From Bacteroidaceae bacterium (GTDB lineage: Bacteria; Bacteroidota; Bacteroidia; Bacteroidales; Bacteroidaceae), in the NCBI GenBank assembly GCA_017617335.1, contig JAFZWK010000040.1:1-64000 (forward strand): 64,000 nt of DNA, written 5' to 3'. The translations under genes were made by a program, and so were the position numbers. Position 1 is the first letter of the stretch. Every line of letters begins with the position of its first letter. The notes under the pieces were generated by a model. That model ran no database searches, had not been told where the DNA came from, and saw only the letters and a list, made by a program, of their open reading frames with translations. Positions 1-64,000 of this stretch are shown here, in pieces.

Positions 1-1
1 A

Positions 2-160
2 AACCCAATGACAGTAGTTCTCTCCGACAGCTATGTATTGGTAAGCAACGAATCAGTAAAGAACTTCAAGAAAGTAGTAAAAAACCGCTTGGTATCTGTA
101 TGCAAGTTCCTCATGTACATCAGTCCTGTATATCCGCAGTGCGTTTTGAAGAATATTTAA
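2..160 (+). CDS. 3' end of an unidentified gene, cut by the window edge
   Basis: A reading frame is open from the window edge to a TAA at 158-160 (52 codons). The peptide is rich in Val, Ser and Lys with alternating hydrophobic residues, which looks like real protein, but I do not recognise it. A second frame is open from base 1 to 243 and cannot be excluded. A hairpin followed by T residues lies just downstream and supports a plus-strand gene ending here. Confidence 0.35.
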   Translation, partial: NPMTVVLSDSYVLVSNESVKNFKKVVKNRLVSVCKFLMYISPVYPQCVLKNI

Positions 161-222
161 GACAGGCTCAATATCTGCACAAAGAAACTTCAACAGACAA
201 TATAATTCAGATAAAACGTCAG

Positions 223-258
223 TCCCCACATTCCGGTTCCTAAGGATGTGGGGATTTT
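223..258 (+). terminator. Rho-independent terminator
   Basis: A perfect 9-bp stem (TCCCCACAT at 223-231 with ATGTGGGGA at 246-254) is followed by TTTT. It would end transcription of the gene cut by the left edge. Confidence 0.7.
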
Positions 259-412
259 CATGAATAAGTTTGGTTGAGAGAGGGAAGCGTAATCCTCTGC
301 TTGGAGAGGATGGCGGATTTCATCGTCTCACCAAAAGGATGACAGAAAAAAAATTTGCTTCCCACATGGAAAACTATGAAGGTCTAAAGTTCTTTTTTTC
401 AAAACTTTTGTT

Positions 413-420
413 TAATTTTG
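413..420 (+). promoter_or_regulatory. Candidate promoter -7 box for the GH3 gene
   Basis: TAATTTTG fits the Bacteroidetes TAnnTTTG box about 90 bases before the GH3 start. No clear -33 TTTG is present. The rest of the 350-base gap between 161 and 510 holds only the terminator at 223-258; I see no other gene in it. Confidence 0.4.
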
Positions 421-510
421 CACTGACATCCATTATGGAAACCTTATAAGGCTTCACACATTGGGATGGAAATATGTTGTTGTTTCTGAAAATTTGTTTT
501 TTTTCATACG

Positions 511-2739
511 ATGAATTATAAAGGATTTTTCTTTGCATGCCTATTGGCTGTTTCGGTTTCTGTTGTCGCCCAGTCCCCTGTTTATCTAGATCCTTCTCAT
601 GGTATTGAAGCCCGCGTGGAGGATGCTCTTTCCCGCATGACTCTTTCCGAGAAAATTGCAGTTATTCATGCTCAAAGTAAGTTCTCCAGTGCTGGAGTCA
701 AACGTTTGGGAATTCCAGATTTCTGGACGGATGACGGGCCTCATGGTGTGCGTCCCGACGTGTTGTGGGACGAATGGGAGCAGGCTGGCCAGACCAATGA
801 TTCTTGTGTGGCTTTTCCTGCCCTTACTTGCTTGGCTTCCACGTGGAATCCTCAAATGGCAAATCTCTACGGACACTCTTTGGGCGAGGAGGCACTCTAT
901 CGTAACAAGAATATGATTCTGGGTCCTGGTGTCAATATTTATCGAACACCTTTGGGAGGTCGCAATTTCGAGTATATGGGCGAGGATCCTTATCTGGCTT
1001 CTCGCATGGTGGTTCCCTATATTCAGGGATTGCAGTCATTGGGTGTTGCTTCTTGTGTTAAGCACTATTGCCTAAACAATGACGAGGAGTATCGTCACCA
1101 GGTGAATGTTATCCTTTCAGACCGTGCTCTCCACGAGATTTACCTTCCTGCTTTCGAGGCTGCTGTCAAGGAGGGTCACGCATGGGGTATCATGGGTGCC
1201 TATAACCTCTATAAGGATGAGCACAACTGCCACAATTCCATTACCCTCAACAAGATTTTGAAGCAGGATTGGGGATTTGATGGCGTCGTTGTCAGCGATT
1301 GGGGTGGTGCACATGATATGGATCAGGCTATCCGCAACGGGCTTGACATGGAGTTCGGCACATGGACTGATGGCCTTACCATGGGCGCCACGAATGCCTA
1401 TGATAATTACTATCTTTCAAAGATGTACGAAAATGCCATCCGTCAGGGTAAATACACTACCAAGGAACTGGATGAAAAGGTGCGTCGGGTGTTGCGTCTT
1501 TTCTTCCGTACCAACATGAATAAGCAGCGTCCTTATGGTTTTCTCTGTTCCGAGGCTCACTACGAGGCGGCCCGCCAGATAGCACAACAGGGTATAGTTC
1601 TGCTTCAGAATACAGGTAATGTGCTTCCTATCCGAATAGAAGCCTGCCGCAAGATTCTTGTCGTGGGCGAGAATGCCATAAAGATGATGACTGTCGGTGG
1701 AGGTTCTAGTAGTCTGAAGGCACAGCACGAGATATCTCCACTTCAGGGTCTCCAGCAACGCTTGGCAGGAAAGGTTGATGTGGAGTTTGCTCGTGGGTAT
1801 GTGGGAGATGCTACAGGCAGTTACAATGGTGTCACCACAGGTCAGAACCTTCAGGATGACCGTACACCTGACGCCCTTATTGCCGAAGCGGTGGAGAAAG
1901 CACGCACGGCTGACTATGTGGTCATTTTTGGTGGACTCAACAAGAGCGATTATCAAGATTGCGAGGGCCACGATCGTAAGTCTATGGATCTTCCTTACGG
2001 TCAAGACCGTCTCATTAAAGCCTTGGCTGAGGTGAATCCCAAGACCATCTACGTTAATATTTCTGGTAATGCAGTCACCATGCCTTGGCTCAACAAGGTT
2101 CCTGCTATCGTGCAAGGATGGTTCTTGGGAAGTGAGACTGGTACAGCCTTAGCAAGCGTTTTGGTGGGTGATGTCAACCCAAGCGGCCATTTGCCTTTTA
2201 CTTGGCCTTCCAGTTTGCAGGATGTGGGTGCTCATGCCTTGGATGCCTTCCCTGGCATATGGCGTGATTCAGAGAAGAAGATCATCGATGAGGAGTACAA
2301 GGAAGATATCTTCGTCGGCTACCGTTGGGCTGACAAAAAGAAGATTCGTCCCACGTTCGCCTTTGGTCACGGTCTCAGTTATACAACCTTCAAGGTGTCT
2401 AACTTGAGAGTAAAGAATAAGGTAACCCATGATGGCCAAATGACATTCACTGTGGATGTTACCAATACAGGCAACCGTGAAGGTGACGATGTGATTCAAC
2501 TCTACATCAGTGATCTCAAGTCTTCTGTAGAGCGTCCTGTGAAGGAACTGAAGGCCTTCCAACGTGTTTCCCTGAAACCAGGGGAGACAAAGACGGTTAC
2601 TCTGACCACTGATCGCCGTGCTCTCAGTTTCTGGGATGAGGTTTCGGGTGATTGGAAAGCTGAACCAGGTGACTTTCAAGCCTTTGTGGGAGATGCTTCC
2701 AATAATCTGCCTTGCAAGGTGAAGTTCACGTTGCAGTAA
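511..2739 (+). CDS. Secreted glycoside hydrolase family 3 beta-glucosidase
   Basis: A 742-residue exo-acting beta-glycosidase, likely beta-glucosidase or xylosidase, exported by an N-terminal signal peptide ending near AQSP (residues 20-24). The order is a TIM-barrel domain (about 30-340), an alpha/beta sandwich (about 370-600) and a C-terminal fibronectin III-like domain (about 630-735, around VIQLYISDLKSSVERPVKEL). The family nucleophile is Asp263 in GVVVSDWGG, and the KHYCLNN substrate-site motif is present. Length and domain order match BglX-type GH3 enzymes. The substrate cannot be read from sequence. It stands alone apart from a membrane-protein gene 26 bases downstream; no SusC/SusD genes are nearby. 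Confidence 0.93.
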   Translation: MNYKGFFFACLLAVSVSVVAQSPVYLDPSHGIEARVEDALSRMTLSEKIAVIHAQSKFSSAGVKRLGIPDFWTDDGPHGVRPDVLWDEWEQAGQTNDSCVAFPALTCLASTWNPQMANLYGHSLGEEALYRNKNMILGPGVNIYRTPLGGRNFEYMGEDPYLASRMVVPYIQGLQSLGVASCVKHYCLNNDEEYRHQVNVILSDRALHEIYLPAFEAAVKEGHAWGIMGAYNLYKDEHNCHNSITLNKILKQDWGFDGVVVSDWGGAHDMDQAIRNGLDMEFGTWTDGLTMGATNAYDNYYLSKMYENAIRQGKYTTKELDEKVRRVLRLFFRTNMNKQRPYGFLCSEAHYEAARQIAQQGIVLLQNTGNVLPIRIEACRKILVVGENAIKMMTVGGGSSSLKAQHEISPLQGLQQRLAGKVDVEFARGYVGDATGSYNGVTTGQNLQDDRTPDALIAEAVEKARTADYVVIFGGLNKSDYQDCEGHDRKSMDLPYGQDRLIKALAEVNPKTIYVNISGNAVTMPWLNKVPAIVQGWFLGSETGTALASVLVGDVNPSGHLPFTWPSSLQDVGAHALDAFPGIWRDSEKKIIDEEYKEDIFVGYRWADKKKIRPTFAFGHGLSYTTFKVSNLRVKNKVTHDGQMTFTVDVTNTGNREGDDVIQLYISDLKSSVERPVKELKAFQRVSLKPGETKTVTLTTDRRALSFWDEVSGDWKAEPGDFQAFVGDASNNLPCKVKFTLQ

Positions 2740-2765
2740 AAGCTCCGTATATTTTGCATGCTGAT

Positions 2766-3260
2766 ATGAATTCTTCAAAGAAATTGATTTGCGATAACGT
2801 GGTGGAGGCAGAAACTCTGAAGGCAAGGTTGCTGGAGGAGGGAATTGCCTGTAGTAGTTACGACGAGAGTACAAACAAGGCGATTGTGGGTGGTTACATC
2901 CCTGGTGCCGTTGTGCTCGTAAAGGAAGAGGATTACGAGCGAGCCAAGGCTATCCAGGAGGCTGATCACCAGAAACGTGACGAGTCCATTCCTTGGTGTC
3001 CCATGTGTGGAAGTGAAAATGTCGTCATGGAACGTGTTACCAAGCCCCACAGTTCTACTTTCTTTCTTTTCCTTGCCATTGTGTGCGGTGGGATAGGTAT
3101 CCTTATGTTTCTCGTTGATTTAGCCGACAAGGTTCATTCCGATTTCTATGACATTCTCTTTTGGATCGTAGCGGCTCTCTTATTTTTCGCCTTATGGCTC
3201 CATCCCACCGAGAGCAAAGTCTGTCATTGCCAGGATTGTGACAGGAGGTTTTGCAAGTAG
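2766..3260 (+). CDS. DUF2007-like protein with zinc ribbon and two membrane segments
   Basis: A 164-residue protein. The start at 2766 (MNSSKK) was preferred over an in-frame one at 2712, which would overlap the GH3 gene. The N-terminal 65 residues resemble the DUF2007 putative signal-transducing domain (cytoplasmic, beta-alpha-beta pattern with a proline-glycine turn). It continues with CPMCG, two hydrophobic segments (roughly residues 99-118 and 127-144), and CHCQDC near the C-terminus, so the four cysteines may bind one zinc. It probably shares the GH3 transcript, since only 26 bases separate them. Its biochemical role is unknown. Confidence 0.7.
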   Translation: MNSSKKLICDNVVEAETLKARLLEEGIACSSYDESTNKAIVGGYIPGAVVLVKEEDYERAKAIQEADHQKRDESIPWCPMCGSENVVMERVTKPHSSTFFLFLAIVCGGIGILMFLVDLADKVHSDFYDILFWIVAALLFFALWLHPTESKVCHCQDCDRRFCK

Positions 3261-3364
3261 ATAATATTAAGTCCACACTGGTTTTCTTGCCATGTTGGTG
3301 ATTTGAGTCGGGATTTTCGCCTTTTCTTAGGGAATCTCCTACAACATTTTCGCGATTCTCCCTC

Positions 3365-3394
3365 TTTGTGAGCCTTTGAGATTCCTTAACTTTG
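3365..3394 (+). promoter_or_regulatory. Bacteroidetes promoter for the 3424 lipoprotein gene
   Basis: TTTG at 3365-3368 and TAACTTTG at 3387-3394 are separated by 18 bases, which is the spacing expected for the Bacteroidetes primary sigma factor. The box lies about 30 bases before the start codon. Confidence 0.65.
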
Positions 3395-3423
3395 CTGTAT
3401 AGAAACTATAAAATCATACAGCT

Positions 3424-4050
3424 ATGAAACGTTTATATCACTTATTATCAGGTCTCTGCATGATGGTGTCGGCAGGCATGCTCTTATCATGCGACTATAT
3501 AGAAGACACTCGTCAGTCGATGGTTTTGTCTGGTGAATGGCAGGGCGACTTTGGCATGTATTACGAATATGTAGATGGATACGGCAGGTGTTACACCTTT
3601 GATTCTTACGACACGCGTATCACCTTCATCCCTGCCTATTCTTATGCCCATCATGGTACAGGCACGCAGGTTGATTATTACGCTTATGGACCCTATGAGT
3701 ACCAGTATTACAGCTTCCGTTGGTCCATCTCTGATGGCATCATCTACCTTGTATATGATTATGACCATGAGTTAGACGCACGCATCAGCGATTATCACAT
3801 GACAAACGATTTCCTTACAGGCATCTTCTCCGCCTCAGGCACATCGTTCCGTTTGCGAAAGATTGCCGACTTTTATGATTGGACTCCTTATGTAAATGCT
3901 TACGGATTTAACTACAGAATTAACTGGACCAGATCTTGTCCCAATTACATTCCTGAAACCCGCTGTGACAAGGAAGATGTTGATGACGGCACAGACGCAT
4001 CAGGTCACGTCCTCTCTCGTGGTCGCAGAACTACTCTGCTACAGCAGTAA
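3424..4050 (+). CDS. Hypothetical lipoprotein
   Basis: A 208-residue protein with a lipoprotein signal peptide: a basic start, a hydrophobic stretch and the lipobox LLSC (Cys at residue 23), so it should be anchored in the outer or inner membrane facing the periplasm or surface. The mature part is very rich in Tyr and aromatic residues and has beta-strand character (residues 35-150). It ends in a polar, Arg/Asp-rich tail. I do not recognise the family. It has its own promoter and a terminator directly after its stop codon, so it is probably monocistronic. Confidence 0.7.
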   Translation: MKRLYHLLSGLCMMVSAGMLLSCDYIEDTRQSMVLSGEWQGDFGMYYEYVDGYGRCYTFDSYDTRITFIPAYSYAHHGTGTQVDYYAYGPYEYQYYSFRWSISDGIIYLVYDYDHELDARISDYHMTNDFLTGIFSASGTSFRLRKIADFYDWTPYVNAYGFNYRINWTRSCPNYIPETRCDKEDVDDGTDASGHVLSRGRRTTLLQQ

Positions 4051-4054
4051 AACA

Positions 4055-4094
4055 AATGCCTGCTATCCTTAAACGTTAGAGGGTAGCAGGCATT
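4055..4094. terminator. Bidirectional terminator between convergent genes
   Basis: A 15-bp stem (4055-4069 with 4080-4094, one G.U pair) spans the gap between the 3' ends of two converging genes, with A/T runs on both sides. Confidence 0.75.
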
Positions 4095-4113
4095 AAAATA
4101 TCCGTAATCAATA

Positions 4114-4569
4114 TTACTTGTTTAAACGAAACAAGATAGGTAATATGTATCGGCAGCGTACCTTCTTGCCATTTACCTTAGCAGGCTTCCATTTCTTGGA
4201 AGTGCTTTTCACACAGCGCATACCCTCTTCCTCAAGAGCTTTCCATGCTTCATCATCAGAGTCTTGAGCATTCTGAAGCCTTTTAATTCCAACATCGCTG
4301 ACAGCACCATTACGTTCAATAACGAAAGAGACATGCACCCTTCCTTGAACTCCTCTCTCTTGAGCAATCTTAGGGTAACGAATATTTTTAGCAAGGTATG
4401 GGATAAGGGCATCGTTCCCTTTCTTAAACTCAGCCAGTTCATCTACGACATTGTACACAGAGTCGTTATCATCTACTTTGGCATTCACATCTGTTGCTGC
4501 TCCCCAGATAGTAAGAATGACAAACAATACTTTCAGTATCATCCATCCGTTTGATTTTGTGTTGCTCAT
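4114..4569 (-). CDS. TonB C-terminal domain protein
   Basis: A secreted or inner-membrane-anchored protein with an N-terminal hydrophobic segment followed by a TonB C-terminal domain (NIRYPKIAQERGVQGRVHVS through WKPAKVNGKKVRCRYILPI). This fold in TonB proteins delivers proton-motive energy to outer-membrane receptors, but here it is a small stand-alone protein without the Pro-rich linker, so true TonB function is doubtful. I chose the ATG at 4569, which gives a normal signal-sequence n-region and 151 residues; an upstream ATG at 4608 adds 13 residues. A TACCTTTA box near 4621-4628 could be its promoter and allows either start. Confidence 0.75.
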   Translation of the reverse strand: MSNTKSNGWMILKVLFVILTIWGAATDVNAKVDDNDSVYNVVDELAEFKKGNDALIPYLAKNIRYPKIAQERGVQGRVHVSFVIERNGAVSDVGIKRLQNAQDSDDEAWKALEEEGMRCVKSTSKKWKPAKVNGKKVRCRYILPILFRLNK

Positions 4570-4780
4570 TTTACGTTTGTTTTTAATATCTGTTTCATAC
4601 ATAGTCATTTATTTCTGGTGTAAAGGTAAGCATAATATTTAGAACATATTCAAAAAGAAATAAAAACTTTCATGACACTTTCTTTTTTTCGCACCTTTGA
4701 TGAACGATTTCCGTTATCAAGTGTATATCATTATGAGAGCGCCTCAGAAATGGTATAGAATATAATAAGGTATTAAAACA

Positions 4781-5188
4781 ATGAAAAAGAGAATAGCAAT
4801 CATACTGATACTGATGTGCAGCACATTTGCTTTTGCACAGAAAGCAGAAAGCGTTGAATCTATCATAACCAATTCCTATGAGCCAGAATGGTATGCAGGG
4901 CAGATGGAGGCTTGGCAAAAGAAAGTGAACGAGAATCCTAATGACCAATGGGCTTGGAGGAACCTGTTCCGCGCCACCTATTATTATGAACAGAAAACTG
5001 GCGGGTGGGGTGAGAATCAGGATGAATCCAGAACGGCTGACATCATCCGCAAGATGGAAGCCGCGCTGCCAGACAGTTATGTGCTGAATCTCAGCAAGGG
5101 GCGTTTTTGCTTGAGTACTGACTCTGCCAGAAGGCACCATAAAATCACGACTCCACACATTGACACAAACGTTAAAACAAAAGCTTAA
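4781..5188 (+). CDS. Chimeric ORF: N-terminus of a secreted protein joined to sigma-factor DNA
   Basis: A 135-residue frame. Residues 1-20 form a signal peptide ending at FAFA-QKA. Residues 21 to about 111 (YEPEWYAGQMEAWQ, NPNDQWAWRNLFRA) look like the start of a periplasmic TPR-like protein of a kind that is usually much longer. The last 20 or so residues are not protein-like and run out of frame through the 3' end of a sigma factor gene (see 5115-5213). The simplest reading is that a deletion removed the rest of this gene together with most of the sigma gene. Whether the product is stable is unknown. Confidence 0.55.
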   Translation: MKKRIAIILILMCSTFAFAQKAESVESIITNSYEPEWYAGQMEAWQKKVNENPNDQWAWRNLFRATYYYEQKTGGWGENQDESRTADIIRKMEAALPDSYVLNLSKGRFCLSTDSARRHHKITTPHIDTNVKTKA

Positions 5189-5213
5189 CCAAGATGACAA
5201 CATTCGAAGATAA
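5115..5213 (+). pseudogene. 3' remnant of an ECF sigma-70 factor gene
   Basis: In the frame starting at 5115, just after a TGA at 5112-5114, the peptide reads VLTLPEGTIKSRLHTLTQTL and then KQKLNQDDNIRR-stop. PEGTIKSRLH is the classic end of the sigma region 4.2 helix-turn-helix in ECF sigma factors. Its stop overlaps the start of the next gene (5194) by 20 bases, as is common for sigma/anti-sigma gene pairs. Nothing sigma-like is seen in any frame upstream, so only about 30 codons survive. Confidence 0.7.
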
Positions 5214-5622
5214 ACTCCAAGCATCGGCTCAGCGCCTTGCAGCCAAAGAGAACATGCAACTTCACGTTCCCCAAAACCCTTTGAAACAGAAGAATACCTA
5301 CTGGGGATGGGTGGCTACTCCTGCTGCAACCGTCATAGGCCTCATCTTTGGCATGTCCTTACCTCTCTTCATGGGTAATGAGAAGGAGGCTCGATATGTT
5401 CACCTTACAGACACGCTCCGCATCGTCCAACCCGTTCATGACACGCTTTATCTTACACAGATAGTGGAAAGGGAAAGGGTAATAGAAAAGCGCATTCCTG
5501 TCAGCCAAGATGAAGATTCTGAAGCGGAATCTCCTGACTGCATGCAAGAAGAAGAGGAAGAAACCACCTGCACATCCATTCAATGCGACGGCATCAACTA
5601 CTCCATTCTAGCCTCGAATTAG
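5194..5622 (+). CDS. Single-pass membrane protein, probable partner of the lost sigma factor
   Basis: A 142-residue protein. It has a short cytoplasmic N-terminus (MTTFEDKLQASAQRLAAKEN), one transmembrane helix (about residues 35-60, WGWVATPAATVIGLIFGMSL) and a periplasmic part ending in an acidic Glu-rich stretch. Its position, overlapping the 3' end of an ECF sigma factor remnant, suggests an anti-sigma-type or sigma-operon membrane protein, but there is no recognised anti-sigma domain. With its sigma gene broken, its function may be lost or redirected. Confidence 0.6.
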   Translation: MTTFEDKLQASAQRLAAKENMQLHVPQNPLKQKNTYWGWVATPAATVIGLIFGMSLPLFMGNEKEARYVHLTDTLRIVQPVHDTLYLTQIVERERVIEKRIPVSQDEDSEAESPDCMQEEEEETTCTSIQCDGINYSILASN

Positions 5623-5623
5623 G

Positions 5624-5731
5624 ACAACGTGTCGTGATTGCAAAGACAACACGTTGAAACCACGAACACAACGTGTTGAAATCGCAAAGACAACGTGTTG
5701 ATTTTCTCCTTTCAACGTGTTGTCTTTTTTT
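5624..5731. repeat. CAACGTGTTG intergenic array 1
   Basis: Five copies or near-copies of CAACGTGTTG, mostly in plus orientation (one is CAACACGTTG), with short spacers such as GCAAAGA. The array begins immediately after the stop codon of the 5194 gene. The remaining bases to 5968 are purine-rich and hold no gene that I can support. Confidence 0.85.
5686..5731 (+). terminator. Terminator formed by two repeat copies
   Basis: AAAGACAACGTGTTGA (5686-5701) pairs with TCAACGTGTTGTCTTT (5712-5727) when the two central G.U wobbles are allowed, giving a 16-bp RNA stem with a 10-base loop that runs into a T tract to 5731. Confidence 0.7.
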
Positions 5732-5968
5732 CCTTGTCATCCTGCAATTTGTTTGATGTGGAAAAGGACGTATGTGTGAGAATAGGTGATGGGAAGGACA
5801 AGATGGTTTGATATCAGCAGAAAGAAAGGGGAGATGGGAATCTGAGGAGACATGGTTTTTCTATCAACAAGCTCTGAAGAGGGAGGAAAAAGGGGGGGGA
5901 CAAAGATAAAATTATCCTCTTGTCATGATTTTATGTTACAAAAAGAAAGGAGAAAAGAAAATAATGTG

Positions 5969-5976
5969 TAACTTTG
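5969..5976 (+). promoter_or_regulatory. -7 box for the RND efflux operon
   Basis: TAACTTTG about 40 bases before the membrane-fusion-protein gene. No clear -33 element is seen. Confidence 0.55.
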
Positions 5977-6016
5977 TACCAATAAAGACTCTCTTTTAGA
6001 TTACAATTCAAGAAAA

Positions 6017-7102
6017 ATGAAGCGATACGTGTTCGTAGGGCTGCTATGCCTTCTTTCTATAACTTCCTGCAAGGAGAAGACGCAAGAGAAAACTGTGCCA
6101 GTATACAAGAAAATGACAGTTGAGCTCTCTAATCAAACGCTGGAGACTGCCTACAGTGCCACCATGACTGGAAAGGAGATTGTGGAGGTTCGGCCTCAGG
6201 TGAGCGGACTTATCACGAAAATACTGATCAAAGAGGGCGACAAGGTGAGGAAGGGACAACCGCTTTTCGTTATCGACCAGGTTCCCTATCAGGCAGCTCT
6301 CAACACGGCAGAGGCAGCCCTGGAATCTGCCAAGGCAACGGAGGCGACGGCACAACTGAACTACGACAGCCGCAAGCAACTGAGGGACCAGCAGGTGATC
6401 AGCGACTTCGACCTGCAAACTGCTTATCAGAGTTTGGTTTCAGCGAAAGCAAGAGTGTCAGAGGCTCGCGCACAACTGACGAATGCTCGAAACAGCTTGG
6501 GCTATACGGTAGTGAAGAGTCCTCTGACGGGCGTGGCAGGCATGATTCCTTATCATGTAGGTGCCTTGGTGAGCAGCAGCATAACGGATCCGTTGGTTAG
6601 GGTAAGTGACGACAAGGAAATGCTCGTCTACTTCAGCTTGAGTGAAAGGGAGATAACAGACCTGACGATGGCAAACGGCTCGATGGACAATTACTTGAAT
6701 CAGATGCCAAGTGTGAGGCTGAAGATGACGAACGGAACGGAATATGAGTATGAGGGAAAGGTGGATGCTGTGAGTGGTTTGGTAGACGAGAGTACAGGAG
6801 CGGTAAGCCTGAGGGCAACTTTCCCCAATCCACAGCACTTGCTTCGCAATGGGGGAAGTGCTACGGTAATCCTTAGAAGCAAACGAGACAGCGTGATCGT
6901 GATACCCCAATCGGCCACTCTGGAGCTGCAGAACAAGGTCTTTGTGTATCGCATCGTAGACGGCAAGGCGAAGATAACGTCCGTGGAGGTGAACAGGTTG
7001 AACAACGGCACGGAATACGTGGTGGAGAGTGGTTTGAGACCTGGCGAGGTAATCGTTGCCGAGGGCGCAGGATTGGTGCGCGACGGGGAGGAAGTGAGAT
7101 GA
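6017..7102 (+). CDS. RND efflux periplasmic adaptor (membrane fusion) lipoprotein
   Basis: A 361-residue AcrA/MexA-type adaptor that links an inner-membrane RND pump to an outer-membrane channel. Lipobox at residues 14-18 (SITSC, Cys18) followed by a barrel-sandwich/lipoyl half (about 55-90, QVSGLITKILIKEGDKVRKG), an alpha-helical hairpin (about 95-160), the second lipoyl half (SPLTGVAGMIPYHVGALV), a beta-barrel and a membrane-proximal domain. Its stop overlaps the start of the pump gene by 4 bases (ATGA), so the two are translationally coupled. Confidence 0.93.
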   Translation: MKRYVFVGLLCLLSITSCKEKTQEKTVPVYKKMTVELSNQTLETAYSATMTGKEIVEVRPQVSGLITKILIKEGDKVRKGQPLFVIDQVPYQAALNTAEAALESAKATEATAQLNYDSRKQLRDQQVISDFDLQTAYQSLVSAKARVSEARAQLTNARNSLGYTVVKSPLTGVAGMIPYHVGALVSSSITDPLVRVSDDKEMLVYFSLSEREITDLTMANGSMDNYLNQMPSVRLKMTNGTEYEYEGKVDAVSGLVDESTGAVSLRATFPNPQHLLRNGGSATVILRSKRDSVIVIPQSATLELQNKVFVYRIVDGKAKITSVEVNRLNNGTEYVVESGLRPGEVIVAEGAGLVRDGEEVR

Positions 7103-10100
7103 ACGTAAAAGCCTTCATAGACAGACCCATTCTGGCTGGCGTAATAAGTGTCTTCATCCTTATTCTGGGATTAATAGGCCTGAGTCAGCTCTCTGTGGAG
7201 CAATTCCCAGAGATCGCTCCTCCCACTGTGCGCGTAAATGCCAACTATACAGGAGCCAATGCGGAGACGGTGATGAAGAGTGTCATCGTGCCGCTGGAGG
7301 AGAGCCTTAACGGTGTGGAGAACATGATGTACATGAGCTCGACAGCCACGAATGCAGGAAACGCCAGCATCGCCCTCTTCTTCAAGCAGGGAACGGATGC
7401 CGATATGGCGATGGTGAATGTGCAGAACCGTGTGGCGAGTGCCCAGGGCCTGTTGCCTGCCGATGTGACTCGAAGCGGAGTGACAGTCAGAAAACGTCAG
7501 ACCTCGAACATTAAGAGCATCTCTCTTTATAGCCCTGAAGACCTCTACGATGACAACTTCCTGACGAACTACATGAAGATCAATATCGAACCTGTTCTCT
7601 CGCGTGTGCCAGGCGTGGGAGAAGTGGGTATCTGGGGTGCCAGCTACAGCATGCGTATCTGGCTGGATCCCCTGAAGATGGCTTCCTACGGATTGGAACC
7701 CTCGGACATTGATGCCGTGCTGAGCGAGCAGAATGTGGAATCGCCTACAGGAACTTTGGGTGCCGAATCAGACAATACGTTCCAGTATGTGCTGAAATAT
7801 CGTGGAAGATACGAGGAAGAAAAGGACTACGAGAACATGGTGATAGCCTCTCGTCCTGATGGCACGATGCTGCGGCTGAAGGATGTGGCTCGAGTGGAAC
7901 TGGGCAAGCAGGGTTATGCGATGCAGAACACCACCAACGGACATGCTGGCACAAACTGCATGATAGCGCAAACACCAGGATCGAACGCCAACGAGATCAT
8001 CGAACGTGTGGATGCCAGTCTGGAAGAGATACGTAAGACATTGCCTCCTGGAATGGAAATCGTGGACGTGATGAATACGAAGCACTTTCTCGACGCCAGC
8101 ATTCACAACGTGGTTCGCACGCTGATGGAAGCCGTTCTACTGGTCATCCTGGTAGTGTATGTCTTCCTGCAGAACCTGCGCAGCACCTTCATCCCTTTGG
8201 TGGCTATTGTGGTCTCGCTGGTGGGAACCTTTGGTTGCCTCTATGCGATAGGATTCAGCTTGAACCTGCTGACGCTCTTTGCGCTGGTGCTAGTCATCGG
8301 AACGGTGGTGGATGATGCCATCGTTGTGGTGGAAGCTGTGCAGGCGAAGTTTGACGTGGGGTACAAGTCGCCCTATCTCGCCTCTGTGGATGCTATGAAG
8401 GGATTGACCTCGGCACTGGTGACGACCACCATCGTTTTCATGAGTGTCTTCATCCCTGTCTGCTTCGTGGGTGGAACGACAGGAGTCTTCTATACCCAAT
8501 TCGGATTGACGATGGCCATCGCTGTAGGGATCAGCACCATTAATGCGTTGACTTTGAGCCCTGCTCTCTGTGCTGTCATCCTACGTCCTCACGACATGAA
8601 GGGGAAAGGGTTCTCAAGCCGTTTCCATGCGGCTTTCGATACTGCATTCGGCAGGATGGTGAGCAAATACCAACGCGGCGTGCTCTGGATATTCCATCGT
8701 AGATGGGTAGCTGGAGTGGGAATAGTGCTTGCAGTTGTCCTGTTGGCTTTCCTGATGAAGAACACTAAGACGGGTTTGGTGCCTAACGAGGATATGGGAC
8801 AGATCAATGTGAACGTGCAGTGTGCTCCAGGTACGAACCTCAACGAGACGGCACGCATTACTCGTGAAGTGGAGGCATGCATCAAGGATATTCCTCAGAT
8901 GCGACTCTACAACATGAGCGTTGGTCGTGGCGCCACTTTCGACCAAAGCAGTAGCAGCGCATCCTTCACCATACGACTGAAGGACTGGAGCGAGAGAAAA
9001 GGGAAAGGAGACGACATTCAGTCTGTCATTGATGATATTTATAAGCGTACAGCCAACGTGTCGAATGCCCAGGTTCGAGTGAGCACCCGTCCCATGATTT
9101 CAGGTTATGGTGCCACGAGTGGATTCGAGATAAACGTGCAGGATCGACGTGGTGGCTCCATCGAAACACTAATGAGCTATACTCGCATCCTGATAGACTC
9201 GCTGAACAAGCGACCAGAAATAGATCGCGCTTACACAACCTTCGATACGAAATATCCGCAGTATCAGGTAGAAGTGGATGCTGCAAAATGTAAACGCGAT
9301 GGCATCTCTCCCACCAATGTGTTGAGTACTCTTTCGGAATACGTGGGTGGACGCTACAGCAGTAACCTGAACCGATTCACCAAGCTCTATCGCGTAATGG
9401 TGCAGGCAAGCCCTGAGTTCCGATTGGATCAGGAGGCGCTGAAGAACATGTACGTGAGAAACGCTGCTGGAGGTATGTCGCCCATCAGTCAATACATGAC
9501 GTTGACCCGTGTGTATGGAAGCGAGAGTCTGAGCCGTTTCAACCTCTTCAGCTGCATCACAGTACGTGGCGAGCATGCATCGGGCTACAGCAGCGGTCAA
9601 GCCTTGCGTGCCATTGAGGAGACGGCAGCCCAAGTGTTGCCAGAGGGATATGGATTCGAGTTTGGCGGCATGTCGCGTGAGGAGGCCAGTTTGGGTAACA
9701 TGACTGCTTTGGTCTTCAGTATTTGCGTCCTCTTTATCTATCTTGTCCTGTGTGCCTTGTACGAGAGTCTGATGATTCCCCTGGCTGTTATTCTAAGCGT
9801 GCCTTTTGGACTGGCAGGAAGTTTCCTTTTTGCCCAGATGTGGGGAGTGGAGAATAACATCTACATGCAGACAGGTCTGATTATGCTGATCGGATTGCTG
9901 AGTAAGACGGCCATCCTGCTGACAGAATATGCCAGTACGCGCCGTCGTCAGGGTATGAGCATCACGATGGCTGCCATGAGTGCGGCACGAGTGCGCCTGC
10001 GTCCCATCCTGATGACTTCACTGACCATGATCTTTGGTATGCTCCCCTTGGTCTTTGCGCATGGAGTGGGAGCTAATGGAAACGTCAGCCTGGGTGTAGG

Positions 10101-10227
10101 TTGCGTGGGCGGTATGATTGTGGGAACCATTGCTCTGCTTTTTGTGGTGCCTGTGCTCTTCATTGTTATGCAATACAGTCAGGAGATTATTCTGAAGAAA
10201 CTGCATATAACATCCTATAAACAATAA
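7099..10227 (+). CDS. RND family multidrug efflux pump, inner-membrane subunit
   Basis: A 1042-residue HAE1-type proton antiporter of the AcrB/MexB class. It has TM1 at the N-terminus, two large periplasmic loops and two sets of helices. The TM4 proton-relay pair is seen as VVDDAIVVVEA (Asp405-Asp406). The length is typical for the family. It overlaps the adaptor gene. No outer-membrane factor (TolC/OprM-like) gene follows; the next gene, 8 bases on, is a GH30 hydrolase. The pump must therefore borrow a channel encoded elsewhere. Substrates cannot be predicted. Confidence 0.95.
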   Translation: MNVKAFIDRPILAGVISVFILILGLIGLSQLSVEQFPEIAPPTVRVNANYTGANAETVMKSVIVPLEESLNGVENMMYMSSTATNAGNASIALFFKQGTDADMAMVNVQNRVASAQGLLPADVTRSGVTVRKRQTSNIKSISLYSPEDLYDDNFLTNYMKINIEPVLSRVPGVGEVGIWGASYSMRIWLDPLKMASYGLEPSDIDAVLSEQNVESPTGTLGAESDNTFQYVLKYRGRYEEEKDYENMVIASRPDGTMLRLKDVARVELGKQGYAMQNTTNGHAGTNCMIAQTPGSNANEIIERVDASLEEIRKTLPPGMEIVDVMNTKHFLDASIHNVVRTLMEAVLLVILVVYVFLQNLRSTFIPLVAIVVSLVGTFGCLYAIGFSLNLLTLFALVLVIGTVVDDAIVVVEAVQAKFDVGYKSPYLASVDAMKGLTSALVTTTIVFMSVFIPVCFVGGTTGVFYTQFGLTMAIAVGISTINALTLSPALCAVILRPHDMKGKGFSSRFHAAFDTAFGRMVSKYQRGVLWIFHRRWVAGVGIVLAVVLLAFLMKNTKTGLVPNEDMGQINVNVQCAPGTNLNETARITREVEACIKDIPQMRLYNMSVGRGATFDQSSSSASFTIRLKDWSERKGKGDDIQSVIDDIYKRTANVSNAQVRVSTRPMISGYGATSGFEINVQDRRGGSIETLMSYTRILIDSLNKRPEIDRAYTTFDTKYPQYQVEVDAAKCKRDGISPTNVLSTLSEYVGGRYSSNLNRFTKLYRVMVQASPEFRLDQEALKNMYVRNAAGGMSPISQYMTLTRVYGSESLSRFNLFSCITVRGEHASGYSSGQALRAIEETAAQVLPEGYGFEFGGMSREEASLGNMTALVFSICVLFIYLVLCALYESLMIPLAVILSVPFGLAGSFLFAQMWGVENNIYMQTGLIMLIGLLSKTAILLTEYASTRRRQGMSITMAAMSAARVRLRPILMTSLTMIFGMLPLVFAHGVGANGNVSLGVGCVGGMIVGTIALLFVVPVLFIVMQYSQEIILKKLHITSYKQ

Positions 10228-10235
10228 ACTATGCC

Positions 10236-11624
10236 ATGAAAAGAATCTTCCTGTTGATGGTGATGCTTGCAAGCATCGATCTGTACGCAGAAACTTATAC
10301 CATCGATGTGAAACAGCGCTATCAGACCAACGAGGGATGGGGCGTAAGCCTGTGCTGGTGGGCCAATATGTGTGGCCGCTGGAACGACGAACGGGTCTCT
10401 GAACTGGTGGACTGGCTGGTATCGCCTGAAGGACTCAATTACAACATCTTCCGCTACAATATCGGAGGAGGTGATGATCCCAACAATGGGCACTGCTTGC
10501 CTCACCACATGGGGAAAGGTAAGGGACTGAGGGCTGAGATGGAAGGATTCAAGGACGGACCAGACGAACCCTATGACTGGGAAGCTGATGAGGCTCAACG
10601 GCGTATCATGCTGATGATAAAGGAGAAGCGACCTGATGCCATCTTCGAGGCTTTTTCCAACTCAGCTCCCTGGTGGATGACCATCAGCGGATGCGTGGGA
10701 GGAAACACCCCTGCTACAGCCGATAACCTTCGCCCAGACTGCTACGAGGCTTTCGCCCACTATCTGGTGGACGTCTGCAAGCATTACAAGGAGACATACG
10801 GAATAGAATTCGTCTCGTTGGAACCTTTCAACGAACCAGTGACGGATTATTGGTATGCGAATGGAAGTCAAGAAGGTTGCCATTTTGGAGCGGAGGCTCA
10901 GACAGACTTCGTGAGGATTTTAGCTCCCATTCTAAAGGAGAGCGGCCTGAATACTATTATATCAGCCAGCGACGAAACAAATGTAGAGACATCCATCCAG
11001 AGTTTGAAAGTCTATCGTGATAAGGGCGTGTTACCCCTTATCGGACGTTGGAACACGCACACTTATAGCGGCAGCATTGAGGCAAAGAAGGAACTGCAGC
11101 AGTTGACCTCGGAGTTGGGTATCAAGTTTTGGCAGAGCGAAACAGGAAGTGGGGGACGAGGCATTCATGGCAACCTGATGATGGCTCAGCGGTTGATGGA
11201 CGATATCCGCTATATGAAACCTACAGCCTGGGTGGATTGGCAATACGTGGAGGAGAAAAATAATCAGTGGTCGCTGGTAAGCACTGACCATGAGTGGCAT
11301 ACCTACCAACGTCACCATAACTATTACATCCGACAGATGTTCAGCCGCTTCATTCCTATGGGATATACGTTTGTGGAGAGTGGATCTGAGCATACGCTGG
11401 CAGCCATATCGCCTGACAACAAGACGCTGGTGCTGGTGGCGCTGAATACTTCAGACCAACCAGAAACACACCTCGCGCTGACTCCCAAGTTGAAGGCTGT
11501 GACTTGCTATCGCACTTCACGAGAAGAGGATGTGGTTCCCATAACGGATTTTGATAAGAAGAAAGGGAAATTGATGTTCCAACTTCCTCCTTTGAGTATA
11601 GCAACGTTTGTCTGTGCTCTGTAG
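10236..11624 (+). CDS. Secreted glycoside hydrolase family 30
   Basis: A 462-residue protein with a short signal peptide (cleavage near LYA-ETYT). GH30 features: NSAPWWMTISG (substrate-binding loop), acid/base Glu200 in EPFNEP, and nucleophile Glu302 in WQSETG, then a C-terminal beta domain that ends in SIATFVCAL. The QEGCHF stretch after the acid/base resembles the endo-beta-1,6-galactanase group (GH30_5), but the specificity call is tentative. It starts 8 bases after the RND pump gene, so it is apparently co-transcribed with an efflux system, an odd pairing. Confidence 0.88.
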   Translation: MKRIFLLMVMLASIDLYAETYTIDVKQRYQTNEGWGVSLCWWANMCGRWNDERVSELVDWLVSPEGLNYNIFRYNIGGGDDPNNGHCLPHHMGKGKGLRAEMEGFKDGPDEPYDWEADEAQRRIMLMIKEKRPDAIFEAFSNSAPWWMTISGCVGGNTPATADNLRPDCYEAFAHYLVDVCKHYKETYGIEFVSLEPFNEPVTDYWYANGSQEGCHFGAEAQTDFVRILAPILKESGLNTIISASDETNVETSIQSLKVYRDKGVLPLIGRWNTHTYSGSIEAKKELQQLTSELGIKFWQSETGSGGRGIHGNLMMAQRLMDDIRYMKPTAWVDWQYVEEKNNQWSLVSTDHEWHTYQRHHNYYIRQMFSRFIPMGYTFVESGSEHTLAAISPDNKTLVLVALNTSDQPETHLALTPKLKAVTCYRTSREEDVVPITDFDKKKGKLMFQLPPLSIATFVCAL

Positions 11625-11683
11625 TTCCTGGCCAAAAGTGCGAAAAAAGATTCCTTCATGCTTCTTTTTTCACTCTTTTTCAT

Positions 11684-11691
11684 TATCTTTG
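11684..11691 (+). promoter_or_regulatory. -7 box for the POT transporter gene
   Basis: TATCTTTG, 57 bases before the start codon; the upstream region is T-rich without a clear TTTG. Confidence 0.55.
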
Positions 11692-11748
11692 TGGCAAATT
11701 TCTTAATTAAAGTCGATAAGGTCAATTAATCATTAAAAAGAATAGAAA

Positions 11749-13248
11749 ATGTTTGAAGGTCAACCTAAAGGGCTTTGGACCCTGGCTTTTGCCAACACGG
11801 GCGAACGTTTCGGCTACTACACGATGCTGGCCGTCTTCGCTCTGTTTCTGGGGGAGAACTTCGGTTTTTCCGCAGGAACTGCTTCTGAGATTTACACATG
11901 GTTCTTAACTTTGGTTTACTTCCTGCCCCTGATAGGTGGTATGGCAGCTGACCGTTGGGGCTACAGCAAGATGGTGGTGACGGGCATCTTCATTATGTTC
12001 CTGGGATATTTGCTGCTCTCCATACCTCTGGGTGGCAATACGGTTGCTGTGGCTGCAATGGGTGGCGCTCTGCTGCTCGTCAGTTTTGGTACAGGTCTTT
12101 TTAAGGGAAACCTCCAAGTCATGGTGGGTGACCTCTACAATGATCCACAGTATGCCCAGAAGCGTGATGCTGGCTTCTCCCTCTTCTATATGCTTATCAA
12201 TGTGGGTGCCCTCTTTGCTCCCACTGCTGCCATCAAGATCATGGAATGGGCTCAGAACTCGCTGGGATACTCGAAGGCCGACTCCTATCATTTTGCTTTT
12301 GCTGTGGCTTGTGTCTCTGTGATTGTTTCTATCCTGATTTATTATCTTGGCAGGCCCACTTTCCGTCAGGTACTGACTGTGAAAAAGAAAGATGTCAAAG
12401 CAGAGGAACCCGTTGAGCAGATGAGCAAGGCAGAAACCCGCGAGCGCATCATTTGCCTGTGTCTGGTATTTGCTGTGGTGATCTTCTTCTGGATGGCATT
12501 CCATCAGAATGGACTTACATTGACATGGTTTGCTGATGAGTTCACCGCCACTACTTCCAACGGATTGCAAAGCATGCTCTTCGATGTTACCAATTTGGTG
12601 GCTGTTATCGTCATCGTTTATGCCCTGTTCAGTTTCTTCCAGAGCAAGACCTCGAAAGGAAAAACATGGTCTGCCGTCCTGATAGGTTTCGCTGCGGCTT
12701 ATCTCATTTACCAGTACAACCATCTGTCTGGAAGTGTGAACGTGTCAGCTCCCATCTTCCAACACTTTAACCCCTGCTTCGTGGTGTTACTTACCCCTGT
12801 GAGCATCGCGCTCTTTGGCTGGTTGGCAAAGAAGGGAAAGGAACCCAAAGCACCTGTGAAGATTGGTCTGGGAATGTTGGTGGCTGCTGCTGCATACTTG
12901 TTGATGACGTTCTTCTCCTTCGGTTTGCCTGCAACGGATCATCCTAACCACGTTGCCGACGTATCGCCTAATCTGTTGGTGAGCACCTATCTGATTCTGA
13001 CTTTTGCAGAGTTGCTGCTGAGCCCCATTGGTATCTCCTTTGTTACCAAGGTGGCTCCTCCCAAATACAAGGGCATGATGATGGGTGGCTGGTTTGTCGC
13101 AACTGCCCTGGGTAACAAACTTGTTTCCATTCCTGGCCACATGTGGGATTTGCCTCTTTATGTCGTATGGGGAACTCTCATGGCAATCTGTTTGCTGGCC
13201 GCTCTCTTCATCTTCTCTATCATTAAGAAGTTGAATAAAGTGGCTTAA
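11749..13248 (+). CDS. POT/PTR family proton-coupled peptide transporter
   Basis: A 499-residue inner-membrane MFS protein that imports di- and tripeptides with protons. The POT signature ExxERFxYY is seen as NTGERFGYY (Glu19, Arg20), and FKGNLQVMVGDLY matches the second family motif. About 12-14 hydrophobic segments are present. It is followed after 13 bases by an NhaC-type antiporter gene, so the two probably share a transcript; sodium/proton exchange could support proton-driven uptake, but this link is inference. Confidence 0.92.
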   Translation: MFEGQPKGLWTLAFANTGERFGYYTMLAVFALFLGENFGFSAGTASEIYTWFLTLVYFLPLIGGMAADRWGYSKMVVTGIFIMFLGYLLLSIPLGGNTVAVAAMGGALLLVSFGTGLFKGNLQVMVGDLYNDPQYAQKRDAGFSLFYMLINVGALFAPTAAIKIMEWAQNSLGYSKADSYHFAFAVACVSVIVSILIYYLGRPTFRQVLTVKKKDVKAEEPVEQMSKAETRERIICLCLVFAVVIFFWMAFHQNGLTLTWFADEFTATTSNGLQSMLFDVTNLVAVIVIVYALFSFFQSKTSKGKTWSAVLIGFAAAYLIYQYNHLSGSVNVSAPIFQHFNPCFVVLLTPVSIALFGWLAKKGKEPKAPVKIGLGMLVAAAAYLLMTFFSFGLPATDHPNHVADVSPNLLVSTYLILTFAELLLSPIGISFVTKVAPPKYKGMMMGGWFVATALGNKLVSIPGHMWDLPLYVVWGTLMAICLLAALFIFSIIKKLNKVA

Positions 13249-13261
13249 AATAAAACGACAA

Positions 13262-14740
13262 TTGAAGAAACTTCCACCTCTCTGGATATCATGTGTGCCA
13301 CTAATCATTTTAGTGGCACTCATTTCTTGTGTTGTCAGCGTTTTTGGGGATGAGACTCTTGCTGGAGCTAGCCAGATAGCCTTAATGGTGGCAACTGCTT
13401 GTTGTGTCAGTATAGGATTGCTTACTCGTCATATCGTCTGGAAACAGTTTGAGGATGCAATCTCAGAGAAGGTGGCTGGCATTTCCCAAGCTATAATCAT
13501 CTTGCTCTTGATAGGTGCACTGGGAGGAGCTTGGATGGTGAGTGGGGTGGTGCCTACCTTGATATACTATGGCATGGAAATCATGAACCCTCAGTGGTTT
13601 TTGGTCTCTTCGTGCGTCATTTGTGCCATCGTGAGCGTGATGACAGGTTCTTCGTGGACTACGGTCGCCACTATCGGCGTTGCTTTGCTCGGAATAGGTC
13701 AGGCACTGGGATTTAATGAGATGTGGATAGCAGGCACTATCATCAGCGGAGCCTATTTCGGAGACAAGATTTCGCCATTGAGTGACACGACTGTTTTGGC
13801 AAGCAGTACGGTGGGAACACCACTTTTTACTCACATTCGCTACATGATGTTCACAACGATCCCTACTTTCGTGGTTACTCTTTTGATCTTCAGTTTAGAG
13901 GGTTTGATGTATGCTCCGACTACTACGGATCACATTCTTGTGGTGCAGGAAGCATTGCAGAACACATTCTATCTCTCTCCCTGGTTGCTGATCGTTCCTG
14001 TGATTACAACCATCATGATACTTTTCCGCTTACCCAGTATGGTTGTGTTGTTTTTGGCAACCCTGTTGGGTGCCTTGGTCGCAGTCTTTGTGCAGGGTGA
14101 CCTGCTTGATCGAATTGCAGGAACCGACCTGACAGGATTCGCTCAACGTTTTCGAGGTTCTCTCATCTTGGTGTATGGAAGCACCAATCTGGATACAGGA
14201 GTGCCCGAACTCAATGATTTGGTGGCTACACGAGGCATGAGTGGCATGCTCTCCACCATCTGGCTCATTTTGTGTGCCACTTTCTTTGGTGCAGCCATGA
14301 CGGTAACTCGAATGATAGACAGCATCATGTTGGCTCTGCTTCGTTTGGTTCAAGGTACGATTTCTATGGTGGCAAGCACTGCTTTTACTGGCATTTTTCT
14401 CAATATCGTGTGTGCCGATCAGTATTTGAGCATCATTTTGACCAGTACGATGTTTGGCGATACGTATCGCAAGAATGGTTACGAGCCTCGATTGCTGAGT
14501 CGAACCTGTGAGGACAGTGCCACCGTGACTAGTGTACTGATTCCTTGGAACACATGTGGTATGACGCAGAGTTCTGTGCTCGGTGTTTCCACGTTGGCGT
14601 ATGCTCCCTATTGCTTTTTCTGCTATTTGAGTCCCCTTATGACTATCTTGATGGCGGTTCTCGGTTGGAATATCGTGCGCAAGCCTGTTAAAGAGGAGAA
14701 AACGGCTTCAGTCATCGCCTTAAGGGACTCAAAAGAATAA
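13262..14740 (+). CDS. nhaC: Na+/H+ antiporter of the NhaC family
   Basis: A 492-residue inner-membrane antiporter with about 12 hydrophobic segments and the NhaC signature GAYFGDKISPLSDTTVLASS (about residues 163-182). The start is a TTG at 13262: no in-frame ATG lies between a TGA at 13232 and the first membrane helix, and MKKLPPLWISCVPLII is a normal NhaC N-terminus. Near-certain family assignment; ion preference (Na+ or malate-lactate exchange seen in some members) is not decided by sequence. Confidence 0.9.
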   Translation: MKKLPPLWISCVPLIILVALISCVVSVFGDETLAGASQIALMVATACCVSIGLLTRHIVWKQFEDAISEKVAGISQAIIILLLIGALGGAWMVSGVVPTLIYYGMEIMNPQWFLVSSCVICAIVSVMTGSSWTTVATIGVALLGIGQALGFNEMWIAGTIISGAYFGDKISPLSDTTVLASSTVGTPLFTHIRYMMFTTIPTFVVTLLIFSLEGLMYAPTTTDHILVVQEALQNTFYLSPWLLIVPVITTIMILFRLPSMVVLFLATLLGALVAVFVQGDLLDRIAGTDLTGFAQRFRGSLILVYGSTNLDTGVPELNDLVATRGMSGMLSTIWLILCATFFGAAMTVTRMIDSIMLALLRLVQGTISMVASTAFTGIFLNIVCADQYLSIILTSTMFGDTYRKNGYEPRLLSRTCEDSATVTSVLIPWNTCGMTQSSVLGVSTLAYAPYCFFCYLSPLMTILMAVLGWNIVRKPVKEEKTASVIALRDSKE

Positions 14741-14834
14741 TTCTATTTTGGCCGTTCCTTTTTCGTTAAAAAATAGAATATCTTTCCTTTGTTAAGATTT
14801 GTTTTTGGGACACATTTCCAAATTTTGCAAAAAG

Positions 14835-14867
14835 TTTGGAACGTATAACCATATTGCCGTATCTTTG
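14835..14867 (+). promoter_or_regulatory. Bacteroidetes promoter for the O-acetylhomoserine sulfhydrylase gene
   Basis: TTTG at 14835-14838 and TATCTTTG at 14860-14867 are separated by 21 bases. A leader of about 70 bases follows; I see no recognisable SAM riboswitch in it. Confidence 0.6.
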
Positions 14868-14941
14868 CAGCGTGAGACTGGAAGAAAAGACAAGTATCAT
14901 AGCATAAATAATTAAGGTATTAACATAAAAGGAATTGAATT

Positions 14942-16237
14942 ATGGCAACAAAAGACAAACTTCATCTGGAAACTTTGGCACTTCATGTAGGTCAAGAGCA
15001 AGCCGATCCCACAACCGATTCACGCGCAGTGCCCATCTATCAGACTACTTCTTATGTGTTCCACAATTGTCAGCATGCTGCTGACCGTTTCGGTTTGCGT
15101 GATCCAGGTAACATCTATGGCCGTTTGACTAACTCTACTCAGGATGTTTTCGAGAAACGTGTAGCTGCCTTGGAAGGCGGTGTGGCATGTTTGGCTGTAG
15201 CATCTGGCGCAGCTGCTGTAACTTATGCTCTGCAGAACATTCTGAGAAGTGGCGACCATCTTGTGGCGGCAGACAACCTGTATGGCGGATCTTATAATCT
15301 CATTACTCATACTTTGGCAGGTCTCGGCATTACGAATACGATTCTTAACGTGAATGATCTGGAGGCCCTGGAAGCAGCCATTCAACCCAACACTAAGGTC
15401 GTCTATGCTGAGACTTTTGGCAACCCCAACTCTGATGTGTTGAATCTGGATGCCGTAGCTGCTGTGGCTCACAAGCACAATCTTGTATTCATCGTAGACA
15501 ACACGTTTGCTCCACTTTTGATTCGTCCCTTGGAACATGGCGCTGATGTAGTGGTTCACTCCGCAACGAAGTTTATTGGTGGACATGGAAGTTCACTCGG
15601 TGGACTCATCGTGGACGGTGGAACTTTTGATTGGAAGGTAAATGCCGATAAGTTCCCTACTTTGGGCCAATCCGATCCTTCCTATCATGGTGCCGTGTTT
15701 GCCGACGTGGCAGGTCCTGCTGCGTTTGTAACTCGTATTCGTGCCGTCATCCTGCGTGATACAGGTGCAGCCATATCCCCCTTCAATGCGTGGATTCTGT
15801 TGCAGGGCTTAGAGACCTTACCTCTGCGTATCGAGCGTCATGTGGAGAATGCTCTAAAAGTTGTGGATTATCTGAGCAAGCATCCCAGGGTGAAGAGTGT
15901 TTCTCATCCTGCTCTGCCCAGTCATCATGATCATGAGCTCTACAAAAACTATTTCCCCAATGGCGCTGGTTCCATTTTCACCTTTGAAATCAAGGGAACT
16001 GAAGAAGATGCCTGGAAGTTTATTGATCACCTAAAGATATTCTCATTGCTGGCCAATGTGGCCGATGTGAAATCTTTGGTAATACATCCCTACACCACTA
16101 CTCATTCCCAGTTGTCACCTCAGGAGTTGGCAGATCAGCACATCACTCCTACCACTATCCGTCTGTCAGTTGGTGTAGAACATATTGATGATATCATAGC
16201 AGATTTGGATCAGGCACTTGCTGCTCTATCCCATTAA
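14942..16237 (+). CDS. metY: O-acetylhomoserine aminocarboxypropyltransferase (sulfhydrylase)
   Basis: A 431-residue PLP enzyme of the Cys/Met metabolism family that makes homocysteine from O-acetylhomoserine and sulfide in methionine synthesis. The PLP lysine is Lys210 in HSATKFIGGHGSSLGG; YGRLTNST and ETFGNPNSDVLNLDAVA are typical of the MetY branch, and the 430-residue length fits MetY better than shorter MetB/MetC. It has its own promoter and terminator. Confidence 0.93.
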   Translation: MATKDKLHLETLALHVGQEQADPTTDSRAVPIYQTTSYVFHNCQHAADRFGLRDPGNIYGRLTNSTQDVFEKRVAALEGGVACLAVASGAAAVTYALQNILRSGDHLVAADNLYGGSYNLITHTLAGLGITNTILNVNDLEALEAAIQPNTKVVYAETFGNPNSDVLNLDAVAAVAHKHNLVFIVDNTFAPLLIRPLEHGADVVVHSATKFIGGHGSSLGGLIVDGGTFDWKVNADKFPTLGQSDPSYHGAVFADVAGPAAFVTRIRAVILRDTGAAISPFNAWILLQGLETLPLRIERHVENALKVVDYLSKHPRVKSVSHPALPSHHDHELYKNYFPNGAGSIFTFEIKGTEEDAWKFIDHLKIFSLLANVADVKSLVIHPYTTTHSQLSPQELADQHITPTTIRLSVGVEHIDDIIADLDQALAALSH

Positions 16238-16300
16238 TGTTAATAAATATCACATTAGATTTGTGCATGTTAGACATTGCTCGTGCCATGCTTATTCATG

Positions 16301-16334
16301 AAGAAGGGAGTCCCGCAGTGAGAACTCCCTTCTT
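16301..16334 (+). terminator. Terminator after metY
   Basis: A perfect 11-bp stem, AAGAAGGGAGT (16301-16311) with ACTCCCTTCTT (16324-16334), followed by TATTTAAA. Confidence 0.75.
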
Positions 16335-16362
16335 TATTTAAATAATGATTATAGCGAAGTTT

Positions 16363-16524
16363 TTACTCGTTCCAATCGTCCCATATTTCATTCTTCACGC
16401 CCACGCTTCCTGCATCGATTGCCTCTGCATTTCTGTTGACTGTGACACCAGGGGTGGTGGCAACCATGCTTAATGCTATCATTTCTGCTGCCATCATTTC
16501 TGGTGCTTGATATATCTTTTTCAT
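16363..16524 (-). CDS. Small 53-residue peptide with acidic, Trp-rich C-terminus
   Basis: Start ATG at 16524 (an in-frame ATG at 16530 adds two residues), stop TAA at 16363-16365. The peptide starts MKKIYQAPEMMAAEMIALSM and ends EIWDDWNE. Short proteins of this build (MKK-Y-x-P start, mixed middle, DxW-type end) are common in Prevotella and Bacteroides and have no assigned role. It lies 53 bases after the stop of the BspA-like gene on the same strand, so it may share that transcript. A leader-less precursor peptide is possible, but no modifying enzyme is nearby. Confidence 0.6.
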   Translation of the reverse strand: MKKIYQAPEMMAAEMIALSMVATTPGVTVNRNAEAIDAGSVGVKNEIWDDWNE

Positions 16525-16577
16525 AATCATATCTTATTTTTGTTATTACCCGTTATTAGTCTTCGTTATCGTCATCG

Positions 16578-18818
16578 TCAACGTTGAATAAACACTTTCT
16601 TACCATTCACGATGTTGATGCCGCGCTGAGGTTTCGTCAGGCGTTGGCCTGCCAGATTGAAGATTCCTTCAGCCTGCTCGCCACTTACAGTTCGTGTCTC
16701 TATGATACCTGTCTCGTCGTTGAAGACAAGATTCAAATTCTTGGTGCCACCACTTGGATTTACCACACTGGCAGGCAGCAGAGCCTTGCCGGCAGGTATG
16801 CGACCTGCATTTATGGGTACAAATTGGTCGCCAGAGAGGCCATAATACCATCCTTCTCTTATACTTTTTTCCTCGGGACAGCCCTCGAGCTTGTTATTGG
16901 AAAGTGTCTCGCCAGATGTTGTGAAAAAGATGGTTACATCTGCGTCTGCAGTACCCATCAGTAGCACACCTGTGCCACCTGCTACAGCGCCTGTTATCTG
17001 TTCAAAGGTAATAACGTCACCGCTAACACCCGTTATCTGCCAAGCAGTATAGCCTTCAGCGTTTGCGAAGTCCACAGGTGTTTTGCTTGCGAAGGTTGCA
17101 TAGCCCTTATCATTGAGGTGGACACAAGTACCATAAGTGAAGTAGCCTTCGGTAGGATTGGCATAAGAGATATCATTGGCATTAGTACTTTCGTATGCAA
17201 CAGCACCCACAAGCACAGAACAGTCCTTGAACATATCGGTAGAGGCATCAGATGTGAAAGTCGGCTTGTTCCAGTTATTGCCGCAAAAAATGGCCTTGAG
17301 TTTTTCACAGCCCCTGAACATTTCATTTGTGAAGCTCAAGTTCTCGGTGTTGAAACCCGATAGGTCAAGGTTCGCAAGTTCTTTGCAGTATCGGAACATA
17401 CCCGTCATGTCCGTCACATTCTCGGTTTTGAAACTTGAGAGGTCAATGCTTTTGAGTTTTTCACAGTTAAAAAACATCTCACTCATGTCAGTTACATTAG
17501 AAGTATTAAATTTTCTCAAATCAAGGGTGGTAAGATCTAAGCACTCCTCGAACATATTGTTCATTTTTTGCACGTTCCTGGTGTTGAAGCTAGAGAAATC
17601 AAAATTCGTGATTTTAAAGCATTGACGGAACATGCAAGACATGTCGGTCACATTCTCTGTGTTCAGATTCTCGATGCCAACAATCGTAGTAAGCTTGTAC
17701 ATTTTATCGAACATACAGCTGGTAGATTCCAAACCATCGTAGTTCTTAAAGGACTCATCAAAGATAACAGTTGTAATGTTGCGATTGTCACACCACCCAT
17801 TATCCTCACTGTCCCATGGGATAGTATATGTTAATTCCGTATGCGAGAATTTTTGCGTGTCATAGTAGAACGTCAATGTCTCGCCATTTTCCGAAACAAG
17901 GGCGTAGGGGACAGCTTTTCCTGTGAAATAGCCAGTGGTAGGGTTAGCCATGCTGGCAGTAAAATAATTGGCACCCGAGGAATTGTAGTGAACGGCTCCC
18001 GTGAGTGAAGTGCAGTCTTGGAACATCCCGAAAGATGCGAGATTATCCTTCTGCCAATCATTGTTGCAGTAGATGGTCTCGAGACTAGTGCATCCGTTGA
18101 ACATGTAAGTCATGTCGGTCACGTTAATGGTATTGAAGCTCGTCAGGTCGAGAGTTTCCAAAGCAGAGCATTCTTCAAACATACTGACCATGTTGGTTAC
18201 GTTAGCTGTGGTGAAGTTCGGCCCTATTTTGATAGTTTTCAAACTAGAGCAATTTTGAAACATACCGGCCATGTTGGTCACCTTGGCTGTGTTGAAGTTG
18301 CTCAGGTCGAGCGTTTCCTGCCAATAGTGTATGTCTTTAAACATATAACTCATGTCGGTTACATTTTCCGTGTGCAGGTACTGGAGGCCGCTTATTATAT
18401 GGTAGGAAAAATAAAAGTTGTCTTCTGGTACACTTAAATCCGCAAACATATAACTTGCATTCGTTAATCCATGATAGTCATCAAACGATTGGTCAAACTT
18501 AACAGTACAAACCTCGCCATCACGATAACTCCTCCAATTTACCCATCTCGGTTTTTCTCCAGGAGCCCAGTTTAGATCACATATCCTTACACTTTTTTCG
18601 TGCCACCAATTTTCTGAGTCCGACGGGTCATAATTTGGGTTCGTTTCGTTATGATGTGTATTTTTCTCTGTGTCGTAGTAGAAGACTAAATCACTAAAAC
18701 TATAATCATCGCCTAAAATCTTTGTCCACACGGCATAAGCCTCTTTAGTTTGTGCCCAAGCTGAGGAGGCACCCATGATGGCCAACAGAGTGGCCAGAAG
18801 TAATTTGATCTTTCTCAT
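16578..18818 (-). CDS. BspA-type leucine-rich repeat surface protein
   Basis: A 746-residue secreted protein (signal peptide ending near SSAWA-QTK). It holds two blocks of BspA/DUF285 repeats of about 23 residues (pattern F-N-T-x-N-V-T-D-M-x-x-M-F-x-x-C-x-x-L) around residues 150-280 and 370-510, each followed by a shorter segment that ends in GYFT. After a beta-rich region comes a C-terminal tag (NLAGQRL, then GINIVNGKKVFIQ) shared with other secreted proteins here. BspA proteins act in surface adhesion to host proteins or other bacteria. A weak TATCTTTA box lies at 18908-18915 on the minus strand. Confidence 0.88.
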   Translation of the reverse strand: MRKIKLLLATLLAIMGASSAWAQTKEAYAVWTKILGDDYSFSDLVFYYDTEKNTHHNETNPNYDPSDSENWWHEKSVRICDLNWAPGEKPRWVNWRSYRDGEVCTVKFDQSFDDYHGLTNASYMFADLSVPEDNFYFSYHIISGLQYLHTENVTDMSYMFKDIHYWQETLDLSNFNTAKVTNMAGMFQNCSSLKTIKIGPNFTTANVTNMVSMFEECSALETLDLTSFNTINVTDMTYMFNGCTSLETIYCNNDWQKDNLASFGMFQDCTSLTGAVHYNSSGANYFTASMANPTTGYFTGKAVPYALVSENGETLTFYYDTQKFSHTELTYTIPWDSEDNGWCDNRNITTVIFDESFKNYDGLESTSCMFDKMYKLTTIVGIENLNTENVTDMSCMFRQCFKITNFDFSSFNTRNVQKMNNMFEECLDLTTLDLRKFNTSNVTDMSEMFFNCEKLKSIDLSSFKTENVTDMTGMFRYCKELANLDLSGFNTENLSFTNEMFRGCEKLKAIFCGNNWNKPTFTSDASTDMFKDCSVLVGAVAYESTNANDISYANPTEGYFTYGTCVHLNDKGYATFASKTPVDFANAEGYTAWQITGVSGDVITFEQITGAVAGGTGVLLMGTADADVTIFFTTSGETLSNNKLEGCPEEKSIREGWYYGLSGDQFVPINAGRIPAGKALLPASVVNPSGGTKNLNLVFNDETGIIETRTVSGEQAEGIFNLAGQRLTKPQRGINIVNGKKVFIQR

Positions 18819-19015
18819 AGATTCTGTATTTTAAAGATTAATATGTGTAAATTCGGTTTTCTCATTGGTTGACACATTTTCGTGCGGACTTAATCCACAA
18901 ATTACCATAAAGATATGTAATTCATGTTTTAAAAACATGATAAACGTCCAAAAATCGCCCCCTCGTTAACGTTTTTTAACTAATCGAAAATTTCTACGGA
19001 AGCATAAGGCCGAAA

Positions 19016-19118
19016 AGCCACTCCGCTTTCAGCAGACTTTCAGGAATCTTTACAAACTCATCCCCCACAAAAGATCCTTAGGGACGCGACACGTTGAAAA
19101 AGAAAAGGCAACGTGTTG
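19016..19118 (-). repeat. 103-base long repeat, copy 1
   Basis: Its reverse complement matches 39526-39628 over 103 bases with a single visible difference. It includes an internal CTGAAAG direct repeat and ends in one CAACGTGTTG copy of the adjacent array. Confidence 0.9.
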
Positions 19119-19189
19119 TGTCAGCGGTTTCAACACGTTAACTTAACCGATTCAACACGTCGAAATCCGAGATTCAACACGTCGTGTCC
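19086..19189 (-). repeat. CAACGTGTTG intergenic array 2
   Basis: Five copies or near-copies; four read as CAACACGTT or CAACACGTCG on the plus strand, so the motif is mostly in minus orientation, and one (19109-19118) is opposite. It lies downstream of the minus-strand operon that ends at 19258, so the main orientation again matches the upstream gene. Confidence 0.85.
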
Positions 19190-19257
19190 TTCAGAGGGAC
19201 AGGAAAGATGATGTCGGAAGAAGATTCGTGCTTGATGTCGTCTGTCAAGGGGAGGTC

Positions 19258-19878
19258 TTACTTTGAGGGGAGGAGCATCCAGCGGTAGAGGTTGCAGCCA
19301 ATGAAGTTACCCAGCACTTCGCAGAGATAGACGACCAGTACCATGGGCTGCAACAATTGCTCGGTTGGCGATACCAGGAAATAGAAGGCATCGGCAATGG
19401 AGTGGGCGAAGCCGCAGAGAATGAAGACTGGTACGCCCAGCAGGAGGGTGAGCATCTTTCCCTTGCGAGCGAACTCTACAGCGGTCGTCATGATGAATCC
19501 GCAACCTATGGCCAGCAGGAAGCATGCCCACGGACCTTTGGCCAACCGCCCTTCCAGAATGGCAGAGGCTGGTTCGATGCAGTCAGGCTGGGCATAGGAT
19601 ATCATTTGAGCGGTAAGCCAGCAACCCACGATGTTGCCCAACAGGACTATGGCCAGCATGGCCCAGTCTCCATGACGACGGATGAAGCCTGCCGTACCTG
19701 TGTAGAGTTTCAATCCATAATACACTACTGTCGTAAGGCCGAAGGAGAAAAGGACGGCTCCTGCCACACCTCCTACGCGAAGGTTCACAACGCATCCGAT
19801 GGAGATGCAAATGCCTGCCAGGATGGCGAGGGGGAAGATTTCCCTGAATAAACTTTGAGACTTGGTCATAACGTTCAT
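19258..19878 (-). CDS. Formate/nitrite transporter (FNT) family channel, short form
   Basis: A 206-residue inner-membrane protein of about six hydrophobic segments that resembles short Bacteroidales members of the FNT family of anion channels (formate, nitrite, hydrosulfide), with LYTGTAGFI and GNIVGCWLTA as family-like positions. The start at 19878 (MNVMTKSQ) was chosen because the longer open frame upstream is Arg-rich and overlaps the previous gene; MTKSQ at 19869 is also possible. It is the last gene of a five-gene minus-strand operon, 14 bases after the GlpT-like gene. The transported ion is not predictable. Confidence 0.75.
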   Translation of the reverse strand: MNVMTKSQSLFREIFPLAILAGICISIGCVVNLRVGGVAGAVLFSFGLTTVVYYGLKLYTGTAGFIRRHGDWAMLAIVLLGNIVGCWLTAQMISYAQPDCIEPASAILEGRLAKGPWACFLLAIGCGFIMTTAVEFARKGKMLTLLLGVPVFILCGFAHSIADAFYFLVSPTEQLLQPMVLVVYLCEVLGNFIGCNLYRWMLLPSK

Positions 19879-19892
19879 GTGAAGTTTTCTTG

Positions 19893-21233
19893 TTAGTGGA
19901 TGTATCCGTCGTCCTTGATGTTCCAGAGGACAGCTACCGTCAGTCCACCCACAACGGCGACTCCGCTCATGAGGATGAAGAGGTAGTCCCATCCGAAATG
20001 GTCTGAGAACCAACCTAATCCTGCGCCTGTGAAGATGACGGAGACGTAACTCATCAAGCCTATCAGGCCGACTGCCGATGAGGCTGCTTTCTTGGTTACT
20101 TGGTTGGAAGCCACGACACCCAGCAGGGCTTGAGGTCCATAGAGGAAGAAGCCGGCGACAGCCAGCAGAATAAGCACCAGGACGCTGCTTGCGTCGTCGG
20201 GCAACACGTGGAGAGCGACCAGACAAAGGGCGACGATGCCCATCTCGATGGCACAAACCCGTTGGGCTTTGCCTCCAAAGAATCTGTCAGAAACCCATCC
20301 TGCGCACATCATTCCCGCACAACCTGCTATCTCGAAAATCGCGATGGTCCATCCTGCCAGCTGGGGCGAGAGGGGAATGGCACGGTTCTGGAGGAAAGTG
20401 GGTCCCCAATCCAATACGGCAAACCTGACGATATATACGAAGAGATCTGTAAGGGCAAGTATCCACACAATGGGATTCTGGAAGACCTTTTTGCGGATGA
20501 AGGCCTTGAATGCCTCTGGGCTGTCGTCTTCGTCGAGTTCTGTCTTCGTGTTCGGCAATTCAGGAAGACCAACGGAAGTGGGTGTGTCGCGCAAGGTGAC
20601 GAGTATAAAGAAGACTCCCAGCGATGCGATGACGGCAGGAATCCAGAAACACCATTGCCACGCCATCGTGCCTGTCCCTGCTCCCATTCCGCTGCCAATG
20701 ATGTAGCCGCAAAGTACGGAAACGAGTCCTGCTCCTATGGAGTGGGAAGTGTTCCAGAAACTCATCTTTGTTGCCAGTTCCTTTGGTGGAACCCAATGTA
20801 CCATCAAGCGGTTGCAGGGCGAGAATCCGCATCCCTGGAAGACGTTGTTCAGAATGAGCAGGACGGCCATGATGACGACCATCGTGTTGACAAAGTCAGG
20901 GCCTTCTGATGTGCCTGTTATCCAGTGGCTGAAGTTCGCGCTGAAGCCGAAGATGTAGTTCAGTAATGCGCATACGGTAAGGCCGATGACGAGATGCCAC
21001 CTTGCGTTGGCTCGATCTGCGATGAATCCGTTGATGAACTTAGAGATGCCATAAATGATTCCTACCAGCGAGAGGATGATGCCGAAGCTTGTGTTGGTGA
21101 TTCCATAGGCATCTCCCAGTGCTGGCATGGCGAACGAGAAGTTCTTGCGTACGAAGTAGAACATGGAGTAGCCTATCATCGAGCAGATGATGACTCTCCA
21201 TTGCCAGTGCTTGAAACTGTGTCGTGTCTGCAT
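19893..21233 (-). CDS. glpT: OPA-family organophosphate transporter, probably glycerol-3-phosphate (GlpT-like)
   Basis: A 446-residue MFS antiporter of the organophosphate:phosphate class with 12 predicted helices. The first helix has FVRKNFSFAMP; Arg29-Lys30 align with the phosphate-binding Arg45-Lys46 of E. coli GlpT. The family also includes hexose-phosphate carriers (UhpT), but the neighbouring upstream gene is GpsA, which makes and uses glycerol 3-phosphate, so a GlpT role is favoured. It is 41 bases after gpsA and 14 before the FNT gene. Confidence 0.85.
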   Translation of the reverse strand: MQTRHSFKHWQWRVIICSMIGYSMFYFVRKNFSFAMPALGDAYGITNTSFGIILSLVGIIYGISKFINGFIADRANARWHLVIGLTVCALLNYIFGFSANFSHWITGTSEGPDFVNTMVVIMAVLLILNNVFQGCGFSPCNRLMVHWVPPKELATKMSFWNTSHSIGAGLVSVLCGYIIGSGMGAGTGTMAWQWCFWIPAVIASLGVFFILVTLRDTPTSVGLPELPNTKTELDEDDSPEAFKAFIRKKVFQNPIVWILALTDLFVYIVRFAVLDWGPTFLQNRAIPLSPQLAGWTIAIFEIAGCAGMMCAGWVSDRFFGGKAQRVCAIEMGIVALCLVALHVLPDDASSVLVLILLAVAGFFLYGPQALLGVVASNQVTKKAASSAVGLIGLMSYVSVIFTGAGLGWFSDHFGWDYLFILMSGVAVVGGLTVAVLWNIKDDGYIH

Positions 21234-21274
21234 GTCAAGCGTTTCTTTTCATGTGGGAAACAGAGAGAAAGCGA

Positions 21275-22330
21275 TTAGTCGAGATGCTCATACGTGAAGG
21301 CTTCCCAGGGCAAATCAGCATCAGCCTTTCCCTTGTCGAGAATGTCCACGATGTGCATGAGAAGCGGGAAATTCTTCAGGTCCACGAGTCCCAGCTCAGC
21401 TTTTCTGCGGATGGCATTTCCCATGACACGCGTGATGACGAGACTCTCCAGCGTGATGCCAGCCAAAGCTTCAGTCACTTCGTCGTAGTTCAATCCTTGT
21501 CCCATCAGTACACCACATCTGCGTGTCCGTCCGCTGAAGATGGTTACGTAGAGGTCACCCAAGCCAATGCATTCCGATTCAAACGTGCCTCCTTGCATCT
21601 GCATGAGAGCATGCGTCTCGCGTACAGCCTGGGTGAACGTTCCTGCCTGGGAATTGTAGTGCTGTGGCTCGCTTTCTCCGTGCCAGCGTGTGTTGAGCCC
21701 CACAGCCAACGTGACGGCCATTGCATAGGCATTCTTTAAGGCAACAGCGCTCTCCAATCCGATGACATCATTCGTCAGGGAAATGTGGTAATAGGGACGC
21801 TGCATGGCTTCCTTCATCATGCGCAGAGCGTCATTGTCCTTTCCGCAGAACGCCACTTCCGATGGATCCATGAAGACCAGTTCGTAGCTTGTGCAGGGGC
21901 CACCGATGGCGCAGATTGTCCGCTTAATGCCACGTTTTGCCAACTCGCTCTCCCAGAAGCCAGGGTAGGATAGAAGTGTTCCGTCCTCGGTGGCGCGGAG
22001 TCCTTTCGTTACACTCAGTACGGGCATCTCAGGATCCAGTTGGGTAAGGATTTCCTCCAAGAACCAGTCTACTCCGAACGATGACACGCCACCAATCACG
22101 AAATCGCAGCCTTCCACAGCTTTCTTCCAGTCGCTGAAATAGTGGTAGGTTACGTTGTCAGGGAACTCCCGACAGAACTTCTCGTGTTTATGCGTCTTGA
22201 TGTAGCCATCGATGATACTGTCGTCGAGACAGGTTCCGATGAGATGCACGTCGTTTCCATTCTCTGCAGCGGGGAAGGCCAGGGCAGAACCCATCATTCC
22301 TGCTCCCAAAATAGCTATTTTACGTTTCAT
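21275..22330 (-). CDS. gpsA: Glycerol-3-phosphate dehydrogenase [NAD(P)+]
   Basis: A 351-residue cytoplasmic enzyme that reduces dihydroxyacetone phosphate to sn-glycerol 3-phosphate for phospholipid synthesis. It has the N-terminal Rossmann motif GAGMMGSA, SVTKGL, the catalytic lysine in ALKNAYAMA and LGDLYVTIFSGRTRRCG near the C-terminal domain. It is somewhat divergent from E. coli GpsA (several inserted stretches, for example LLSYPGFWESELA), so the assignment is by motif. It sits between bcp and the GlpT-like transporter in one operon. Confidence 0.88.
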   Translation of the reverse strand: MKRKIAILGAGMMGSALAFPAAENGNDVHLIGTCLDDSIIDGYIKTHKHEKFCREFPDNVTYHYFSDWKKAVEGCDFVIGGVSSFGVDWFLEEILTQLDPEMPVLSVTKGLRATEDGTLLSYPGFWESELAKRGIKRTICAIGGPCTSYELVFMDPSEVAFCGKDNDALRMMKEAMQRPYYHISLTNDVIGLESAVALKNAYAMAVTLAVGLNTRWHGESEPQHYNSQAGTFTQAVRETHALMQMQGGTFESECIGLGDLYVTIFSGRTRRCGVLMGQGLNYDEVTEALAGITLESLVITRVMGNAIRRKAELGLVDLKNFPLLMHIVDILDKGKADADLPWEAFTYEHLD

Positions 22331-22344
22331 GGTTGTAGAAAGTT

Positions 22345-22806
22345 TTATTGATTGATGTAGTCTAAAATCTGTTCAGCATGGATTTTTGTCTTGATCTCCT
22401 TGGGAGTGAAAATCTTTTCGATGATGCCTTCCTCGTTGACCAGATACGTGGTGCGCAGGATGCCGATGGTACGGCGCCCACAAGCCACTTTCTCGCCCCA
22501 TGCTCCCAATTGTTGGAGCAGAGTGGTTTCTGTGTCGGCAATGAGAGGGAATTCCAGCGAATAGTTGTCGGCAAACTTCTTCTGCAGTTCAGTACGGTCC
22601 TTGCTGACTCCGATGATGGAATAGCCAGCAGCCTCCAGCTCGGCTTTGTGTTGCTGGAGGGAACATGCTTCGGCAGTACAGCCGGAAGTGTTGGCCTTGG
22701 GGTAACTGTACAATACAATCTTACGGCCCTTGTAATCGCTTGCCTTGATGGGATTGCCATTCTGGTCGGTACCCAGCATTTCAGGTATTCTGTCTCCTAC
22801 TTTCAT
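22345..22806 (-). CDS. bcp: Thioredoxin-dependent peroxiredoxin, Bcp/PrxQ type
   Basis: A 153-residue cytoplasmic peroxidase that reduces hydrogen peroxide and organic hydroperoxides with thioredoxin. Peroxidatic Cys43 and resolving Cys48 are seen in NTSGCTAEACSL, followed by ISKDR-like SKDRTELQKKFA. The start at 22806 (MKVGDRIPE) was chosen over a longer frame from 22887 because it starts the family domain and leaves a 28-base gap to the calpain-like gene upstream. Confidence 0.9.
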   Translation of the reverse strand: MKVGDRIPEMLGTDQNGNPIKASDYKGRKIVLYSYPKANTSGCTAEACSLQQHKAELEAAGYSIIGVSKDRTELQKKFADNYSLEFPLIADTETTLLQQLGAWGEKVACGRRTIGILRTTYLVNEEGIIEKIFTPKEIKTKIHAEQILDYINQ

Positions 22807-22834
22807 GAGTTTTCCTGTTTTTTCTGTTCTGTTG

Positions 22835-24361
22835 TCATTCTTCTTCGTCTTCGTCCCCATAGGTTTCGTCACCCGTCTCGCCGGCATAGCTGTTCACGCC
22901 AGCCATACGGAGCAGACGCTTGGATACGCCCAGATCGCCCTTCTTGGGAGCAAACTTAGGCACGATGTAACCCGTCTGGTTCTGCTTCAGGAATTCCTTT
23001 GCGGCTCCAGGATATACAAGACGGAAATCGATGGTCTCCACGATGTAGCGGTAATCGGGGATTTCCAGCACGCCATCCACAGAGGTGATGCCCCAGGGAT
23101 TACGCATCGAGAAGAGATAGTTGTCTGGATCAGTGGTGTACATCAGGGTGAAGGCATGACCAGTCACAGTGTTGAGGGTTCCGCAGAGCAGGTCACCCTT
23201 GTTGAAACCGCCTACGCCTATCATTCCATTCTCCATGGCCCATTCCAGGACGGCTTTCATTTCACCGTTGAAGAGGGTACCTGGCGAGATGGCAAAGCTG
23301 TTGCCAGAACCGGTCAGGAGAGGTGCCACATGCTCGGTGCCGATTCCCTCGATGCCATTGCACTGATAAATTGTTTCCCACTTCATGATAGCTTTCTCGA
23401 GGACAGTACCCCACGTGGGGACATTATTCTTACCTGTCAGTTGGCCGATGTTGTTGTTCCCGTCACACAGGAACTTGTTGTCCACCGTCACGTTCACCGG
23501 ATTGCCTTGAGGGTCATACATGGCTACCGTATAGCGCCCGCTTCCTTCTTGCGTAATGATGTGCTTGATGAAGTCAGGGTAGTTGTAGGCAAGGGATGCC
23601 AGCACGGCACACATGCAGCAGTCTCCGATGGCATGCTGGTTGATGTCGGCAGGCTGTGGATCGCCAAAGGGATAGAGAGTCACTGTCTTGCTCGTCCATT
23701 TGGTAAGTCCGGAAATGCTCACGTTGGGCTGGTTCGAGGGATTTGCCAGCCAAGCGCGGTCTTCCTCCGTGGTCTTGTGTCTGTTCTCGAAGTGCTTGCC
23801 CATGGGGGTTACGGTGGAGTTGGTGGAACCTAAGCGCAGATTCAGGATGCGGTTTATGTCAGTATATTCGTTCCGATTGGGGAACTTCACCATCGTGGCG
23901 TTGTGGGCAGCCTCTATTGACTTGTAGAAGTAACGGGTGGAACTGGCACGCTTCAGCACCAGCAGTTCAGGTTCGTTAGCCAGAATTGTGTAGTTCTCCA
24001 CATTGCCGGTCTTCTGCGAGGTGCAGCTCAGGCTCTTGAAGTCATCGCTGTAGGTGATATCGTAGACCTCATCCTCACTTGAACGTGACCAGACCATACG
24101 GGTTCCCGTGAAGGTGATCATCTCTGTTCCGTCATAGTGGGAACTGCTGTTCGTGGTGGCCCTGTATCCCAGGAACCAGGTTCCCCAGAGCTCGCCAGGC
24201 TGCAGTTCAGGCAAGATGTCTATCACGTTGATGTCAGCGATGTCATAGGATACCACCGACTTGTCATTCAGGGTAATCTGAAGTCTTTGGGCCACAGCAG
24301 ATCCGCTTGCCATCAATAGGAATGCCGTCAGGTAGAGTAATCTCTTCGTTCTTTTATACAT
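22835..24361 (-). CDS. Secreted calpain-like (C2 family) cysteine protease
   Basis: A 508-residue protein with a signal peptide ending near SAVA-QRL. Residues 25-215 form a beta-rich region of unknown kind. The protease domain (about 220-460) has the calpain catalytic triad: Cys248 in AIGDCCMCAVLASLA, His402 in TGHAFTL and Asn421 in RNPWG. Calpain-type proteases are rare in bacteria; the P. gingivalis thiol protease Tpr is the best known in this group. The end is highly acidic (GDEDEEE). It heads an operon with bcp, gpsA, glpT-like and FNT genes and has its own promoter. Substrate unknown; secretion suggests an extracellular or periplasmic target. Confidence 0.85.
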   Translation of the reverse strand: MYKRTKRLLYLTAFLLMASGSAVAQRLQITLNDKSVVSYDIADINVIDILPELQPGELWGTWFLGYRATTNSSSHYDGTEMITFTGTRMVWSRSSEDEVYDITYSDDFKSLSCTSQKTGNVENYTILANEPELLVLKRASSTRYFYKSIEAAHNATMVKFPNRNEYTDINRILNLRLGSTNSTVTPMGKHFENRHKTTEEDRAWLANPSNQPNVSISGLTKWTSKTVTLYPFGDPQPADINQHAIGDCCMCAVLASLAYNYPDFIKHIITQEGSGRYTVAMYDPQGNPVNVTVDNKFLCDGNNNIGQLTGKNNVPTWGTVLEKAIMKWETIYQCNGIEGIGTEHVAPLLTGSGNSFAISPGTLFNGEMKAVLEWAMENGMIGVGGFNKGDLLCGTLNTVTGHAFTLMYTTDPDNYLFSMRNPWGITSVDGVLEIPDYRYIVETIDFRLVYPGAAKEFLKQNQTGYIVPKFAPKKGDLGVSKRLLRMAGVNSYAGETGDETYGDEDEEE

Positions 24362-24392
24362 GATTTTATGAATTTAAAACCGAAAATATATG

Positions 24393-24400
24393 CAAACATA
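24393..24400 (-). promoter_or_regulatory. -7 box for the calpain-gpsA operon
   Basis: TATGTTTG on the minus strand (CAAACATA on plus), about 32 bases before the calpain-like gene, in a divergent intergenic region. Confidence 0.5.
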
Positions 24401-24453
24401 CATAAAAATCGCGAGAAAAACTCTCCTGTATCTCATATTTTGAAAAAAAAAGG

Positions 24454-24461
24454 TAACTTTG
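24454..24461 (+). promoter_or_regulatory. -7 box for the ABC exporter gene
   Basis: TAACTTTG, 29 bases before the start codon. Confidence 0.55.
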
Positions 24462-24490
24462 TCTCCAATCATAGAAAAAAACAGTAAAGA

Positions 24491-26305
24491 ATGAATCTTA
24501 TCGTCCTACTCAAGAAGATTGCTCCCTACGTTCGTCCCTACAGGTGGCTTGTGATTGCGACCCTGATCCTGACACTCATCGGCTCATTCATCGCGCAGGT
24601 CAATGCTGTTGTTCTGGACCGTACGGTTGATGCCATCAACGCGTTGGTGAAACCTGAAGGTTTCGACTGGTCCAAGGCTGCCAATATCCTTACCATCATC
24701 AGCATCGTCCTGCTGGGCAAGGAATTACTGGCTGCCATCATCCGTTATGCCCAGAACTACTTTGGCGAGCGCATGCGCATCCTGGTCAGCAAGGATCTTT
24801 CCCAAGCCATCATCGACCGGATTCTCAGTTACCGCATGGCCTTTTTCTCGCGAAGCGGCAACGAGACGGGCAAGTTGCAGACGCGCATCGATCAGGGTGT
24901 AGGTTCGCTTTCCACAACCGTACAGAGCGTTTTCATCGACCTGTTGCCTCTCTTCACTTCTGCCTTCTTGGCTCTCGTGCTGATGTTCATGGCCAACGTA
25001 TATGTAGGATTGACGGCTCTCTTCATCGTACCTATTTATATAATAATAACCGTACGTCAGGCTCGGCGTCTCAAGGGGTGGCGTACCAACATGCGCAGGT
25101 TCCGCGAGCAGAAATCCAATGGAGTGGTGAGCATCATCGAGAGCATGAATGTCATCAAGTCTTTCAACCGTGAGCCTATCGAGAGCGAAAAGCAATGGAA
25201 CATACAGACGCAGTTTACCGACAATCAGATGCTTGTGCGCAAGACATCGTTTTACTTTGATGGTGTGAAGAGTTTCGTGCAGCAGGTGGGAACGGTGCTT
25301 ATCATCATCCTGACCGCTTACCTGGTGCTTATCCAGTATCCAGGCATGACCATCGGTAAGATCATGTACCACGTGATGCTCTTTTCCAACGTCACGGCTC
25401 CCATCACTCAGCTGCAGCGCATTTTCGATTCCCTGAACGATGCTCTCATTTATGCCGAGGGATTCTTCGACATCCTGGAGGCAAAGGATGAGGCGGAACC
25501 CAGCGGCACCTATCATCCCGAGACGGTTCGCGGCGAGTTCGAGATCCAGGGGGTTGACTTCACGTATCCCAATGGAACCAAGGCTCTCCACAACATCAAC
25601 ATGTCCATTGGCAGCGGCCACATCACCGCTTTTGTGGGACTTTCCGGAGCCGGCAAATCCACTATCATCAACCTGCTCGACAAGTTCTATGAACCTGATT
25701 GCGGCTGTATCACCTTGGATGGCGTGGACCTGCGTGAGTGGGACACGAAGTATCTGCGCGAGAACATAGGTCTGGTGCTCCAGAAGAATCATATCTTCGA
25801 GGGTAGCGTTGAGGAGAACATACGATACGGAAAGCCCGATGCAACGGACGAAGAGGTCATCGAGGCTGCCAAGAAGGCTTACATCTATGACCAGATCATG
25901 AAGCAGCCTGACGGGTTCAAGTCTCGTGCCACGGCTCTCTCGGGAGGCCAGCAGCAGCGTATCGCCATTGCCCGCATGTTCCTCAAGAATCCTCCCATCA
26001 TCTTCCTCGACGAGCCTACTGCCAGCCTGGATGCTGTAGCCACGGAGCAGATCAAGGCCAGCATCGATGCCATCAAGCGCGACCGTACCGTCATCATCAT
26101 CAGTCACAGCATTTCCCAGATTATCGACAGCGATGTGGTCTATGCGCTCAAGGACGGACGCGTGGAGCAGTCTGGCGAACCCGATGAGCTTTACCGCAAG
26201 GGCGGAGTCTACAAGGATATCGTGGATGCCTCTGCCCGCAGTCTCAACATTGACAAGCTTGCCCATACGCTGGATACGAACGGGGACGGGAAGCTGTTTG
26301 ATTGA
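24491..26305 (+). CDS. ABC exporter, fused membrane and ATPase domains
   Basis: A 604-residue half-transporter of the MsbA/multidrug type: six membrane helices (about 15-320) and a nucleotide-binding domain (about 345-580) with Walker A GLSGAGKST (Lys389), signature LSGGQQQR and Walker B IIFLDEPTASLD, and the H-loop His in IISHS. It should work as a homodimer in the inner membrane; the substrate is unknown (lipid or drug). Odd feature: the last ten residues, DTNGDGKLFD, look like an EF-hand calcium loop; this may be chance. Confidence 0.9.
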   Translation: MNLIVLLKKIAPYVRPYRWLVIATLILTLIGSFIAQVNAVVLDRTVDAINALVKPEGFDWSKAANILTIISIVLLGKELLAAIIRYAQNYFGERMRILVSKDLSQAIIDRILSYRMAFFSRSGNETGKLQTRIDQGVGSLSTTVQSVFIDLLPLFTSAFLALVLMFMANVYVGLTALFIVPIYIIITVRQARRLKGWRTNMRRFREQKSNGVVSIIESMNVIKSFNREPIESEKQWNIQTQFTDNQMLVRKTSFYFDGVKSFVQQVGTVLIIILTAYLVLIQYPGMTIGKIMYHVMLFSNVTAPITQLQRIFDSLNDALIYAEGFFDILEAKDEAEPSGTYHPETVRGEFEIQGVDFTYPNGTKALHNINMSIGSGHITAFVGLSGAGKSTIINLLDKFYEPDCGCITLDGVDLREWDTKYLRENIGLVLQKNHIFEGSVEENIRYGKPDATDEEVIEAAKKAYIYDQIMKQPDGFKSRATALSGGQQQRIAIARMFLKNPPIIFLDEPTASLDAVATEQIKASIDAIKRDRTVIIISHSISQIIDSDVVYALKDGRVEQSGEPDELYRKGGVYKDIVDASARSLNIDKLAHTLDTNGDGKLFD

Positions 26306-26329
26306 AAGGGTGGTTCCGAAAAAAAGCAA

Positions 26330-26359
26330 GAAAGGATGGGTCACGTGGTCCATCCTTTC
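26330..26359. terminator. Terminator after the ABC exporter, strong in both directions
   Basis: A perfect 10-bp stem, GAAAGGATGG (26330-26339) with CCATCCTTTC (26350-26359). The minus-strand side is followed by a long T tract (26317-26325), so it could also end a minus-strand transcript. Confidence 0.75.
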
Positions 26360-26433
26360 CTGTTTTCCTTTCTTACCTTAAAAACAACAATCTTTAACCT
26401 TAAAAAAAAACAATCACCTGTTTCTTTCTGGTG

Positions 26434-26441
26434 CAAAGGTA
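26434..26441 (-). promoter_or_regulatory. Orphan minus-strand -7 box
   Basis: TACCTTTG on the minus strand points away from the SGNH gene and into 100 bases without any open frame before the terminator at 26330-26359. No well-spaced TTTG is seen, so activity is doubtful. Confidence 0.35.
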
Positions 26442-26501
26442 TGAAGAATCGCAAAAATGAAGGCTAAACAAATAAGGAATATCACATTTTGAATAAATTT
26501 A

Positions 26502-26532
26502 TTGATAAATATCAAGAAAAAATATAACTTTG
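26502..26532 (+). promoter_or_regulatory. Bacteroidetes promoter for the SGNH hydrolase gene
   Basis: TTG at 26502-26504 and TAACTTTG at 26525-26532, 20 bases apart, 46 bases before the start codon. Confidence 0.6.
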
Positions 26533-26578
26533 CATACGAAAAACAAGAAAATGTCAACTAAAACAAATAAAGTGTAAC

Positions 26579-27280
26579 ATGAAAAGAAGAGTTTTATTGT
26601 TTGCTGCTGCCCTGTGCCTGTGCGCACCATCGCTGCTGGCTCAGACACATGACAAGTTTGCTAATTTCGGTCGCTATGGTCAATCGAACATCGAGTTGGG
26701 TGCGCCCGACAAGAAGGCCAAGCGTGTAGTGCTGATGGGTAACTCCATTACGGACGGCTGGCCACGCATCAGCTCCCAGTTCTTCAAGGATCACCCCTAC
26801 ATCATCGGGCGCGGTATCGGCGGCCAGACCAGTTATCAGTTCCTGCTGCGCTTCCGCGAGGATGTCGTGAACCTGAAGCCCAAGATCGTGGTCATCAACT
26901 ACGGAACCAACGATATCGCTCTCAACACGGGTCCCTACGACGAGGACAAGACTTTCGGCAACGTGCTGAGTATGGTGGATATTGCCCGTGCCAACAAGAT
27001 CAAGGTCGTGCTGACCAGCTGCCTGCCGGCAGGCGGTTTCAGCTGGAGGCCTGAGGTGACCGATGCAATGGCCAAGATCCGTCGCCTGAATGCCCGTGTG
27101 CAGGCTTATGCCAAGAAGAACAAGATTCCGTACGTGGACTATTTCAGCGCCCTGGTTACAGCCGACGGCACAGAGATGAACCCGTCCTATGCCAACGATA
27201 AGCCAGGTGTTCATCCGAATGCTGAGGGTTATGCCGTGATGGAGCGCCTTTTGCTCCCCGTTATCGAGAAACTCAGGTAG
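26579..27280 (+). CDS. Secreted SGNH/GDSL-family esterase
   Basis: A 233-residue protein with a signal peptide ending near LLA-QTH. SGNH blocks: catalytic Ser56 in GNSITDGW (block I, with Asn55 where GDSL enzymes usually have Asp), Gly in GRGIGGQTS (block II), Asn in YGTNDI (block III), and His212 in GVHPNAEGY (block V). The usual DxxH is PGVH here, with the nearest Asp five residues before the His, so the acid residue may be moved or absent. Likely a deacetylase or acylesterase on a carbohydrate. It is not in an obvious glycan operon. Confidence 0.85.
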   Translation: MKRRVLLFAAALCLCAPSLLAQTHDKFANFGRYGQSNIELGAPDKKAKRVVLMGNSITDGWPRISSQFFKDHPYIIGRGIGGQTSYQFLLRFREDVVNLKPKIVVINYGTNDIALNTGPYDEDKTFGNVLSMVDIARANKIKVVLTSCLPAGGFSWRPEVTDAMAKIRRLNARVQAYAKKNKIPYVDYFSALVTADGTEMNPSYANDKPGVHPNAEGYAVMERLLLPVIEKLR

Positions 27281-27338
27281 GTTTTGCTTCCGTTGTGCCT
27301 ACATATTTAAAGGTTTTGCAAAAATTAGTGGTCAAAAG

Positions 27339-27369
27339 TTTGCGGATTAGAAAATAATTCCTACCTTTG
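27339..27369 (+). promoter_or_regulatory. Strong Bacteroidetes promoter for greA
   Basis: TTTG at 27339-27342, 19-base spacer, TACCTTTG at 27362-27369. Both elements match the consensus. It leaves a leader of more than 100 bases before greA. Confidence 0.7.
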
Positions 27370-27399
27370 CACCCCGTAAACATAGCAAACGGGAAAAGT

Positions 27400-27439
27400 G
27401 AAGGGTTCCGACTGACAAAGTCGGGATTCTTTTCTTTTT
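27400..27439 (+). terminator. Terminator-like hairpin in the greA leader
   Basis: GAAGGGTTCCGACT (27400-27413) pairs with 27419-27432 through 14 positions, several of them G.U, around a 5-base loop, and T-rich sequence follows to 27439. It lies between the greA promoter and its start codon, so it would act as an attenuator or release a short RNA rather than end a gene. Confidence 0.55.
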
Positions 27440-27483
27440 CGTCGTCGTCGGAAATAGTAGATACAACAAACATTAGATAAAAT

Positions 27484-27954
27484 ATGGGTTATATGTCACA
27501 AAAGGGCTACGATGAGTTGGTAGCCAAACTACAGCGCATGGAGAGCGTGGATCGCCCCGCTGCCAGTGCTGCCATTGCAGAGGCCCGCGACAAGGGAGAC
27601 CTCTCGGAGAATGCAGAATACGATGCCGCCAAGGAGTGGCAGGGTAAGTTGGAAACAGAGATTGCCATCCTGAAGAAAACCATCATGGAGGCAAAGATCA
27701 TCGACACTACCCACATGGATACTGACACGGTGCAGATCCTGGCTACGGTGGAGCTCAAGAACGTGAAGACGGGCATGAAGATGAAATACCGCATCGTCAG
27801 CGCCACAGAGGCCGACCTGAGGGCTGGCAAGATCAGCGTTGAGACTCCCATTGCCAAGGGCCTGTTGGGCAGAAGAGTGGGCGATGTGGCCGAAGTGAAG
27901 GTCCCTGCAGGCATGCTGCAGCTCGAGGTCTTGAGTATCAGTTACGAGGAATAA
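27484..27954 (+). CDS. greA: Transcription elongation factor GreA
   Basis: A 156-residue cytoplasmic protein that enters the RNA polymerase secondary channel and restarts backtracked complexes by RNA cleavage. It has an N-terminal coiled coil with the acidic tip motif ARDKGDLSENAEYDAAKE (about residues 35-52), where Asp and Glu coordinate the catalytic magnesium, and a C-terminal FKBP-like domain ending in TPIAKGLLGRRVGDVAEVKVP. Usual length. The HIT protein gene follows after 20 bases, probably in the same transcript. Confidence 0.95.
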   Translation: MGYMSQKGYDELVAKLQRMESVDRPAASAAIAEARDKGDLSENAEYDAAKEWQGKLETEIAILKKTIMEAKIIDTTHMDTDTVQILATVELKNVKTGMKMKYRIVSATEADLRAGKISVETPIAKGLLGRRVGDVAEVKVPAGMLQLEVLSISYEE

Positions 27955-27974
27955 TCAAAAAAGAATTGTTTGGT

Positions 27975-28367
27975 ATGGCTACTATTTTTTCACGTATTGT
28001 GGCAGGCGAGATTCCCAGCTACAAGATTGCCGAAGACGAGAATTATTATGCCTTTCTCGACATCAGTCCCCTGCAGAAAGGTCACACGTTGGTAATTCCC
28101 AAGCGTGAGGTTGACTACATTTTCGACCTGAGCGACGAGGAGATAGCAGGTTTGCAGGTCTTTGCAAAGAAGGTGGCGATAGCCATCAAGAAAGCCATCC
28201 CCTGCGTGAAGGTGGGCCAGTGCGTGCTGGGTCTGGAGGTTCCCCATGCCCACATCCATCTGGTTCCCATGCAGAGCGAGGCCGACCTGCGCTTCACGAA
28301 CCCTCATCTGAAGCTCACTCCAGAAGAATTCCAGGAGATTGCCGAGAAGATAAGGAAGGAACTCTGA
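27975..28367 (+). CDS. HIT family nucleotide hydrolase
   Basis: A 130-residue cytoplasmic protein of the histidine triad superfamily (Hint/AMP-lysine type), which cleaves nucleoside phosphoramidates or dinucleotides. The triad is seen as HAHIHLVP near residue 93. The start at 27975 (MATIFSRIVAGEIP) is the family-typical one; a TTG at 27966 would add three residues. It follows greA and ends before a terminator. Confidence 0.92.
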   Translation: MATIFSRIVAGEIPSYKIAEDENYYAFLDISPLQKGHTLVIPKREVDYIFDLSDEEIAGLQVFAKKVAIAIKKAIPCVKVGQCVLGLEVPHAHIHLVPMQSEADLRFTNPHLKLTPEEFQEIAEKIRKEL

Positions 28368-28396
28368 TTCCAGAAAGCTTTCCGAGACATACAGAA

Positions 28397-28427
28397 ATCC
28401 CCAGCAGGACTCTTCCTTGCTGGGGAT
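28397..28427. terminator. Terminator between convergent genes
   Basis: A perfect 10-bp stem, ATCCCCAGCA with TGCTGGGGAT, between the HIT gene and the converging LRR lipoprotein gene. Confidence 0.75.
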
Positions 28428-28432
28428 ATTCT

Positions 28433-29506
28433 TTACTGCTTCGACCCTTTGTATTCCTTTTCTTCCTCACCGGATTTGAACAGAAGTTTCCAGCCCTTGG
28501 CGCCTGCTCGTGTCAGTTGCTTCCCAGTGCAGGCATTACCCTCGTTGTCTTCGCTGAAGAGACACAGGGATGAGGGATGAATTTGGGTTAGGTCCCCTTT
28601 CCTCAGACTCTCGATGAGGGCATCCATAGCCTCGCTGCTTAACTGGTTATTCGCACAAACCAGATAATTCAGTTCTGTGCATGGCGAGAGGTCGAGCTTG
28701 GTCAACTTGTTTCCAGAGCAGTTCAGATAGTACAGTGCCTGACATGGCGTTGGGTCGAGCTCTGTCAATTGATTGTCGGCACAGTTGATGTGCTTCAGCT
28801 CCTCGCATCCCGTTAGGTTAAGTTTAGTCAATTGATTTTCTTGGCAGTCCAGTTGTTGCAATTTGGGGCATGTTGAGACATCGAGTTCTGTCAACTGGTT
28901 TTTATTGCATTGAAAAATCCACAGATCAGGAAGAGTAGAGGCGAGCTCAAGCTTGGTCAGCTGGTTGTTGTGGCAGATGAGAGTCGTCAAATCAGAGCAT
29001 CCAGAGACATTGAGCTCCGTCAACTGGTTATCTTCGCATTGTAGATGGTTCAAGGCCTTGCATGGCGAAAGGTCGAGCCTTGTCAGTTGGTTCTTGTAAC
29101 AAGATAAGTGGTCCAATTCCGAGCATCCCGATAGGTTGAGCTCCGTCAGTTGGTTCTTTTCGCAACTCAGCGATTTCAACTCCTTGCATGGCGAGAGATC
29201 GAGTTCCGTCAGCTTGTTGTTCCAGCAACGCAGGTTCTTTAGGGCTGTAAAGATTTCTATTCCCTTCAGGCTCTCGATGTCTTTCTCTTCGACATATAAG
29301 ATGTCGATGCTTTGGATTTCTTCCTTTGTCAGCACACCATCCTGCCCGTAGTCCTCCTCTAAGAGATAGGAGCGGAAGGCTGGGTCAGGGAAGTTTTTCT
29401 CGTTAATCTTCACGATGCCGTTCGAACACGAATGCATCATCAGCAACGCCATCACCATGACCGTCATGCAGCCGAAAGTGTTAAGTGGTATTCTCTTCAT
29501 AATCAT
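28433..29506 (-). CDS. Leucine-rich repeat lipoprotein
   Basis: A 357-residue lipoprotein (lipobox MMHSC, Cys27; start could also be the ATG two codons in). Residues about 50-65 (YGQDGVLTKEEI) resemble an EF-hand calcium loop. Then come ten LRR units of 21 residues, from about residue 84 to 295, with the pattern L-x-x-L-x-C-x-x-N-Q-L-T-x-L-D-L-S-x-C; the first nine are highly alike. The Cys at fixed positions suggests a regular cysteine ladder. Such proteins sit on the outer membrane and bind proteins. It has its own promoter. Confidence 0.85.
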   Translation of the reverse strand: MIMKRIPLNTFGCMTVMVMALLMMHSCSNGIVKINEKNFPDPAFRSYLLEEDYGQDGVLTKEEIQSIDILYVEEKDIESLKGIEIFTALKNLRCWNNKLTELDLSPCKELKSLSCEKNQLTELNLSGCSELDHLSCYKNQLTRLDLSPCKALNHLQCEDNQLTELNVSGCSDLTTLICHNNQLTKLELASTLPDLWIFQCNKNQLTELDVSTCPKLQQLDCQENQLTKLNLTGCEELKHINCADNQLTELDPTPCQALYYLNCSGNKLTKLDLSPCTELNYLVCANNQLSSEAMDALIESLRKGDLTQIHPSSLCLFSEDNEGNACTGKQLTRAGAKGWKLLFKSGEEEKEYKGSKQ

Positions 29507-29529
29507 TAGTTTTAGGAGGTTTTCAGCCG

Positions 29530-29559
29530 CAAATATATAGAAATATTTCGAACTGCAAA
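29530..29559 (-). promoter_or_regulatory. Bacteroidetes promoter for the LRR lipoprotein gene
   Basis: On the minus strand: TTTG (29556-29559), 18-base spacer, TATATTTG (29530-29537), about 24 bases before the start codon. Confidence 0.6.
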
Positions 29560-29634
29560 AAAAAACGAAAAAAAAGGATCAGCGGAATCCCGCCAACCCT
29601 TTTTTCTTTGCAATTCTTTTCAATACGAGTTCCA

Positions 29635-29831
29635 GACATCGTGACATTAAGCACCTTCCCGCTTTCACGCCCACGACCACCTGCTTACAAACCGTTAGAA
29701 TAAGTAGAGAAATATGTACTAATTATAAATATATAAATTTTATTATAATATATAATTTATTATATATTATAATAACCCATTGGTATGCACCACTTCCCAC
29801 ACATCGCAAACCACCTTAATGTCACGATGTC
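29635..29831. mobile_element. Candidate MITE-like AT-rich element with 17-bp terminal inverted repeats
   Basis: A 17-base sequence at 29635-29651 is exactly repeated in inverse at 29815-29831, flanking a core that is very AT-rich in its centre. No target-site duplication is seen and no transposase is encoded, so the element type is inference. No second copy is visible in the window. Confidence 0.45.
29740..29775. repeat. AT-only perfect palindrome
   Basis: Arms of 16 bases (29740-29755 and 29760-29775) around TTTA, all A/T, inside the candidate element. It would form a cruciform or weak RNA hairpin. The remaining part of the 680-base gap (29507-30186) holds two promoters and repeat array 3 but no gene I can support. 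Confidence 0.75.
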
Positions 29832-29965
29832 ACTGTCACACTGTCACGATTTGCTCTCCCTCACCCTTCGACTCCCGACTCTTGGCCTTTGATTCCAGTC
29901 TATGATATGCAACAGGAAGATGTTATATAATTTAACATTCTTTCACCAAATTTCGTCCTTCAGAA

Positions 29966-29997
29966 TTTGGTGGTTTGAGGATTTTTTCGTAACTTTG
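29966..29997 (+). promoter_or_regulatory. Bacteroidetes promoter for the HU-like gene
   Basis: TTTG at 29966-29969, 20-base spacer, TAACTTTG at 29990-29997, giving a leader of about 180 bases that contains repeat array 3. Confidence 0.6.
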
Positions 29998-30018
29998 CAT
30001 CGTGAAAGAAAGAGGGGA

Positions 30019-30052
30019 TTGACACGTTGGAAATCCGGAGCCAACACGTTGA
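30019..30052. repeat. CAACGTGTTG intergenic array 3 (minimal)
   Basis: Two inverse-orientation copies (GACACGTTGG and CCAACACGTTGA). Unlike the others it lies in the leader of a gene, not after one. Confidence 0.65.
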
Positions 30053-30186
30053 GACATTTACCATTTAACTATCTACCATTTACCATTTTTGGGTGGATGC
30101 AAAACAACAAAAAAAGCCCAAGCGCGCGGGGCGAATGAGAGAGATAAAAGTTTATTAACCAACCAATTAAAAAAAGATTAACAACC

Positions 30187-30657
30187 ATGATTAACTACAG
30201 TATTGTTATCCGCAGCACGAAGCCTGGCACCAAGACTGCCGATATCACCGAGACCAAAGCGTATGGCGTAGCGCAGGTTTCCGACATTTTGACCATCAAT
30301 GACTTCGCCAAGCATATCGCTCAGCACGGTACGCTCTATGGCCGCGACGTGATTCAGGGCGTGCTCGTGAAGATGGTGGACTGCATGCGCGAGCTTCTGC
30401 TCGAGGGCAAGAAGATCCAGCTTGGCGAACTGGGCAGCTTCGGCATCGGCCTGAGCACCAAGGGTGCCAGCACCGCAGCCCTCTTCACCGCCGAGAACAT
30501 CAAGAAGGTGAACGTGAACTGGGAGCGCGGCAAGCTCTTCAAGAACCTCCGCGACGACGCCACCTTCCAGCTCGTCCCCAGCCGCAAGGCACAGGAGGAT
30601 GCGGTAGCCGACGCAAAGCGCCAGGAAACCCTCCAGCCCGAGGAGGATGGGGACTAG
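30187..30657 (+). CDS. HU/IHF-family DNA-binding protein, extended Bacteroidetes type
   Basis: A 156-residue nucleoid protein related to HU. Residues about 40-120 carry the HU-like fold (FAKHIAQHGTLYGRDVIQGV, then KIQLGELGSFGIGLSTKGAS). The N-terminal 35 residues and a charged C-terminal tail (Lys/Glu/Gln-rich) extend beyond the 90-residue classical HU. It binds DNA without strong sequence preference and bends it. Codon use is markedly G/C-ending compared with neighbours, as expected for a highly expressed gene. A CTAG-containing tandem repeat begins at its stop codon. Confidence 0.88.
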   Translation: MINYSIVIRSTKPGTKTADITETKAYGVAQVSDILTINDFAKHIAQHGTLYGRDVIQGVLVKMVDCMRELLLEGKKIQLGELGSFGIGLSTKGASTAALFTAENIKKVNVNWERGKLFKNLRDDATFQLVPSRKAQEDAVADAKRQETLQPEEDGD

Positions 30658-30664
30658 TAGCCCC

Positions 30665-30736
30665 CTAGTAGACCTAGTATGACTAGTATGACTAGTACGA
30701 CTAGTACGACTAGTTGGACTAGGAGAACTAGAAAAC
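30665..30736. repeat. 9-base tandem repeat with a CTAG in each unit
   Basis: Eight units of 9 bases starting with CTAG (consensus CTAGTAYGA, decaying at the right end); a ninth CTAG overlaps the stop codon of the HU-like gene at 30654-30657. CTAG is usually rare in bacterial DNA. Confidence 0.9.
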
Positions 30737-30759
30737 CGGGAAAAGGGGGAAACAGGGGG

Positions 30760-30788
30760 GAATCCGCTACTTGGGGGGTGGCGGATTC
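30760..30788. terminator. Terminator between HU-like gene and manC
   Basis: GAATCCGCTA (30760-30769) pairs with TGGCGGATTC (30779-30788) with one wobble, followed by T-rich sequence on the plus side. The loop and the left flank carry long G runs (see findings). Confidence 0.65.
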
Positions 30789-30797
30789 TCTTTGTTT

Positions 30798-31862
30798 TCA
30801 GGTGAACTTGGTGTCTGTGTGCATCTTGCGGATGGCGTTGATGTCGTTGCGCGGGCAGATCATCAGGATGCCGCCTTCTTCTGCCACGATGTAGTCGCGG
30901 AGTCCCTTGAGGACGGCGGTGTGGCCTTCTGGCAGGCGGATGATGTTGTCCTGGCAGTCATAGAGATAGGTCTTGGTGTTGAGGACCACGTTGCCTTTCC
31001 CGTCGGCTGGGACATCGTCGTAGAGGTTCTTCCATGTTCCGATATCCGCCCACCCGAAGTTGCCTTTCATGACGAAGACCCTGTCGCTTCGCTCGAGGAT
31101 GCTCAGGTCGATGTTGAGGTTGGGCAGGGTGGTGAAGAACTGGGGTGCCACCTTCGTGTTGGGGTTCTCTGCCTCTTCCATCATGCGCGGGATCTCCATC
31201 TGGTATTCGGGAACCAGTCGGTAGAGGCTGTCGAGCATCACCTTGACGTTGAAGAAGATGAGACCTGTGTTCCACAGGAAATCCCCTTCCTCCATGAACA
31301 TCCTTGCGAACTCCTCGTTGGGCTTTTCCGTGAACGACTTCACTCGGTTGATGCTGGGCGTGGGTGCCTGGGAGTCGTCGATCTGGATGTAGCCGTAGCC
31401 TGTCTCGGGGCGTGTCGGCTGGATGCCTGTGACGAGGAGGCTCTCGTGCTGTTCGACGAAGCGGAGGCCTGTCTCTACATCCTTCTGGAACTGTTGCTCG
31501 TTCTCGATGAGTTGGTCAGAGGGAGTGACGAAGATGTTGGCTTGCGGGCATCTCCTTGCGATGAATACCGATCCCCATGCCACGGGTGCAAGGGTGCCTC
31601 GGCGGAGAGGTTCCTCGAGGATGTGCTCGTCGTCCACCTGGGGCAGTTGCTCGTAGATGAGGGGCAGGTACTGGAGGTTGGTGGAGACGTAGATGTACTG
31701 CGGGTCGATGAAGCGGGACACGCGGTCGTAGGTCTGCTGCAGGAGGGTGCGTCCGGTTCCCAGCAGATCCATGAATTGCTTGGGTTTCGTGGTTCGGCTG
31801 ACGGGCCACAGACGGCTTCCGTTTCCTCCGGCAAGAATCAGACAAAAGTTATGTTTGTCCAT
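30798..31862 (-). CDS. manC: Mannose-1-phosphate guanylyltransferase
   Basis: A 354-residue cytoplasmic nucleotidyltransferase that makes GDP-mannose from GTP and mannose 1-phosphate for glycans. The N-terminal signature LAGGNGSRLWPVSR followed by KPKQF binds the nucleotide; the sugar-phosphate motif is seen as SFTEKPNEE. The length fits the single-domain form, without a fused phosphomannose isomerase. It converges with the HU-like gene, and has no polysaccharide genes next to it. Confidence 0.93.
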   Translation of the reverse strand: MDKHNFCLILAGGNGSRLWPVSRTTKPKQFMDLLGTGRTLLQQTYDRVSRFIDPQYIYVSTNLQYLPLIYEQLPQVDDEHILEEPLRRGTLAPVAWGSVFIARRCPQANIFVTPSDQLIENEQQFQKDVETGLRFVEQHESLLVTGIQPTRPETGYGYIQIDDSQAPTPSINRVKSFTEKPNEEFARMFMEEGDFLWNTGLIFFNVKVMLDSLYRLVPEYQMEIPRMMEEAENPNTKVAPQFFTTLPNLNIDLSILERSDRVFVMKGNFGWADIGTWKNLYDDVPADGKGNVVLNTKTYLYDCQDNIIRLPEGHTAVLKGLRDYIVAEEGGILMICPRNDINAIRKMHTDTKFT

Positions 31863-32000
31863 ATTTTGTGATGCGTTTTTCGTTTACTTTTGTGCTAAAT
31901 TATGGAAAAAAAGCACATCTTCCAAAGACTTTAACGAATTATCACATACTTTCAGCATTATTTACTAAGTTTCCTTTCAAAGGGAAGGGAAAAGTGAGGG

Positions 32001-33146
32001 CTAAAGAAGTGCTTCGATGGATTTTGCCAGGTTCGTGATGTGTTCCTGTCGGGCTTGCAGGTCGCAGTTCCTGTCGATGAGGAAATAGGTGGGGATGTGC
32101 TGCACCTGATAGAGGGTAACCATGTCGCTCTCCAGCCCTTCCTCGCAGTAGACGCAGACCCAGGGGAGCAGCTCGCTGCGCTGTGCCCAGAAGTGGTAGT
32201 CCTTGTCGAGGCTGACCTGATAGATCTCGAATCCCCTGTCGTGGTACTTGTTGTAGATCTCGCGCAGCTGCATCGTGCGTTCCTGGTTGCCGGGCAGGGC
32301 GAAGGCGGTGAAATCGAGCAGTACGACTTTCCCCCGCAGGCTGCTCAGCGTGCGCTCCTTGCCGTTGATGTCGGGCATCGTCATGTCGATGATTCCCAGC
32401 TCGCTGACCTTCTCGTCGTTGAAGTCCAGAACGATTTCCTTGGGCTTTGCCTGGTTGCGCCTTCCCTCGGCAGCTATGTTCTTCAGGTTCTCGCTGCGGG
32501 GCTGGCCAGGGTATTTCTCGTTCCAAGCATTGGCAACGGCACGCAGCCAGGTCAGGTCGCTCTTGTCGCGCATGGGGTCGAAGAGAAGGAGCCCGTTGAG
32601 CATCTGGAAGCAGGCGAAGTAGCTGCTGGTGGCATCGTAGCGGTTCTGGATGAAATTGAGCTTCACCTCCGTCTTGTAGGCATTGATGAGCTGCTCGATC
32701 ATCGTGTCGCGCTCCTCGATGGTAAGGTCGCGGTTCTCGGCCGTAGAGCGCACGGCACGCTCCAGGTCTGCCAGTTTCAGGCAAAGCAGGCGGATGGTGT
32801 CGCACGTCCCGCTCCCCTCCACCTTGTAGCCAAAGGACATGTTCTGCAGGCTGGCCTCCACGCTGACGGTTTCCGTGCTGTCGAAAGCCAGGTTGATACA
32901 TTGGTTCCCGATGCGCAGGCGGTAGAACTCGGGGTTCTCCTGCTTGCAGTCGCTCAGGTCGAATTCCCCCGTTTCGTTCAGTCGGACGGAATCCACCGCC
33001 AGGATGCCGTCGGCCAGCGTGATATGCTCCAGGTACAGGGTTGTATCGGCAGCGTCGGTGATGTGACCGGTAACGTGGAATCTGGCATGTTGGCAACTGG
33101 CAAGGAGGAAGATTGCCAAGAGAAGAAGTATTCTGTTCGTTTTCAT
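32001..33146 (-). CDS. DUF4369/thioredoxin-fold lipoprotein lacking CxxC
   Basis: A 381-residue lipoprotein (start MKTNRI at 33146; lipobox LLASC). The N-terminal 100 residues resemble the DUF4369 domain seen before TlpA-type thioredoxins in Bacteroidetes. The middle is helical, and the C-terminal 130 residues have a TlpA/AhpC-like thioredoxin fold (GKVVLLDFTAFALPGNQERTM, then IPTYFLIDRN with the cis-Pro). Where the family has WCxPC, this protein has FALPG, so both redox cysteines are missing. It is probably not an oxidoreductase, perhaps a binding protein. The ORF upstream of 33146 is inside the promoter, which settles the start. Confidence 0.82.
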   Translation of the reverse strand: MKTNRILLLLAIFLLASCQHARFHVTGHITDAADTTLYLEHITLADGILAVDSVRLNETGEFDLSDCKQENPEFYRLRIGNQCINLAFDSTETVSVEASLQNMSFGYKVEGSGTCDTIRLLCLKLADLERAVRSTAENRDLTIEERDTMIEQLINAYKTEVKLNFIQNRYDATSSYFACFQMLNGLLLFDPMRDKSDLTWLRAVANAWNEKYPGQPRSENLKNIAAEGRRNQAKPKEIVLDFNDEKVSELGIIDMTMPDINGKERTLSSLRGKVVLLDFTAFALPGNQERTMQLREIYNKYHDRGFEIYQVSLDKDYHFWAQRSELLPWVCVYCEEGLESDMVTLYQVQHIPTYFLIDRNCDLQARQEHITNLAKSIEALL

Positions 33147-33170
33147 TCGGAGTGTGCAGTTTTTGTCGTG

Positions 33171-33178
33171 CAAAGATA
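33171..33178 (-). promoter_or_regulatory. -7 box for the thioredoxin-fold lipoprotein gene
   Basis: TATCTTTG on the minus strand, 25 bases before the chosen start codon. Confidence 0.6.
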
Positions 33179-33284
33179 GCGCTTTTATTGCGATTCCATA
33201 CCTTATTTAATAAAAAAACGTAAAATCGCGGGGGTCGAGGCATTCTTTTTTCGCTTTAATGTGTAGAAATTCAAGAAAATATGG

Positions 33285-33292
33285 TAACTTTG
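33285..33292 (+). promoter_or_regulatory. -7 box for pnp
   Basis: TAACTTTG 48 bases before the pnp start; no convincing -33 element. Confidence 0.5.
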
Positions 33293-33339
33293 CATGATTT
33301 TTGTGCATTTATACACACTTTTTTTATATTTCAATTTAG

Positions 33340-35616
33340 ATGAACGTAATTACAAAGACAGTCGAGTTGCCTGATGGAAGAACCATCAGCATCGAGACCG
33401 GGAAATTAGCCAAACAAGCCGATGGAGCCGTGATGCTGCGTATGAACAACACGATGCTTCTGGCCACTGTCTGCGCTGCTAAAGATGCCGTTCCCGGAAC
33501 AGATTTCATGCCCTTGCAGGTGGAGTACAGAGAAAAGTATTTTGCTGCCGGTCGTTTCCCCGGTGGCTTTACGAAGCGTGAGGGTAAGGCAAATGACGAC
33601 GAGATTCTGACTTGTCGTTTGGTGGACCGCGCCTTGCGTCCCCTCTTCCCCAGCAATTACCATGCTGAAGTTTATGTGAATGTAATCCTCTTCTCTGCCG
33701 ATGGCGTTGATATGCCCGATGCACTGGCTGGCTTTGCCGCTTCTGCAGCTCTGGCTTGCAGCGATATACCCTTCGAGGGTCCCATCTCAGAGGTACGTGT
33801 GGCACGTATCGACGGCGAGTTTGTCATCAACCCCACCTTCGAGCAGCTCAAGTCAGCCGATATGGACCTGATGGTAGGAGCAACGGAAGAGAACATCATG
33901 ATGGTGGAGGGCGAGATGAAGGAAGTGCAGGAAGCAGACCTGCTGGCCGCCCTCAAGTGTGCCCACGAGGCCATCAAGCCCATGTGCCGACTCCAGAAGG
34001 AACTCTCCAAGGAACTCGGTAAGGACGTGAAGCGCGAGTACTGCCACGAGATCAACGACGAGGAACTGCGCGAGGCCGTGAAGGCCGAGTGCTACCAGAA
34101 GGCTTACGACGTGACGAAGCAGGCTCTCGACAAGCAGGCCCGTGCCGAAGCCTTCGAGGCAATCCGCGAGGAATTCAAGGAGAAATACACGGCCGAGCAT
34201 CCCGACCTGACTCCCGAGGAACTGGAGGAGAAGAACGGGTTGGTTGACCGCTATTATAACGATGTGGAGCGCGATGCAATGCGTCGCTGCGTCCTCGACG
34301 AAGGAATACGCCTTGACGGTCGCAAGACGACTGATATCCGTCCCATCTGGTGCGAGGCAAGTCCTCTGCCCGGACCTCACGGAAGCGCAATCTTCACTCG
34401 TGGCGAGACCCAGTCTTTGGCCACCTGCACCTTAGGAACCAAGTTGGACGAGAAGCTGATAGACGACGTACTCATTCACGAGTATCAGCGTTTCCTGCTT
34501 CACTACAACTTCCCTCCCTTCTCGACAGGTGAGGCCAAGGCCCAGCGTGGCGTGGGACGCCGTGAGATAGGACACGGCCATCTGGCATGGCGCGGCCTGA
34601 AGGGCCAGATTCCAGAAGATTATCCTTACGTCATCCGCGTGGTAAGTGATATCCTGGAAAGCAACGGCTCCAGCTCTATGGCTTCGACCTGTGCCGGCTG
34701 CCTGGCTCTGATGGATGCCGGTGTACCCATCAAGGCTCCCGTTAGTGGTATCGCAATGGGATTGATCAAGAATCCGGGCGAAGAGAAGTATGCCGTGTTG
34801 AGCGACATCCTGGGGGACGAGGATCATCTGGGCGACATGGACTTCAAGACCACAGGTACTCCCAACGGTCTGACAGCCACTCAGATGGATATCAAGTGCG
34901 ACGGCTTGAGCTACGAGATTCTGGAGAAGGCTCTGATGCAGGCAAAGGCAGGCCGCGAGCATATCCTGGGCGAGATGATGAAGACCCTCAGCGAGCCTCG
35001 TCCTGAACTGAAGCCCCATGTTCCTCGCATCGAGCAGATGATCATCCCCAAGGAGTTCATCGGTGCAGTGATTGGCCCCGGTGGCAAGATCATCCAGGGT
35101 ATGCAGGAAGAAACGGGTGCCACCATCGCTATCGACGAAGAGGACGGCGTAGGCAAGATTCAGGTTTCCGGTCCCAACAAGGAAGTCATCGATGCCGCCA
35201 TTTCTAAGATCAAGGCCATCGTGGCCATTCCTGAGGTCGGCGAGGTTTACGACGGCACCGTACGCAGTATCATGCCTTACGGATGCTTCGTAGAGTTCAT
35301 GCCAGGCAAGGATGGTCTGCTGCATATCAGCGAGATAGACTGGAAGCGGCTGGAGACCGTCGAGGAGGCAGGCATCAAGGAAGGTGACCAGATCAAGGTG
35401 AAGTTGCTCGAGATTGATCCCAAGACAGGTAAGTTCAAGCTCTCGCATCGAGTGCTGATCGAGAAACCTGAAGGATACGTGGAGCGTGAGCGTCGACCCC
35501 GTCCGGAACGCGGAGAGCGTCGCGGCAACAACGAGCGCCGTGACCGTCGTCCCCGTCACAACAACGAGGGAAACCACCAGCACAATGCGTCCCCTGCCGA
35601 GAACCCTGCTGAGTAA
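33340..35616 (+). CDS. pnp: Polyribonucleotide nucleotidyltransferase (PNPase)
   Basis: A 758-residue 3'-5' phosphorolytic exoribonuclease, trimeric, of the RNA degradosome. Two RNase PH domains (about 1-230 and 330-550, with FFSTGEAK-like [22 protein letters not shown]), a KH domain from about residue 568 ([20 protein letters not shown]) and an S1 domain from about 632 ([20 protein letters not shown]), then an Arg-rich, disordered tail of about 40 residues. The tail is a Bacteroidetes extension and probably binds RNA. It stands alone between its own promoter and terminator. Confidence 0.97.
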
Positions 35617-35627
35617 TATGCAATAAT

Positions 35628-35674
35628 AAAGGAAGGTATGATTCTCAAGAGAAAAGAGATTTCATACCTTCTTT
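35628..35674 (+). terminator. Terminator after pnp
   Basis: AAAGGAAGGTATGA (35628-35641) pairs with TCATACCTTCTTT (35662-35674) around a 20-base loop, followed by G and four T. Confidence 0.7.
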
Positions 35675-35740
35675 GTTTTCCACATAAAGAACAATATCTC
35701 ACTCCCCCAGGGGAGATAACCTAAAAAAACAGACAACATC

Positions 35741-38056
35741 GTGAAAAAAATTCTTCTCGCGCTGACCTTGCTGGCAGCAGGCATCGGTGCACAAGCAGTA
35801 AATGATCCAGTAAGTTACGTCAACACCCTGGTGGGTTCCCATTCTACTCCAGCCCTCTCGACGGGTAACACTTATCCTGCCATCGCCTTGCCTTGGGGCA
35901 TGAATTTCTGGACTCCCCAGACAGGCAAGATGGGCGACGGGTGGGCTTATACCTATGATGCAGACAAGATTCGTGGCTTCAAGCAGACTCATCAGCCCAG
36001 TCCCTGGATGAATGACTATGGCATGTTCAACATAATGCCTATTGTGGGAGAACCCGTCTTCGATCAGGACAAGCGGGCAAGCTGGTTCAACCATAAGTCG
36101 GAAACAGCCACGCCCTATTATTATAAGGTATACTTGGCCGATTACGACATTGTCACCGAGATTGCTCCCACCAGCCGTGCCGCCATCTTCCGCATCACCT
36201 TCCCCGAAAGCAAGGGAAGCTACGTGGTGGTGGATGCTTTCGACCGTGGCTCCTACATCAAGGTTATCCCCAGCGAGAATAAGGTTGTCGGCTACACGAC
36301 CCGCAACAGCGGTGGAGTGCCCAAGAACTTCAAGAACTATTTCGTGGTCACCTTCGACAAGCCTTTCACCTATACCGCGACGGTGGACGAAGGCAACATC
36401 AACACGAGTACGAAGGAAGTGACGGGCAAGCATGCAGGAGGAATCATCGGATTCAGCACCAAGCGGGGCGAACAGGTCAACGTACGTGTAGCCAGCTCGT
36501 TCATCAGCATTGAGCAGGCAGAGCAGAACCTGAAGGAACTGGGTAGCAGCACGCTGGAGGAAGTTGCCGAATCAGCCCGCAAGGAATGGAACGAAGTGTT
36601 GAGCCGCTTTGAGGTAAAGGATCAGGACAATCCCGACAATCTGCGCACCTTCTACAGTTGCCTGTATCGCTCCGTCCTTTTCCCGCGTAGCCTCTTTGAG
36701 GTGAATGCAAAGGGTGAGATCGTGCACTATAGTCCCTACAATGGCGAGGTACTGCCTGGCTATCTCTTTGGCGACACAGGATTCTGGGATACTTTCCGCG
36801 CTTTGTTCCCCTTGGTCAATCTGATGTATCCCAGCATGAGTCAGAAGATGCAGGAAGGTTGGGTGAATGCTTACAAGGAAAGCGGATTCCTGCCTGAATG
36901 GTCTTCTCCAGGTCATCGCGATTGCATGGTGGGCAACAACAGCGCAAGTGTGGTCGCAGATGCTTACCTCAAGGGTGTTCGCGGTTACGATATCGAGTCC
37001 CTGTGGGCAGCAGTCACTCACGATGCCAATGCGATGCTTGAGCGCAGTTCCAGCGGTCGACGTTGCTGGGAAGAGTATAACGAATTGGGTTACGTCCCTT
37101 ATGACAAGATCCGCGAGAGTGCAGCCCGCACGCTGGAATATGCTTTCGATGACTGGAGCATCTACAAGTTGGGACAGGCATTGGGCAAACCCGAGAGCGA
37201 GATAGCCGTATATGCCCAGCATGCCATGAACTACAGGAATCTCTTTGACAAAGAACACAATCTGATGCGTGGTAAGTTGGCCAATGGTGAATGGGCTCCC
37301 GACTTTAATCCCTTCAAGTGGGGTGATGCCTTCACCGAGGGCAATAGCTGGCACTATACTTGGAGTGTCTTTCATGATCCTCAGGGACTCATCGACCTGA
37401 TGGGTGGAAAGGACGTCTTCAACCAGATGCTCGATAGTATCTTCATTCTTCCTCCCATCTTCGACGACAGTTATTACGGAGGTACCATTCACGAGATTCG
37501 CGAGATGCAGATCATGAATATGGGTAACTATGCTCATGGGAACCAGCCGATCCAGCACATGATCTATCTCTACAACTATAGCGGTCAACCCTGGAAGACC
37601 CAGTATTGGACCCGCGAAGTGATGAACCGCATGTACAATGCTCATGCTGATGGCTATTGTGGCGATGAGGACAATGGTCAGACCAGCGCTTGGTATGTGT
37701 TCTCCGCAATGGGTTTCTATCCCGTTTGTCCAGGTTCCGATCAGTACATCCTGGGAACTCCTTTCTTCCGCGATTTGGTGCTTCATCTCGAGAACGGAAA
37801 CAACATTACCATCAGTGCGCCAGCCAATAGTGACAAGAACCGATATGTACAGAGTCTTAAGATCAACGGCAATGAATACGGCATGAATTATGTCAACCAT
37901 TCCGACTTGATAAAGGGTGTGAATATGGATTACACGATGGCTGCCCAGCCCAATACCAATCGAGGTGTAAGCGAGGGAAGTTTCCCTTACTCCTTCAGCA
38001 AGGAATATAAACTCCCTGAGAAGTCCGGCAAGAAATCTAAGAAATCAAGGAAATAA
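35741..38056 (+). CDS. Secreted glycoside hydrolase family 92 alpha-mannosidase (A)
   Basis: A 771-residue calcium-dependent exo-alpha-mannosidase with a signal peptide ending near AQA-VND. It starts with GTG at 35741. The family acid Glu533 is in TEGNSWHYTW, and the catalytic-base/calcium region is GDEDNGQTSAW (Asp642, Asp644), followed by FSAMGFYPVCPG. The N-terminal beta-sandwich has GNTYPAIALPWGMNFW. GH92 members differ in alpha-1,2, -1,3, -1,4 or -1,6 linkage preference; this cannot be assigned here. Its stop overlaps the ATG of the GH76 gene by one base. Confidence 0.93.
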   Translation: MKKILLALTLLAAGIGAQAVNDPVSYVNTLVGSHSTPALSTGNTYPAIALPWGMNFWTPQTGKMGDGWAYTYDADKIRGFKQTHQPSPWMNDYGMFNIMPIVGEPVFDQDKRASWFNHKSETATPYYYKVYLADYDIVTEIAPTSRAAIFRITFPESKGSYVVVDAFDRGSYIKVIPSENKVVGYTTRNSGGVPKNFKNYFVVTFDKPFTYTATVDEGNINTSTKEVTGKHAGGIIGFSTKRGEQVNVRVASSFISIEQAEQNLKELGSSTLEEVAESARKEWNEVLSRFEVKDQDNPDNLRTFYSCLYRSVLFPRSLFEVNAKGEIVHYSPYNGEVLPGYLFGDTGFWDTFRALFPLVNLMYPSMSQKMQEGWVNAYKESGFLPEWSSPGHRDCMVGNNSASVVADAYLKGVRGYDIESLWAAVTHDANAMLERSSSGRRCWEEYNELGYVPYDKIRESAARTLEYAFDDWSIYKLGQALGKPESEIAVYAQHAMNYRNLFDKEHNLMRGKLANGEWAPDFNPFKWGDAFTEGNSWHYTWSVFHDPQGLIDLMGGKDVFNQMLDSIFILPPIFDDSYYGGTIHEIREMQIMNMGNYAHGNQPIQHMIYLYNYSGQPWKTQYWTREVMNRMYNAHADGYCGDEDNGQTSAWYVFSAMGFYPVCPGSDQYILGTPFFRDLVLHLENGNNITISAPANSDKNRYVQSLKINGNEYGMNYVNHSDLIKGVNMDYTMAAQPNTNRGVSEGSFPYSFSKEYKLPEKSGKKSKKSRK

Positions 38057-39441
38057 TGAAGCGTCAGGTTCTTTCTTTACTGCTGATAGCCTTTGCAGGA
38101 TTCGTTCATCCGCAGGTCAGCTACACCTTTACCGACGAGGATGAATGGGCTTGCTATGATGCGTTCAACGATGCCTTTTTAGACGCTTCAAAGAGTATCT
38201 ACAAACTCAACACCGAAACGGCAAGAGCAGTGGATCGCTGGAATGGTGCGGCTGCCATCTGGTGCCAGGCAATCTACTACGACATGGCCCTGAATGCTTA
38301 CCAACGTGCTGCGAAGGAAGGCGATGAGGCTCGTATCAGCAAATACAATACACAGGCCCGCCGTATCTACGAGGGTGAGAAGCGTCAGTATGCCAGCTTC
38401 AATTTCAACGACAACAACACCAATACAGGATGGTTCGTTTATGATGACATCATGTGGTGGACTTGTGCTCTGGCACGAGCTTACGAGATTTTCGGTTCAC
38501 AGACGTATCTTTCCTATTCCGAGAGTAGTTTCTGCCGAGTCTTCTATGGCTCACAAAAGGTAGGCGATACAGGTTCGTATGCTGATCCCGAGAAAGGTTT
38601 GGGAGGTGGTATGTTCTGGGAATGGCAACCCATTGATAATCCGAAACCCAACAAGGCAGGTGATTTCCGCTCGGCTTGCATCAACTTCCCTACGGTGATT
38701 GCTGCCTGCCGTCTCCATCAGTTGGTTCCCGAGGGACGTACGGCTCCCACGAGTGCCTATCCCAACCGTCAGACCAAAGAGTTCTATCTGGAGAAGGCCA
38801 TTGAGATTTACGACTGGGCGAATAAGACATTGGTCAATAATGGCCGTGTGGCAGATGGAATACATGGCGGCGGTCCAGAGTTTAAGGATCATCTTTACAA
38901 TCAGGCAACGTACATTGGAGCTTCCTGTCTGCTCTACAAGATAACAGGTGAGGAAAAGTATCTCAACAACGCCAAATCGGGTGCAAACTATGTTTTCCGC
39001 AGCATGTGCACAAGCTCCATCCTTCCCTTGGAAACAGGTATTGAGCAGGGAATCTACTGTGCCATCTTTGCCCAGTACATGCACATGCTGATTTACGACT
39101 GCGGACAAACCAGTTATTTGGGTAACATCCTTCGCAACATCCAGCGTGGATGGAACAATCGCGACAAGGTGCGCAATATTTCCAATGGGAATTTCCTTCG
39201 CGTCACCCCAGAGGGTTCCACCATAGAAAGTTATCCAGCCAGTGCCTTGCCTTCCCTGATGCTCCTTTTCCCCATAGATGAAGTTACAGAGGTCGAAGAG
39301 ATCCCTTTTGAGGATTCCGCCCAGAATGATATCTTCACGCTGGGCGGACAAAAACTGAAAGAGGATGCCACTCGCGAGGACCTGTCTCGCTTGAATTCAG
39401 GCATATACATCTGGGGCAATCGTAAGATAGCCACGAGGTAA
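38056..39441 (+). CDS. Secreted glycoside hydrolase family 76 endo-alpha-1,6-mannanase
   Basis: A 461-residue enzyme of an (alpha/alpha)6 barrel type that cuts the alpha-1,6-mannose backbone of mannans such as fungal cell-wall mannan. The catalytic pair Asp130-Asp131 is in VYDDIMWWTCALARAYE; the DHLYNQATYIGA and GGGPEFK stretches are also typical. The signal peptide ends near VHP-QVS. The last 40 residues (IFTLGGQKL, then SGIYIWGNRKI) form a C-terminal tag also seen on two other secreted proteins of the window. Coupled to the GH92 gene, it suggests joint backbone and side-chain attack. Confidence 0.9.
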   Translation: MKRQVLSLLLIAFAGFVHPQVSYTFTDEDEWACYDAFNDAFLDASKSIYKLNTETARAVDRWNGAAAIWCQAIYYDMALNAYQRAAKEGDEARISKYNTQARRIYEGEKRQYASFNFNDNNTNTGWFVYDDIMWWTCALARAYEIFGSQTYLSYSESSFCRVFYGSQKVGDTGSYADPEKGLGGGMFWEWQPIDNPKPNKAGDFRSACINFPTVIAACRLHQLVPEGRTAPTSAYPNRQTKEFYLEKAIEIYDWANKTLVNNGRVADGIHGGGPEFKDHLYNQATYIGASCLLYKITGEEKYLNNAKSGANYVFRSMCTSSILPLETGIEQGIYCAIFAQYMHMLIYDCGQTSYLGNILRNIQRGWNNRDKVRNISNGNFLRVTPEGSTIESYPASALPSLMLLFPIDEVTEVEEIPFEDSAQNDIFTLGGQKLKEDATREDLSRLNSGIYIWGNRKIATR

Positions 39442-39479
39442 GACTCCTTTTTCGACGACTTCCCTGTTGAGTCTCGGAT

Positions 39480-39559
39480 CACAACGTGATGAGTCGGCAA
39501 AGACAACGTGTTGAAACAGCAAAGTCAACACGTTGCCTTTCCTTTTTCAACGTGTCGCG
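39480..39559. repeat. CAACGTGTTG intergenic array 4
   Basis: Mixed-orientation copies between the converging 3' ends of the GH76 and second GH92 genes, with the spacer GAAACAGCAAAG also seen inverted in array 6. Confidence 0.8.
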
Positions 39560-39628
39560 TCCCTAAGGATCTTTTGTGGGGGATGAGTTTGTAAAGATTC
39601 CTGAAAGTCTGCTGAAAGCGGAGTGGCT
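39526..39628 (+). repeat. 103-base long repeat, copy 2
   Basis: Matches the reverse complement of 19016-19118 over 103 bases with one visible difference. It ends 12 bases before the stop codon of the minus-strand GH92 gene. Confidence 0.9.
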
Positions 39629-39640
39629 GTGAGCGAGGGT

Positions 39641-41866
39641 TTATCTTTTCTCGCTCATCACGAAGTCAAGCGTTCCGCCATTCATGATGTCTTGATGACT
39701 TATCTTCATGTCCTTCAGTTTCACTCCGTTCAGGCTCACGCTTTTCACGTAGATAGCCTTGTCCGTTTTGTTCTGGGCATTAATGACGAAATCGTTGCCG
39801 TTGCTTAGATGAATGATAGTCTTGGGGAAGAGGGGAGTTCCCAGCACGTATTCAGCCGAGCCAGCATTGAAGGGATAGAATCCCATCGCGCTGAAGATGT
39901 ACCATGCTGACATTTGACCACAATCATCGTTTCCTGCATAGCCACTGGGGGTAGCATTATAGAAGGTTGTACGAACTTGGTCTACCAATTCCTGGGTGCG
40001 CCAATGCTGTCCAGCGAAATTATAGAGATAGACGGTGTGGTGGCTTGGTTCATTACCGTGTGCATACTGGCCGATAAAGCCCGATGCGTTTCCGTTCGTC
40101 TCGCCACTCTTTTCTGTCAGCGTGAAGTTCTCATCCAGTTTCTTCAGGAATCCCTTTGTTCCACCCAACAGTTCGATGAGGCCTTGCGGATTCTGTGGTA
40201 CGAACCACATATATTGCCAAGCATTTCCCTCAATGAAACACCTTTCCTCGTAGCTTAGGGGATCAAATGGAGTTACCCATTCACCCTTATCGTCCTTAGG
40301 ACGGAAGAATCCTGTCTTTGCATCAAAGAGATTGCGATAGAACTCGCTGCGCTTATAGAATCGCTCGTAGTCCTCCTCCTTGCCCAGTTTCTTTGCTACA
40401 GCAGCCACACACCAGTCGTCAAAGGCTTGCTCCAAGGTAATGCTCACGCTGGTGTTTTGCAGATTATCGGGCAGATAACCATATTTCTCCCAAAGGTCGA
40501 AGGGAGAATTCAGATGATTGCGGGTAGAGCTTTCCACCATCGCTTTATAGCAAGCCTCAACATCAATACCAGGCAGTTCTGCCAAAATAGCATCGCTCAG
40601 CACAGGGATTGAATGATTACCTATCATGCAGTAGTTCTCCTCGCCCCACAAGTCCCAGATAGGCAGGTAGCCATAGGTTTGCTCGTGCAATACCATTGAA
40701 TTCACCAACTCGGCTGTAATGGCGGGCTCAAGCAACAGATATAGGGGATGAGCTGCGCGGAAAGTGTCCCATAGAGAGAAGGTGGAGTAATACTTACGAT
40801 GGCGAGGCATCTGCTTGATTTCAAAATTGGTGTTCATGTAGCGTCCATCGGCATCGCTCATCGTATTGGGTTGCAGCATAGCATGATAGATGCCCGTGTA
40901 GAAGATGGTCTTCTGGTCATCAGTTCCCTCGATATCAATGCGCGAGAGTACCTTGTTCCAAGCTTGGTTGGCGACATCTGTATAATGATCGAAACGCCAA
41001 CTCTGGGCCTCCAGTTGCAGATTGCGGTCAGCTCCTTCGTAATCTACAGGCGAAATAGCAACTTTCACCAAAGTGGGTTCACCGCCTTGGTCGAAATTGA
41101 GAGCGCACTTTAGTGAACGTCCGTTGATCACGTCCACCGAACCCAGATTGCGGCTACCATCCGTAAAAGTATGCTTACGGATAGGTTTCGAGAACTCGGC
41201 ACGAAAATATACCTTGCGCAATTTAGCCCACCCTGTAATGATACGAAAACCCTCGATGGTGTGTTCGTCCAGCAAACGCACCTGGCTTTGGATGATATCA
41301 TAGGCACGGCGTCCTGTATAGTATGCTTCACCTCGGTAAGTGGAGTGGTCTAAATCCAGGATGATTGTTTGGGGTTTGCCCTCAGGGAACGTGTAGCGAT
41401 GAATACCCACGTGGGTGGTTGCAGACAGTTCCACCTTCACTCCGCTCTCTTTCAGTTCTACCATATAATAGCCAGGTCGAGCCTCCTCTGCATCGTGGCT
41501 GTAGGTTTGCCCGAAGTCTCCAGCCTTCAGGTATTCGGGAGTTACATCCTGTGTGGTAGGCATCAGGCTGATGTCAATCAGGTCGGTACATCCCGTTCCA
41601 CTCAGGTGAGTATGAGTAAATGCATATATTTTGTCCTTGTTATAGTCGTAACCAGAGCAAGGATCCCACGTAACCATAATCTCAGTATCCGGACTCAGTT
41701 GAACAAAACCCTGAGGCACCGTAGCTCCAGGGAAGGTGCTGCCACTCAAGGCGCCTGTCTCATCTGTCTGTGTACCGATGAAAGGATTCACGTAATCTGT
41801 GTAGTCGATAGCTTGCATGGAGAGGGTGCTGAGACCCATCAGGAAAACAAGTGAAAGTTTCTTCAT
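39641..41866 (-). CDS. Secreted glycoside hydrolase family 92 alpha-mannosidase (B)
   Basis: A 741-residue exo-alpha-mannosidase, signal peptide ending near MQA-IDY. Family features: GSTFPGATVPQGFVQLSPDT, HTHLSGTGC, the acid Glu546 in IEGNAWQYMW and the base/calcium region GNDDCGQMSAWYIFSAMGFYP. It is clearly different in sequence from GH92 A (the N-terminal HTHLSGTGC loop is absent there), so the two probably cut different linkages. It is transcribed divergently from the next operon; the two promoters face away within 115 bases. Confidence 0.94.
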   Translation of the reverse strand: MKKLSLVFLMGLSTLSMQAIDYTDYVNPFIGTQTDETGALSGSTFPGATVPQGFVQLSPDTEIMVTWDPCSGYDYNKDKIYAFTHTHLSGTGCTDLIDISLMPTTQDVTPEYLKAGDFGQTYSHDAEEARPGYYMVELKESGVKVELSATTHVGIHRYTFPEGKPQTIILDLDHSTYRGEAYYTGRRAYDIIQSQVRLLDEHTIEGFRIITGWAKLRKVYFRAEFSKPIRKHTFTDGSRNLGSVDVINGRSLKCALNFDQGGEPTLVKVAISPVDYEGADRNLQLEAQSWRFDHYTDVANQAWNKVLSRIDIEGTDDQKTIFYTGIYHAMLQPNTMSDADGRYMNTNFEIKQMPRHRKYYSTFSLWDTFRAAHPLYLLLEPAITAELVNSMVLHEQTYGYLPIWDLWGEENYCMIGNHSIPVLSDAILAELPGIDVEACYKAMVESSTRNHLNSPFDLWEKYGYLPDNLQNTSVSITLEQAFDDWCVAAVAKKLGKEEDYERFYKRSEFYRNLFDAKTGFFRPKDDKGEWVTPFDPLSYEERCFIEGNAWQYMWFVPQNPQGLIELLGGTKGFLKKLDENFTLTEKSGETNGNASGFIGQYAHGNEPSHHTVYLYNFAGQHWRTQELVDQVRTTFYNATPSGYAGNDDCGQMSAWYIFSAMGFYPFNAGSAEYVLGTPLFPKTIIHLSNGNDFVINAQNKTDKAIYVKSVSLNGVKLKDMKISHQDIMNGGTLDFVMSEKR

Positions 41867-41894
41867 ATAAGTGTGATATAAATGATTTTCAATG

Positions 41895-41902
41895 CAAAGG
41901 TA
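41895..41902 (-). promoter_or_regulatory. -7 box for GH92 B
   Basis: TACCTTTG on the minus strand, 28 bases before the start codon, in the divergent region. Confidence 0.6.
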
Positions 41903-41945
41903 GTGTTTTTTGTGGCAGAAATGTATATGTTTAACTGATTTTTTA

Positions 41946-41953
41946 TAACTTTG
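41946..41953 (+). promoter_or_regulatory. -7 box for the 41981 operon
   Basis: TAACTTTG, 27 bases before the start codon. Confidence 0.6.
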
Positions 41954-41980
41954 TGGGACATATAATAAAATATTTTATCC

Positions 41981-43171
41981 ATGAAAAAGTTTGGAATCCT
42001 CTTGCTGTGCACTCTTCTGCCACTTCTTCCTTTGGAAGCCAAGAAGAAAGTTGGTAATCCTGAAATCCCCATTTTAGCTTGGTATAGCATTCCTGCCGGC
42101 AAGTTTGCCACCGAGGAGCATTATCGTGAATTGAAGGATTGCGGGTTCACCTATTCTTTTGCTCACATTTATAAATATGAGGATGCCATCCAGGCATTGG
42201 ATCTCTGTGCCAAGGTTGGGATGAAGTCTATGTTCATGTGTCCCGAATTGGAGAAACAGCCCGAAGAGATTGTGCGTAAGGTAATGAATCATCCTGGATT
42301 GGGAGGATATTTCCTGCGCGACGAACCAGGCAATGATGCTATGGATCAGATTGGCGAATGGGCCCGTCGTATCCAGAAGGTGGACTCGAAGCATCCTTGC
42401 TACCTCAATCTGTTGCCTGTGCATGGCTTACCCGAGGGAACTTACGAGAATCACTTGCGTATATTTGATGAGAAAGTTCCTCTCCCCCAACTTTCCTATG
42501 ACCATTATCCCGTGAACGTCAACGAAAAGGGCGAAACTTACCTCAATCCCTTCTTCTATCAGAATTTAGAGATGGTTTCTACTGAAGGGAAACGGGTGGG
42601 CAAACCTTTTTGGGCATTTGCTTTATCCACAGCTCATGGTTCTTACCCTATTCCCACCATTGATCATCTGCGTTTGCAGATGTACAGTAATTTGGCTTAT
42701 GGAGCCCAATTGCTTCAGTATTTTACTTATTGGAATCCTGGTACCGAATCCTGGAATTTCCATCAGGCTCCCATTACGCAAGAGGGTCTGCGCAGTACTG
42801 TCTACGATTTGGTTCGTGAATTCAATCAGGAGATTCAGCGTCGTGCTTTTGTGTGGAAGGATTGCCAGATGGAATCTGTCTATCACTTGGGCGAGAATAT
42901 TCCTAAAGGAACGACGCGTCTGACCACGTTGCCCCAGCATTTCCGCCAACTTAGTCTGGAAAAGGGATCCATTCTGGTTTCCACATTGGTAAATGGAGGT
43001 AAACACTATGTCCAGATTGTCAACACAAGTCCTTCCCTTCCCGCTCAGTTCCAACTGATTACCGATGATAAGGTCAGTCTTATTCGTCGCGATGCTACCC
43101 TTCAGAGTGCCACCTCTTATGAGTCACTTCACATTTTGGCTCCTGGTGATACAGAAATATATACTTATTAA
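41981..43171 (+). CDS. Secreted TIM-barrel glycoside hydrolase-like protein, unclassified
   Basis: A 396-residue protein with a signal peptide (ending near LEA-KKK). Residues 30-310 look like a (beta/alpha)8 barrel: HYRELKDCGFTYSFAHIYKY, GMKSMFMCPELE, GGYFLRDEPGND (Glu115 could be the acid/base), SYDHYPVNVNEKGETY and WNPGTESWNFHQ. The last 90 residues are a beta domain. It resembles GH-A clan hydrolases (GH42 or GH5-like), but I cannot place it in a family. It starts an operon of four secreted proteins next to two GH92 and a GH76 gene, so a glycan substrate is likely. Confidence 0.65.
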   Translation: MKKFGILLLCTLLPLLPLEAKKKVGNPEIPILAWYSIPAGKFATEEHYRELKDCGFTYSFAHIYKYEDAIQALDLCAKVGMKSMFMCPELEKQPEEIVRKVMNHPGLGGYFLRDEPGNDAMDQIGEWARRIQKVDSKHPCYLNLLPVHGLPEGTYENHLRIFDEKVPLPQLSYDHYPVNVNEKGETYLNPFFYQNLEMVSTEGKRVGKPFWAFALSTAHGSYPIPTIDHLRLQMYSNLAYGAQLLQYFTYWNPGTESWNFHQAPITQEGLRSTVYDLVREFNQEIQRRAFVWKDCQMESVYHLGENIPKGTTRLTTLPQHFRQLSLEKGSILVSTLVNGGKHYVQIVNTSPSLPAQFQLITDDKVSLIRRDATLQSATSYESLHILAPGDTEIYTY

Positions 43172-43204
43172 GCCTAAAAAAACATAGACATGTACACATA
43201 TATT

Positions 43205-45001
43205 ATGAAATTCAGGTACCTTCTCTTCCTTTTCGTTATAGGATTCTCTCAGATGAGAGCCCAGCAGGCTTGCAGTGATTACTGGTCGGCAACCGATGGC
43301 TTGGGGCGCACACTTCAGCGTTACGATGAGAGCAAACAGGACAAGACAGTAATCATGTTTTACTGGACGTGGCATAACTCTCCAGATGCTTCCGGTACTG
43401 AGGTGAAGAATATCAGTCAAATCCTGCGCCAGTATCCCGAAGCCATTCGCGATGCTAAACATTCTGCGTGGGTGAAGAATCGTTCTCGCAATGATTACTA
43501 TTGGGAGGAGCCTCTTTTCGGATACTACCTGACCACCGATACGTGGGTTTTGCGCAAGCATGCGGAGCTGTTGGCAGATGCTGGCGTGGATGCCATCTTC
43601 ACCGATTGCACCAATGGAAGCCTGACGTGGGATGAATCCACCGATTCGTTGCTATATACGTGGAAGCAAGCCAAGCAGGATGGAGTGAAGGTTCCCAAGA
43701 TAGCCTTCTTGTTACCCTTTGGTCCCAGCAATCACTCGTTGACCTCGTTGCGTCATCTCTACAAGAAATACTACAGCAACAAGGAGTTTTCCGATATGTG
43801 GTTCTATTGGGAAGGTAAACCATGTATCATGGCCTATCCTAACAATCTGACGGATTCCAAGGAGGATCAAGCCATTCGCCGTTTCTTCACATTCCGTCCT
43901 GGTCAACCTGACTATGTGGATGGACCGAATCGTCATTTCCCCAATCAGTGGGGATGGTTGGAGAATTATCCTCAGCATGGATATGTTCCTTGTGCAGATG
44001 GACAGTTTGAATTAGTTACAGTCGGTGTGGCCCAGAACACGGCACCTGAAAAGAAGGGACATTGTTCTGCCTTCAATCTGCCAGGTTCCCATTCCCGCAG
44101 TTTTACTGCCCGTTATGGATTTGATCCTCGTCCTCAATCCTATCTCTATGGAGCAAACTTTGAAGAACAGTGGGATCGGGCTTATGAAATTAATCCCAAG
44201 GCGGTATTCGTTACAGGTTGGAATGAGTGGATTGCCGGCATGTGGTTCGAGTCAGATGGATGGACAGGTAAGCCCTTCTCTTTTGTGGATGAGTTTGATT
44301 GGGATCGTAGTCGCGATATTGAGCCAGTCAAGGCTTGGGGCGATTGTGCAGATTCCTACTATATGCAGTTGGTAAACAAGGTGCGTCGCTTCAAGGGAAC
44401 AGAATCCTTGCCTTTGGTGTCTTCGCCTCATACCATCAAGATGGGAGAGTGGGAAGAATGGAAAATGGTGCTTCCTTATTACGCCAGTTACAAGGGCAAC
44501 ACTCGTCATCGCAACGCTCTTGGGCGGGGTGATAGTGTTTATGTCAACAATACAGGTCGGAATGACTTGATCGGTGCCCGTGTGGCTCGTGATGCAGATT
44601 ACCTGTATTTCTACGTCGAGACAGCCGAGAAGATTACTCCTCAGACAGATTCCAACTGGATGATGCTTTTCATCAATGCCGACCGTTCCCAAGAGACCGG
44701 ATGGCAAGGTTATGATTATGTCATCAATTATCGTTCGCCTAAAGGGAGCAAGGCCTATGTGCAGAAGAGTCGCCTCAACAAATGGATTTGGGAGGATGCT
44801 GGAGAGGCTCAGATGAAGGTGGATGGCAATCGGCTCATGCTGCGTGTGCCTCGCAAAGTGCTTGCTTTGGAAACTGATCCGCTCAACTTCGAGTTCAAGT
44901 GGAGCGACAACATGCAGGACGAGGGCAATCTGATGGACTTTTATGTCAATGGAGATGTGGCTCCAGGAGGCAGATTCAATTTTGTTTACACCGTTAAATA
45001 A
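43205..45001 (+). CDS. Secreted GH99/WbsX-like hydrolase with CBM9-like C-terminal domain
   Basis: A 598-residue protein; I chose the ATG at 43205 (MKFRYLL) because it gives a good signal peptide ending near MRA-QQA; an ATG at 43190 adds five residues. Residues 30-370 resemble the GH71/GH99/WbsX barrel class (FYWTWHNSPDASG, GVDAIFTDCTNG, VFVTGWNEWIAGMWF). Residues 440-598 look like a family 9-type carbohydrate-binding/DOMON domain (ARDADYLYFYVETAEKITPQ, then FINADRSQETGW). The GH99 family contains endo-alpha-mannanases, which fits the neighbours, but the catalytic role is inferred only from fold. Confidence 0.68.
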   Translation: MKFRYLLFLFVIGFSQMRAQQACSDYWSATDGLGRTLQRYDESKQDKTVIMFYWTWHNSPDASGTEVKNISQILRQYPEAIRDAKHSAWVKNRSRNDYYWEEPLFGYYLTTDTWVLRKHAELLADAGVDAIFTDCTNGSLTWDESTDSLLYTWKQAKQDGVKVPKIAFLLPFGPSNHSLTSLRHLYKKYYSNKEFSDMWFYWEGKPCIMAYPNNLTDSKEDQAIRRFFTFRPGQPDYVDGPNRHFPNQWGWLENYPQHGYVPCADGQFELVTVGVAQNTAPEKKGHCSAFNLPGSHSRSFTARYGFDPRPQSYLYGANFEEQWDRAYEINPKAVFVTGWNEWIAGMWFESDGWTGKPFSFVDEFDWDRSRDIEPVKAWGDCADSYYMQLVNKVRRFKGTESLPLVSSPHTIKMGEWEEWKMVLPYYASYKGNTRHRNALGRGDSVYVNNTGRNDLIGARVARDADYLYFYVETAEKITPQTDSNWMMLFINADRSQETGWQGYDYVINYRSPKGSKAYVQKSRLNKWIWEDAGEAQMKVDGNRLMLRVPRKVLALETDPLNFEFKWSDNMQDEGNLMDFYVNGDVAPGGRFNFVYTVK

Positions 45002-45010
45002 GATGATGTT

Positions 45011-45877
45011 ATGAGACGTATTTTGATTCTTTTTGTGGTCTGTAGCCTGATGACGCAGGCGCAGGTGTTTCAGAAGATCAGCTTGGAGAAACTCAGCGGA
45101 GTGGAACCTGGTGATTGCCGTCTGGCTGGGATGAGTCCTGATGGCAGTTATATCCTGACCACAACCCAAACAAACAAGGGACTGAGGCGAATCGATTTGC
45201 TGACGGGCGATCAGACCCAGTTGACAGATATTCAGGGAGCTGGATTCCAGCCATCTATCTCAACCAGTGGTCGTCAGATTCTGTTCCGCAAGGTTACGTT
45301 CGACGAGAACCACATGCGACAGACTGCGTTGCAGTTGCTTGATTTGGATCAGAGGACGCAGAAGCAGTTTCGTGCGCCTGCCCGTGAGGTACGAGGGTAT
45401 CAAGTTGATATGGAGCAGAATACAGAAAAGAGGCCTTGTCCGGAAGTGTTCATCGAGGACATGCAACTGATGGTGACCCTAGATGGTGTTACCACTAACA
45501 TCTCACCCAATGGAACCGATGAAGATACGCGTTACATCTGGCCCAGCCTGTCGCCCGATGGGCAGCGGATTCTTTACTATGTGAGTGGGGTGGGTGCCTT
45601 CGTTTGCAATCTGGAGGGTAAGGATGTACAGTTCATAGCGCACGACTGCCGTGCTCCTCAATGGTACGACGACGAGACCATCATCGGCATGAACGATCGC
45701 GACGACAGCGAAATGCTCCTGTCGAGCAGTATCGTGGCTTACTCGCTTAGTGGAGAAGTTCAGGAGTTGACAGATCCCAAGGCGATGCTTATGTATCCCC
45801 AGTGTTGTGCCCATCGAGGCATCATAGCCTGCTCAGCGGCCAACGGAGAGGTATTCATTATTAAGGTTGAGAAATAA
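45011..45877 (+). CDS. Secreted PD40/TolB-like beta-propeller protein
   Basis: A 288-residue protein with a signal peptide (ending near TQA-QVF) and at least four PD40/WD40-like units with the MSPDGSYILTTT, ISTSGRQILFRK and LSPDGQRILYYV pattern. Such propellers mediate binding; no active-site residues are seen. It lies 9 bases after the GH99-like gene and 9 before the amidase gene, so it is co-expressed with both. The specific ligand is unknown. Confidence 0.75.
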   Translation: MRRILILFVVCSLMTQAQVFQKISLEKLSGVEPGDCRLAGMSPDGSYILTTTQTNKGLRRIDLLTGDQTQLTDIQGAGFQPSISTSGRQILFRKVTFDENHMRQTALQLLDLDQRTQKQFRAPAREVRGYQVDMEQNTEKRPCPEVFIEDMQLMVTLDGVTTNISPNGTDEDTRYIWPSLSPDGQRILYYVSGVGAFVCNLEGKDVQFIAHDCRAPQWYDDETIIGMNDRDDSEMLLSSSIVAYSLSGEVQELTDPKAMLMYPQCCAHRGIIACSAANGEVFIIKVEK

Positions 45878-45886
45878 GGAGCAAAG

Positions 45887-47152
45887 ATGAAGATGAAAAA
45901 GATAATCCTGATTCTATTGGCTGTCCTCGTGGCAATCCCCATGTCTGCTCAGAAAAAGAAGATTTACCTGAATCCAGGTCACGGAGGCTGGGGACCAGAC
46001 GACCGTCCCTTGCCAACCATTCCGTATCCCATGCTGGCCAGTACAGGCCGACCTGATACATGTGGATTCTATGAGAGCAACACCAATCTGTGGAAGGCGC
46101 TCGAATGTGGTGCGCGATTGGCTAAGAACGGAAACTTCACCGTCAAGTTCTCGCGTCGCAAGAATGGTCCTTATCCTTATAGGAAAGGCGCTTCCAACGA
46201 GTTCCGCTACAATCGCTCCCTGAGTGAGATTTCGGCTGAGGTGGATACCTGGGGAGCCGACATGTTCCTCAGCATCCATTCCAATGCGACCAGCGAGGGC
46301 GCATTAGTCAACTATCCCCTCTTCCTTTATCGAGGAACAGATGCCGAGGATTATGTGGAGAACAGCAAGGCAATGTGCCGTAAGCTATGGCCTCGACTGA
46401 CGGAGGCGATGCGGGCAGGATTTGAGCCGATGACACACTACAACTCGAGTTCTAACATCCGAGGCGACATCGATTTCTATCATTCGAGCTGGACCAACGA
46501 GAAGGGCATCACAGGCTATCTGGGCGTATTGCATCACATGGCTCCAGGATTCCTCAGCGAAGGATACTTCCACACTTATCAGCCTGCACGGCATCGTGCA
46601 CTCAACGAAGACTGGTGTCGACAAGAGGGTATCAGGTACTATCGGGGTATTGCAGATTATTTTGGTGTGAACAACGACGAGTTGGGTTGCATTATGGGTC
46701 AGTTGCATGTGCGTTTGCGGAAGAGCACAAATCTGGAATACTTTGCTGCGTATCCTGGCTCGCTCGACGAGTATATGCCAGCCAATGGAGTGACTGTACG
46801 CCTAAAGAATGCTGACGGAGAGATTGTTGACACTTACGTGACGGACCAGAACTATAATGGCATCTTTGTGTTCAATGATCTCACGCCGGGTCGCTATTAC
46901 ATTGAGTTGAAGGGTGAGGGATATTTGACTCGTCAGGGGAAAGTGAATCCTACGGTGGTGAAAGCTGATGCTACATCCTATAAGAGCATTTATGTGTCTC
47001 TCGGCACCAGTACTCCCTTTGATGATGAGACTGCCATCGATGATGTTCATTCTGAGAATCAGCCTTCCGTCATCTCTGATCTGAGTGGACGACGTGTCTC
47101 ATCGCCTCGAAAGGGAGTCTATATCAAGGACGGAAAGAAAATCATAATGTAG
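45887..47152 (+). CDS. Secreted N-acetylmuramoyl-L-alanine amidase (Amidase_3)
   Basis: A 421-residue protein with a signal peptide (ending near MSA-QKK). The zinc-amidase motifs are LNPGHGG (His), YESNTNLWKA (Glu), LSIHSNA (His) and FLSEGYFHT (catalytic Glu), so it should cut the peptide from MurNAc in peptidoglycan. Residues 285-380 form a carboxypeptidase-regulatory-like beta domain, and the final 30 residues carry the tag DLSGRRV and GVYIKDGKKIIM. It is unexpected in a mannosidase region and may act on walls of prey or co-resident bacteria, or in envelope turnover. Confidence 0.85.
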   Translation: MKMKKIILILLAVLVAIPMSAQKKKIYLNPGHGGWGPDDRPLPTIPYPMLASTGRPDTCGFYESNTNLWKALECGARLAKNGNFTVKFSRRKNGPYPYRKGASNEFRYNRSLSEISAEVDTWGADMFLSIHSNATSEGALVNYPLFLYRGTDAEDYVENSKAMCRKLWPRLTEAMRAGFEPMTHYNSSSNIRGDIDFYHSSWTNEKGITGYLGVLHHMAPGFLSEGYFHTYQPARHRALNEDWCRQEGIRYYRGIADYFGVNNDELGCIMGQLHVRLRKSTNLEYFAAYPGSLDEYMPANGVTVRLKNADGEIVDTYVTDQNYNGIFVFNDLTPGRYYIELKGEGYLTRQGKVNPTVVKADATSYKSIYVSLGTSTPFDDETAIDDVHSENQPSVISDLSGRRVSSPRKGVYIKDGKKIIM

Positions 47153-47208
47153 ACAAAGAAACTCTCGAAGGAGAAGGAACTTTTCTGAATCGCCGCTTAC
47201 CAACACCC

Positions 47209-49329
47209 TTACCAGATGTCTTCAGGGGTTTCAGGATTGTCAAAGACTTCCTTGGGGCAAAGTTCGATGTAGTCCATATAGAACTCCTTGGCATCGGTAT
47301 CAAGGACAGACTTCATGCGTATGTAGTAAGTCTTGTCGGGGTCCATGTACTGGCGCAGGAGGATGCGGCGCATGGCCCACGTGTATTCGCGCAGGGAGTT
47401 ATTCGGGTCACCCAATACACAGTTGCTCTTGTCGCCATTCATGTAGCCGTTGTTGCGCATGCGCTTGTCTATCTCGGCATTGTAGTCTTTGTCCTCGGTA
47501 TCTTGTTCCCAAGCCGTGATTGGATTCTGAGGCGGAATGGTCCAGTCCATGGGAATACCTGCCACAGGCAACTTGTCAAAGTCAGAGCCGAAATAGACCT
47601 GGGCAACGCCTCGTCTGTCGGTAGCAATGATGGCATAGCGCAGTTCATAGATGCCTTGACGCGGCACAGGCGGCAAGCGGTAGGTCACCTCATAGCGTCC
47701 TACGGCCTTCATCTCGTCTCCGTTCTTGCCCGGCCATCCGTAGCGGTAGGCATTAAAGTAAACCATGTTGCAGTCCTCGTTCATCCACATGTCATTGAAA
47801 TACTGGTAGATGGTATGTTTGGGGATGTAAACCTGTTGATAGCGCTGGTCTTCCGAAGCTCGTTTTCGTATGCCGTTGGTCATGGCCTCGGGTAACATGC
47901 CCATAGCATCGATGCGTAACCTCTGTTTATGGAGGTTGTCGCGCACCTGATCCGTATAGGCCAAAGGACCGTCTAGGGGATAGATGCAGCAGTTGATGAT
48001 GTCGCTCAACACAGCTTCCTTCTGGTCGGCTCCTACGCGAAGACCCTTCTTGTCCTCGTCGCAACTAAGCTCACCTCCGCTGCCATTACGTCCACAATCA
48101 AGCTTGGGAAAGCGATTCAGGTAGACACCTTGGCTCTCTTCACTCTCATATATCTTGATCAAGCGTCGATGCCCCATCGAGGTATAAAGCTCCTCACAAG
48201 CCATACCCAGTTTCGCAGGGTTATTCAACTTGAAACGGCTCTCGTTGTGATGGATCACCAGCATATTCGAAGAGATGCGCATGGGCAGCATGTGATAGGT
48301 CACCCACTGATAGAGCAGGTTGTCAGGGCTGGAATAGTTCCCATCTACAGTGAAGACATCACTATCCGAATAGAGGTGGTTTTCCTGAATCCATCGCAGG
48401 AGTTTAGGCAGGAGGTCGGGGTCTGCAGGGTCAAGGCCCTGCTCGCGCCAGAAGCTGTCAAGCTCGGCAAAGATGGTGAAACCGATCAGCCTGTGTTCAG
48501 GAGCGTAGGCCCGTCCGCTATCGGCAAAGCCCAGACCGTTGATGTTCTCCAAATCCGTAATCACACCTTTCAGTCGGAGCGTCTCGTATGCCTCGTCGCG
48601 CCAGGATTGGAGAGTGTCCAGGAGACCGCAGGCCTCAATGGCGCGGGCCATGACAAGGTAGCCCTCACGTTTCTCCCTGATAATTTCCCAAAGATAGTCT
48701 GCAGCGGTGATGGTGCGAGGTGCCACAACTTCATCCATCTGGTGTATCACACCATTGAGCATGCGCATGTCCCTGTTTACATAATTGATAGGCCAGAGAC
48801 CGTTGACTAGTATGTCGTCAGGCTGATCCGTGTAGTAGATGGAGAGCTTGCGATCGTTCATGTTGGCCCGTACCATTTCCCATCCGCTTCGTACAGGAAA
48901 GTCCCAGGTCTGATAAGCTTCCTCGTCGTCACCTGAGTCGATGATGCTGTTCAGTACAATAACCCTCTGGATGGAGTCCAGTTTAAAGCTATCGGTAAAC
49001 GCTTCCCAGGAGGGATAGTCTATCACATTGTCTGCAACCAACGAGTCCAGATAGGCCTGGATGGCATCATTGGTGGGAGCAAAGACAGTATAGTGCCCGC
49101 GGGCTGAAAGGAGTTGGGAGACTTTGGTATCCGACACTTCACTCACATGTACCATATCCAACAGCCTGCAGTATTCGCTGTACTTGCTGTGTTCCGACAG
49201 ATAGCCCTGTATCGTATTTCCCTTGAACACATAGCGGGCCGAGGTGTCGACATTCTCCGTACAGTTCCAGAGTGCGACCACCGTAAGCAGAAGGGGTAGG
49301 ACAAGAAGTCTTTTATACATGTTTTTCAT
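47209..49329 (-). CDS. Fasciclin (FAS1) domain lipoprotein
   Basis: A 706-residue lipoprotein (lipobox VALWNC, Cys23). Two FAS1-like regions: the N-terminal one (about 45-215) with HYTVFAPTNDAIQAYLDSLV, and a second (about 215-420) with RLIGFTIFAELDSFW, followed by a long beta-rich C-terminal region. FAS1 lipoproteins of Bacteroidetes are found in polysaccharide utilisation loci and probably bind glycans at the cell surface. It converges with the amidase operon and has its own promoter at 49353-49360. No SusC or SusD gene is near. Confidence 0.8.
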   Translation of the reverse strand: MKNMYKRLLVLPLLLTVVALWNCTENVDTSARYVFKGNTIQGYLSEHSKYSEYCRLLDMVHVSEVSDTKVSQLLSARGHYTVFAPTNDAIQAYLDSLVADNVIDYPSWEAFTDSFKLDSIQRVIVLNSIIDSGDDEEAYQTWDFPVRSGWEMVRANMNDRKLSIYYTDQPDDILVNGLWPINYVNRDMRMLNGVIHQMDEVVAPRTITAADYLWEIIREKREGYLVMARAIEACGLLDTLQSWRDEAYETLRLKGVITDLENINGLGFADSGRAYAPEHRLIGFTIFAELDSFWREQGLDPADPDLLPKLLRWIQENHLYSDSDVFTVDGNYSSPDNLLYQWVTYHMLPMRISSNMLVIHHNESRFKLNNPAKLGMACEELYTSMGHRRLIKIYESEESQGVYLNRFPKLDCGRNGSGGELSCDEDKKGLRVGADQKEAVLSDIINCCIYPLDGPLAYTDQVRDNLHKQRLRIDAMGMLPEAMTNGIRKRASEDQRYQQVYIPKHTIYQYFNDMWMNEDCNMVYFNAYRYGWPGKNGDEMKAVGRYEVTYRLPPVPRQGIYELRYAIIATDRRGVAQVYFGSDFDKLPVAGIPMDWTIPPQNPITAWEQDTEDKDYNAEIDKRMRNNGYMNGDKSNCVLGDPNNSLREYTWAMRRILLRQYMDPDKTYYIRMKSVLDTDAKEFYMDYIELCPKEVFDNPETPEDIW

Positions 49330-49352
49330 ATACTGTTCAGTTCATCTTATTG

Positions 49353-49360
49353 CAAAGATA
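49353..49360 (-). promoter_or_regulatory. -7 box for the FAS1 lipoprotein gene
   Basis: TATCTTTG on the minus strand, 24 bases before the start codon. Confidence 0.6.
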
Positions 49361-49413
49361 CAAAAACTTTTCAAAAGCAGGTTTTTTTTAGGCAAAAAGT
49401 TGAGTCGAAGGAC

Positions 49414-49490
49414 TTGACACGTTGATTTGATCATTCCAACGTGTTGTGTCCGCAGATTTAACGTGTCGTATTTTTGATTTCGACACGTTG
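49414..49490. repeat. CAACGTGTTG intergenic array 5
   Basis: Four copies or near-copies in mixed orientation, between the end of the minus-strand tRNA unit and the FAS1 promoter. The rest of the gap to 49656 holds no gene I can support. Confidence 0.75.
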
Positions 49491-49656
49491 TAAAAGTGAA
49501 GTACTCTGTTTGTGGGTTTTTCCAAAGGGAGTTCTCCCCCCAATTGTCATGCTGACCCATTGGAATGTTTTGATGTTGGTTTCGAGGGATGAAATCATTT
49601 TTCCCTAACGTATTATGCCCCCAATTGGGTGCAACATAGAAATGTCTTAGAAAAAG

Positions 49657-49691
49657 AAGAGTCCCGTAAGCTGTTGGCCTACAGGACTCTT
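49657..49691 (-). terminator. Terminator of the tRNA-Asn unit
   Basis: A 12-bp stem with one G.U (49657-49668 with 49680-49691); in the minus direction it is followed by CTTTTTC. Confidence 0.75.
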
Positions 49692-49698
49692 TCTCGGG

Positions 49699-49772
49699 CG
49701 CTTCAGGATGGGCTTGAACCAACGACCCCATGATTAACAGTCATGTGCTCTAACCAACTGAGCTACTGAAGC
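49699..49772 (-). tRNA. tRNA-Asn (GTT), copy 2 in transcription order
   Basis: A 74-base cloverleaf on the minus strand: acceptor GCTTCAG pairs with CTGAAGC, D arm TAGCTCAGTTGG, anticodon loop CTGTTAA with anticodon GTT, T arm with GGTTCAAGCC, discriminator G; CCA is not encoded. Identical to the copy at 49803-49876. Confidence 0.96.
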
Positions 49773-49802
49773 AAGGGTTGCATTTGAGTTTCCAAAACTT
49801 GG

Positions 49803-49876
49803 CGCTTCAGGATGGGCTTGAACCAACGACCCCATGATTAACAGTCATGTGCTCTAACCAACTGAGCTACTGAAGC
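49803..49876 (-). tRNA. tRNA-Asn (GTT), copy 1 in transcription order
   Basis: Identical 74-base tRNA-Asn sequence 104 bases upstream of the other copy, with the same elements. Both are served by the promoter at 49921-49928 and end at the hairpin at 49657-49691. Confidence 0.96.
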
Positions 49877-49920
49877 AGTCTTTAATCGACTTTTTTTGAG
49901 TTTTTCGCTCAAATGCGGTG

Positions 49921-49928
49921 CAAAATTA
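49921..49928 (-). promoter_or_regulatory. -7 box for the tRNA-Asn unit
   Basis: TAATTTTG on the minus strand, about 45 bases before the first tRNA. It faces the divergent box at 49952-49959. Confidence 0.5.
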
Positions 49929-49951
49929 GAGGTTTTTTTGGAAATATGCAA

Positions 49952-49959
49952 TATCTTTG
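49952..49959 (+). promoter_or_regulatory. -7 box for the PfkB kinase operon
   Basis: TATCTTTG, 17 bases before the start codon at 49977. Confidence 0.6.
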
Positions 49960-49976
49960 CAAAAAAATTAAAGGAA

Positions 49977-50963
49977 ATGGAGAAAATTACAGGAATCGGC
50001 AATGCATTGGTTGACGTACTTGTTCGTCTGCCAGACGACGGTTTGCTCCATCAATTGGATCTTCCCAAGGGCGGAATGATACTGATAGACGAGCAGCGTC
50101 AGGTGGCGGTACAGCAGGCGATGGCTCCTCTGCATCCTCGGCTGGCAACGGGGGGAAGTGCGGGAAATGCCATGCTGGCTCTTGCCAACCTGCATGCCCA
50201 ACCTGGCTTTATTGGAAAGATAGGAGAGGATGAGATGGGACGTTTCTTGATGGACAATTGCCGAGAGAGAGGCATTGACCCTCATTTCTTCCTGTGCCAG
50301 AATCATACGGGTGTGGCTAATACGTTGATTTCTCTAGATGGGGAGCGGACTTTTGCCACCTGTCTGGGTGCAGCCTCGATGATGAGTGGGAATGAGGTGT
50401 CGGACGATCTCTTCCTAGGGTATCAGATTCTGCATATCGAGGGTTATCTGGTGCAGAACCATGTTTTGATGGAGGTGGTGGCGCATAAGGCTAAGGCTCA
50501 AGGGATGAGACTCAGCATCGACTTGGCAAGCTACAATGTGGTGAGGGAGGATCTTGCTTTCTTCCGTCATCTGGTGCAGGACTACATCGATATCGTCTTT
50601 GCCAATGAGGAGGAGAGTGCTGCCTTCACGGGCTTGAGTGACCCGCGTGATGCTTTGGATGAGATTGCCCGCCATTGCGAGATTGCTGTGGTGAAACTGG
50701 GCAGCAAGGGTTCCTGTGTAAAGCGGGGTGACGAGGTAGCTGTGGTGCGGGCTAATCGTGTGGATGTGGTGGATACAACCGCAGCTGGTGACTTCTTTGC
50801 CGGCGGATTCCTCTATGCTCTGACTCGTGGGGCTTCGCTGAAGAAATGTCTTTTGGTGGGTGCTCTTCTTTCTGAGAATGTGATTCAAATCGTGGGTACC
50901 CGTTTGTCTGATGAACGGTGGGCCTCTATTAATAATAAGGTGGAAGAAATACTGAAGAACTGA
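49977..50963 (+). CDS. PfkB-family sugar or nucleoside kinase
   Basis: A 328-residue cytoplasmic kinase. The GGSAGNAMLALANL motif (signature 1) and DTTAAGDFFAGGFLYAL (signature 2, with catalytic Asp in the AGD anion hole) are clear. It resembles the adenosine kinase/ribokinase branch; the exact substrate is not decided. The start at 49977 (MEKITGIGNALVD) is supported by the family N-terminus and the promoter; a frame open from 49896 runs through the promoter. It is followed 4 bases later by the S41 protease gene. Confidence 0.9.
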   Translation: MEKITGIGNALVDVLVRLPDDGLLHQLDLPKGGMILIDEQRQVAVQQAMAPLHPRLATGGSAGNAMLALANLHAQPGFIGKIGEDEMGRFLMDNCRERGIDPHFFLCQNHTGVANTLISLDGERTFATCLGAASMMSGNEVSDDLFLGYQILHIEGYLVQNHVLMEVVAHKAKAQGMRLSIDLASYNVVREDLAFFRHLVQDYIDIVFANEEESAAFTGLSDPRDALDEIARHCEIAVVKLGSKGSCVKRGDEVAVVRANRVDVVDTTAAGDFFAGGFLYALTRGASLKKCLLVGALLSENVIQIVGTRLSDERWASINNKVEEILKN

Positions 50964-50967
50964 AGAG

Positions 50968-52605
50968 ATGAAGAAATGTGTGTTACTGACGGCAATCCTG
51001 ACGTTTTCCTTGGGCATCGTTGCACAGCAGCAGGAGAACAGCCATTCTGCCGTCAGCAGGAATCTGGAGATATTCAATGACATATACAAGCAGTTGGACC
51101 TCTACTATGTGGACTCGCTTAGTGCCGATACTGTGATAGGATGGGGCATCAGTTCGATGTTGCATCGAGTCGATCCTTTTACTGACTATTATCCTGCTAA
51201 CGACGAGGAACTGCGTCAGATGGCAACGGGGAAGTATGCTGGAATAGGCAGCGTCATACGTTTTCACAAGAAGGAGGATCGAGCCGTGATAAGCGAGCCT
51301 TATGAGGGAACTCCCAGTGACAAGGTTGGATTGCGGGCAGGTGACGTCATCATGACGATTGACGGAAAGGATGTGAAAGGAATGCTCACCCCAGCCGTAT
51401 CCAATATGCTGAGGGGTGAGGCCGGCACCACTTTCGAACTTCGCGTGAAGCGTGGGCCAGAGGGAAAGATTCTGCCCTTCAAGATCACTCGTCAGACCAT
51501 CCAGTTGCCTCAGGTTCCTTATTATGGTATAGTGCGTCCAGGCGTGGGTTACATCTATCTGACAGGCTTTACGGATGGGGCTTGCCGTGAGGTTCGTCAG
51601 GCTTTGGTGGAGCTGAAGGAACAGGGCGCCACAAGTTTGGTGCTGGATTTGAGAGAGAATCCAGGAGGTGCCATGAATGAGGCGGTTGACATTACAAACC
51701 TCTTTGTTCCCAAGGGGAAGAAAGTGGTGTTCACTAAAGGCAAGATGGCAAGCGTGAACCGTGAGTACTACACAGCCAGTGAGCCTGTGGATACGGTGAT
51801 GCCTATCGTGGTGATGGTGGATGGCGGAACTGCCTCCTCTGCAGAGATCGTGAGCGGAAGCCTGCAGGATATGGACCGTGCTGTGATCCTGGGAACCAGA
51901 ACTTATGGAAAGGGTTTTGTGCAGATGATACGTGAATTACCCTACGGAGGTAACCTGAAGATTACCACCAGTCGCTACTATATCCCCAGCGGTCGTTGCA
52001 TTCAGGCTCATGACTACAAGCACGACGGCACAGAGAGTGTGGTGCCTGACAGCCTGACGAAAATCTTCCATACAGCAGGCGGACGAGAGGTGCGCGACGG
52101 AGGAGGCATTAAACCTGATATCGAGGTGAAACCTGACAGTCTGCCATCCATGATCTATGATTTGGTGGCAAGCGACGCATTCTTTGATTACGCTACCAAG
52201 TACACCCATGAGCATAAGATCATCGCTCCTGCGGGTCAGGTGACATTGACCGACGAGGAGTATGCTGATTTTGTTAAATACATCACCGAGAGTGATTTTA
52301 CTTATAATAAAAGGAGCAAGGATATTTTCAAGATGTTGAGCGAGATGGCTCGGCGTGAGGGTTACATGGATTCCGCCAAGGATGAATTTGATGCTCTGGA
52401 GGCTAAACTGAAAACCAATGATTTGAAGGCAGACTTGGAACGTTTTCGCAAAGACATCGAACCATATATCGCTGATGAACTGGTGCATCGATACTACTAT
52501 CAGAAAGGTGGGGCACAGCAGCAGCTTATGAAAGATCCTTGCATGGAACGTGCCTTGGAGTTGCTTTCTCAACCAGAAGAATACAACAAAATACTGAACC
52601 CCTAA
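50968..52605 (+). CDS. S41 family C-terminal processing protease
   Basis: A 545-residue periplasmic protease (signal peptide ending near IVA-QQQ) of the CtpA/Prc type. A PDZ domain (about residues 85-170) with KVGLRAGDVIMTIDGKD is followed by the catalytic domain; Ser290 in GGTASSAEIV and Lys315 in TYGKGFVQ are 25 residues apart, as in E. coli Prc. The C-terminal 120 residues are a helical domain. Such proteases trim or degrade periplasmic proteins with hydrophobic C-termini. It follows the kinase by 4 bases. Confidence 0.93.
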   Translation: MKKCVLLTAILTFSLGIVAQQQENSHSAVSRNLEIFNDIYKQLDLYYVDSLSADTVIGWGISSMLHRVDPFTDYYPANDEELRQMATGKYAGIGSVIRFHKKEDRAVISEPYEGTPSDKVGLRAGDVIMTIDGKDVKGMLTPAVSNMLRGEAGTTFELRVKRGPEGKILPFKITRQTIQLPQVPYYGIVRPGVGYIYLTGFTDGACREVRQALVELKEQGATSLVLDLRENPGGAMNEAVDITNLFVPKGKKVVFTKGKMASVNREYYTASEPVDTVMPIVVMVDGGTASSAEIVSGSLQDMDRAVILGTRTYGKGFVQMIRELPYGGNLKITTSRYYIPSGRCIQAHDYKHDGTESVVPDSLTKIFHTAGGREVRDGGGIKPDIEVKPDSLPSMIYDLVASDAFFDYATKYTHEHKIIAPAGQVTLTDEEYADFVKYITESDFTYNKRSKDIFKMLSEMARREGYMDSAKDEFDALEAKLKTNDLKADLERFRKDIEPYIADELVHRYYYQKGGAQQQLMKDPCMERALELLSQPEEYNKILNP

Positions 52606-52629
52606 GATGAAACAAAGGAGGATTCTGCT

Positions 52630-52755
52630 ATGAGAAGAAGGAGAGATATACGCAAGTCAAACATGACTTTTATGTATGCTGTAGTTGGTATGGCTATCGT
52701 CGTTTTGATGGTTGTAGGGCTGTTTTGGTACATGTGTATGCCAGCAAAACCATAA
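52630..52755 (+). CDS. 41-residue single-pass membrane peptide
   Basis: ATG at 52630 and TAA at 52753-52755. The Arg-rich N-terminus (MRRRRDIRKSN) is followed by one membrane helix (about residues 14-36) and MPAKP at the end, which gives an inside-positive N-in topology. An AAAGGAGGA sequence 7 bases before the ATG is an unusually good Shine-Dalgarno for Bacteroidetes. It lies 24 bases after the S41 gene in the same direction, so it may be a small regulator or partner of the protease. No family is recognised. Confidence 0.6.
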   Translation: MRRRRDIRKSNMTFMYAVVGMAIVVLMVVGLFWYMCMPAKP

Positions 52756-52793
52756 AAAACAAAGAAAAATAAGCAAAAAAGGTAGAAAAATGA

Positions 52794-52822
52794 TTGGGAA
52801 TCAGATTTTTTTTCTACCTTTG
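52794..52822 (+). promoter_or_regulatory. Bacteroidetes promoter for the rimP-nusA-infB operon
   Basis: TTG at 52794-52796, 18-base spacer, TACCTTTG at 52815-52822, 70 bases before rimP. Confidence 0.65.
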
Positions 52823-52891
52823 CACGCGGAAAGATTAGAGTGAGGGGCTATCAAGTTCCTCACTTTTCTTTATAAACAATAAAAAAGTCAA

Positions 52892-53359
52892 ATGGTAGAC
52901 AAGAAAGCAGTACGCAAAGCTGTAGATGAATGGCTGGAAGGGAAAGATTATTTCCTGATAGACTTGAGTGTTGGTACCGACAATCGTGTCGTAGTTGTTA
53001 TTGATCATGCCGACGGAGTGTGGATTGAGGATTGTGCGGATCTGAGTCGCTACATCGAGTCCCAGATCAGCCGTGAGGACGAAGACTATGAGTTGGAGGT
53101 GGGTAGCGCTGGTTTGGGTCAACCTTTCCAGGTGCATCGCCAATATGAAATCCATGTGGGCCAACCCGTGGAGACTCTGACGAAAGAAGGCAAGAAATAC
53201 AAGGGCACGCTGGTTTCTGTCGATGAGACAGGATTTGAAGTGAACGTGCTGCAGAAGGTGAAGGAAGAGGGCAAGAAACGTCCTGTCACCAAGGAGGTTA
53301 CCTATCGATTCACGTTCGAAGAGGTGGCTTACACCAAATACTTGATAAAAATCAAATAA
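52892..53359 (+). CDS. rimP: Ribosome maturation factor RimP
   Basis: A 155-residue cytoplasmic protein needed for 30S subunit maturation. N-terminal alpha/beta domain (ADLSRYIESQI, then YELEVGSAGLGQPF) and C-terminal SH3-like beta-barrel (KYKGTLVSVDETGFEV, ends LIKIK). Usual length, and the rimP-nusA-infB order is conserved in most bacteria. The gap to nusA is 8 bases. Confidence 0.93.
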   Translation: MVDKKAVRKAVDEWLEGKDYFLIDLSVGTDNRVVVVIDHADGVWIEDCADLSRYIESQISREDEDYELEVGSAGLGQPFQVHRQYEIHVGQPVETLTKEGKKYKGTLVSVDETGFEVNVLQKVKEEGKKRPVTKEVTYRFTFEEVAYTKYLIKIK

Positions 53360-53367
53360 AAAATATA

Positions 53368-54624
53368 ATGGCAAAGAAAGCAGTAGAAAGTGTAAACTTG
53401 ATTGAGTCTTTTGCAGACTTTCAAGACAACAAGCACATTGGACGCGCCACGTTGGTGAGCGTTTTGGAAGAGTGCTTCCGTAACGTGATTGCTAAGACTT
53501 ATGGAAGCGATGAGAATTTTGACGTGATTGTGAACCCTGATAAGGGTGACTTCGAAATCTATCGCAATCGTACTGTCGTTCCTGATGGCGAGGTGCAGGA
53601 TCCCAACAAGGAAATCTCTCTCTCTGAGGCTCAGAAGGTAGAAGATGATTTTGAGGTAGGTGATGAGGTGAGTCAGTTGCTGAAGTTCTCAGATTTTGGA
53701 CGTCGTACCATCTTGACCCTGCGTCAGACATTAGCAAGCCGTATCCTGGAGTTGGAGCATGACACACTCTACAACAAGTATAAGGATCGTATAGGTGAGG
53801 TGGTAAGTGCTGAGGTCTATCAGTCTTGGAAGCGTGAGACTCTTTTGCTCGACGATGATGGCAATGAGTTGATATTGCCTCGCACCGAACAGATTCCTGG
53901 TGATTATTTCCACAAGGGCGAGAACACACGTGCCGTGATTGAGCGTGTGGACAATGCCAATGGAAATCCAAAGATTATCTTAAGCCGCACGTCTCCCAAA
54001 TTCCTGCAACGTCTGCTGGAAGCTGAGGTGCCTGAGATCCAGGATGGTCTGATAACCATACACAAGGTGGCTCGTATTCCTGGCGAGCGTGCCAAGATTT
54101 CTGTTGAGAGTTACGATGAGCGCATTGACCCTGTAGGAGCATGCGTAGGTGTGAAAGGTAGTCGTGTACACGGAATAGTACGTGAGCTGCATGGTGAGAA
54201 CATCGATGTGATCAACTGGACCGGCAATATTCAGTTGATGATTACTCGTGCTTTGAGTCCAGCTCGTGTAAATAGTGTTGTTTTGGATGCAGAGAACCGT
54301 AAGGCAGAGGTCTATCTTGATCCTGATCAAGTATCTCTGGCTATTGGTAAGGGTGGTTTGAACATCAAGTTGGCAAGTATGTTGACCGAGTATACAATCG
54401 ACGTGTTCCGCGAGGTTGATGAAGTTAATGAGGATGACGTGAGCCTGGATGAGTTTACCGATGATATCGAGCCTTGGATCGTAGATCAGTTGAAGAGTAT
54501 CGGCCTGAATACTGCTCGTGAAGTTCTTGAGGTTCCTCGTGATGAGTTGGTACAGCGTGCTGACCTCGAGGAAGAAACGGTGGACGATGTTCTGAATATT
54601 TTGAGGGCAGAATTTGAGGATTAA
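53368..54624 (+). CDS. nusA: Transcription termination/antitermination factor NusA
   Basis: A 418-residue protein that binds RNA polymerase and nascent RNA. N-terminal polymerase-binding domain (about 1-130), S1 domain (about 135-200), two KH domains (about 205-345, with GVKGSRVHGIVRELHGENID and GKGGLNIKLAS). After these there is a single short acidic C-terminal helical repeat instead of the two of E. coli NusA (495 residues), as usual for Bacteroidetes. In operon with rimP and infB. Confidence 0.95.
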   Translation: MAKKAVESVNLIESFADFQDNKHIGRATLVSVLEECFRNVIAKTYGSDENFDVIVNPDKGDFEIYRNRTVVPDGEVQDPNKEISLSEAQKVEDDFEVGDEVSQLLKFSDFGRRTILTLRQTLASRILELEHDTLYNKYKDRIGEVVSAEVYQSWKRETLLLDDDGNELILPRTEQIPGDYFHKGENTRAVIERVDNANGNPKIILSRTSPKFLQRLLEAEVPEIQDGLITIHKVARIPGERAKISVESYDERIDPVGACVGVKGSRVHGIVRELHGENIDVINWTGNIQLMITRALSPARVNSVVLDAENRKAEVYLDPDQVSLAIGKGGLNIKLASMLTEYTIDVFREVDEVNEDDVSLDEFTDDIEPWIVDQLKSIGLNTAREVLEVPRDELVQRADLEEETVDDVLNILRAEFED

Positions 54625-54642
54625 AAACAGAGGAGGGTTTCA

Positions 54643-57495
54643 ATGAGTATTAGACTAAGTAAAGTTACCAAAGAATGCAACGTGGGGTTACAGACCGCCG
54701 TTGAATTCCTGAACAAGAAGGGATTCGGCGATATAGAGATGAACCCCAACACAAAGATAAGCGATGAACAATATGACTTGCTTTTGAAGGAGTTCAAGTC
54801 AGATAAGGGTCTTCGCTCTGAAGCGACCCAACTGATTCAGAAGCGTCAGGAGCATAAGGAGAAGAAGGATACCCATCGTCAGCCTCGTCCTGTGGAGGAG
54901 GTGGAAACCAAGGCTCCCCAGATGGAAGGTCCCAAGATCTTGGGTAAGATAGATTTGGGTGGACAGAAGTCTGCACCTAAGCCTGAGAAGAAAGAAGTGG
55001 CTTCTGCGGAGAAGCCTGCACCTAAGGTTGAAGAAAAGCCCGCACCTACTCCCAAACCAGAGAAGAAGAAAGAAACTCCTGCTCCCAAGGCTGAGCCTAA
55101 GGTCAAAGAGGTAACGCCAGAACCTAAGAAAGAGCCAGAAGTCGCTTCTCAACCTGAACAGGTGGAAGAAGTGCTTGTTGAAACAACCTCAATCGAAGAA
55201 CCAGAGCAGAAGGAAGACATCTTCCGTCTGAACACGCCCCAACCTGCTCCTGGCCTGACGGTAAAGGGTAAGATTGATTTAGACAGCTTGAACCAAAGCA
55301 CTCGTCCCAAGAAGAAGACTCGCGAGGAAAAGCGTCGCGAACGCGAAGAAAAGAATCATTCTCACAATAATCAGGCAAATGCTGGGAACAGCAATCAGCA
55401 AGGTCAGGGTCAAAGTGACCGTAAGAAGAGGGTTCGTCTAGGTAAGGAGCGTGTAGATGTCAATGCAGTTGCTAATCAACAACAGGGAGGTCAGCGTCAC
55501 CAGAACAACCAGAACCAGCAACAGCAGGGTGGAGGAAAGAAGAACCGCAAGAACCAGCCTAAGCAATCCATTCTGCAGCCAGAGGTTAGCGACGAGGAAG
55601 TTGCAAGACAGGTACGTGAGACGTTGGCTCGCTTGACCAATAAGAACTCCAAGATGGGCAAGGGTGCCAAGTATCGTCGCGAGAAGCGTGATGCTGTGCG
55701 TCAAGGCATTCAGGAGGAGATGCAGCAGGAAGCAGCTGAAAGCAAAGTGTTGAAACTGACGGAATTTGTGACTGCCAACGAGTTGGCAATCATGATGAAT
55801 GTGCCAGTCACTCAAGTAATTGCAACCTGTATGAGCATCGGCATCATGGTCAGCATCAATCAGCGCATGGATGCTGAGACAATCAATCTGGTGGCTGAGG
55901 AGTTCGGATTCAAGACGGAATACGTTAGTGCCGAGGTCAGCGAGGCTGTCCATGAAGTGGAGGATGACGAAGAAGACTTGGTGGCACGTGCTCCCATTGT
56001 GACTGTGATGGGTCATGTGGATCATGGTAAGACGTCGCTCCTCGACTATATCCGTCAGACCAACGTGATTGCCGGCGAGGCTGGTGGTATCACGCAACAC
56101 ATCGGAGCCTATAACGTGAAGTTGGAGGACGGTCGTCACGTCACGTTCCTGGATACGCCTGGTCACGAGGCATTTACCGCCATGCGTGCCCGTGGTGCCC
56201 AGGTGACCGATATCGCCATCATCATTATTGCTGCCGACGACGACATCATGCCCCAGACGAAGGAGGCAATCGCTCATGCCCAGGCAGCGAATGTACCTAT
56301 CGTGTTTGCCATCAACAAGATTGATAAGCCAGGAGCCAATCCTGACAAGATCAAGGAGGGCTTGGCTAACATGAACCTCTTGGTTGAGGAGTGGGGTGGC
56401 AAGTACCAGAGTCAGGACATTAGTGCCAAGAAGGGGATTGGCGTGCAGGAACTGCTGGAAAAGGTTCTTCTGGAGGCTGAGATGCTTGACTTGAAGGCTA
56501 ATCCCAACCGCAAGGGAACAGGTTCCATCATCGAATCCAGTTTGGACAAGGGTCGTGGCTATGTGGCTACTGTGCTTGTAAGCAATGGAACCTTGCGAGT
56601 GGGCGACATCATGCTGGCTGGAACCAACTACGGACGTGTGAAGGCTATGCTCAACGAGCGTGGTCAGCGCATACAGCAGATTGGTCCTGCCGAGGCTGCT
56701 ACGGTGCTCGGTCTGAATGGTGCTCCCCAGGCTGGCGACACTTTCCATGTGATGGAGAGTGACCAGGAAGCACGAGAGATTGCCAGCAAGCGTGAGCAGC
56801 TGGCGCGTGAGCAGGGCCTTCGCACCATGAAGCGCTTCGATCTCAACGAGTTGGGTCGTCGTATCGCTCTGGGTGACTTCAAGGAGCTGAACCTTCTTGT
56901 CAAGGGTGATGTGGATGGCTCCATCGAGGCCTTGGGTGACTCTTTGATCAAGCTTTCTACCGAGAAGATTCAGGTGAACGTGATATACAAGGCTGTGGGA
57001 CAGATCAGCGAGAGCGATGTCAACATGGCTGCTGCTGCCGAGAACTGTTTCATCGTAGGTTTCCAGGTGCGTCCCTCTGCTGCCGCCCGCAAGCTGGCTG
57101 AGCAGATGGGCGTGGACATCCGCCTCTATAGTGTCATCTATGATGCTATCGAGGAAGTGAAGGATGCTATGGAAGGCATGTTGTCTCCAGAGATCAAGGA
57201 AGAGGTTACCGGTCAGCTGGAGGTTCGTCAGGTATATCATATCAGCAAGGTGGGCACCGTTGCTGGAGCCTACGTTATGGAAGGCAAGGTGCAGCGGTCC
57301 AACAAGGTACGTGTCATCCGCGATGGTATTGTTGTTTTCACAGGTGCCATCAATGCCTTGAAGAGATTCAAGGATGACGTGAAGGAGGTAACCACCAACT
57401 TTGAGTGTGGTATCTCGCTGATGAGCTACAACGACTTGCGTGCAGGCGACATCCTCGAGGCATACCAGGAAATCGAGATAAAGGCCAAGCTGTAG
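54643..57495 (+). CDS. infB: Translation initiation factor IF-2
   Basis: A 950-residue GTPase that brings initiator tRNA to the 30S subunit. N-terminal IF2_N helical piece (1-60), then a long low-complexity Lys/Pro/Glu and later Gln/Asn-rich linker (about 80-330), a second IF2_N-like segment (about 370-430), and the G domain: G1 GHVDHGKTS from residue 457, G3 DTPGHEAF, G4 NKID. EF-Tu-like domain II, IF-2 domain III and the C-terminal domain follow. The length of the linker is typical of the phylum. Confidence 0.97.
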
Positions 57496-57504
57496 GCAGG
57501 ATAT

Positions 57505-57984
57505 ATGTTGGTATTGGATTGGATACTGCTGGCTTTGCTGGCATTTGGTGCAATCAAGGGTTGGCGCAAGGGATTTGTCAAGCAAATCATCTCCCTTGTT
57601 GCTTTCTTTGTGGGCTTGCTTGTGGCAAAGGCCTTCTATGCAATGTTGGGCGGAATCTTGTCGCCTTACCTGAATGATCATGCCACCATAGCGAATATCG
57701 TGGCCTTTATCCTGATATGGATAGCGGTGCCTGGCTGCTTGGCTCTCTTTGGGGAGATGGTCAGCACCGTTCTCGACAAACTCTTTGTGCTGGGTACGCT
57801 GAACAGTTTCTTTGGCGCGTTGGTTGGACTTCTCAAATACGAGCTCATTCTGGGAGCCTTCATTTGGGTATTCAGCCTGACGCAGATTCTCAGTCCCGCC
57901 ACAATGGAGGAATCCGTCCTGTGCAAACCTTTGAAGACTGTCGCTGAAACAGTCTATTCCATCTTGATTGGCTCTGAAGATTAG
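57505..57984 (+). CDS. CvpA family membrane protein
   Basis: A 159-residue inner-membrane protein with four hydrophobic segments (about 3-28, 33-55, 63-85 and 100-130), with GAIKGWRKGFVKQIISLVAF and GTLNSFFGALVGLLKYELIL as CvpA/colicin-V-production-family positions. It lies 9 bases after infB and 6 before sufB. The cellular function of the family is poorly defined; a role in envelope integrity is reported for other species. Confidence 0.82.
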   Translation: MLVLDWILLALLAFGAIKGWRKGFVKQIISLVAFFVGLLVAKAFYAMLGGILSPYLNDHATIANIVAFILIWIAVPGCLALFGEMVSTVLDKLFVLGTLNSFFGALVGLLKYELILGAFIWVFSLTQILSPATMEESVLCKPLKTVAETVYSILIGSED

Positions 57985-57990
57985 GTGTAA

Positions 57991-59433
57991 ATGGAGGAGA
58001 AGAACAGCTTTGTACGCGAGGTAGCCGAGAAGAAATATGAATACGGCTTCGTTACCGATGTACAGACAGACATCATCGAGAAGGGACTCTCGGAGGAGGT
58101 TGTTCGTCTGATTTCCAGCAAGAAAGGGGAACCTGACTGGCTGCTCGACTTCCGCCTGAAGGCTTTCCGCTATTGGCAGACGCTGGAGCAACCCACTTGG
58201 GGGCATCTGAAAATGCCACCGATAGACTATCAGGACATCTCCTATTACGCAGATCCGACTGTCAAGAAGGGGAATGACAAGAAGGAGATTGACCCTGAAC
58301 TGATAAAGACCTTCGACAAGCTGGGAATCCCTTTGGAGGAGCGTATGGCGCTGGCAGGGACGGCTGTAGATGCCGTGATGGATTCGGTAAGTGTGAAGAC
58401 CACCTTTCGCGAGAAGCTCCAGGAGGCAGGCATCATTTTCTGCTCCATCTCAGAGGCTGTCAGAGAGCATCCTGACTTGGTGCGCGAGTATCTGGGCAGC
58501 GTGGTCCCCTACAAAGACAATTTCTTTGCAGCCCTCAATAGCGCCGTCTTCTCCGATGGATCCTTCGTTTATATTCCCAAGGGCGTGCGTTGCCCTATGG
58601 AACTCAGCACCTATTTCCGTATCAATGCCCGTGGTACAGGCCAGTTCGAGCGCACGTTGATTGTGTGCGACGACAATGCTTACGTCAGCTACCTGGAGGG
58701 TTGCACGGCTCCCATGCGCGATGAGAATCAGTTGCATGCAGCCATTGTGGAGATTGTGGTGAAGGAAAATGCCGAAGTCAAGTACAGCACCGTGCAGAAC
58801 TGGTATCCTGGCGACGCCGAGGGGAAGGGCGGTGTGCTGAATCTGGTCACCAAGAGAGGGCATCTGCGTGGAGCCAATAGCCGATTGAGTTGGACTCAGG
58901 TGGAGACAGGAAGTGCCATTACGTGGAAATACCCCAGTTGTATCCTTTCAGGCGACGGAAGTCAAGCTGAATTCTACAGCGTAGCGGTAACCAACAACTA
59001 TCAGCAGGCCGACACAGGAACCAAGATGATTCATCTTGGCAAGAACACCAAGAGCACCATCATCAGCAAAGGCATCAGCGCAGGCAAGAGCCAGAACAGT
59101 TATCGTGGGTTGGTACGTGTTGCCAGTTCAGCCGATGGAGCACGCAACTACAGCAGTTGCGACTCGCTCCTCTTGGGCAGTTCCTGCGGAGCGCATACCT
59201 TCCCCTATATGGATGTCCGCAACGATACGGCTGTGGTGGAGCACGAAGCCACTACGAGCAAGATTTCCGAGGATCAGCTTTTCTATTGCAACCAGCGGGG
59301 CATCAGCACGGAAGATGCCGTTGGGCTGATTGTGAACGGTTATGCGAAGGATGTTCTTAATAAGTTGCCTATGGAGTTTGCCGTAGAAGCCCAGAAGCTG
59401 TTGGGCGTAAGCTTGGAGGGCAGCATAGGATAG
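57991..59433 (+). CDS. sufB: Fe-S cluster assembly scaffold SufB
   Basis: A 480-residue cytoplasmic protein that builds Fe-S clusters in the SufBC2D complex. It has the central right-handed beta-helix ([32 protein letters not shown]) and conserved C-terminal helical part with [19 protein letters not shown], in which the Cys that takes sulfur is expected. Full length. Unusual: sufB is separated from sufC by 460 bases with a repeat array, terminator hairpin and a new promoter. Confidence 0.96.
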
Positions 59434-59503
59434 GCGGCAGAAAGTCAAGTATCTGGAGTCAAGAGTCAAGGATTTGACAGGTGACCCCATTTCTTGGGAT
59501 AAA

Positions 59504-59545
59504 AAAGACAACGTGTTGAGTCGAGGATTTCAACGTGTTGTCTTT
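59504..59545 (+). terminator. Terminator-like hairpin after sufB
   Basis: AAAGACAACGTGTTGA (59504-59519) pairs with TCAACGTGTTGTCTTT (59530-59545) through 16 positions, two of them G.U, around a 10-base loop; the T run at its end is short (TTT). Confidence 0.6.
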
Positions 59546-59603
59546 GCTGTTTCAACGTGTTGAGTTTGCCTTTTCAACGTGTGACTTTTTTTCTCTCGAC
59601 GTG
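59504..59603 (+). repeat. CAACGTGTTG intergenic array 6, inside the suf cluster
   Basis: Four copies, all in plus orientation, between sufB and sufC. The remaining sequence to 59893 contains ATCGTTGAGA direct repeats (around 59801-59850) and a promoter box; the 68-codon frame at 59639-59845 has no supporting feature. Confidence 0.85.
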
Positions 59604-59855
59604 ATCGTGCCGGAAGAAAGACAAGTGGAACGAAAAAAATGATCATTCGCTTGACCGTTTCCCCTTTAATTGTTAACTGGGCTTTGTACTTCCCTCAGAA
59701 GAGGAGAAAGAGTAGCTTTTTATTTGATCAATCGCATGAAAAGAAGGTACTTGCAAGCGCGATGCCGCTTTTCATGACGGAAATGCCTGCATTTTACGTC
59801 ATCGTTGAGACAAAAAGTTTTCGTCATCGTTATCGCTATCGTTGAGAAAAAGTTG

Positions 59856-59863
59856 TATCTTTG
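59856..59863 (+). promoter_or_regulatory. -7 box for sufCDS-rnhB
   Basis: TATCTTTG, 30 bases before sufC. It would restart transcription after the array. No clear -33 TTTG. Confidence 0.55.
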
Positions 59864-59893
59864 TGCCCAAATAGTGTGATACGTAGGGAGAAT

Positions 59894-60646
59894 ATGTTAG
59901 AGATACGAGATTTGCATGCCAGCATTAATGGCAAGGAGATACTGAAGGGTGTCAACCTGACTGTCCGCGATGGTGAGGTGCATGTGCTGATGGGACAGAA
60001 TGGAGCAGGCAAGAGCACGCTGAGCAATGTCATCGTGGGACATCCTGCCTACGAGGTGACTCAGGGTAGCATTACGTTCAATGGGAAGGACTTGCTCTCG
60101 ATGAAACCTGAGGAGCGTGCCCATGAGGGGATTTTCCTTAGTTTCCAGCAACCTGTGGAGATTCCAGGCGTCAGCACGGTGAACTTTATGCGTTCTGCCT
60201 TGAATGCCAAACGCAAATATCAGGGCAAGGAACCTCTGGCTGCCGGCGAGTTTCTGAAGCTGGTGCGTGAAAGACGCAAGATTGTGGAGCTGGATAACAA
60301 ACTGACGAACCGATCGGTAAACGAGGGTTTCTCGGGAGGTGAGAAGAAACGCAACGAGATCTTCCAGATGGCTATGCTGGAGCCTACGCTGAGCATTCTG
60401 GATGAAACGGATTCTGGCCTGGACGTGGACGCCTTGCGCATAGTGGCAGAAGGGTTCAACAAGCTGCGCACTCCCCAGACGAGTGCCATCGTCATCACCC
60501 ATTACCAGCGTCTGCTGGATTACCTGAACCCCGATTTCGTGCATGTCCTTATCAACGGGATGATCGTGAAGAGCGGTGGTCCTGAACTGGCACTGGAGAT
60601 AGAAAAAAGAGGTTTTGACTGGATAAAGGAGGAGGTCGGACTGTGA
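59894..60646 (+). CDS. sufC: Fe-S cluster assembly ATPase SufC
   Basis: A 250-residue ABC-type ATPase of the SufBCD complex, not a transporter. Walker A GQNGAGKST, signature FSGGEKKRNE, Walker B LSILDETDSGLD and the ITHYQRLLD H-loop. The start at 59894 (MLEIRDLHA) is used; a frame open from 59861 would begin inside the promoter. Its stop overlaps the GTG start of sufD by 4 bases. Confidence 0.96.
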   Translation: MLEIRDLHASINGKEILKGVNLTVRDGEVHVLMGQNGAGKSTLSNVIVGHPAYEVTQGSITFNGKDLLSMKPEERAHEGIFLSFQQPVEIPGVSTVNFMRSALNAKRKYQGKEPLAAGEFLKLVRERRKIVELDNKLTNRSVNEGFSGGEKKRNEIFQMAMLEPTLSILDETDSGLDVDALRIVAEGFNKLRTPQTSAIVITHYQRLLDYLNPDFVHVLINGMIVKSGGPELALEIEKRGFDWIKEEVGL

Positions 60647-61998
60647 GTTCCGAAAAGCAATACATAGATCTCTTTGCTGAGTGCAGAAGCCTTATCGACG
60701 AGCACTCTGCCCCCGTGATGAATGCGTTGCGCGAGGATGCCTTCGTGGCGTTTCAGACGCTGGGGTTCCCCTCTCGCAAGATAGAGCGCTATAAGTATAC
60801 CGACGTGGTCGCTGCCTTCGCTCCTGACTATGGTGTCAATCTCAAGCGAATCGACTTCCGCGTAAATCCGTACGAGGTTTTCCGTTGTGGCGTTCCCAAT
60901 CTGAGCACCTCGTTGTATTTCATGGTGAATGACCAGTTTGCCGACAAGGCGGTGACTCGTCCCTCGATGCCTGATGGCGTGGTGATAGACTCGCTATGCA
61001 AGGTGGCAAGGGAGCGGCCAGAGCTTATAAATAAATATTATGGTACGCTCGCACGCGCGAGAAAGGACGCCATCAATGCCATCAACACCATGCTGGTGCA
61101 GGATGGACTCTTCATCTATGTGCCCAAAGGCGTCGTCGTGGACCGCACGATACAGGTCGTGAATGTCCTGCGTGCTGATATGGACCTGATGGTGAACCGT
61201 CGTGTTCTGGTTGTGCTGGAGGAAGGTGCCCAGGCCAAAATCCTCTTCTGCGACCACTCGATGGATGACCATGAGTTCCTGACAACCCAGGTGAGTGAAG
61301 TCTATGTGGGCGAGAATGCCCATTTGGAGCTCTATGAACTGGAGGAGACTCATGTCCGTAGCAAGCGCTTTGCAAACATGTACGTTGATGAGTCGCGGAA
61401 TGCCTCGGCTACGATTGATTCCATCACACTCAACAACGGGTTGACACGCAATCGGACTGACGTTTCCCTTAGTGGCGAGTATTCGGAAATCAACATGTAT
61501 GGGTGTGTGGTGGCAGACAAGGAGCAGCACGTAGACAACAACACGCTGATTGACCATAAGGTGTCGAACTGTCAGAGTAACGAGCTCTACAAGTATGTGC
61601 TTGACGATAAGGCTGTAGGAGCTTTTGCGGGCAGAGTACTGGTGCGCGAGGGTGCCCAGAAGACTGTATCACAGGAGACAAATGCCAATCTGTGTGCCAC
61701 TAAGACGGCTTGCATGTACAGCCAGCCCATGCTGGAGATATATGCCGATGACGTGAAGTGCAGTCACGGCAGTACGGTTGGCCAGCTCAATGATGCAGCC
61801 CTTTTCTATATGCGTCAGCGCGGTATCCCAGAAGAGGAGGCACGCCTGTTGCTGAAATTCGCCTTCGTGGGTGAAGTGCTGGACAGCATCAAACTTGACG
61901 CTTTGCGCAACCGTCTTCATTTCTTGGTGGAGCAACGCTTCCGTGGCGAGTTGGGGAAGTGCTCGGGTTGTGGTCCTAATGCCTGTTCAACCCGTTAA
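60643..61998 (+). CDS. sufD: Fe-S cluster assembly protein SufD
   Basis: A 451-residue partner of SufB with the same beta-helix core (VLEEGAQAKILFCDHSMDD, then NLCATKTACMYSQPMLEIYAD with the metal-ligand His of KCSHGSTVGQ). It starts with GTG at 60643, overlapping sufC. The C-terminus GKCSGCGPNACSTR carries three additional cysteines close to each other, which is noteworthy in a SufD. Confidence 0.94.
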   Translation: MSSEKQYIDLFAECRSLIDEHSAPVMNALREDAFVAFQTLGFPSRKIERYKYTDVVAAFAPDYGVNLKRIDFRVNPYEVFRCGVPNLSTSLYFMVNDQFADKAVTRPSMPDGVVIDSLCKVARERPELINKYYGTLARARKDAINAINTMLVQDGLFIYVPKGVVVDRTIQVVNVLRADMDLMVNRRVLVVLEEGAQAKILFCDHSMDDHEFLTTQVSEVYVGENAHLELYELEETHVRSKRFANMYVDESRNASATIDSITLNNGLTRNRTDVSLSGEYSEINMYGCVVADKEQHVDNNTLIDHKVSNCQSNELYKYVLDDKAVGAFAGRVLVREGAQKTVSQETNANLCATKTACMYSQPMLEIYADDVKCSHGSTVGQLNDAALFYMRQRGIPEEEARLLLKFAFVGEVLDSIKLDALRNRLHFLVEQRFRGELGKCSGCGPNACSTR

Positions 61999-61999
61999 A

Positions 62000-63310
62000 A
62001 TGCAGAAAAGTATGGGAATAGAGTCAGAAAACATTCCGTTGCCATTCCGACAGGGACAAGGCGAGGGTACCATCCGAGAGGATTTTCCTATCTTGGGTAA
62101 AAACATCTATAAGAAATATCCTCTTGTCTACTTGGACAACGCAGCCACTACCCAGAAACCCCGTTGTGTGGTGGACGCCATGACGGACGAGTACTACAAC
62201 GAGAACGCGAATGTGCATAGAGGCGTACATTTCCTTTCCCAACAGGCGACTGATTTGTACGAGGCTTCCCGCGAGAAAGTACGTGAATTCCTGAATGCCC
62301 GCTCGACACGGGAAATCGTCTTCACTCGCGGCACTACGGAAAGCATCAATCTGGTTGCCAGTTGTTATGGCGAAGCTTTTATGCATGAGGGGGATGAGGT
62401 CATCGTTAGCGAGATGGAGCACCACAGCAATATTGTCTCATGGCAACTGCTTCAAGCTCGCAAGGGAATCCGTTTGCGCGTGATTCCCATCACGGATGAG
62501 GGTGAACTCCGACTGGACGTATACGAGAAACTTTTCTCGGAGAAGACTCGCATCGTCTCTATTACTCATGTCAGCAATGTGTTGGGAACGGTGAATCCCA
62601 TGAAAGAGATTGTCCGTATCGCTCACGAGCATAATGTCCCTGTACTGGTTGACGGAGCTCAGAGCGCACCTCACTTTGCTGTGGATGTGCAGGATCTCGA
62701 TTGCGATTTCTTTGCTTTCAGCGGGCATAAGATTTATGGTCCGACGGGCATAGGAGTGTTGTATGGCAAGGAGGCTTGGCTTGACAGGATTCCTCCTTAC
62801 ATGGGAGGTGGCGAGATGATTCAAAACGTCTCTTTCGAGAAGACCACCTTCAACGAATTGCCTTACAAGTTCGAGGCTGGCACTCCAGATTATGTGGCAG
62901 CGACAGGTTTGACGAAAGCCTTGGATTATGTCCTTTCGATTGGTATGGACACCATTGAGGCATACGAGCAGGACTTGACTCAATATGCTATTCGTCGCTT
63001 GAGCGAGATAGAAGGCATGCATATCTTTGGCCCTCGAGAGACTCATGATGCTGTCGTTTCCTTCCTTGTTCATCAGCCTGGCATTCCCGAGAAAGACACG
63101 GCCTTTAAACACTATATCCATCACTTGGATATGGGAACCTTGCTGGACAGATTGGGTATAGCCGTTCGAACAGGTCATCATTGCGCGGAACCCTTGATGC
63201 ATCGTTTGGGAATTGAAGGTACAGTACGTGTCAGCTTCGCACTTTATAATACCCGTGAAGAGGTGGATACCTTGGTGGCTGCCATCGATCGGGTGAGAAA
63301 GATGTTCTAA
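62000..63310 (+). CDS. sufS: Cysteine desulfurase SufS
   Basis: A 436-residue PLP enzyme that releases sulfur from cysteine for the Suf complex. PLP-bound Lys244 in FSGHKIYGP, active-site Cys395 in RTGHHCAEP, and [11 protein letters not shown] near the N-terminus. The start at 62000 (MQKSMG), one base after the sufD stop codon, replaces a longer frame overlapping sufD. The N-terminal 25 residues are an extension over E. coli SufS. No SufE or SufU gene follows. Confidence 0.95.
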
Positions 63311-63311
63311 G

Positions 63312-63917
63312 ATGCTTGAACCCTACTATCATTCTGGAGTCATTGAGGCCGGTTGCGATGAGGCGGGTCGTGGATGTTTGGCGGGGCCTGTCTATGCGGC
63401 GGCTGTGATCATGCCACCAGATTTCTCGAATGACATCTTGAATGATTCCAAGCAGTTGACGGAAAAGAAGCGCTACCAGCTTCGTGAGGTTATTGAGCGA
63501 GAGGCGTTAGCTTGGGCGGTAGGCGTTGTGGATAATCATGAGATTGATGAGATTAACATCCTTCGCGCCAGCATCCTGGCAATGCATCGTGCCTTGGATC
63601 AACTGAAAGTCCGACCTGAAGAGGTTATCGTGGATGGCAATCGATTCTATAAGTACCAAGAGTTACCTTACACGACGATTGTAAAGGGAGACGGGAAATA
63701 TATGAGTATCGCTGCGGCCAGTATCTTGGCAAAGACTTATCGTGATGACTTCATGCAGAAGATACATAAGGAATATCCCATGTATCATTGGGACAAGAAC
63801 AAGGGCTATCCTGCCAAGGCGCATCGCGACGCAATACGTCAATACGGAACAACTCCCTATCACCGCATGACCTACAACCTGTTGGGCGATTCCCTGCAAC
63901 TGGAATTCGATTTCTAA
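63312..63917 (+). CDS. rnhB: Ribonuclease HII
   Basis: A 201-residue cytoplasmic nuclease that removes ribonucleotides from DNA. The acidic active site is seen in [13 protein letters not shown] (Asp16-Glu17), VDG and [14 protein letters not shown]. The gene starts one base after the sufS stop, so it is transcribed with the suf genes. Confidence 0.95.
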
Positions 63918-63921
63918 CTTT

Positions 63922-64000
63922 TTATTCTCCGAAGATAGTCTTGCACGATAACTGGGCAGCTTCAGCATTGGGCAAGCATTCCAGATAATAAAAGGGTGTT
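63922..64000 (-). CDS. 3' end of an unidentified gene, cut by the window edge
   Basis: On the minus strand a frame enters from beyond 64000 and ends at a stop at 63922-63924, encoding 25 residues (TPFYYLECLPNAEAAQLSCK then TIFGE). It converges with rnhB. The gap of 4 bases and a protein-like sequence support a real gene, but it is too short to identify. Confidence 0.45.
   Translation of the reverse strand, partial: TPFYYLECLPNAEAAQLSCKTIFGE

Follow-up and report, generated by a model that had tools for sequence, protein, structure and literature searches.

DNA uptake sequences are lineage-specific short words that are distributed genome-wide, often behind genes, and occur singly or in pairs rather than in phased arrays, and the parS, matS and Noc sites are dispersed palindromic single sites of chromosome-organising proteins; in REP/BIME elements the units are inverted. 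REP sequences are described as short, near-palindromic intergenic repeats which are present in many copies, mostly behind genes, and carry a GTAG/CGTC tag, with the CGTC repeats apparently lacking a dedicated transposase, and a length of 24–48 bp is given for CRISPR repeats (PMC3733652). BrickBuilt from Porphyromonas gingivalis is described as an intergenic 23-nt minisatellite MITE whose unit number varies among strains, with 19 copies in ATCC 33277, no spacers, a leader and a tail, and IS5-like terminal inverted repeats (PMC4596501). The arrays reported here, from a window of 64 kb (the whole stretch of DNA that was analysed) of a gut-type bacterium, resemble REP/BIME elements in being short, near-palindromic, intergenic, multicopy and mostly located behind genes, but have a fixed tandem period of 22 bp and a consensus unit, GGTTTCAACGTGTTGTSTTTGC in the lineage of the window, that is devoid of GTAG/CGTC; moreover, they keep their place in sister species and change their sequence in other species. 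With BrickBuilt they share the occurrence in Bacteroidales as intergenic tandem repeats of nearly equal unit length and variable unit number. However, those of the window's own lineage possess spacers and show no terminal inverted repeats, leader or tail, and there are 80 of them in half the assembly of the window's own genome. Since several arrays of the genus g30 do have inverted-repeat outer flanks, the absence of MITE-like ends applies to the own lineage only. In contrast to CRISPR, whose spacers are foreign and not repetitive and which neighbours cas genes, the arrays combine a 10-bp core with 12-bp spacers that share a consensus, and occupy 80 separate places in 1.17 Mb. Like DNA uptake sequences they are lineage-specific, dispersed and often behind genes, yet they are phased, and like parS, matS and Noc sites they are dispersed and palindromic, but form 22-bp arrays instead of single sites. 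One variant found in relatives, CTTCACRYGTGAAG, presumably recalls parS in its TTCAC/GTGAA arms, with two centre bases differing. Among the matches listed in a literature search that covered few subscription journals, there was no named family of 22-bp phased intergenic repeats in Bacteroidota, and among those listed for CAACGTGTTG, none was by its title concerned with bacterial intergenic repeats.

The unit consists of the 10-bp core CAACRYGTTG and a 12-bp spacer, repeats with a period of exactly 22 bp, and contains the core in either orientation. Six arrays are located in the window:

Array 1: 5625..5722, five cores at 22-bp steps, orientations +-+++, 3' of a 142-aa open reading frame (5194–5622, + strand)
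Array 2: 19087..19184, five cores at 22-bp steps, orientations -+---, flanked by two minus-strand genes
Array 3: 30020..30051, a pair of cores at a distance of 22 bp, two mismatches in one of them
Array 4: 39482..39557, four cores at 22-bp steps, within a gap between convergent genes
Array 5: 49415..49490, four cores at 22-bp steps, on the 3' side of two tRNA-Asn genes of the minus strand
Array 6: 59509..59584, four cores at 22-bp steps, between sufB (57991–59433) and a sufC-like gene (from 59861)

Array 3 is the weakest of the six and is detected by a relaxed finder only, while array 5 is accompanied by a degenerate fifth core at 49393 and array 6 is followed by another at 59597. The gene next to array 6 was identified by tblastn matches annotated as sufB, and the names of serC, serA, sufC and a methyltransferase-like gene were obtained by reading translations. 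A preliminary description had located the motif at six places; it is present at all of them, with coordinates that are correct within a few bases, and the arrays were rightly recognised, but their main feature, the exact 22-bp spacing of the cores, was overlooked. Core matches with at most one mismatch number 39 in the window, compared with 3.8 expected from shuffled sequence, and none of 100 shuffles reached 39.

The window arrays are part of a large family, with 80 arrays, mostly of 3–5 units with a near-palindromic core and a variable spacer, in 1.17 Mb of the same genome; contigs and stretches had been picked for having listed arrays, so that densities are biased upward. In 816 kb of this genome, 55 arrays were found at period 22 and none at periods 17–21 and 23–26, and the 28 and 66 arrays that the same finder returned for periods 33 and 44 arise because these are multiples of 22 and the finder may skip one step. 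A lag scan of intergenic sequence (lags 15–40) revealed 67 places at lag 22 and 0–3 at the others, of which 2 places at lag 22 are left when the CAACRYGTTG arrays are removed; a stricter first scan, run with no low-complexity filter, yielded 45 versus 0–2 for genome G000 and 7 versus 0–3 for the relative G099. The same period appears in other Bacteroidales, with 10 places at lag 22 versus 0–1 elsewhere both in G099 and for the loci of 28 genus relatives, and 18 versus 0–2 in Prevotella sp. oral taxon 299. Some of the sampled species have few arrays, such as Phocaeicola with two places each at lags 22 and 21, or none, such as G104 in 80 kb; the lag scan gave no lag-22 arrays in 150 kb of E. coli K-12. 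What varies is the core: among 139 genus genomes, period-22 arrays were built on CTTCACRYGTGAAG (at most two mismatches) in 17 and on GGCRYGCC in 23, and in the sampled Bacteroidales such core dialects are common to species groups and sometimes mixed within one genome. In G099 the cores differ between places, and both the CTTCAC and the GGC dialects are present in G084 and G087.

This 22-letter rhythm, written with different letters in relatives, suggests that a putative protein reads the arrays. We tentatively favour, as the best and still doubtful explanation, arrays of dyads spaced by two helical turns for a cooperatively binding protein. The elements would act as double-stranded DNA, with dyad-like units that follow one another in tandem at a distance of two helical turns, in many cases behind genes; a putative DNA-binding protein would recognise the half-site and bind cooperatively along one face of the helix, once every two turns, and arrays thus occupied may mark or constrain the chromosome, roughly every 12 kb in the window's own genome. 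Renewal would be local and would proceed through duplication of units, conversion and inversion of cores instead of transposition, which would allow the array set to drift to another dialect together with the protein. The evidence for such a protein, namely the period, the conserved arms, the dialects and the spacing, is indirect, and the mixed cores in G099, G084 and G087 are hard to reconcile with a single protein of uniform specificity. The scarcity or absence of arrays in some sampled species is a further point against this explanation. Complementarity between the two flanks of a core is below chance expectation (z −4 to −7 for the three core-adjacent bases, 409 cores), and the unit is therefore directional. 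Should a protein read the arrays, such a genome would probably carry more than 100 predicted binding sites, and the dialects would provide a natural test case for the co-evolution of a DNA-binding specificity with its whole site set. Prevotella-like bacteria are major members of the rumen and of many human gut communities; to our knowledge, little is known of gene-end marking and chromosome folding in them. It is a bolder and rather unlikely proposition that Bacteroidales (Prevotella, Bacteroides, Phocaeicola) in general possess two-turn dyad arrays with fast-evolving putative readers, lineage dialects and mixed states where the reader changes. If true, this would establish an interspersed repeat of a new type, whose geometry is fixed while its sequence can vary freely, and which would help to insulate domains or gene ends.

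The distribution of the arrays along the chromosome is more even than random placement in matched gaps for G000 (CV 0.54 vs 0.82, P=0.0005) and G015 (CV 0.59 vs 0.98, P=0.001), whose arrays are partly the same loci, and the relaxed finder gave a CV of 0.61 for both (P=0.005 and P=0.0015, respectively). No even spacing was found in oral taxon 299 (CV 0.99 vs 0.90, P=0.71). A regular spacing of ~10 kb was rejected, since mutual avoidance within 4–6 kb suffices and the regularity was not seen in oral taxon 299; deletion between repeats could explain such avoidance.

The main rival to a protein-read array, which we regard as unlikely but a serious contender, is a self-maintaining minisatellite devoid of host function, whose units would arise through slippage or repair templated by hairpins, would be kept uniform inside an array, and would persist only behind genes, where they do little harm. 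Comparison with sister species provides evidence on both sides. Unit number shifts by whole 22-bp steps (7 versus 4 units at one of the places), and one array and its counterpart differ in all three spacers at once; in 38 aligned orthologous cores (ten named loci of other organisms being set aside), the AC/GT centre was switched in 10 with no single-step intermediate. All of this would fit a minisatellite, as would an array that was duplicated along with the neighbouring gene tail and the cores of G099 that vary by place, and the scarcity of arrays in divergent gaps of 50–300 bp is also expected from harm to promoters. On the other hand, slippage should yield many periods and 22 dominates in several species, nearly all 22-bp arrays of the window's own genome share one core sequence, and the arms are nearly invariant while the spacers turn over: 4 of 304 arm positions differ in the 38 cores, a figure that is somewhat flattered because admission was limited to gap-free alignments in which the first CA was present or no more than three arm positions differed. 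The comparison shows that core arms are conserved and that spacers and centre change fast. Even as a minisatellite, a repeat of fixed length and free sequence would be unusual, and could mislead callers of terminators, small RNAs and CRISPR.

Alternatively, the arrays might be RNA elements at gene 3' ends, that is, terminators or hairpins protecting against decay, whose near-palindromic unit would let them work on either strand. We consider this improbable. The preference for gene 3' ends noted in the preliminary description is real: 42 of 56 arrays in tandem gaps are closer to the upstream stop codon (p=0.0002), and among gaps of 50–300 bp arrays are present in 27/100 of the convergent, 29/264 of the tandem and 3/120 of the divergent ones. 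In gaps above 300 bp (4/22, 24/87 and 9/40, respectively) the contrast is gone, perhaps because genes in them escaped the caller; gene calls came from a simple script, so that distances are approximate, as are the 9 of 119 arrays inside gene calls and the 9 at their edges (18/119 in all). The assignment of the pairing strand to the strand of the upstream gene failed, in contrast, with 26 sense and 25 antisense tandem arrays and 5 ties in the larger stretches, after 33 versus 26 (p=0.43) in a first set of 118 arrays and a weak correlation of array orientation with the local gene strand in G000 (rho 0.35, p=0.01). Hence, of the outcomes that had been named in advance as speaking against terminators or RNA-stabilising elements, a lack of strand bias was found and a lack of gene-end enrichment was not.

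The pairing chemistry of the RNA copies had been described correctly, and some folds are indeed strong, but one strand is not consistently better across the six arrays. Array 1 forms a stem of 18 bp (z −4.7 on the plus and −1.9 on the minus strand) and, like other single arrays, does resemble a terminator; in arrays 2 and 5 the two strands are about equal (z −3.5 to −4.2), the better fold of array 4 is on the strand opposite to most of its CAACGTGTTG copies (z −3.7 vs −2.0), array 6 is weak on both strands (z −1.5 and −0.5), and array 3 gave no fold signal. Averaged over 64 arrays, the fold z amounts to −2.59 on the sense and −2.67 on the antisense strand, and relative to shuffles it is about −2.6 in tandem and −3.5 in convergent gaps on both strands. 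Folds below shuffles on both strands, the location behind stop codons and A-rich or T-rich array ends would all suit RNA elements, yet runs of at least four T were not enriched on the transcript 3' side (24/64 vs 27/64 on the other side), and hairpins followed by a U-tract show no preference for the strand on which the upstream gene is transcribed. Ordinary terminator-like sites are about equally frequent in gaps with arrays (13/56 and 10/47) and without (24/100 and 39/179), increasing to 20/56 and 16/47 when the arrays are counted too, and those that arrays add in tandem gaps are 6 sense and 5 antisense. With no U-tract or fold asymmetry, and ordinary terminators not being replaced, the proposal of 3'-end terminators was not borne out.

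Compensatory changes are likewise few: among 711 cores of 177 arrays, one arm was changed in 170, both with pairing kept in 7 and both with pairing lost in 22. Strand-specific RNA pairing was thus rejected as a general rule, as was a nested hairpin across the whole array, whose outer flanks display no covariation. There was no Rfam family match at the arrays, the gathering scores being reached in the window by two tRNAs only. Relatives behave differently from the own lineage, where flanks are less complementary than chance: at their C-RY-G sites, arm complementarity at distances 1–7 is 0.36–0.49 within arrays versus 0.22–0.27 elsewhere (16 of 21 arrays, hand-picked, with the CACG motif chosen after viewing the arrays), and GGCRYGCC spacer ends pair above chance at 3 of 7 pairs (z 4.9, 4.1 and 2.6). 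A hairpin model also predicts both of these features. A coarse palindrome test of the relatives' consensus units gave a mean p of 0.44 (21 arrays). Against RNA elements stand, finally, the fixed 22-bp step, which would play no part in them, and the arrays that lie between sufB and sufC and between serC and serA; in Bacteroides finegoldii, sufB and sufC are 20 bp apart.

A transposed REP- or MITE-like repeat with its transposase encoded elsewhere is very improbable: it would account for paired cores at hundreds of intergenic places in few related genomes (none or one in most others) and for the inverted-repeat outer flanks in g30, but the arrays carry no GTAG/CGTC tag, share no ends in the own lineage, and are present in both genomes at 12 of the 13 comparable gene pairs where at least one genome has an array, the sole exception being a replacement of ~300 bp and not a clean insertion. 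Y1_Tnp, the RAYT domain, was detected in none of the 8 genomes with CAACRYGTTG arrays (two of them only 62% and 67% complete) and in 8 of 12 other genomes, and a RAYT-driven REP was rejected on this ground. The idea of an autonomous element lying between two arrays that are close to each other was also dismissed, no transposase being recognised in translations of the C37 and C31 pairs, and so was carriage by phages or plasmids: exact CAACRYGTTG pairs occurred at one two-unit place in viral contigs, and a plasmid search with array 1 returned none. Gaps between serC and serA that carry no array differ in their sequence. In the own lineage, the 24 bases bordering the arrays (274 flanks of 137 arrays, with eight named loci of other organisms set aside) are A-rich before the first core and T-rich after the last, and contain a weak ghost core, and otherwise exhibit no shared sequence, leader, tail or terminal inverted repeat.

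As regards orientation along the replicating strands, array orientation did not follow GC skew (rho 0.21, p=0.13).

All six intergenic places of the preliminary description indeed carry the motif, and they share a property absent from that description: successive cores, in either orientation, are separated by 12-bp spacers, so that the core-to-core step is exactly 22 bp. In 816 kb of the genome under study (G000), 55 arrays have period 22 and none has a period of 17–21 or 23–26, the 28 and 66 arrays counted at periods 33 and 44 being due to multiples of 22 and a finder that was allowed to skip one step. Over the entire assembly (2.37 Mb in 73 contigs; completeness 62%), core pairs 22 bp apart with at most two mismatches yielded 149 forward and 146 reverse matches (some places on both), and the reversed-pattern control yielded 0. 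For this lineage, 137 distinct arrays were analysed, including two from further MAGs (loci L040 and L086); 70 comprise four units, 28 three and 25 five (range 2–10). The centre of the core CAACRYGTTG is AC in 275, GT in 261, palindromic in 8 and other in 7 of 551 cores. The unit (consensus GGTTT-CAACGTGTTG-TSTTTGC) is directional, with a variable yet patterned spacer: an AAA-type flank lies to the left of 126, to the right of 49 and on both sides of 3 of 273 inner cores read in + sense. Just outside the arrays the left flank is rich in A and the right flank in T, with a weak ghost core one step beyond the array ends.

A sequence-blind scan of intergenic DNA at lags 15–40 extends the period beyond this motif. 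Lag 22 was found at 67 places in G000 (other lags 0–3), 29 in the sister species G015 (0–2), one in G071 (0), 10 in 200 kb of the relative G099 (0–1), and 10 in the serC-region loci of 28 other genus members (0–1), at least four of these apparently being one orthologous place; the scan found none in G104. Further counts were 18 in 400 kb of Prevotella sp. oral taxon 299 (other lags 0–2; shuffled 0.2), three in 100 kb of Bacteroides finegoldii (one place at lag 18), two in 150 kb of Phocaeicola massiliensis (two at lag 21, one at lag 24), none in 150 kb of E. coli K-12, and, in stretches of another genus (g30) picked for arrays, 12 at lag 22 and nine at lag 21. The units differ: the whole G099 genome holds one exact CAACRYGTTG pair and its cores vary from place to place, while dialects are common to groups of species, G084 and G087 each having two. 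At period 22, CTTCACRYGTGAAG (at most two mismatches) occurs in 17 of 139 genus genomes (1–24 places each; reversed control 0) and GGCRYGCC in 23 (1–73 places each; reversed control in 8); AAAGCANTG is present in 13 of the 18 oral taxon 299 arrays vs 6% of control pieces. CACG or its complement, a motif chosen after inspection, is found in 16 of 21 relatives' arrays vs 29% of control pieces (p=1e-5), and in 16 arrays of that set arm pairing around such C-RY-G sites is 0.36–0.49 at distances 1–7 vs 0.22–0.27 for non-array sites; a coarser palindrome test on the relatives' arrays was negative. Hence, the geometry is common across lineages and the letters are local. The g30 loci L164–L171 also hold a separate intergenic repeat class of period 21, GGAGAAGGGAAAAA-like among others.

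The exact CAACGTGTTG pair is confined to three of the 139 genus genomes (G000 and its sisters G015 and G122), and CAACRYGTTG pairs to 11 of 399 genomes of the family sample, two of them with one place each. Seven of the 11 belong to g30; most g30 arrays that were read have a GC core centre, those of G167 having AC/GT, and inverted repeats flank several arrays on the outside. At gene pairs conserved between G000 and its sisters, arrays are present in both for 12, in the sister only for one and in neither for 143, certain loci being counted against more than one sister; a smaller count gave eight shared, one in G000 only and one in a sister only. Locus L035 has an array at the supposedly G000-only place, which makes that case an artefact of gene calling. 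In one orthologous pair all three spacers have changed together, and another has seven units vs four. When 38 orthologous cores were aligned, their arms showed 4 differences in 304 positions, and the centre has switched between AC and GT in 10 (e.g., L119:13162 vs L074), with no single-step intermediate among the 38. All eight flanking bases are identical in two of the 10 (one G000 core vs two sisters) and seven of eight in two more; one additional switch with unchanged flanks lies outside this set. The pattern resembles what inverting the core centre would leave, e.g., via strand switching at the palindrome; selection against intermediates may alternatively explain their lack. On G000 contig C37 (L145:7803-8264 and 9324-10630), a duplicated segment contains an array and the tail of a gene whose translation is RNA-methyltransferase-like, and an unrelated ORF separates the two copies.

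The preference for gene 3' ends proposed initially was borne out. Stretches totalling 1.75 Mb of the three genomes hold 119 arrays, 101 of which could be placed relative to genes called by a simple script (nine 'inside' and nine at edges were set aside); in tandem gaps the upstream stop codon is the nearer gene end for 42 of 56 arrays (p=0.0002; median 72 bp from the stop vs 184 bp to the next start). With array length subtracted, arrays are present in 27/100 convergent gaps of 50–300 bp, compared with 29/264 tandem and 3/120 divergent gaps in that size class; the orientation contrast is absent above 300 bp (4/22, 24/87 and 9/40), where gaps may hide missed genes. The gap between sufB and a sufC-like gene contains array 6; in B. 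finegoldii, sufB and sufC belong to a single gene run and are separated by 20 bp. Another array sits between serC and serA. Near array 5 lies the following feature:

49696–49876, minus strand: two adjacent tRNA-Asn(GTT) genes, scored equally by Rfam and situated 5' of array 5 when read on their own strand.

Period, place, conservation pattern, lack of strand preference and dialects are direct observations; on this basis it is possible, and we suggest tentatively, that a putative protein binds the array unit in cooperative fashion, with two turns between sites. The arrays are also evenly spaced, in line with this reading (CV 0.54 vs 0.82 simulated, P=0.0005, in G000; 0.59 vs 0.98, P=0.001, in G015). 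The evenness is explained by arrays avoiding one another within 4–6 kb; it persists more weakly under a relaxed finder, and the oral taxon 299 arrays did not show it. A bolder and rather unlikely extension would have fast-evolving putative DNA-binding proteins read two-turn arrays, in dialects, in Bacteroidales such as Prevotella, Bacteroides and Phocaeicola. The main rival, a somewhat doubtful self-maintaining minisatellite tolerated behind genes, would account for the concerted spacer change and the core inversion, but leaves the dominance of 22 bp across unrelated units unexplained. Cores of more than one kind within a genome are harder to reconcile with one reader protein, which gives this rival more weight at the expense of both binding readings.

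Strand-specific RNA pairing and a terminator role, both proposed initially, found no support as general rules: the pairing strand of tandem arrays is sense in 26, antisense in 25 and tied in 5, and T-runs occur on the transcript's 3' side in 24 of 64 cases vs 27 of 64 on the far side. Fold z-scores over the set of arrays are equal for both strands; single arrays do fold well. Non-array terminator-like sites are found at 13/56 convergent flanks with arrays vs 24/100 without and at 10/47 vs 39/179 tandem flanks; counting arrays too gives 20/56 and 16/47, arrays in tandem gaps contributing five antisense and six sense sites. Among 711 cores of 177 arrays, changes affect one arm in 170, both arms with pairing kept in 7 and both with pairing lost in 22, and complementarity of core-flanking bases and spacer ends is below chance. 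These results speak against a general RNA-hairpin or terminator reading in this lineage. In the GGCRYGCC dialect of other species, by contrast, three of the seven spacer-end pairs tested show more pairing than expected by chance (z 4.9, 4.1 and 2.6; 67 spacers). Mobility driven by a REP-associated transposase (RAYT) is unlikely: Y1_Tnp was detected in none of the eight genomes that have the CAACRYGTTG core and in 8 of 12 others.

Among the closest known systems are REP elements, whose tag and RAYT, defining features according to PMC3733652, were not detected here, and BrickBuilt, a 23-nt MITE of P. gingivalis, whose leader, tail and TIR (PMC4596501) were likewise not detected around the arrays of this lineage. 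Among the papers listed by full-text literature searches, none names such a 22-bp array family, and we file the arrays as a variant within the dispersed intergenic repeats.

Other repeats were seen as well. In the serC-serA gap (L186–L213), many genus relatives without CAACRYGTTG have, as judged by eye, period-7 repeats (GTTGACA, GTTCATA, GTTTACT, CCATTGA). G000 has further dispersed short tandem families, CATTTAC (7 bp), CTAGTATGA (9 bp), TGTTACTG (8 bp) and AAGCCTACATA (11 bp), at 30055–30088 and 30665–30731 of the window and on several contigs, some as inverted pairs ∼50–250 bp apart. Finally, NC_022111.1 (L280; 1.77 Mb) of oral taxon 299, labelled a plasmid, contains a sufB match and is therefore probably a chromosome.
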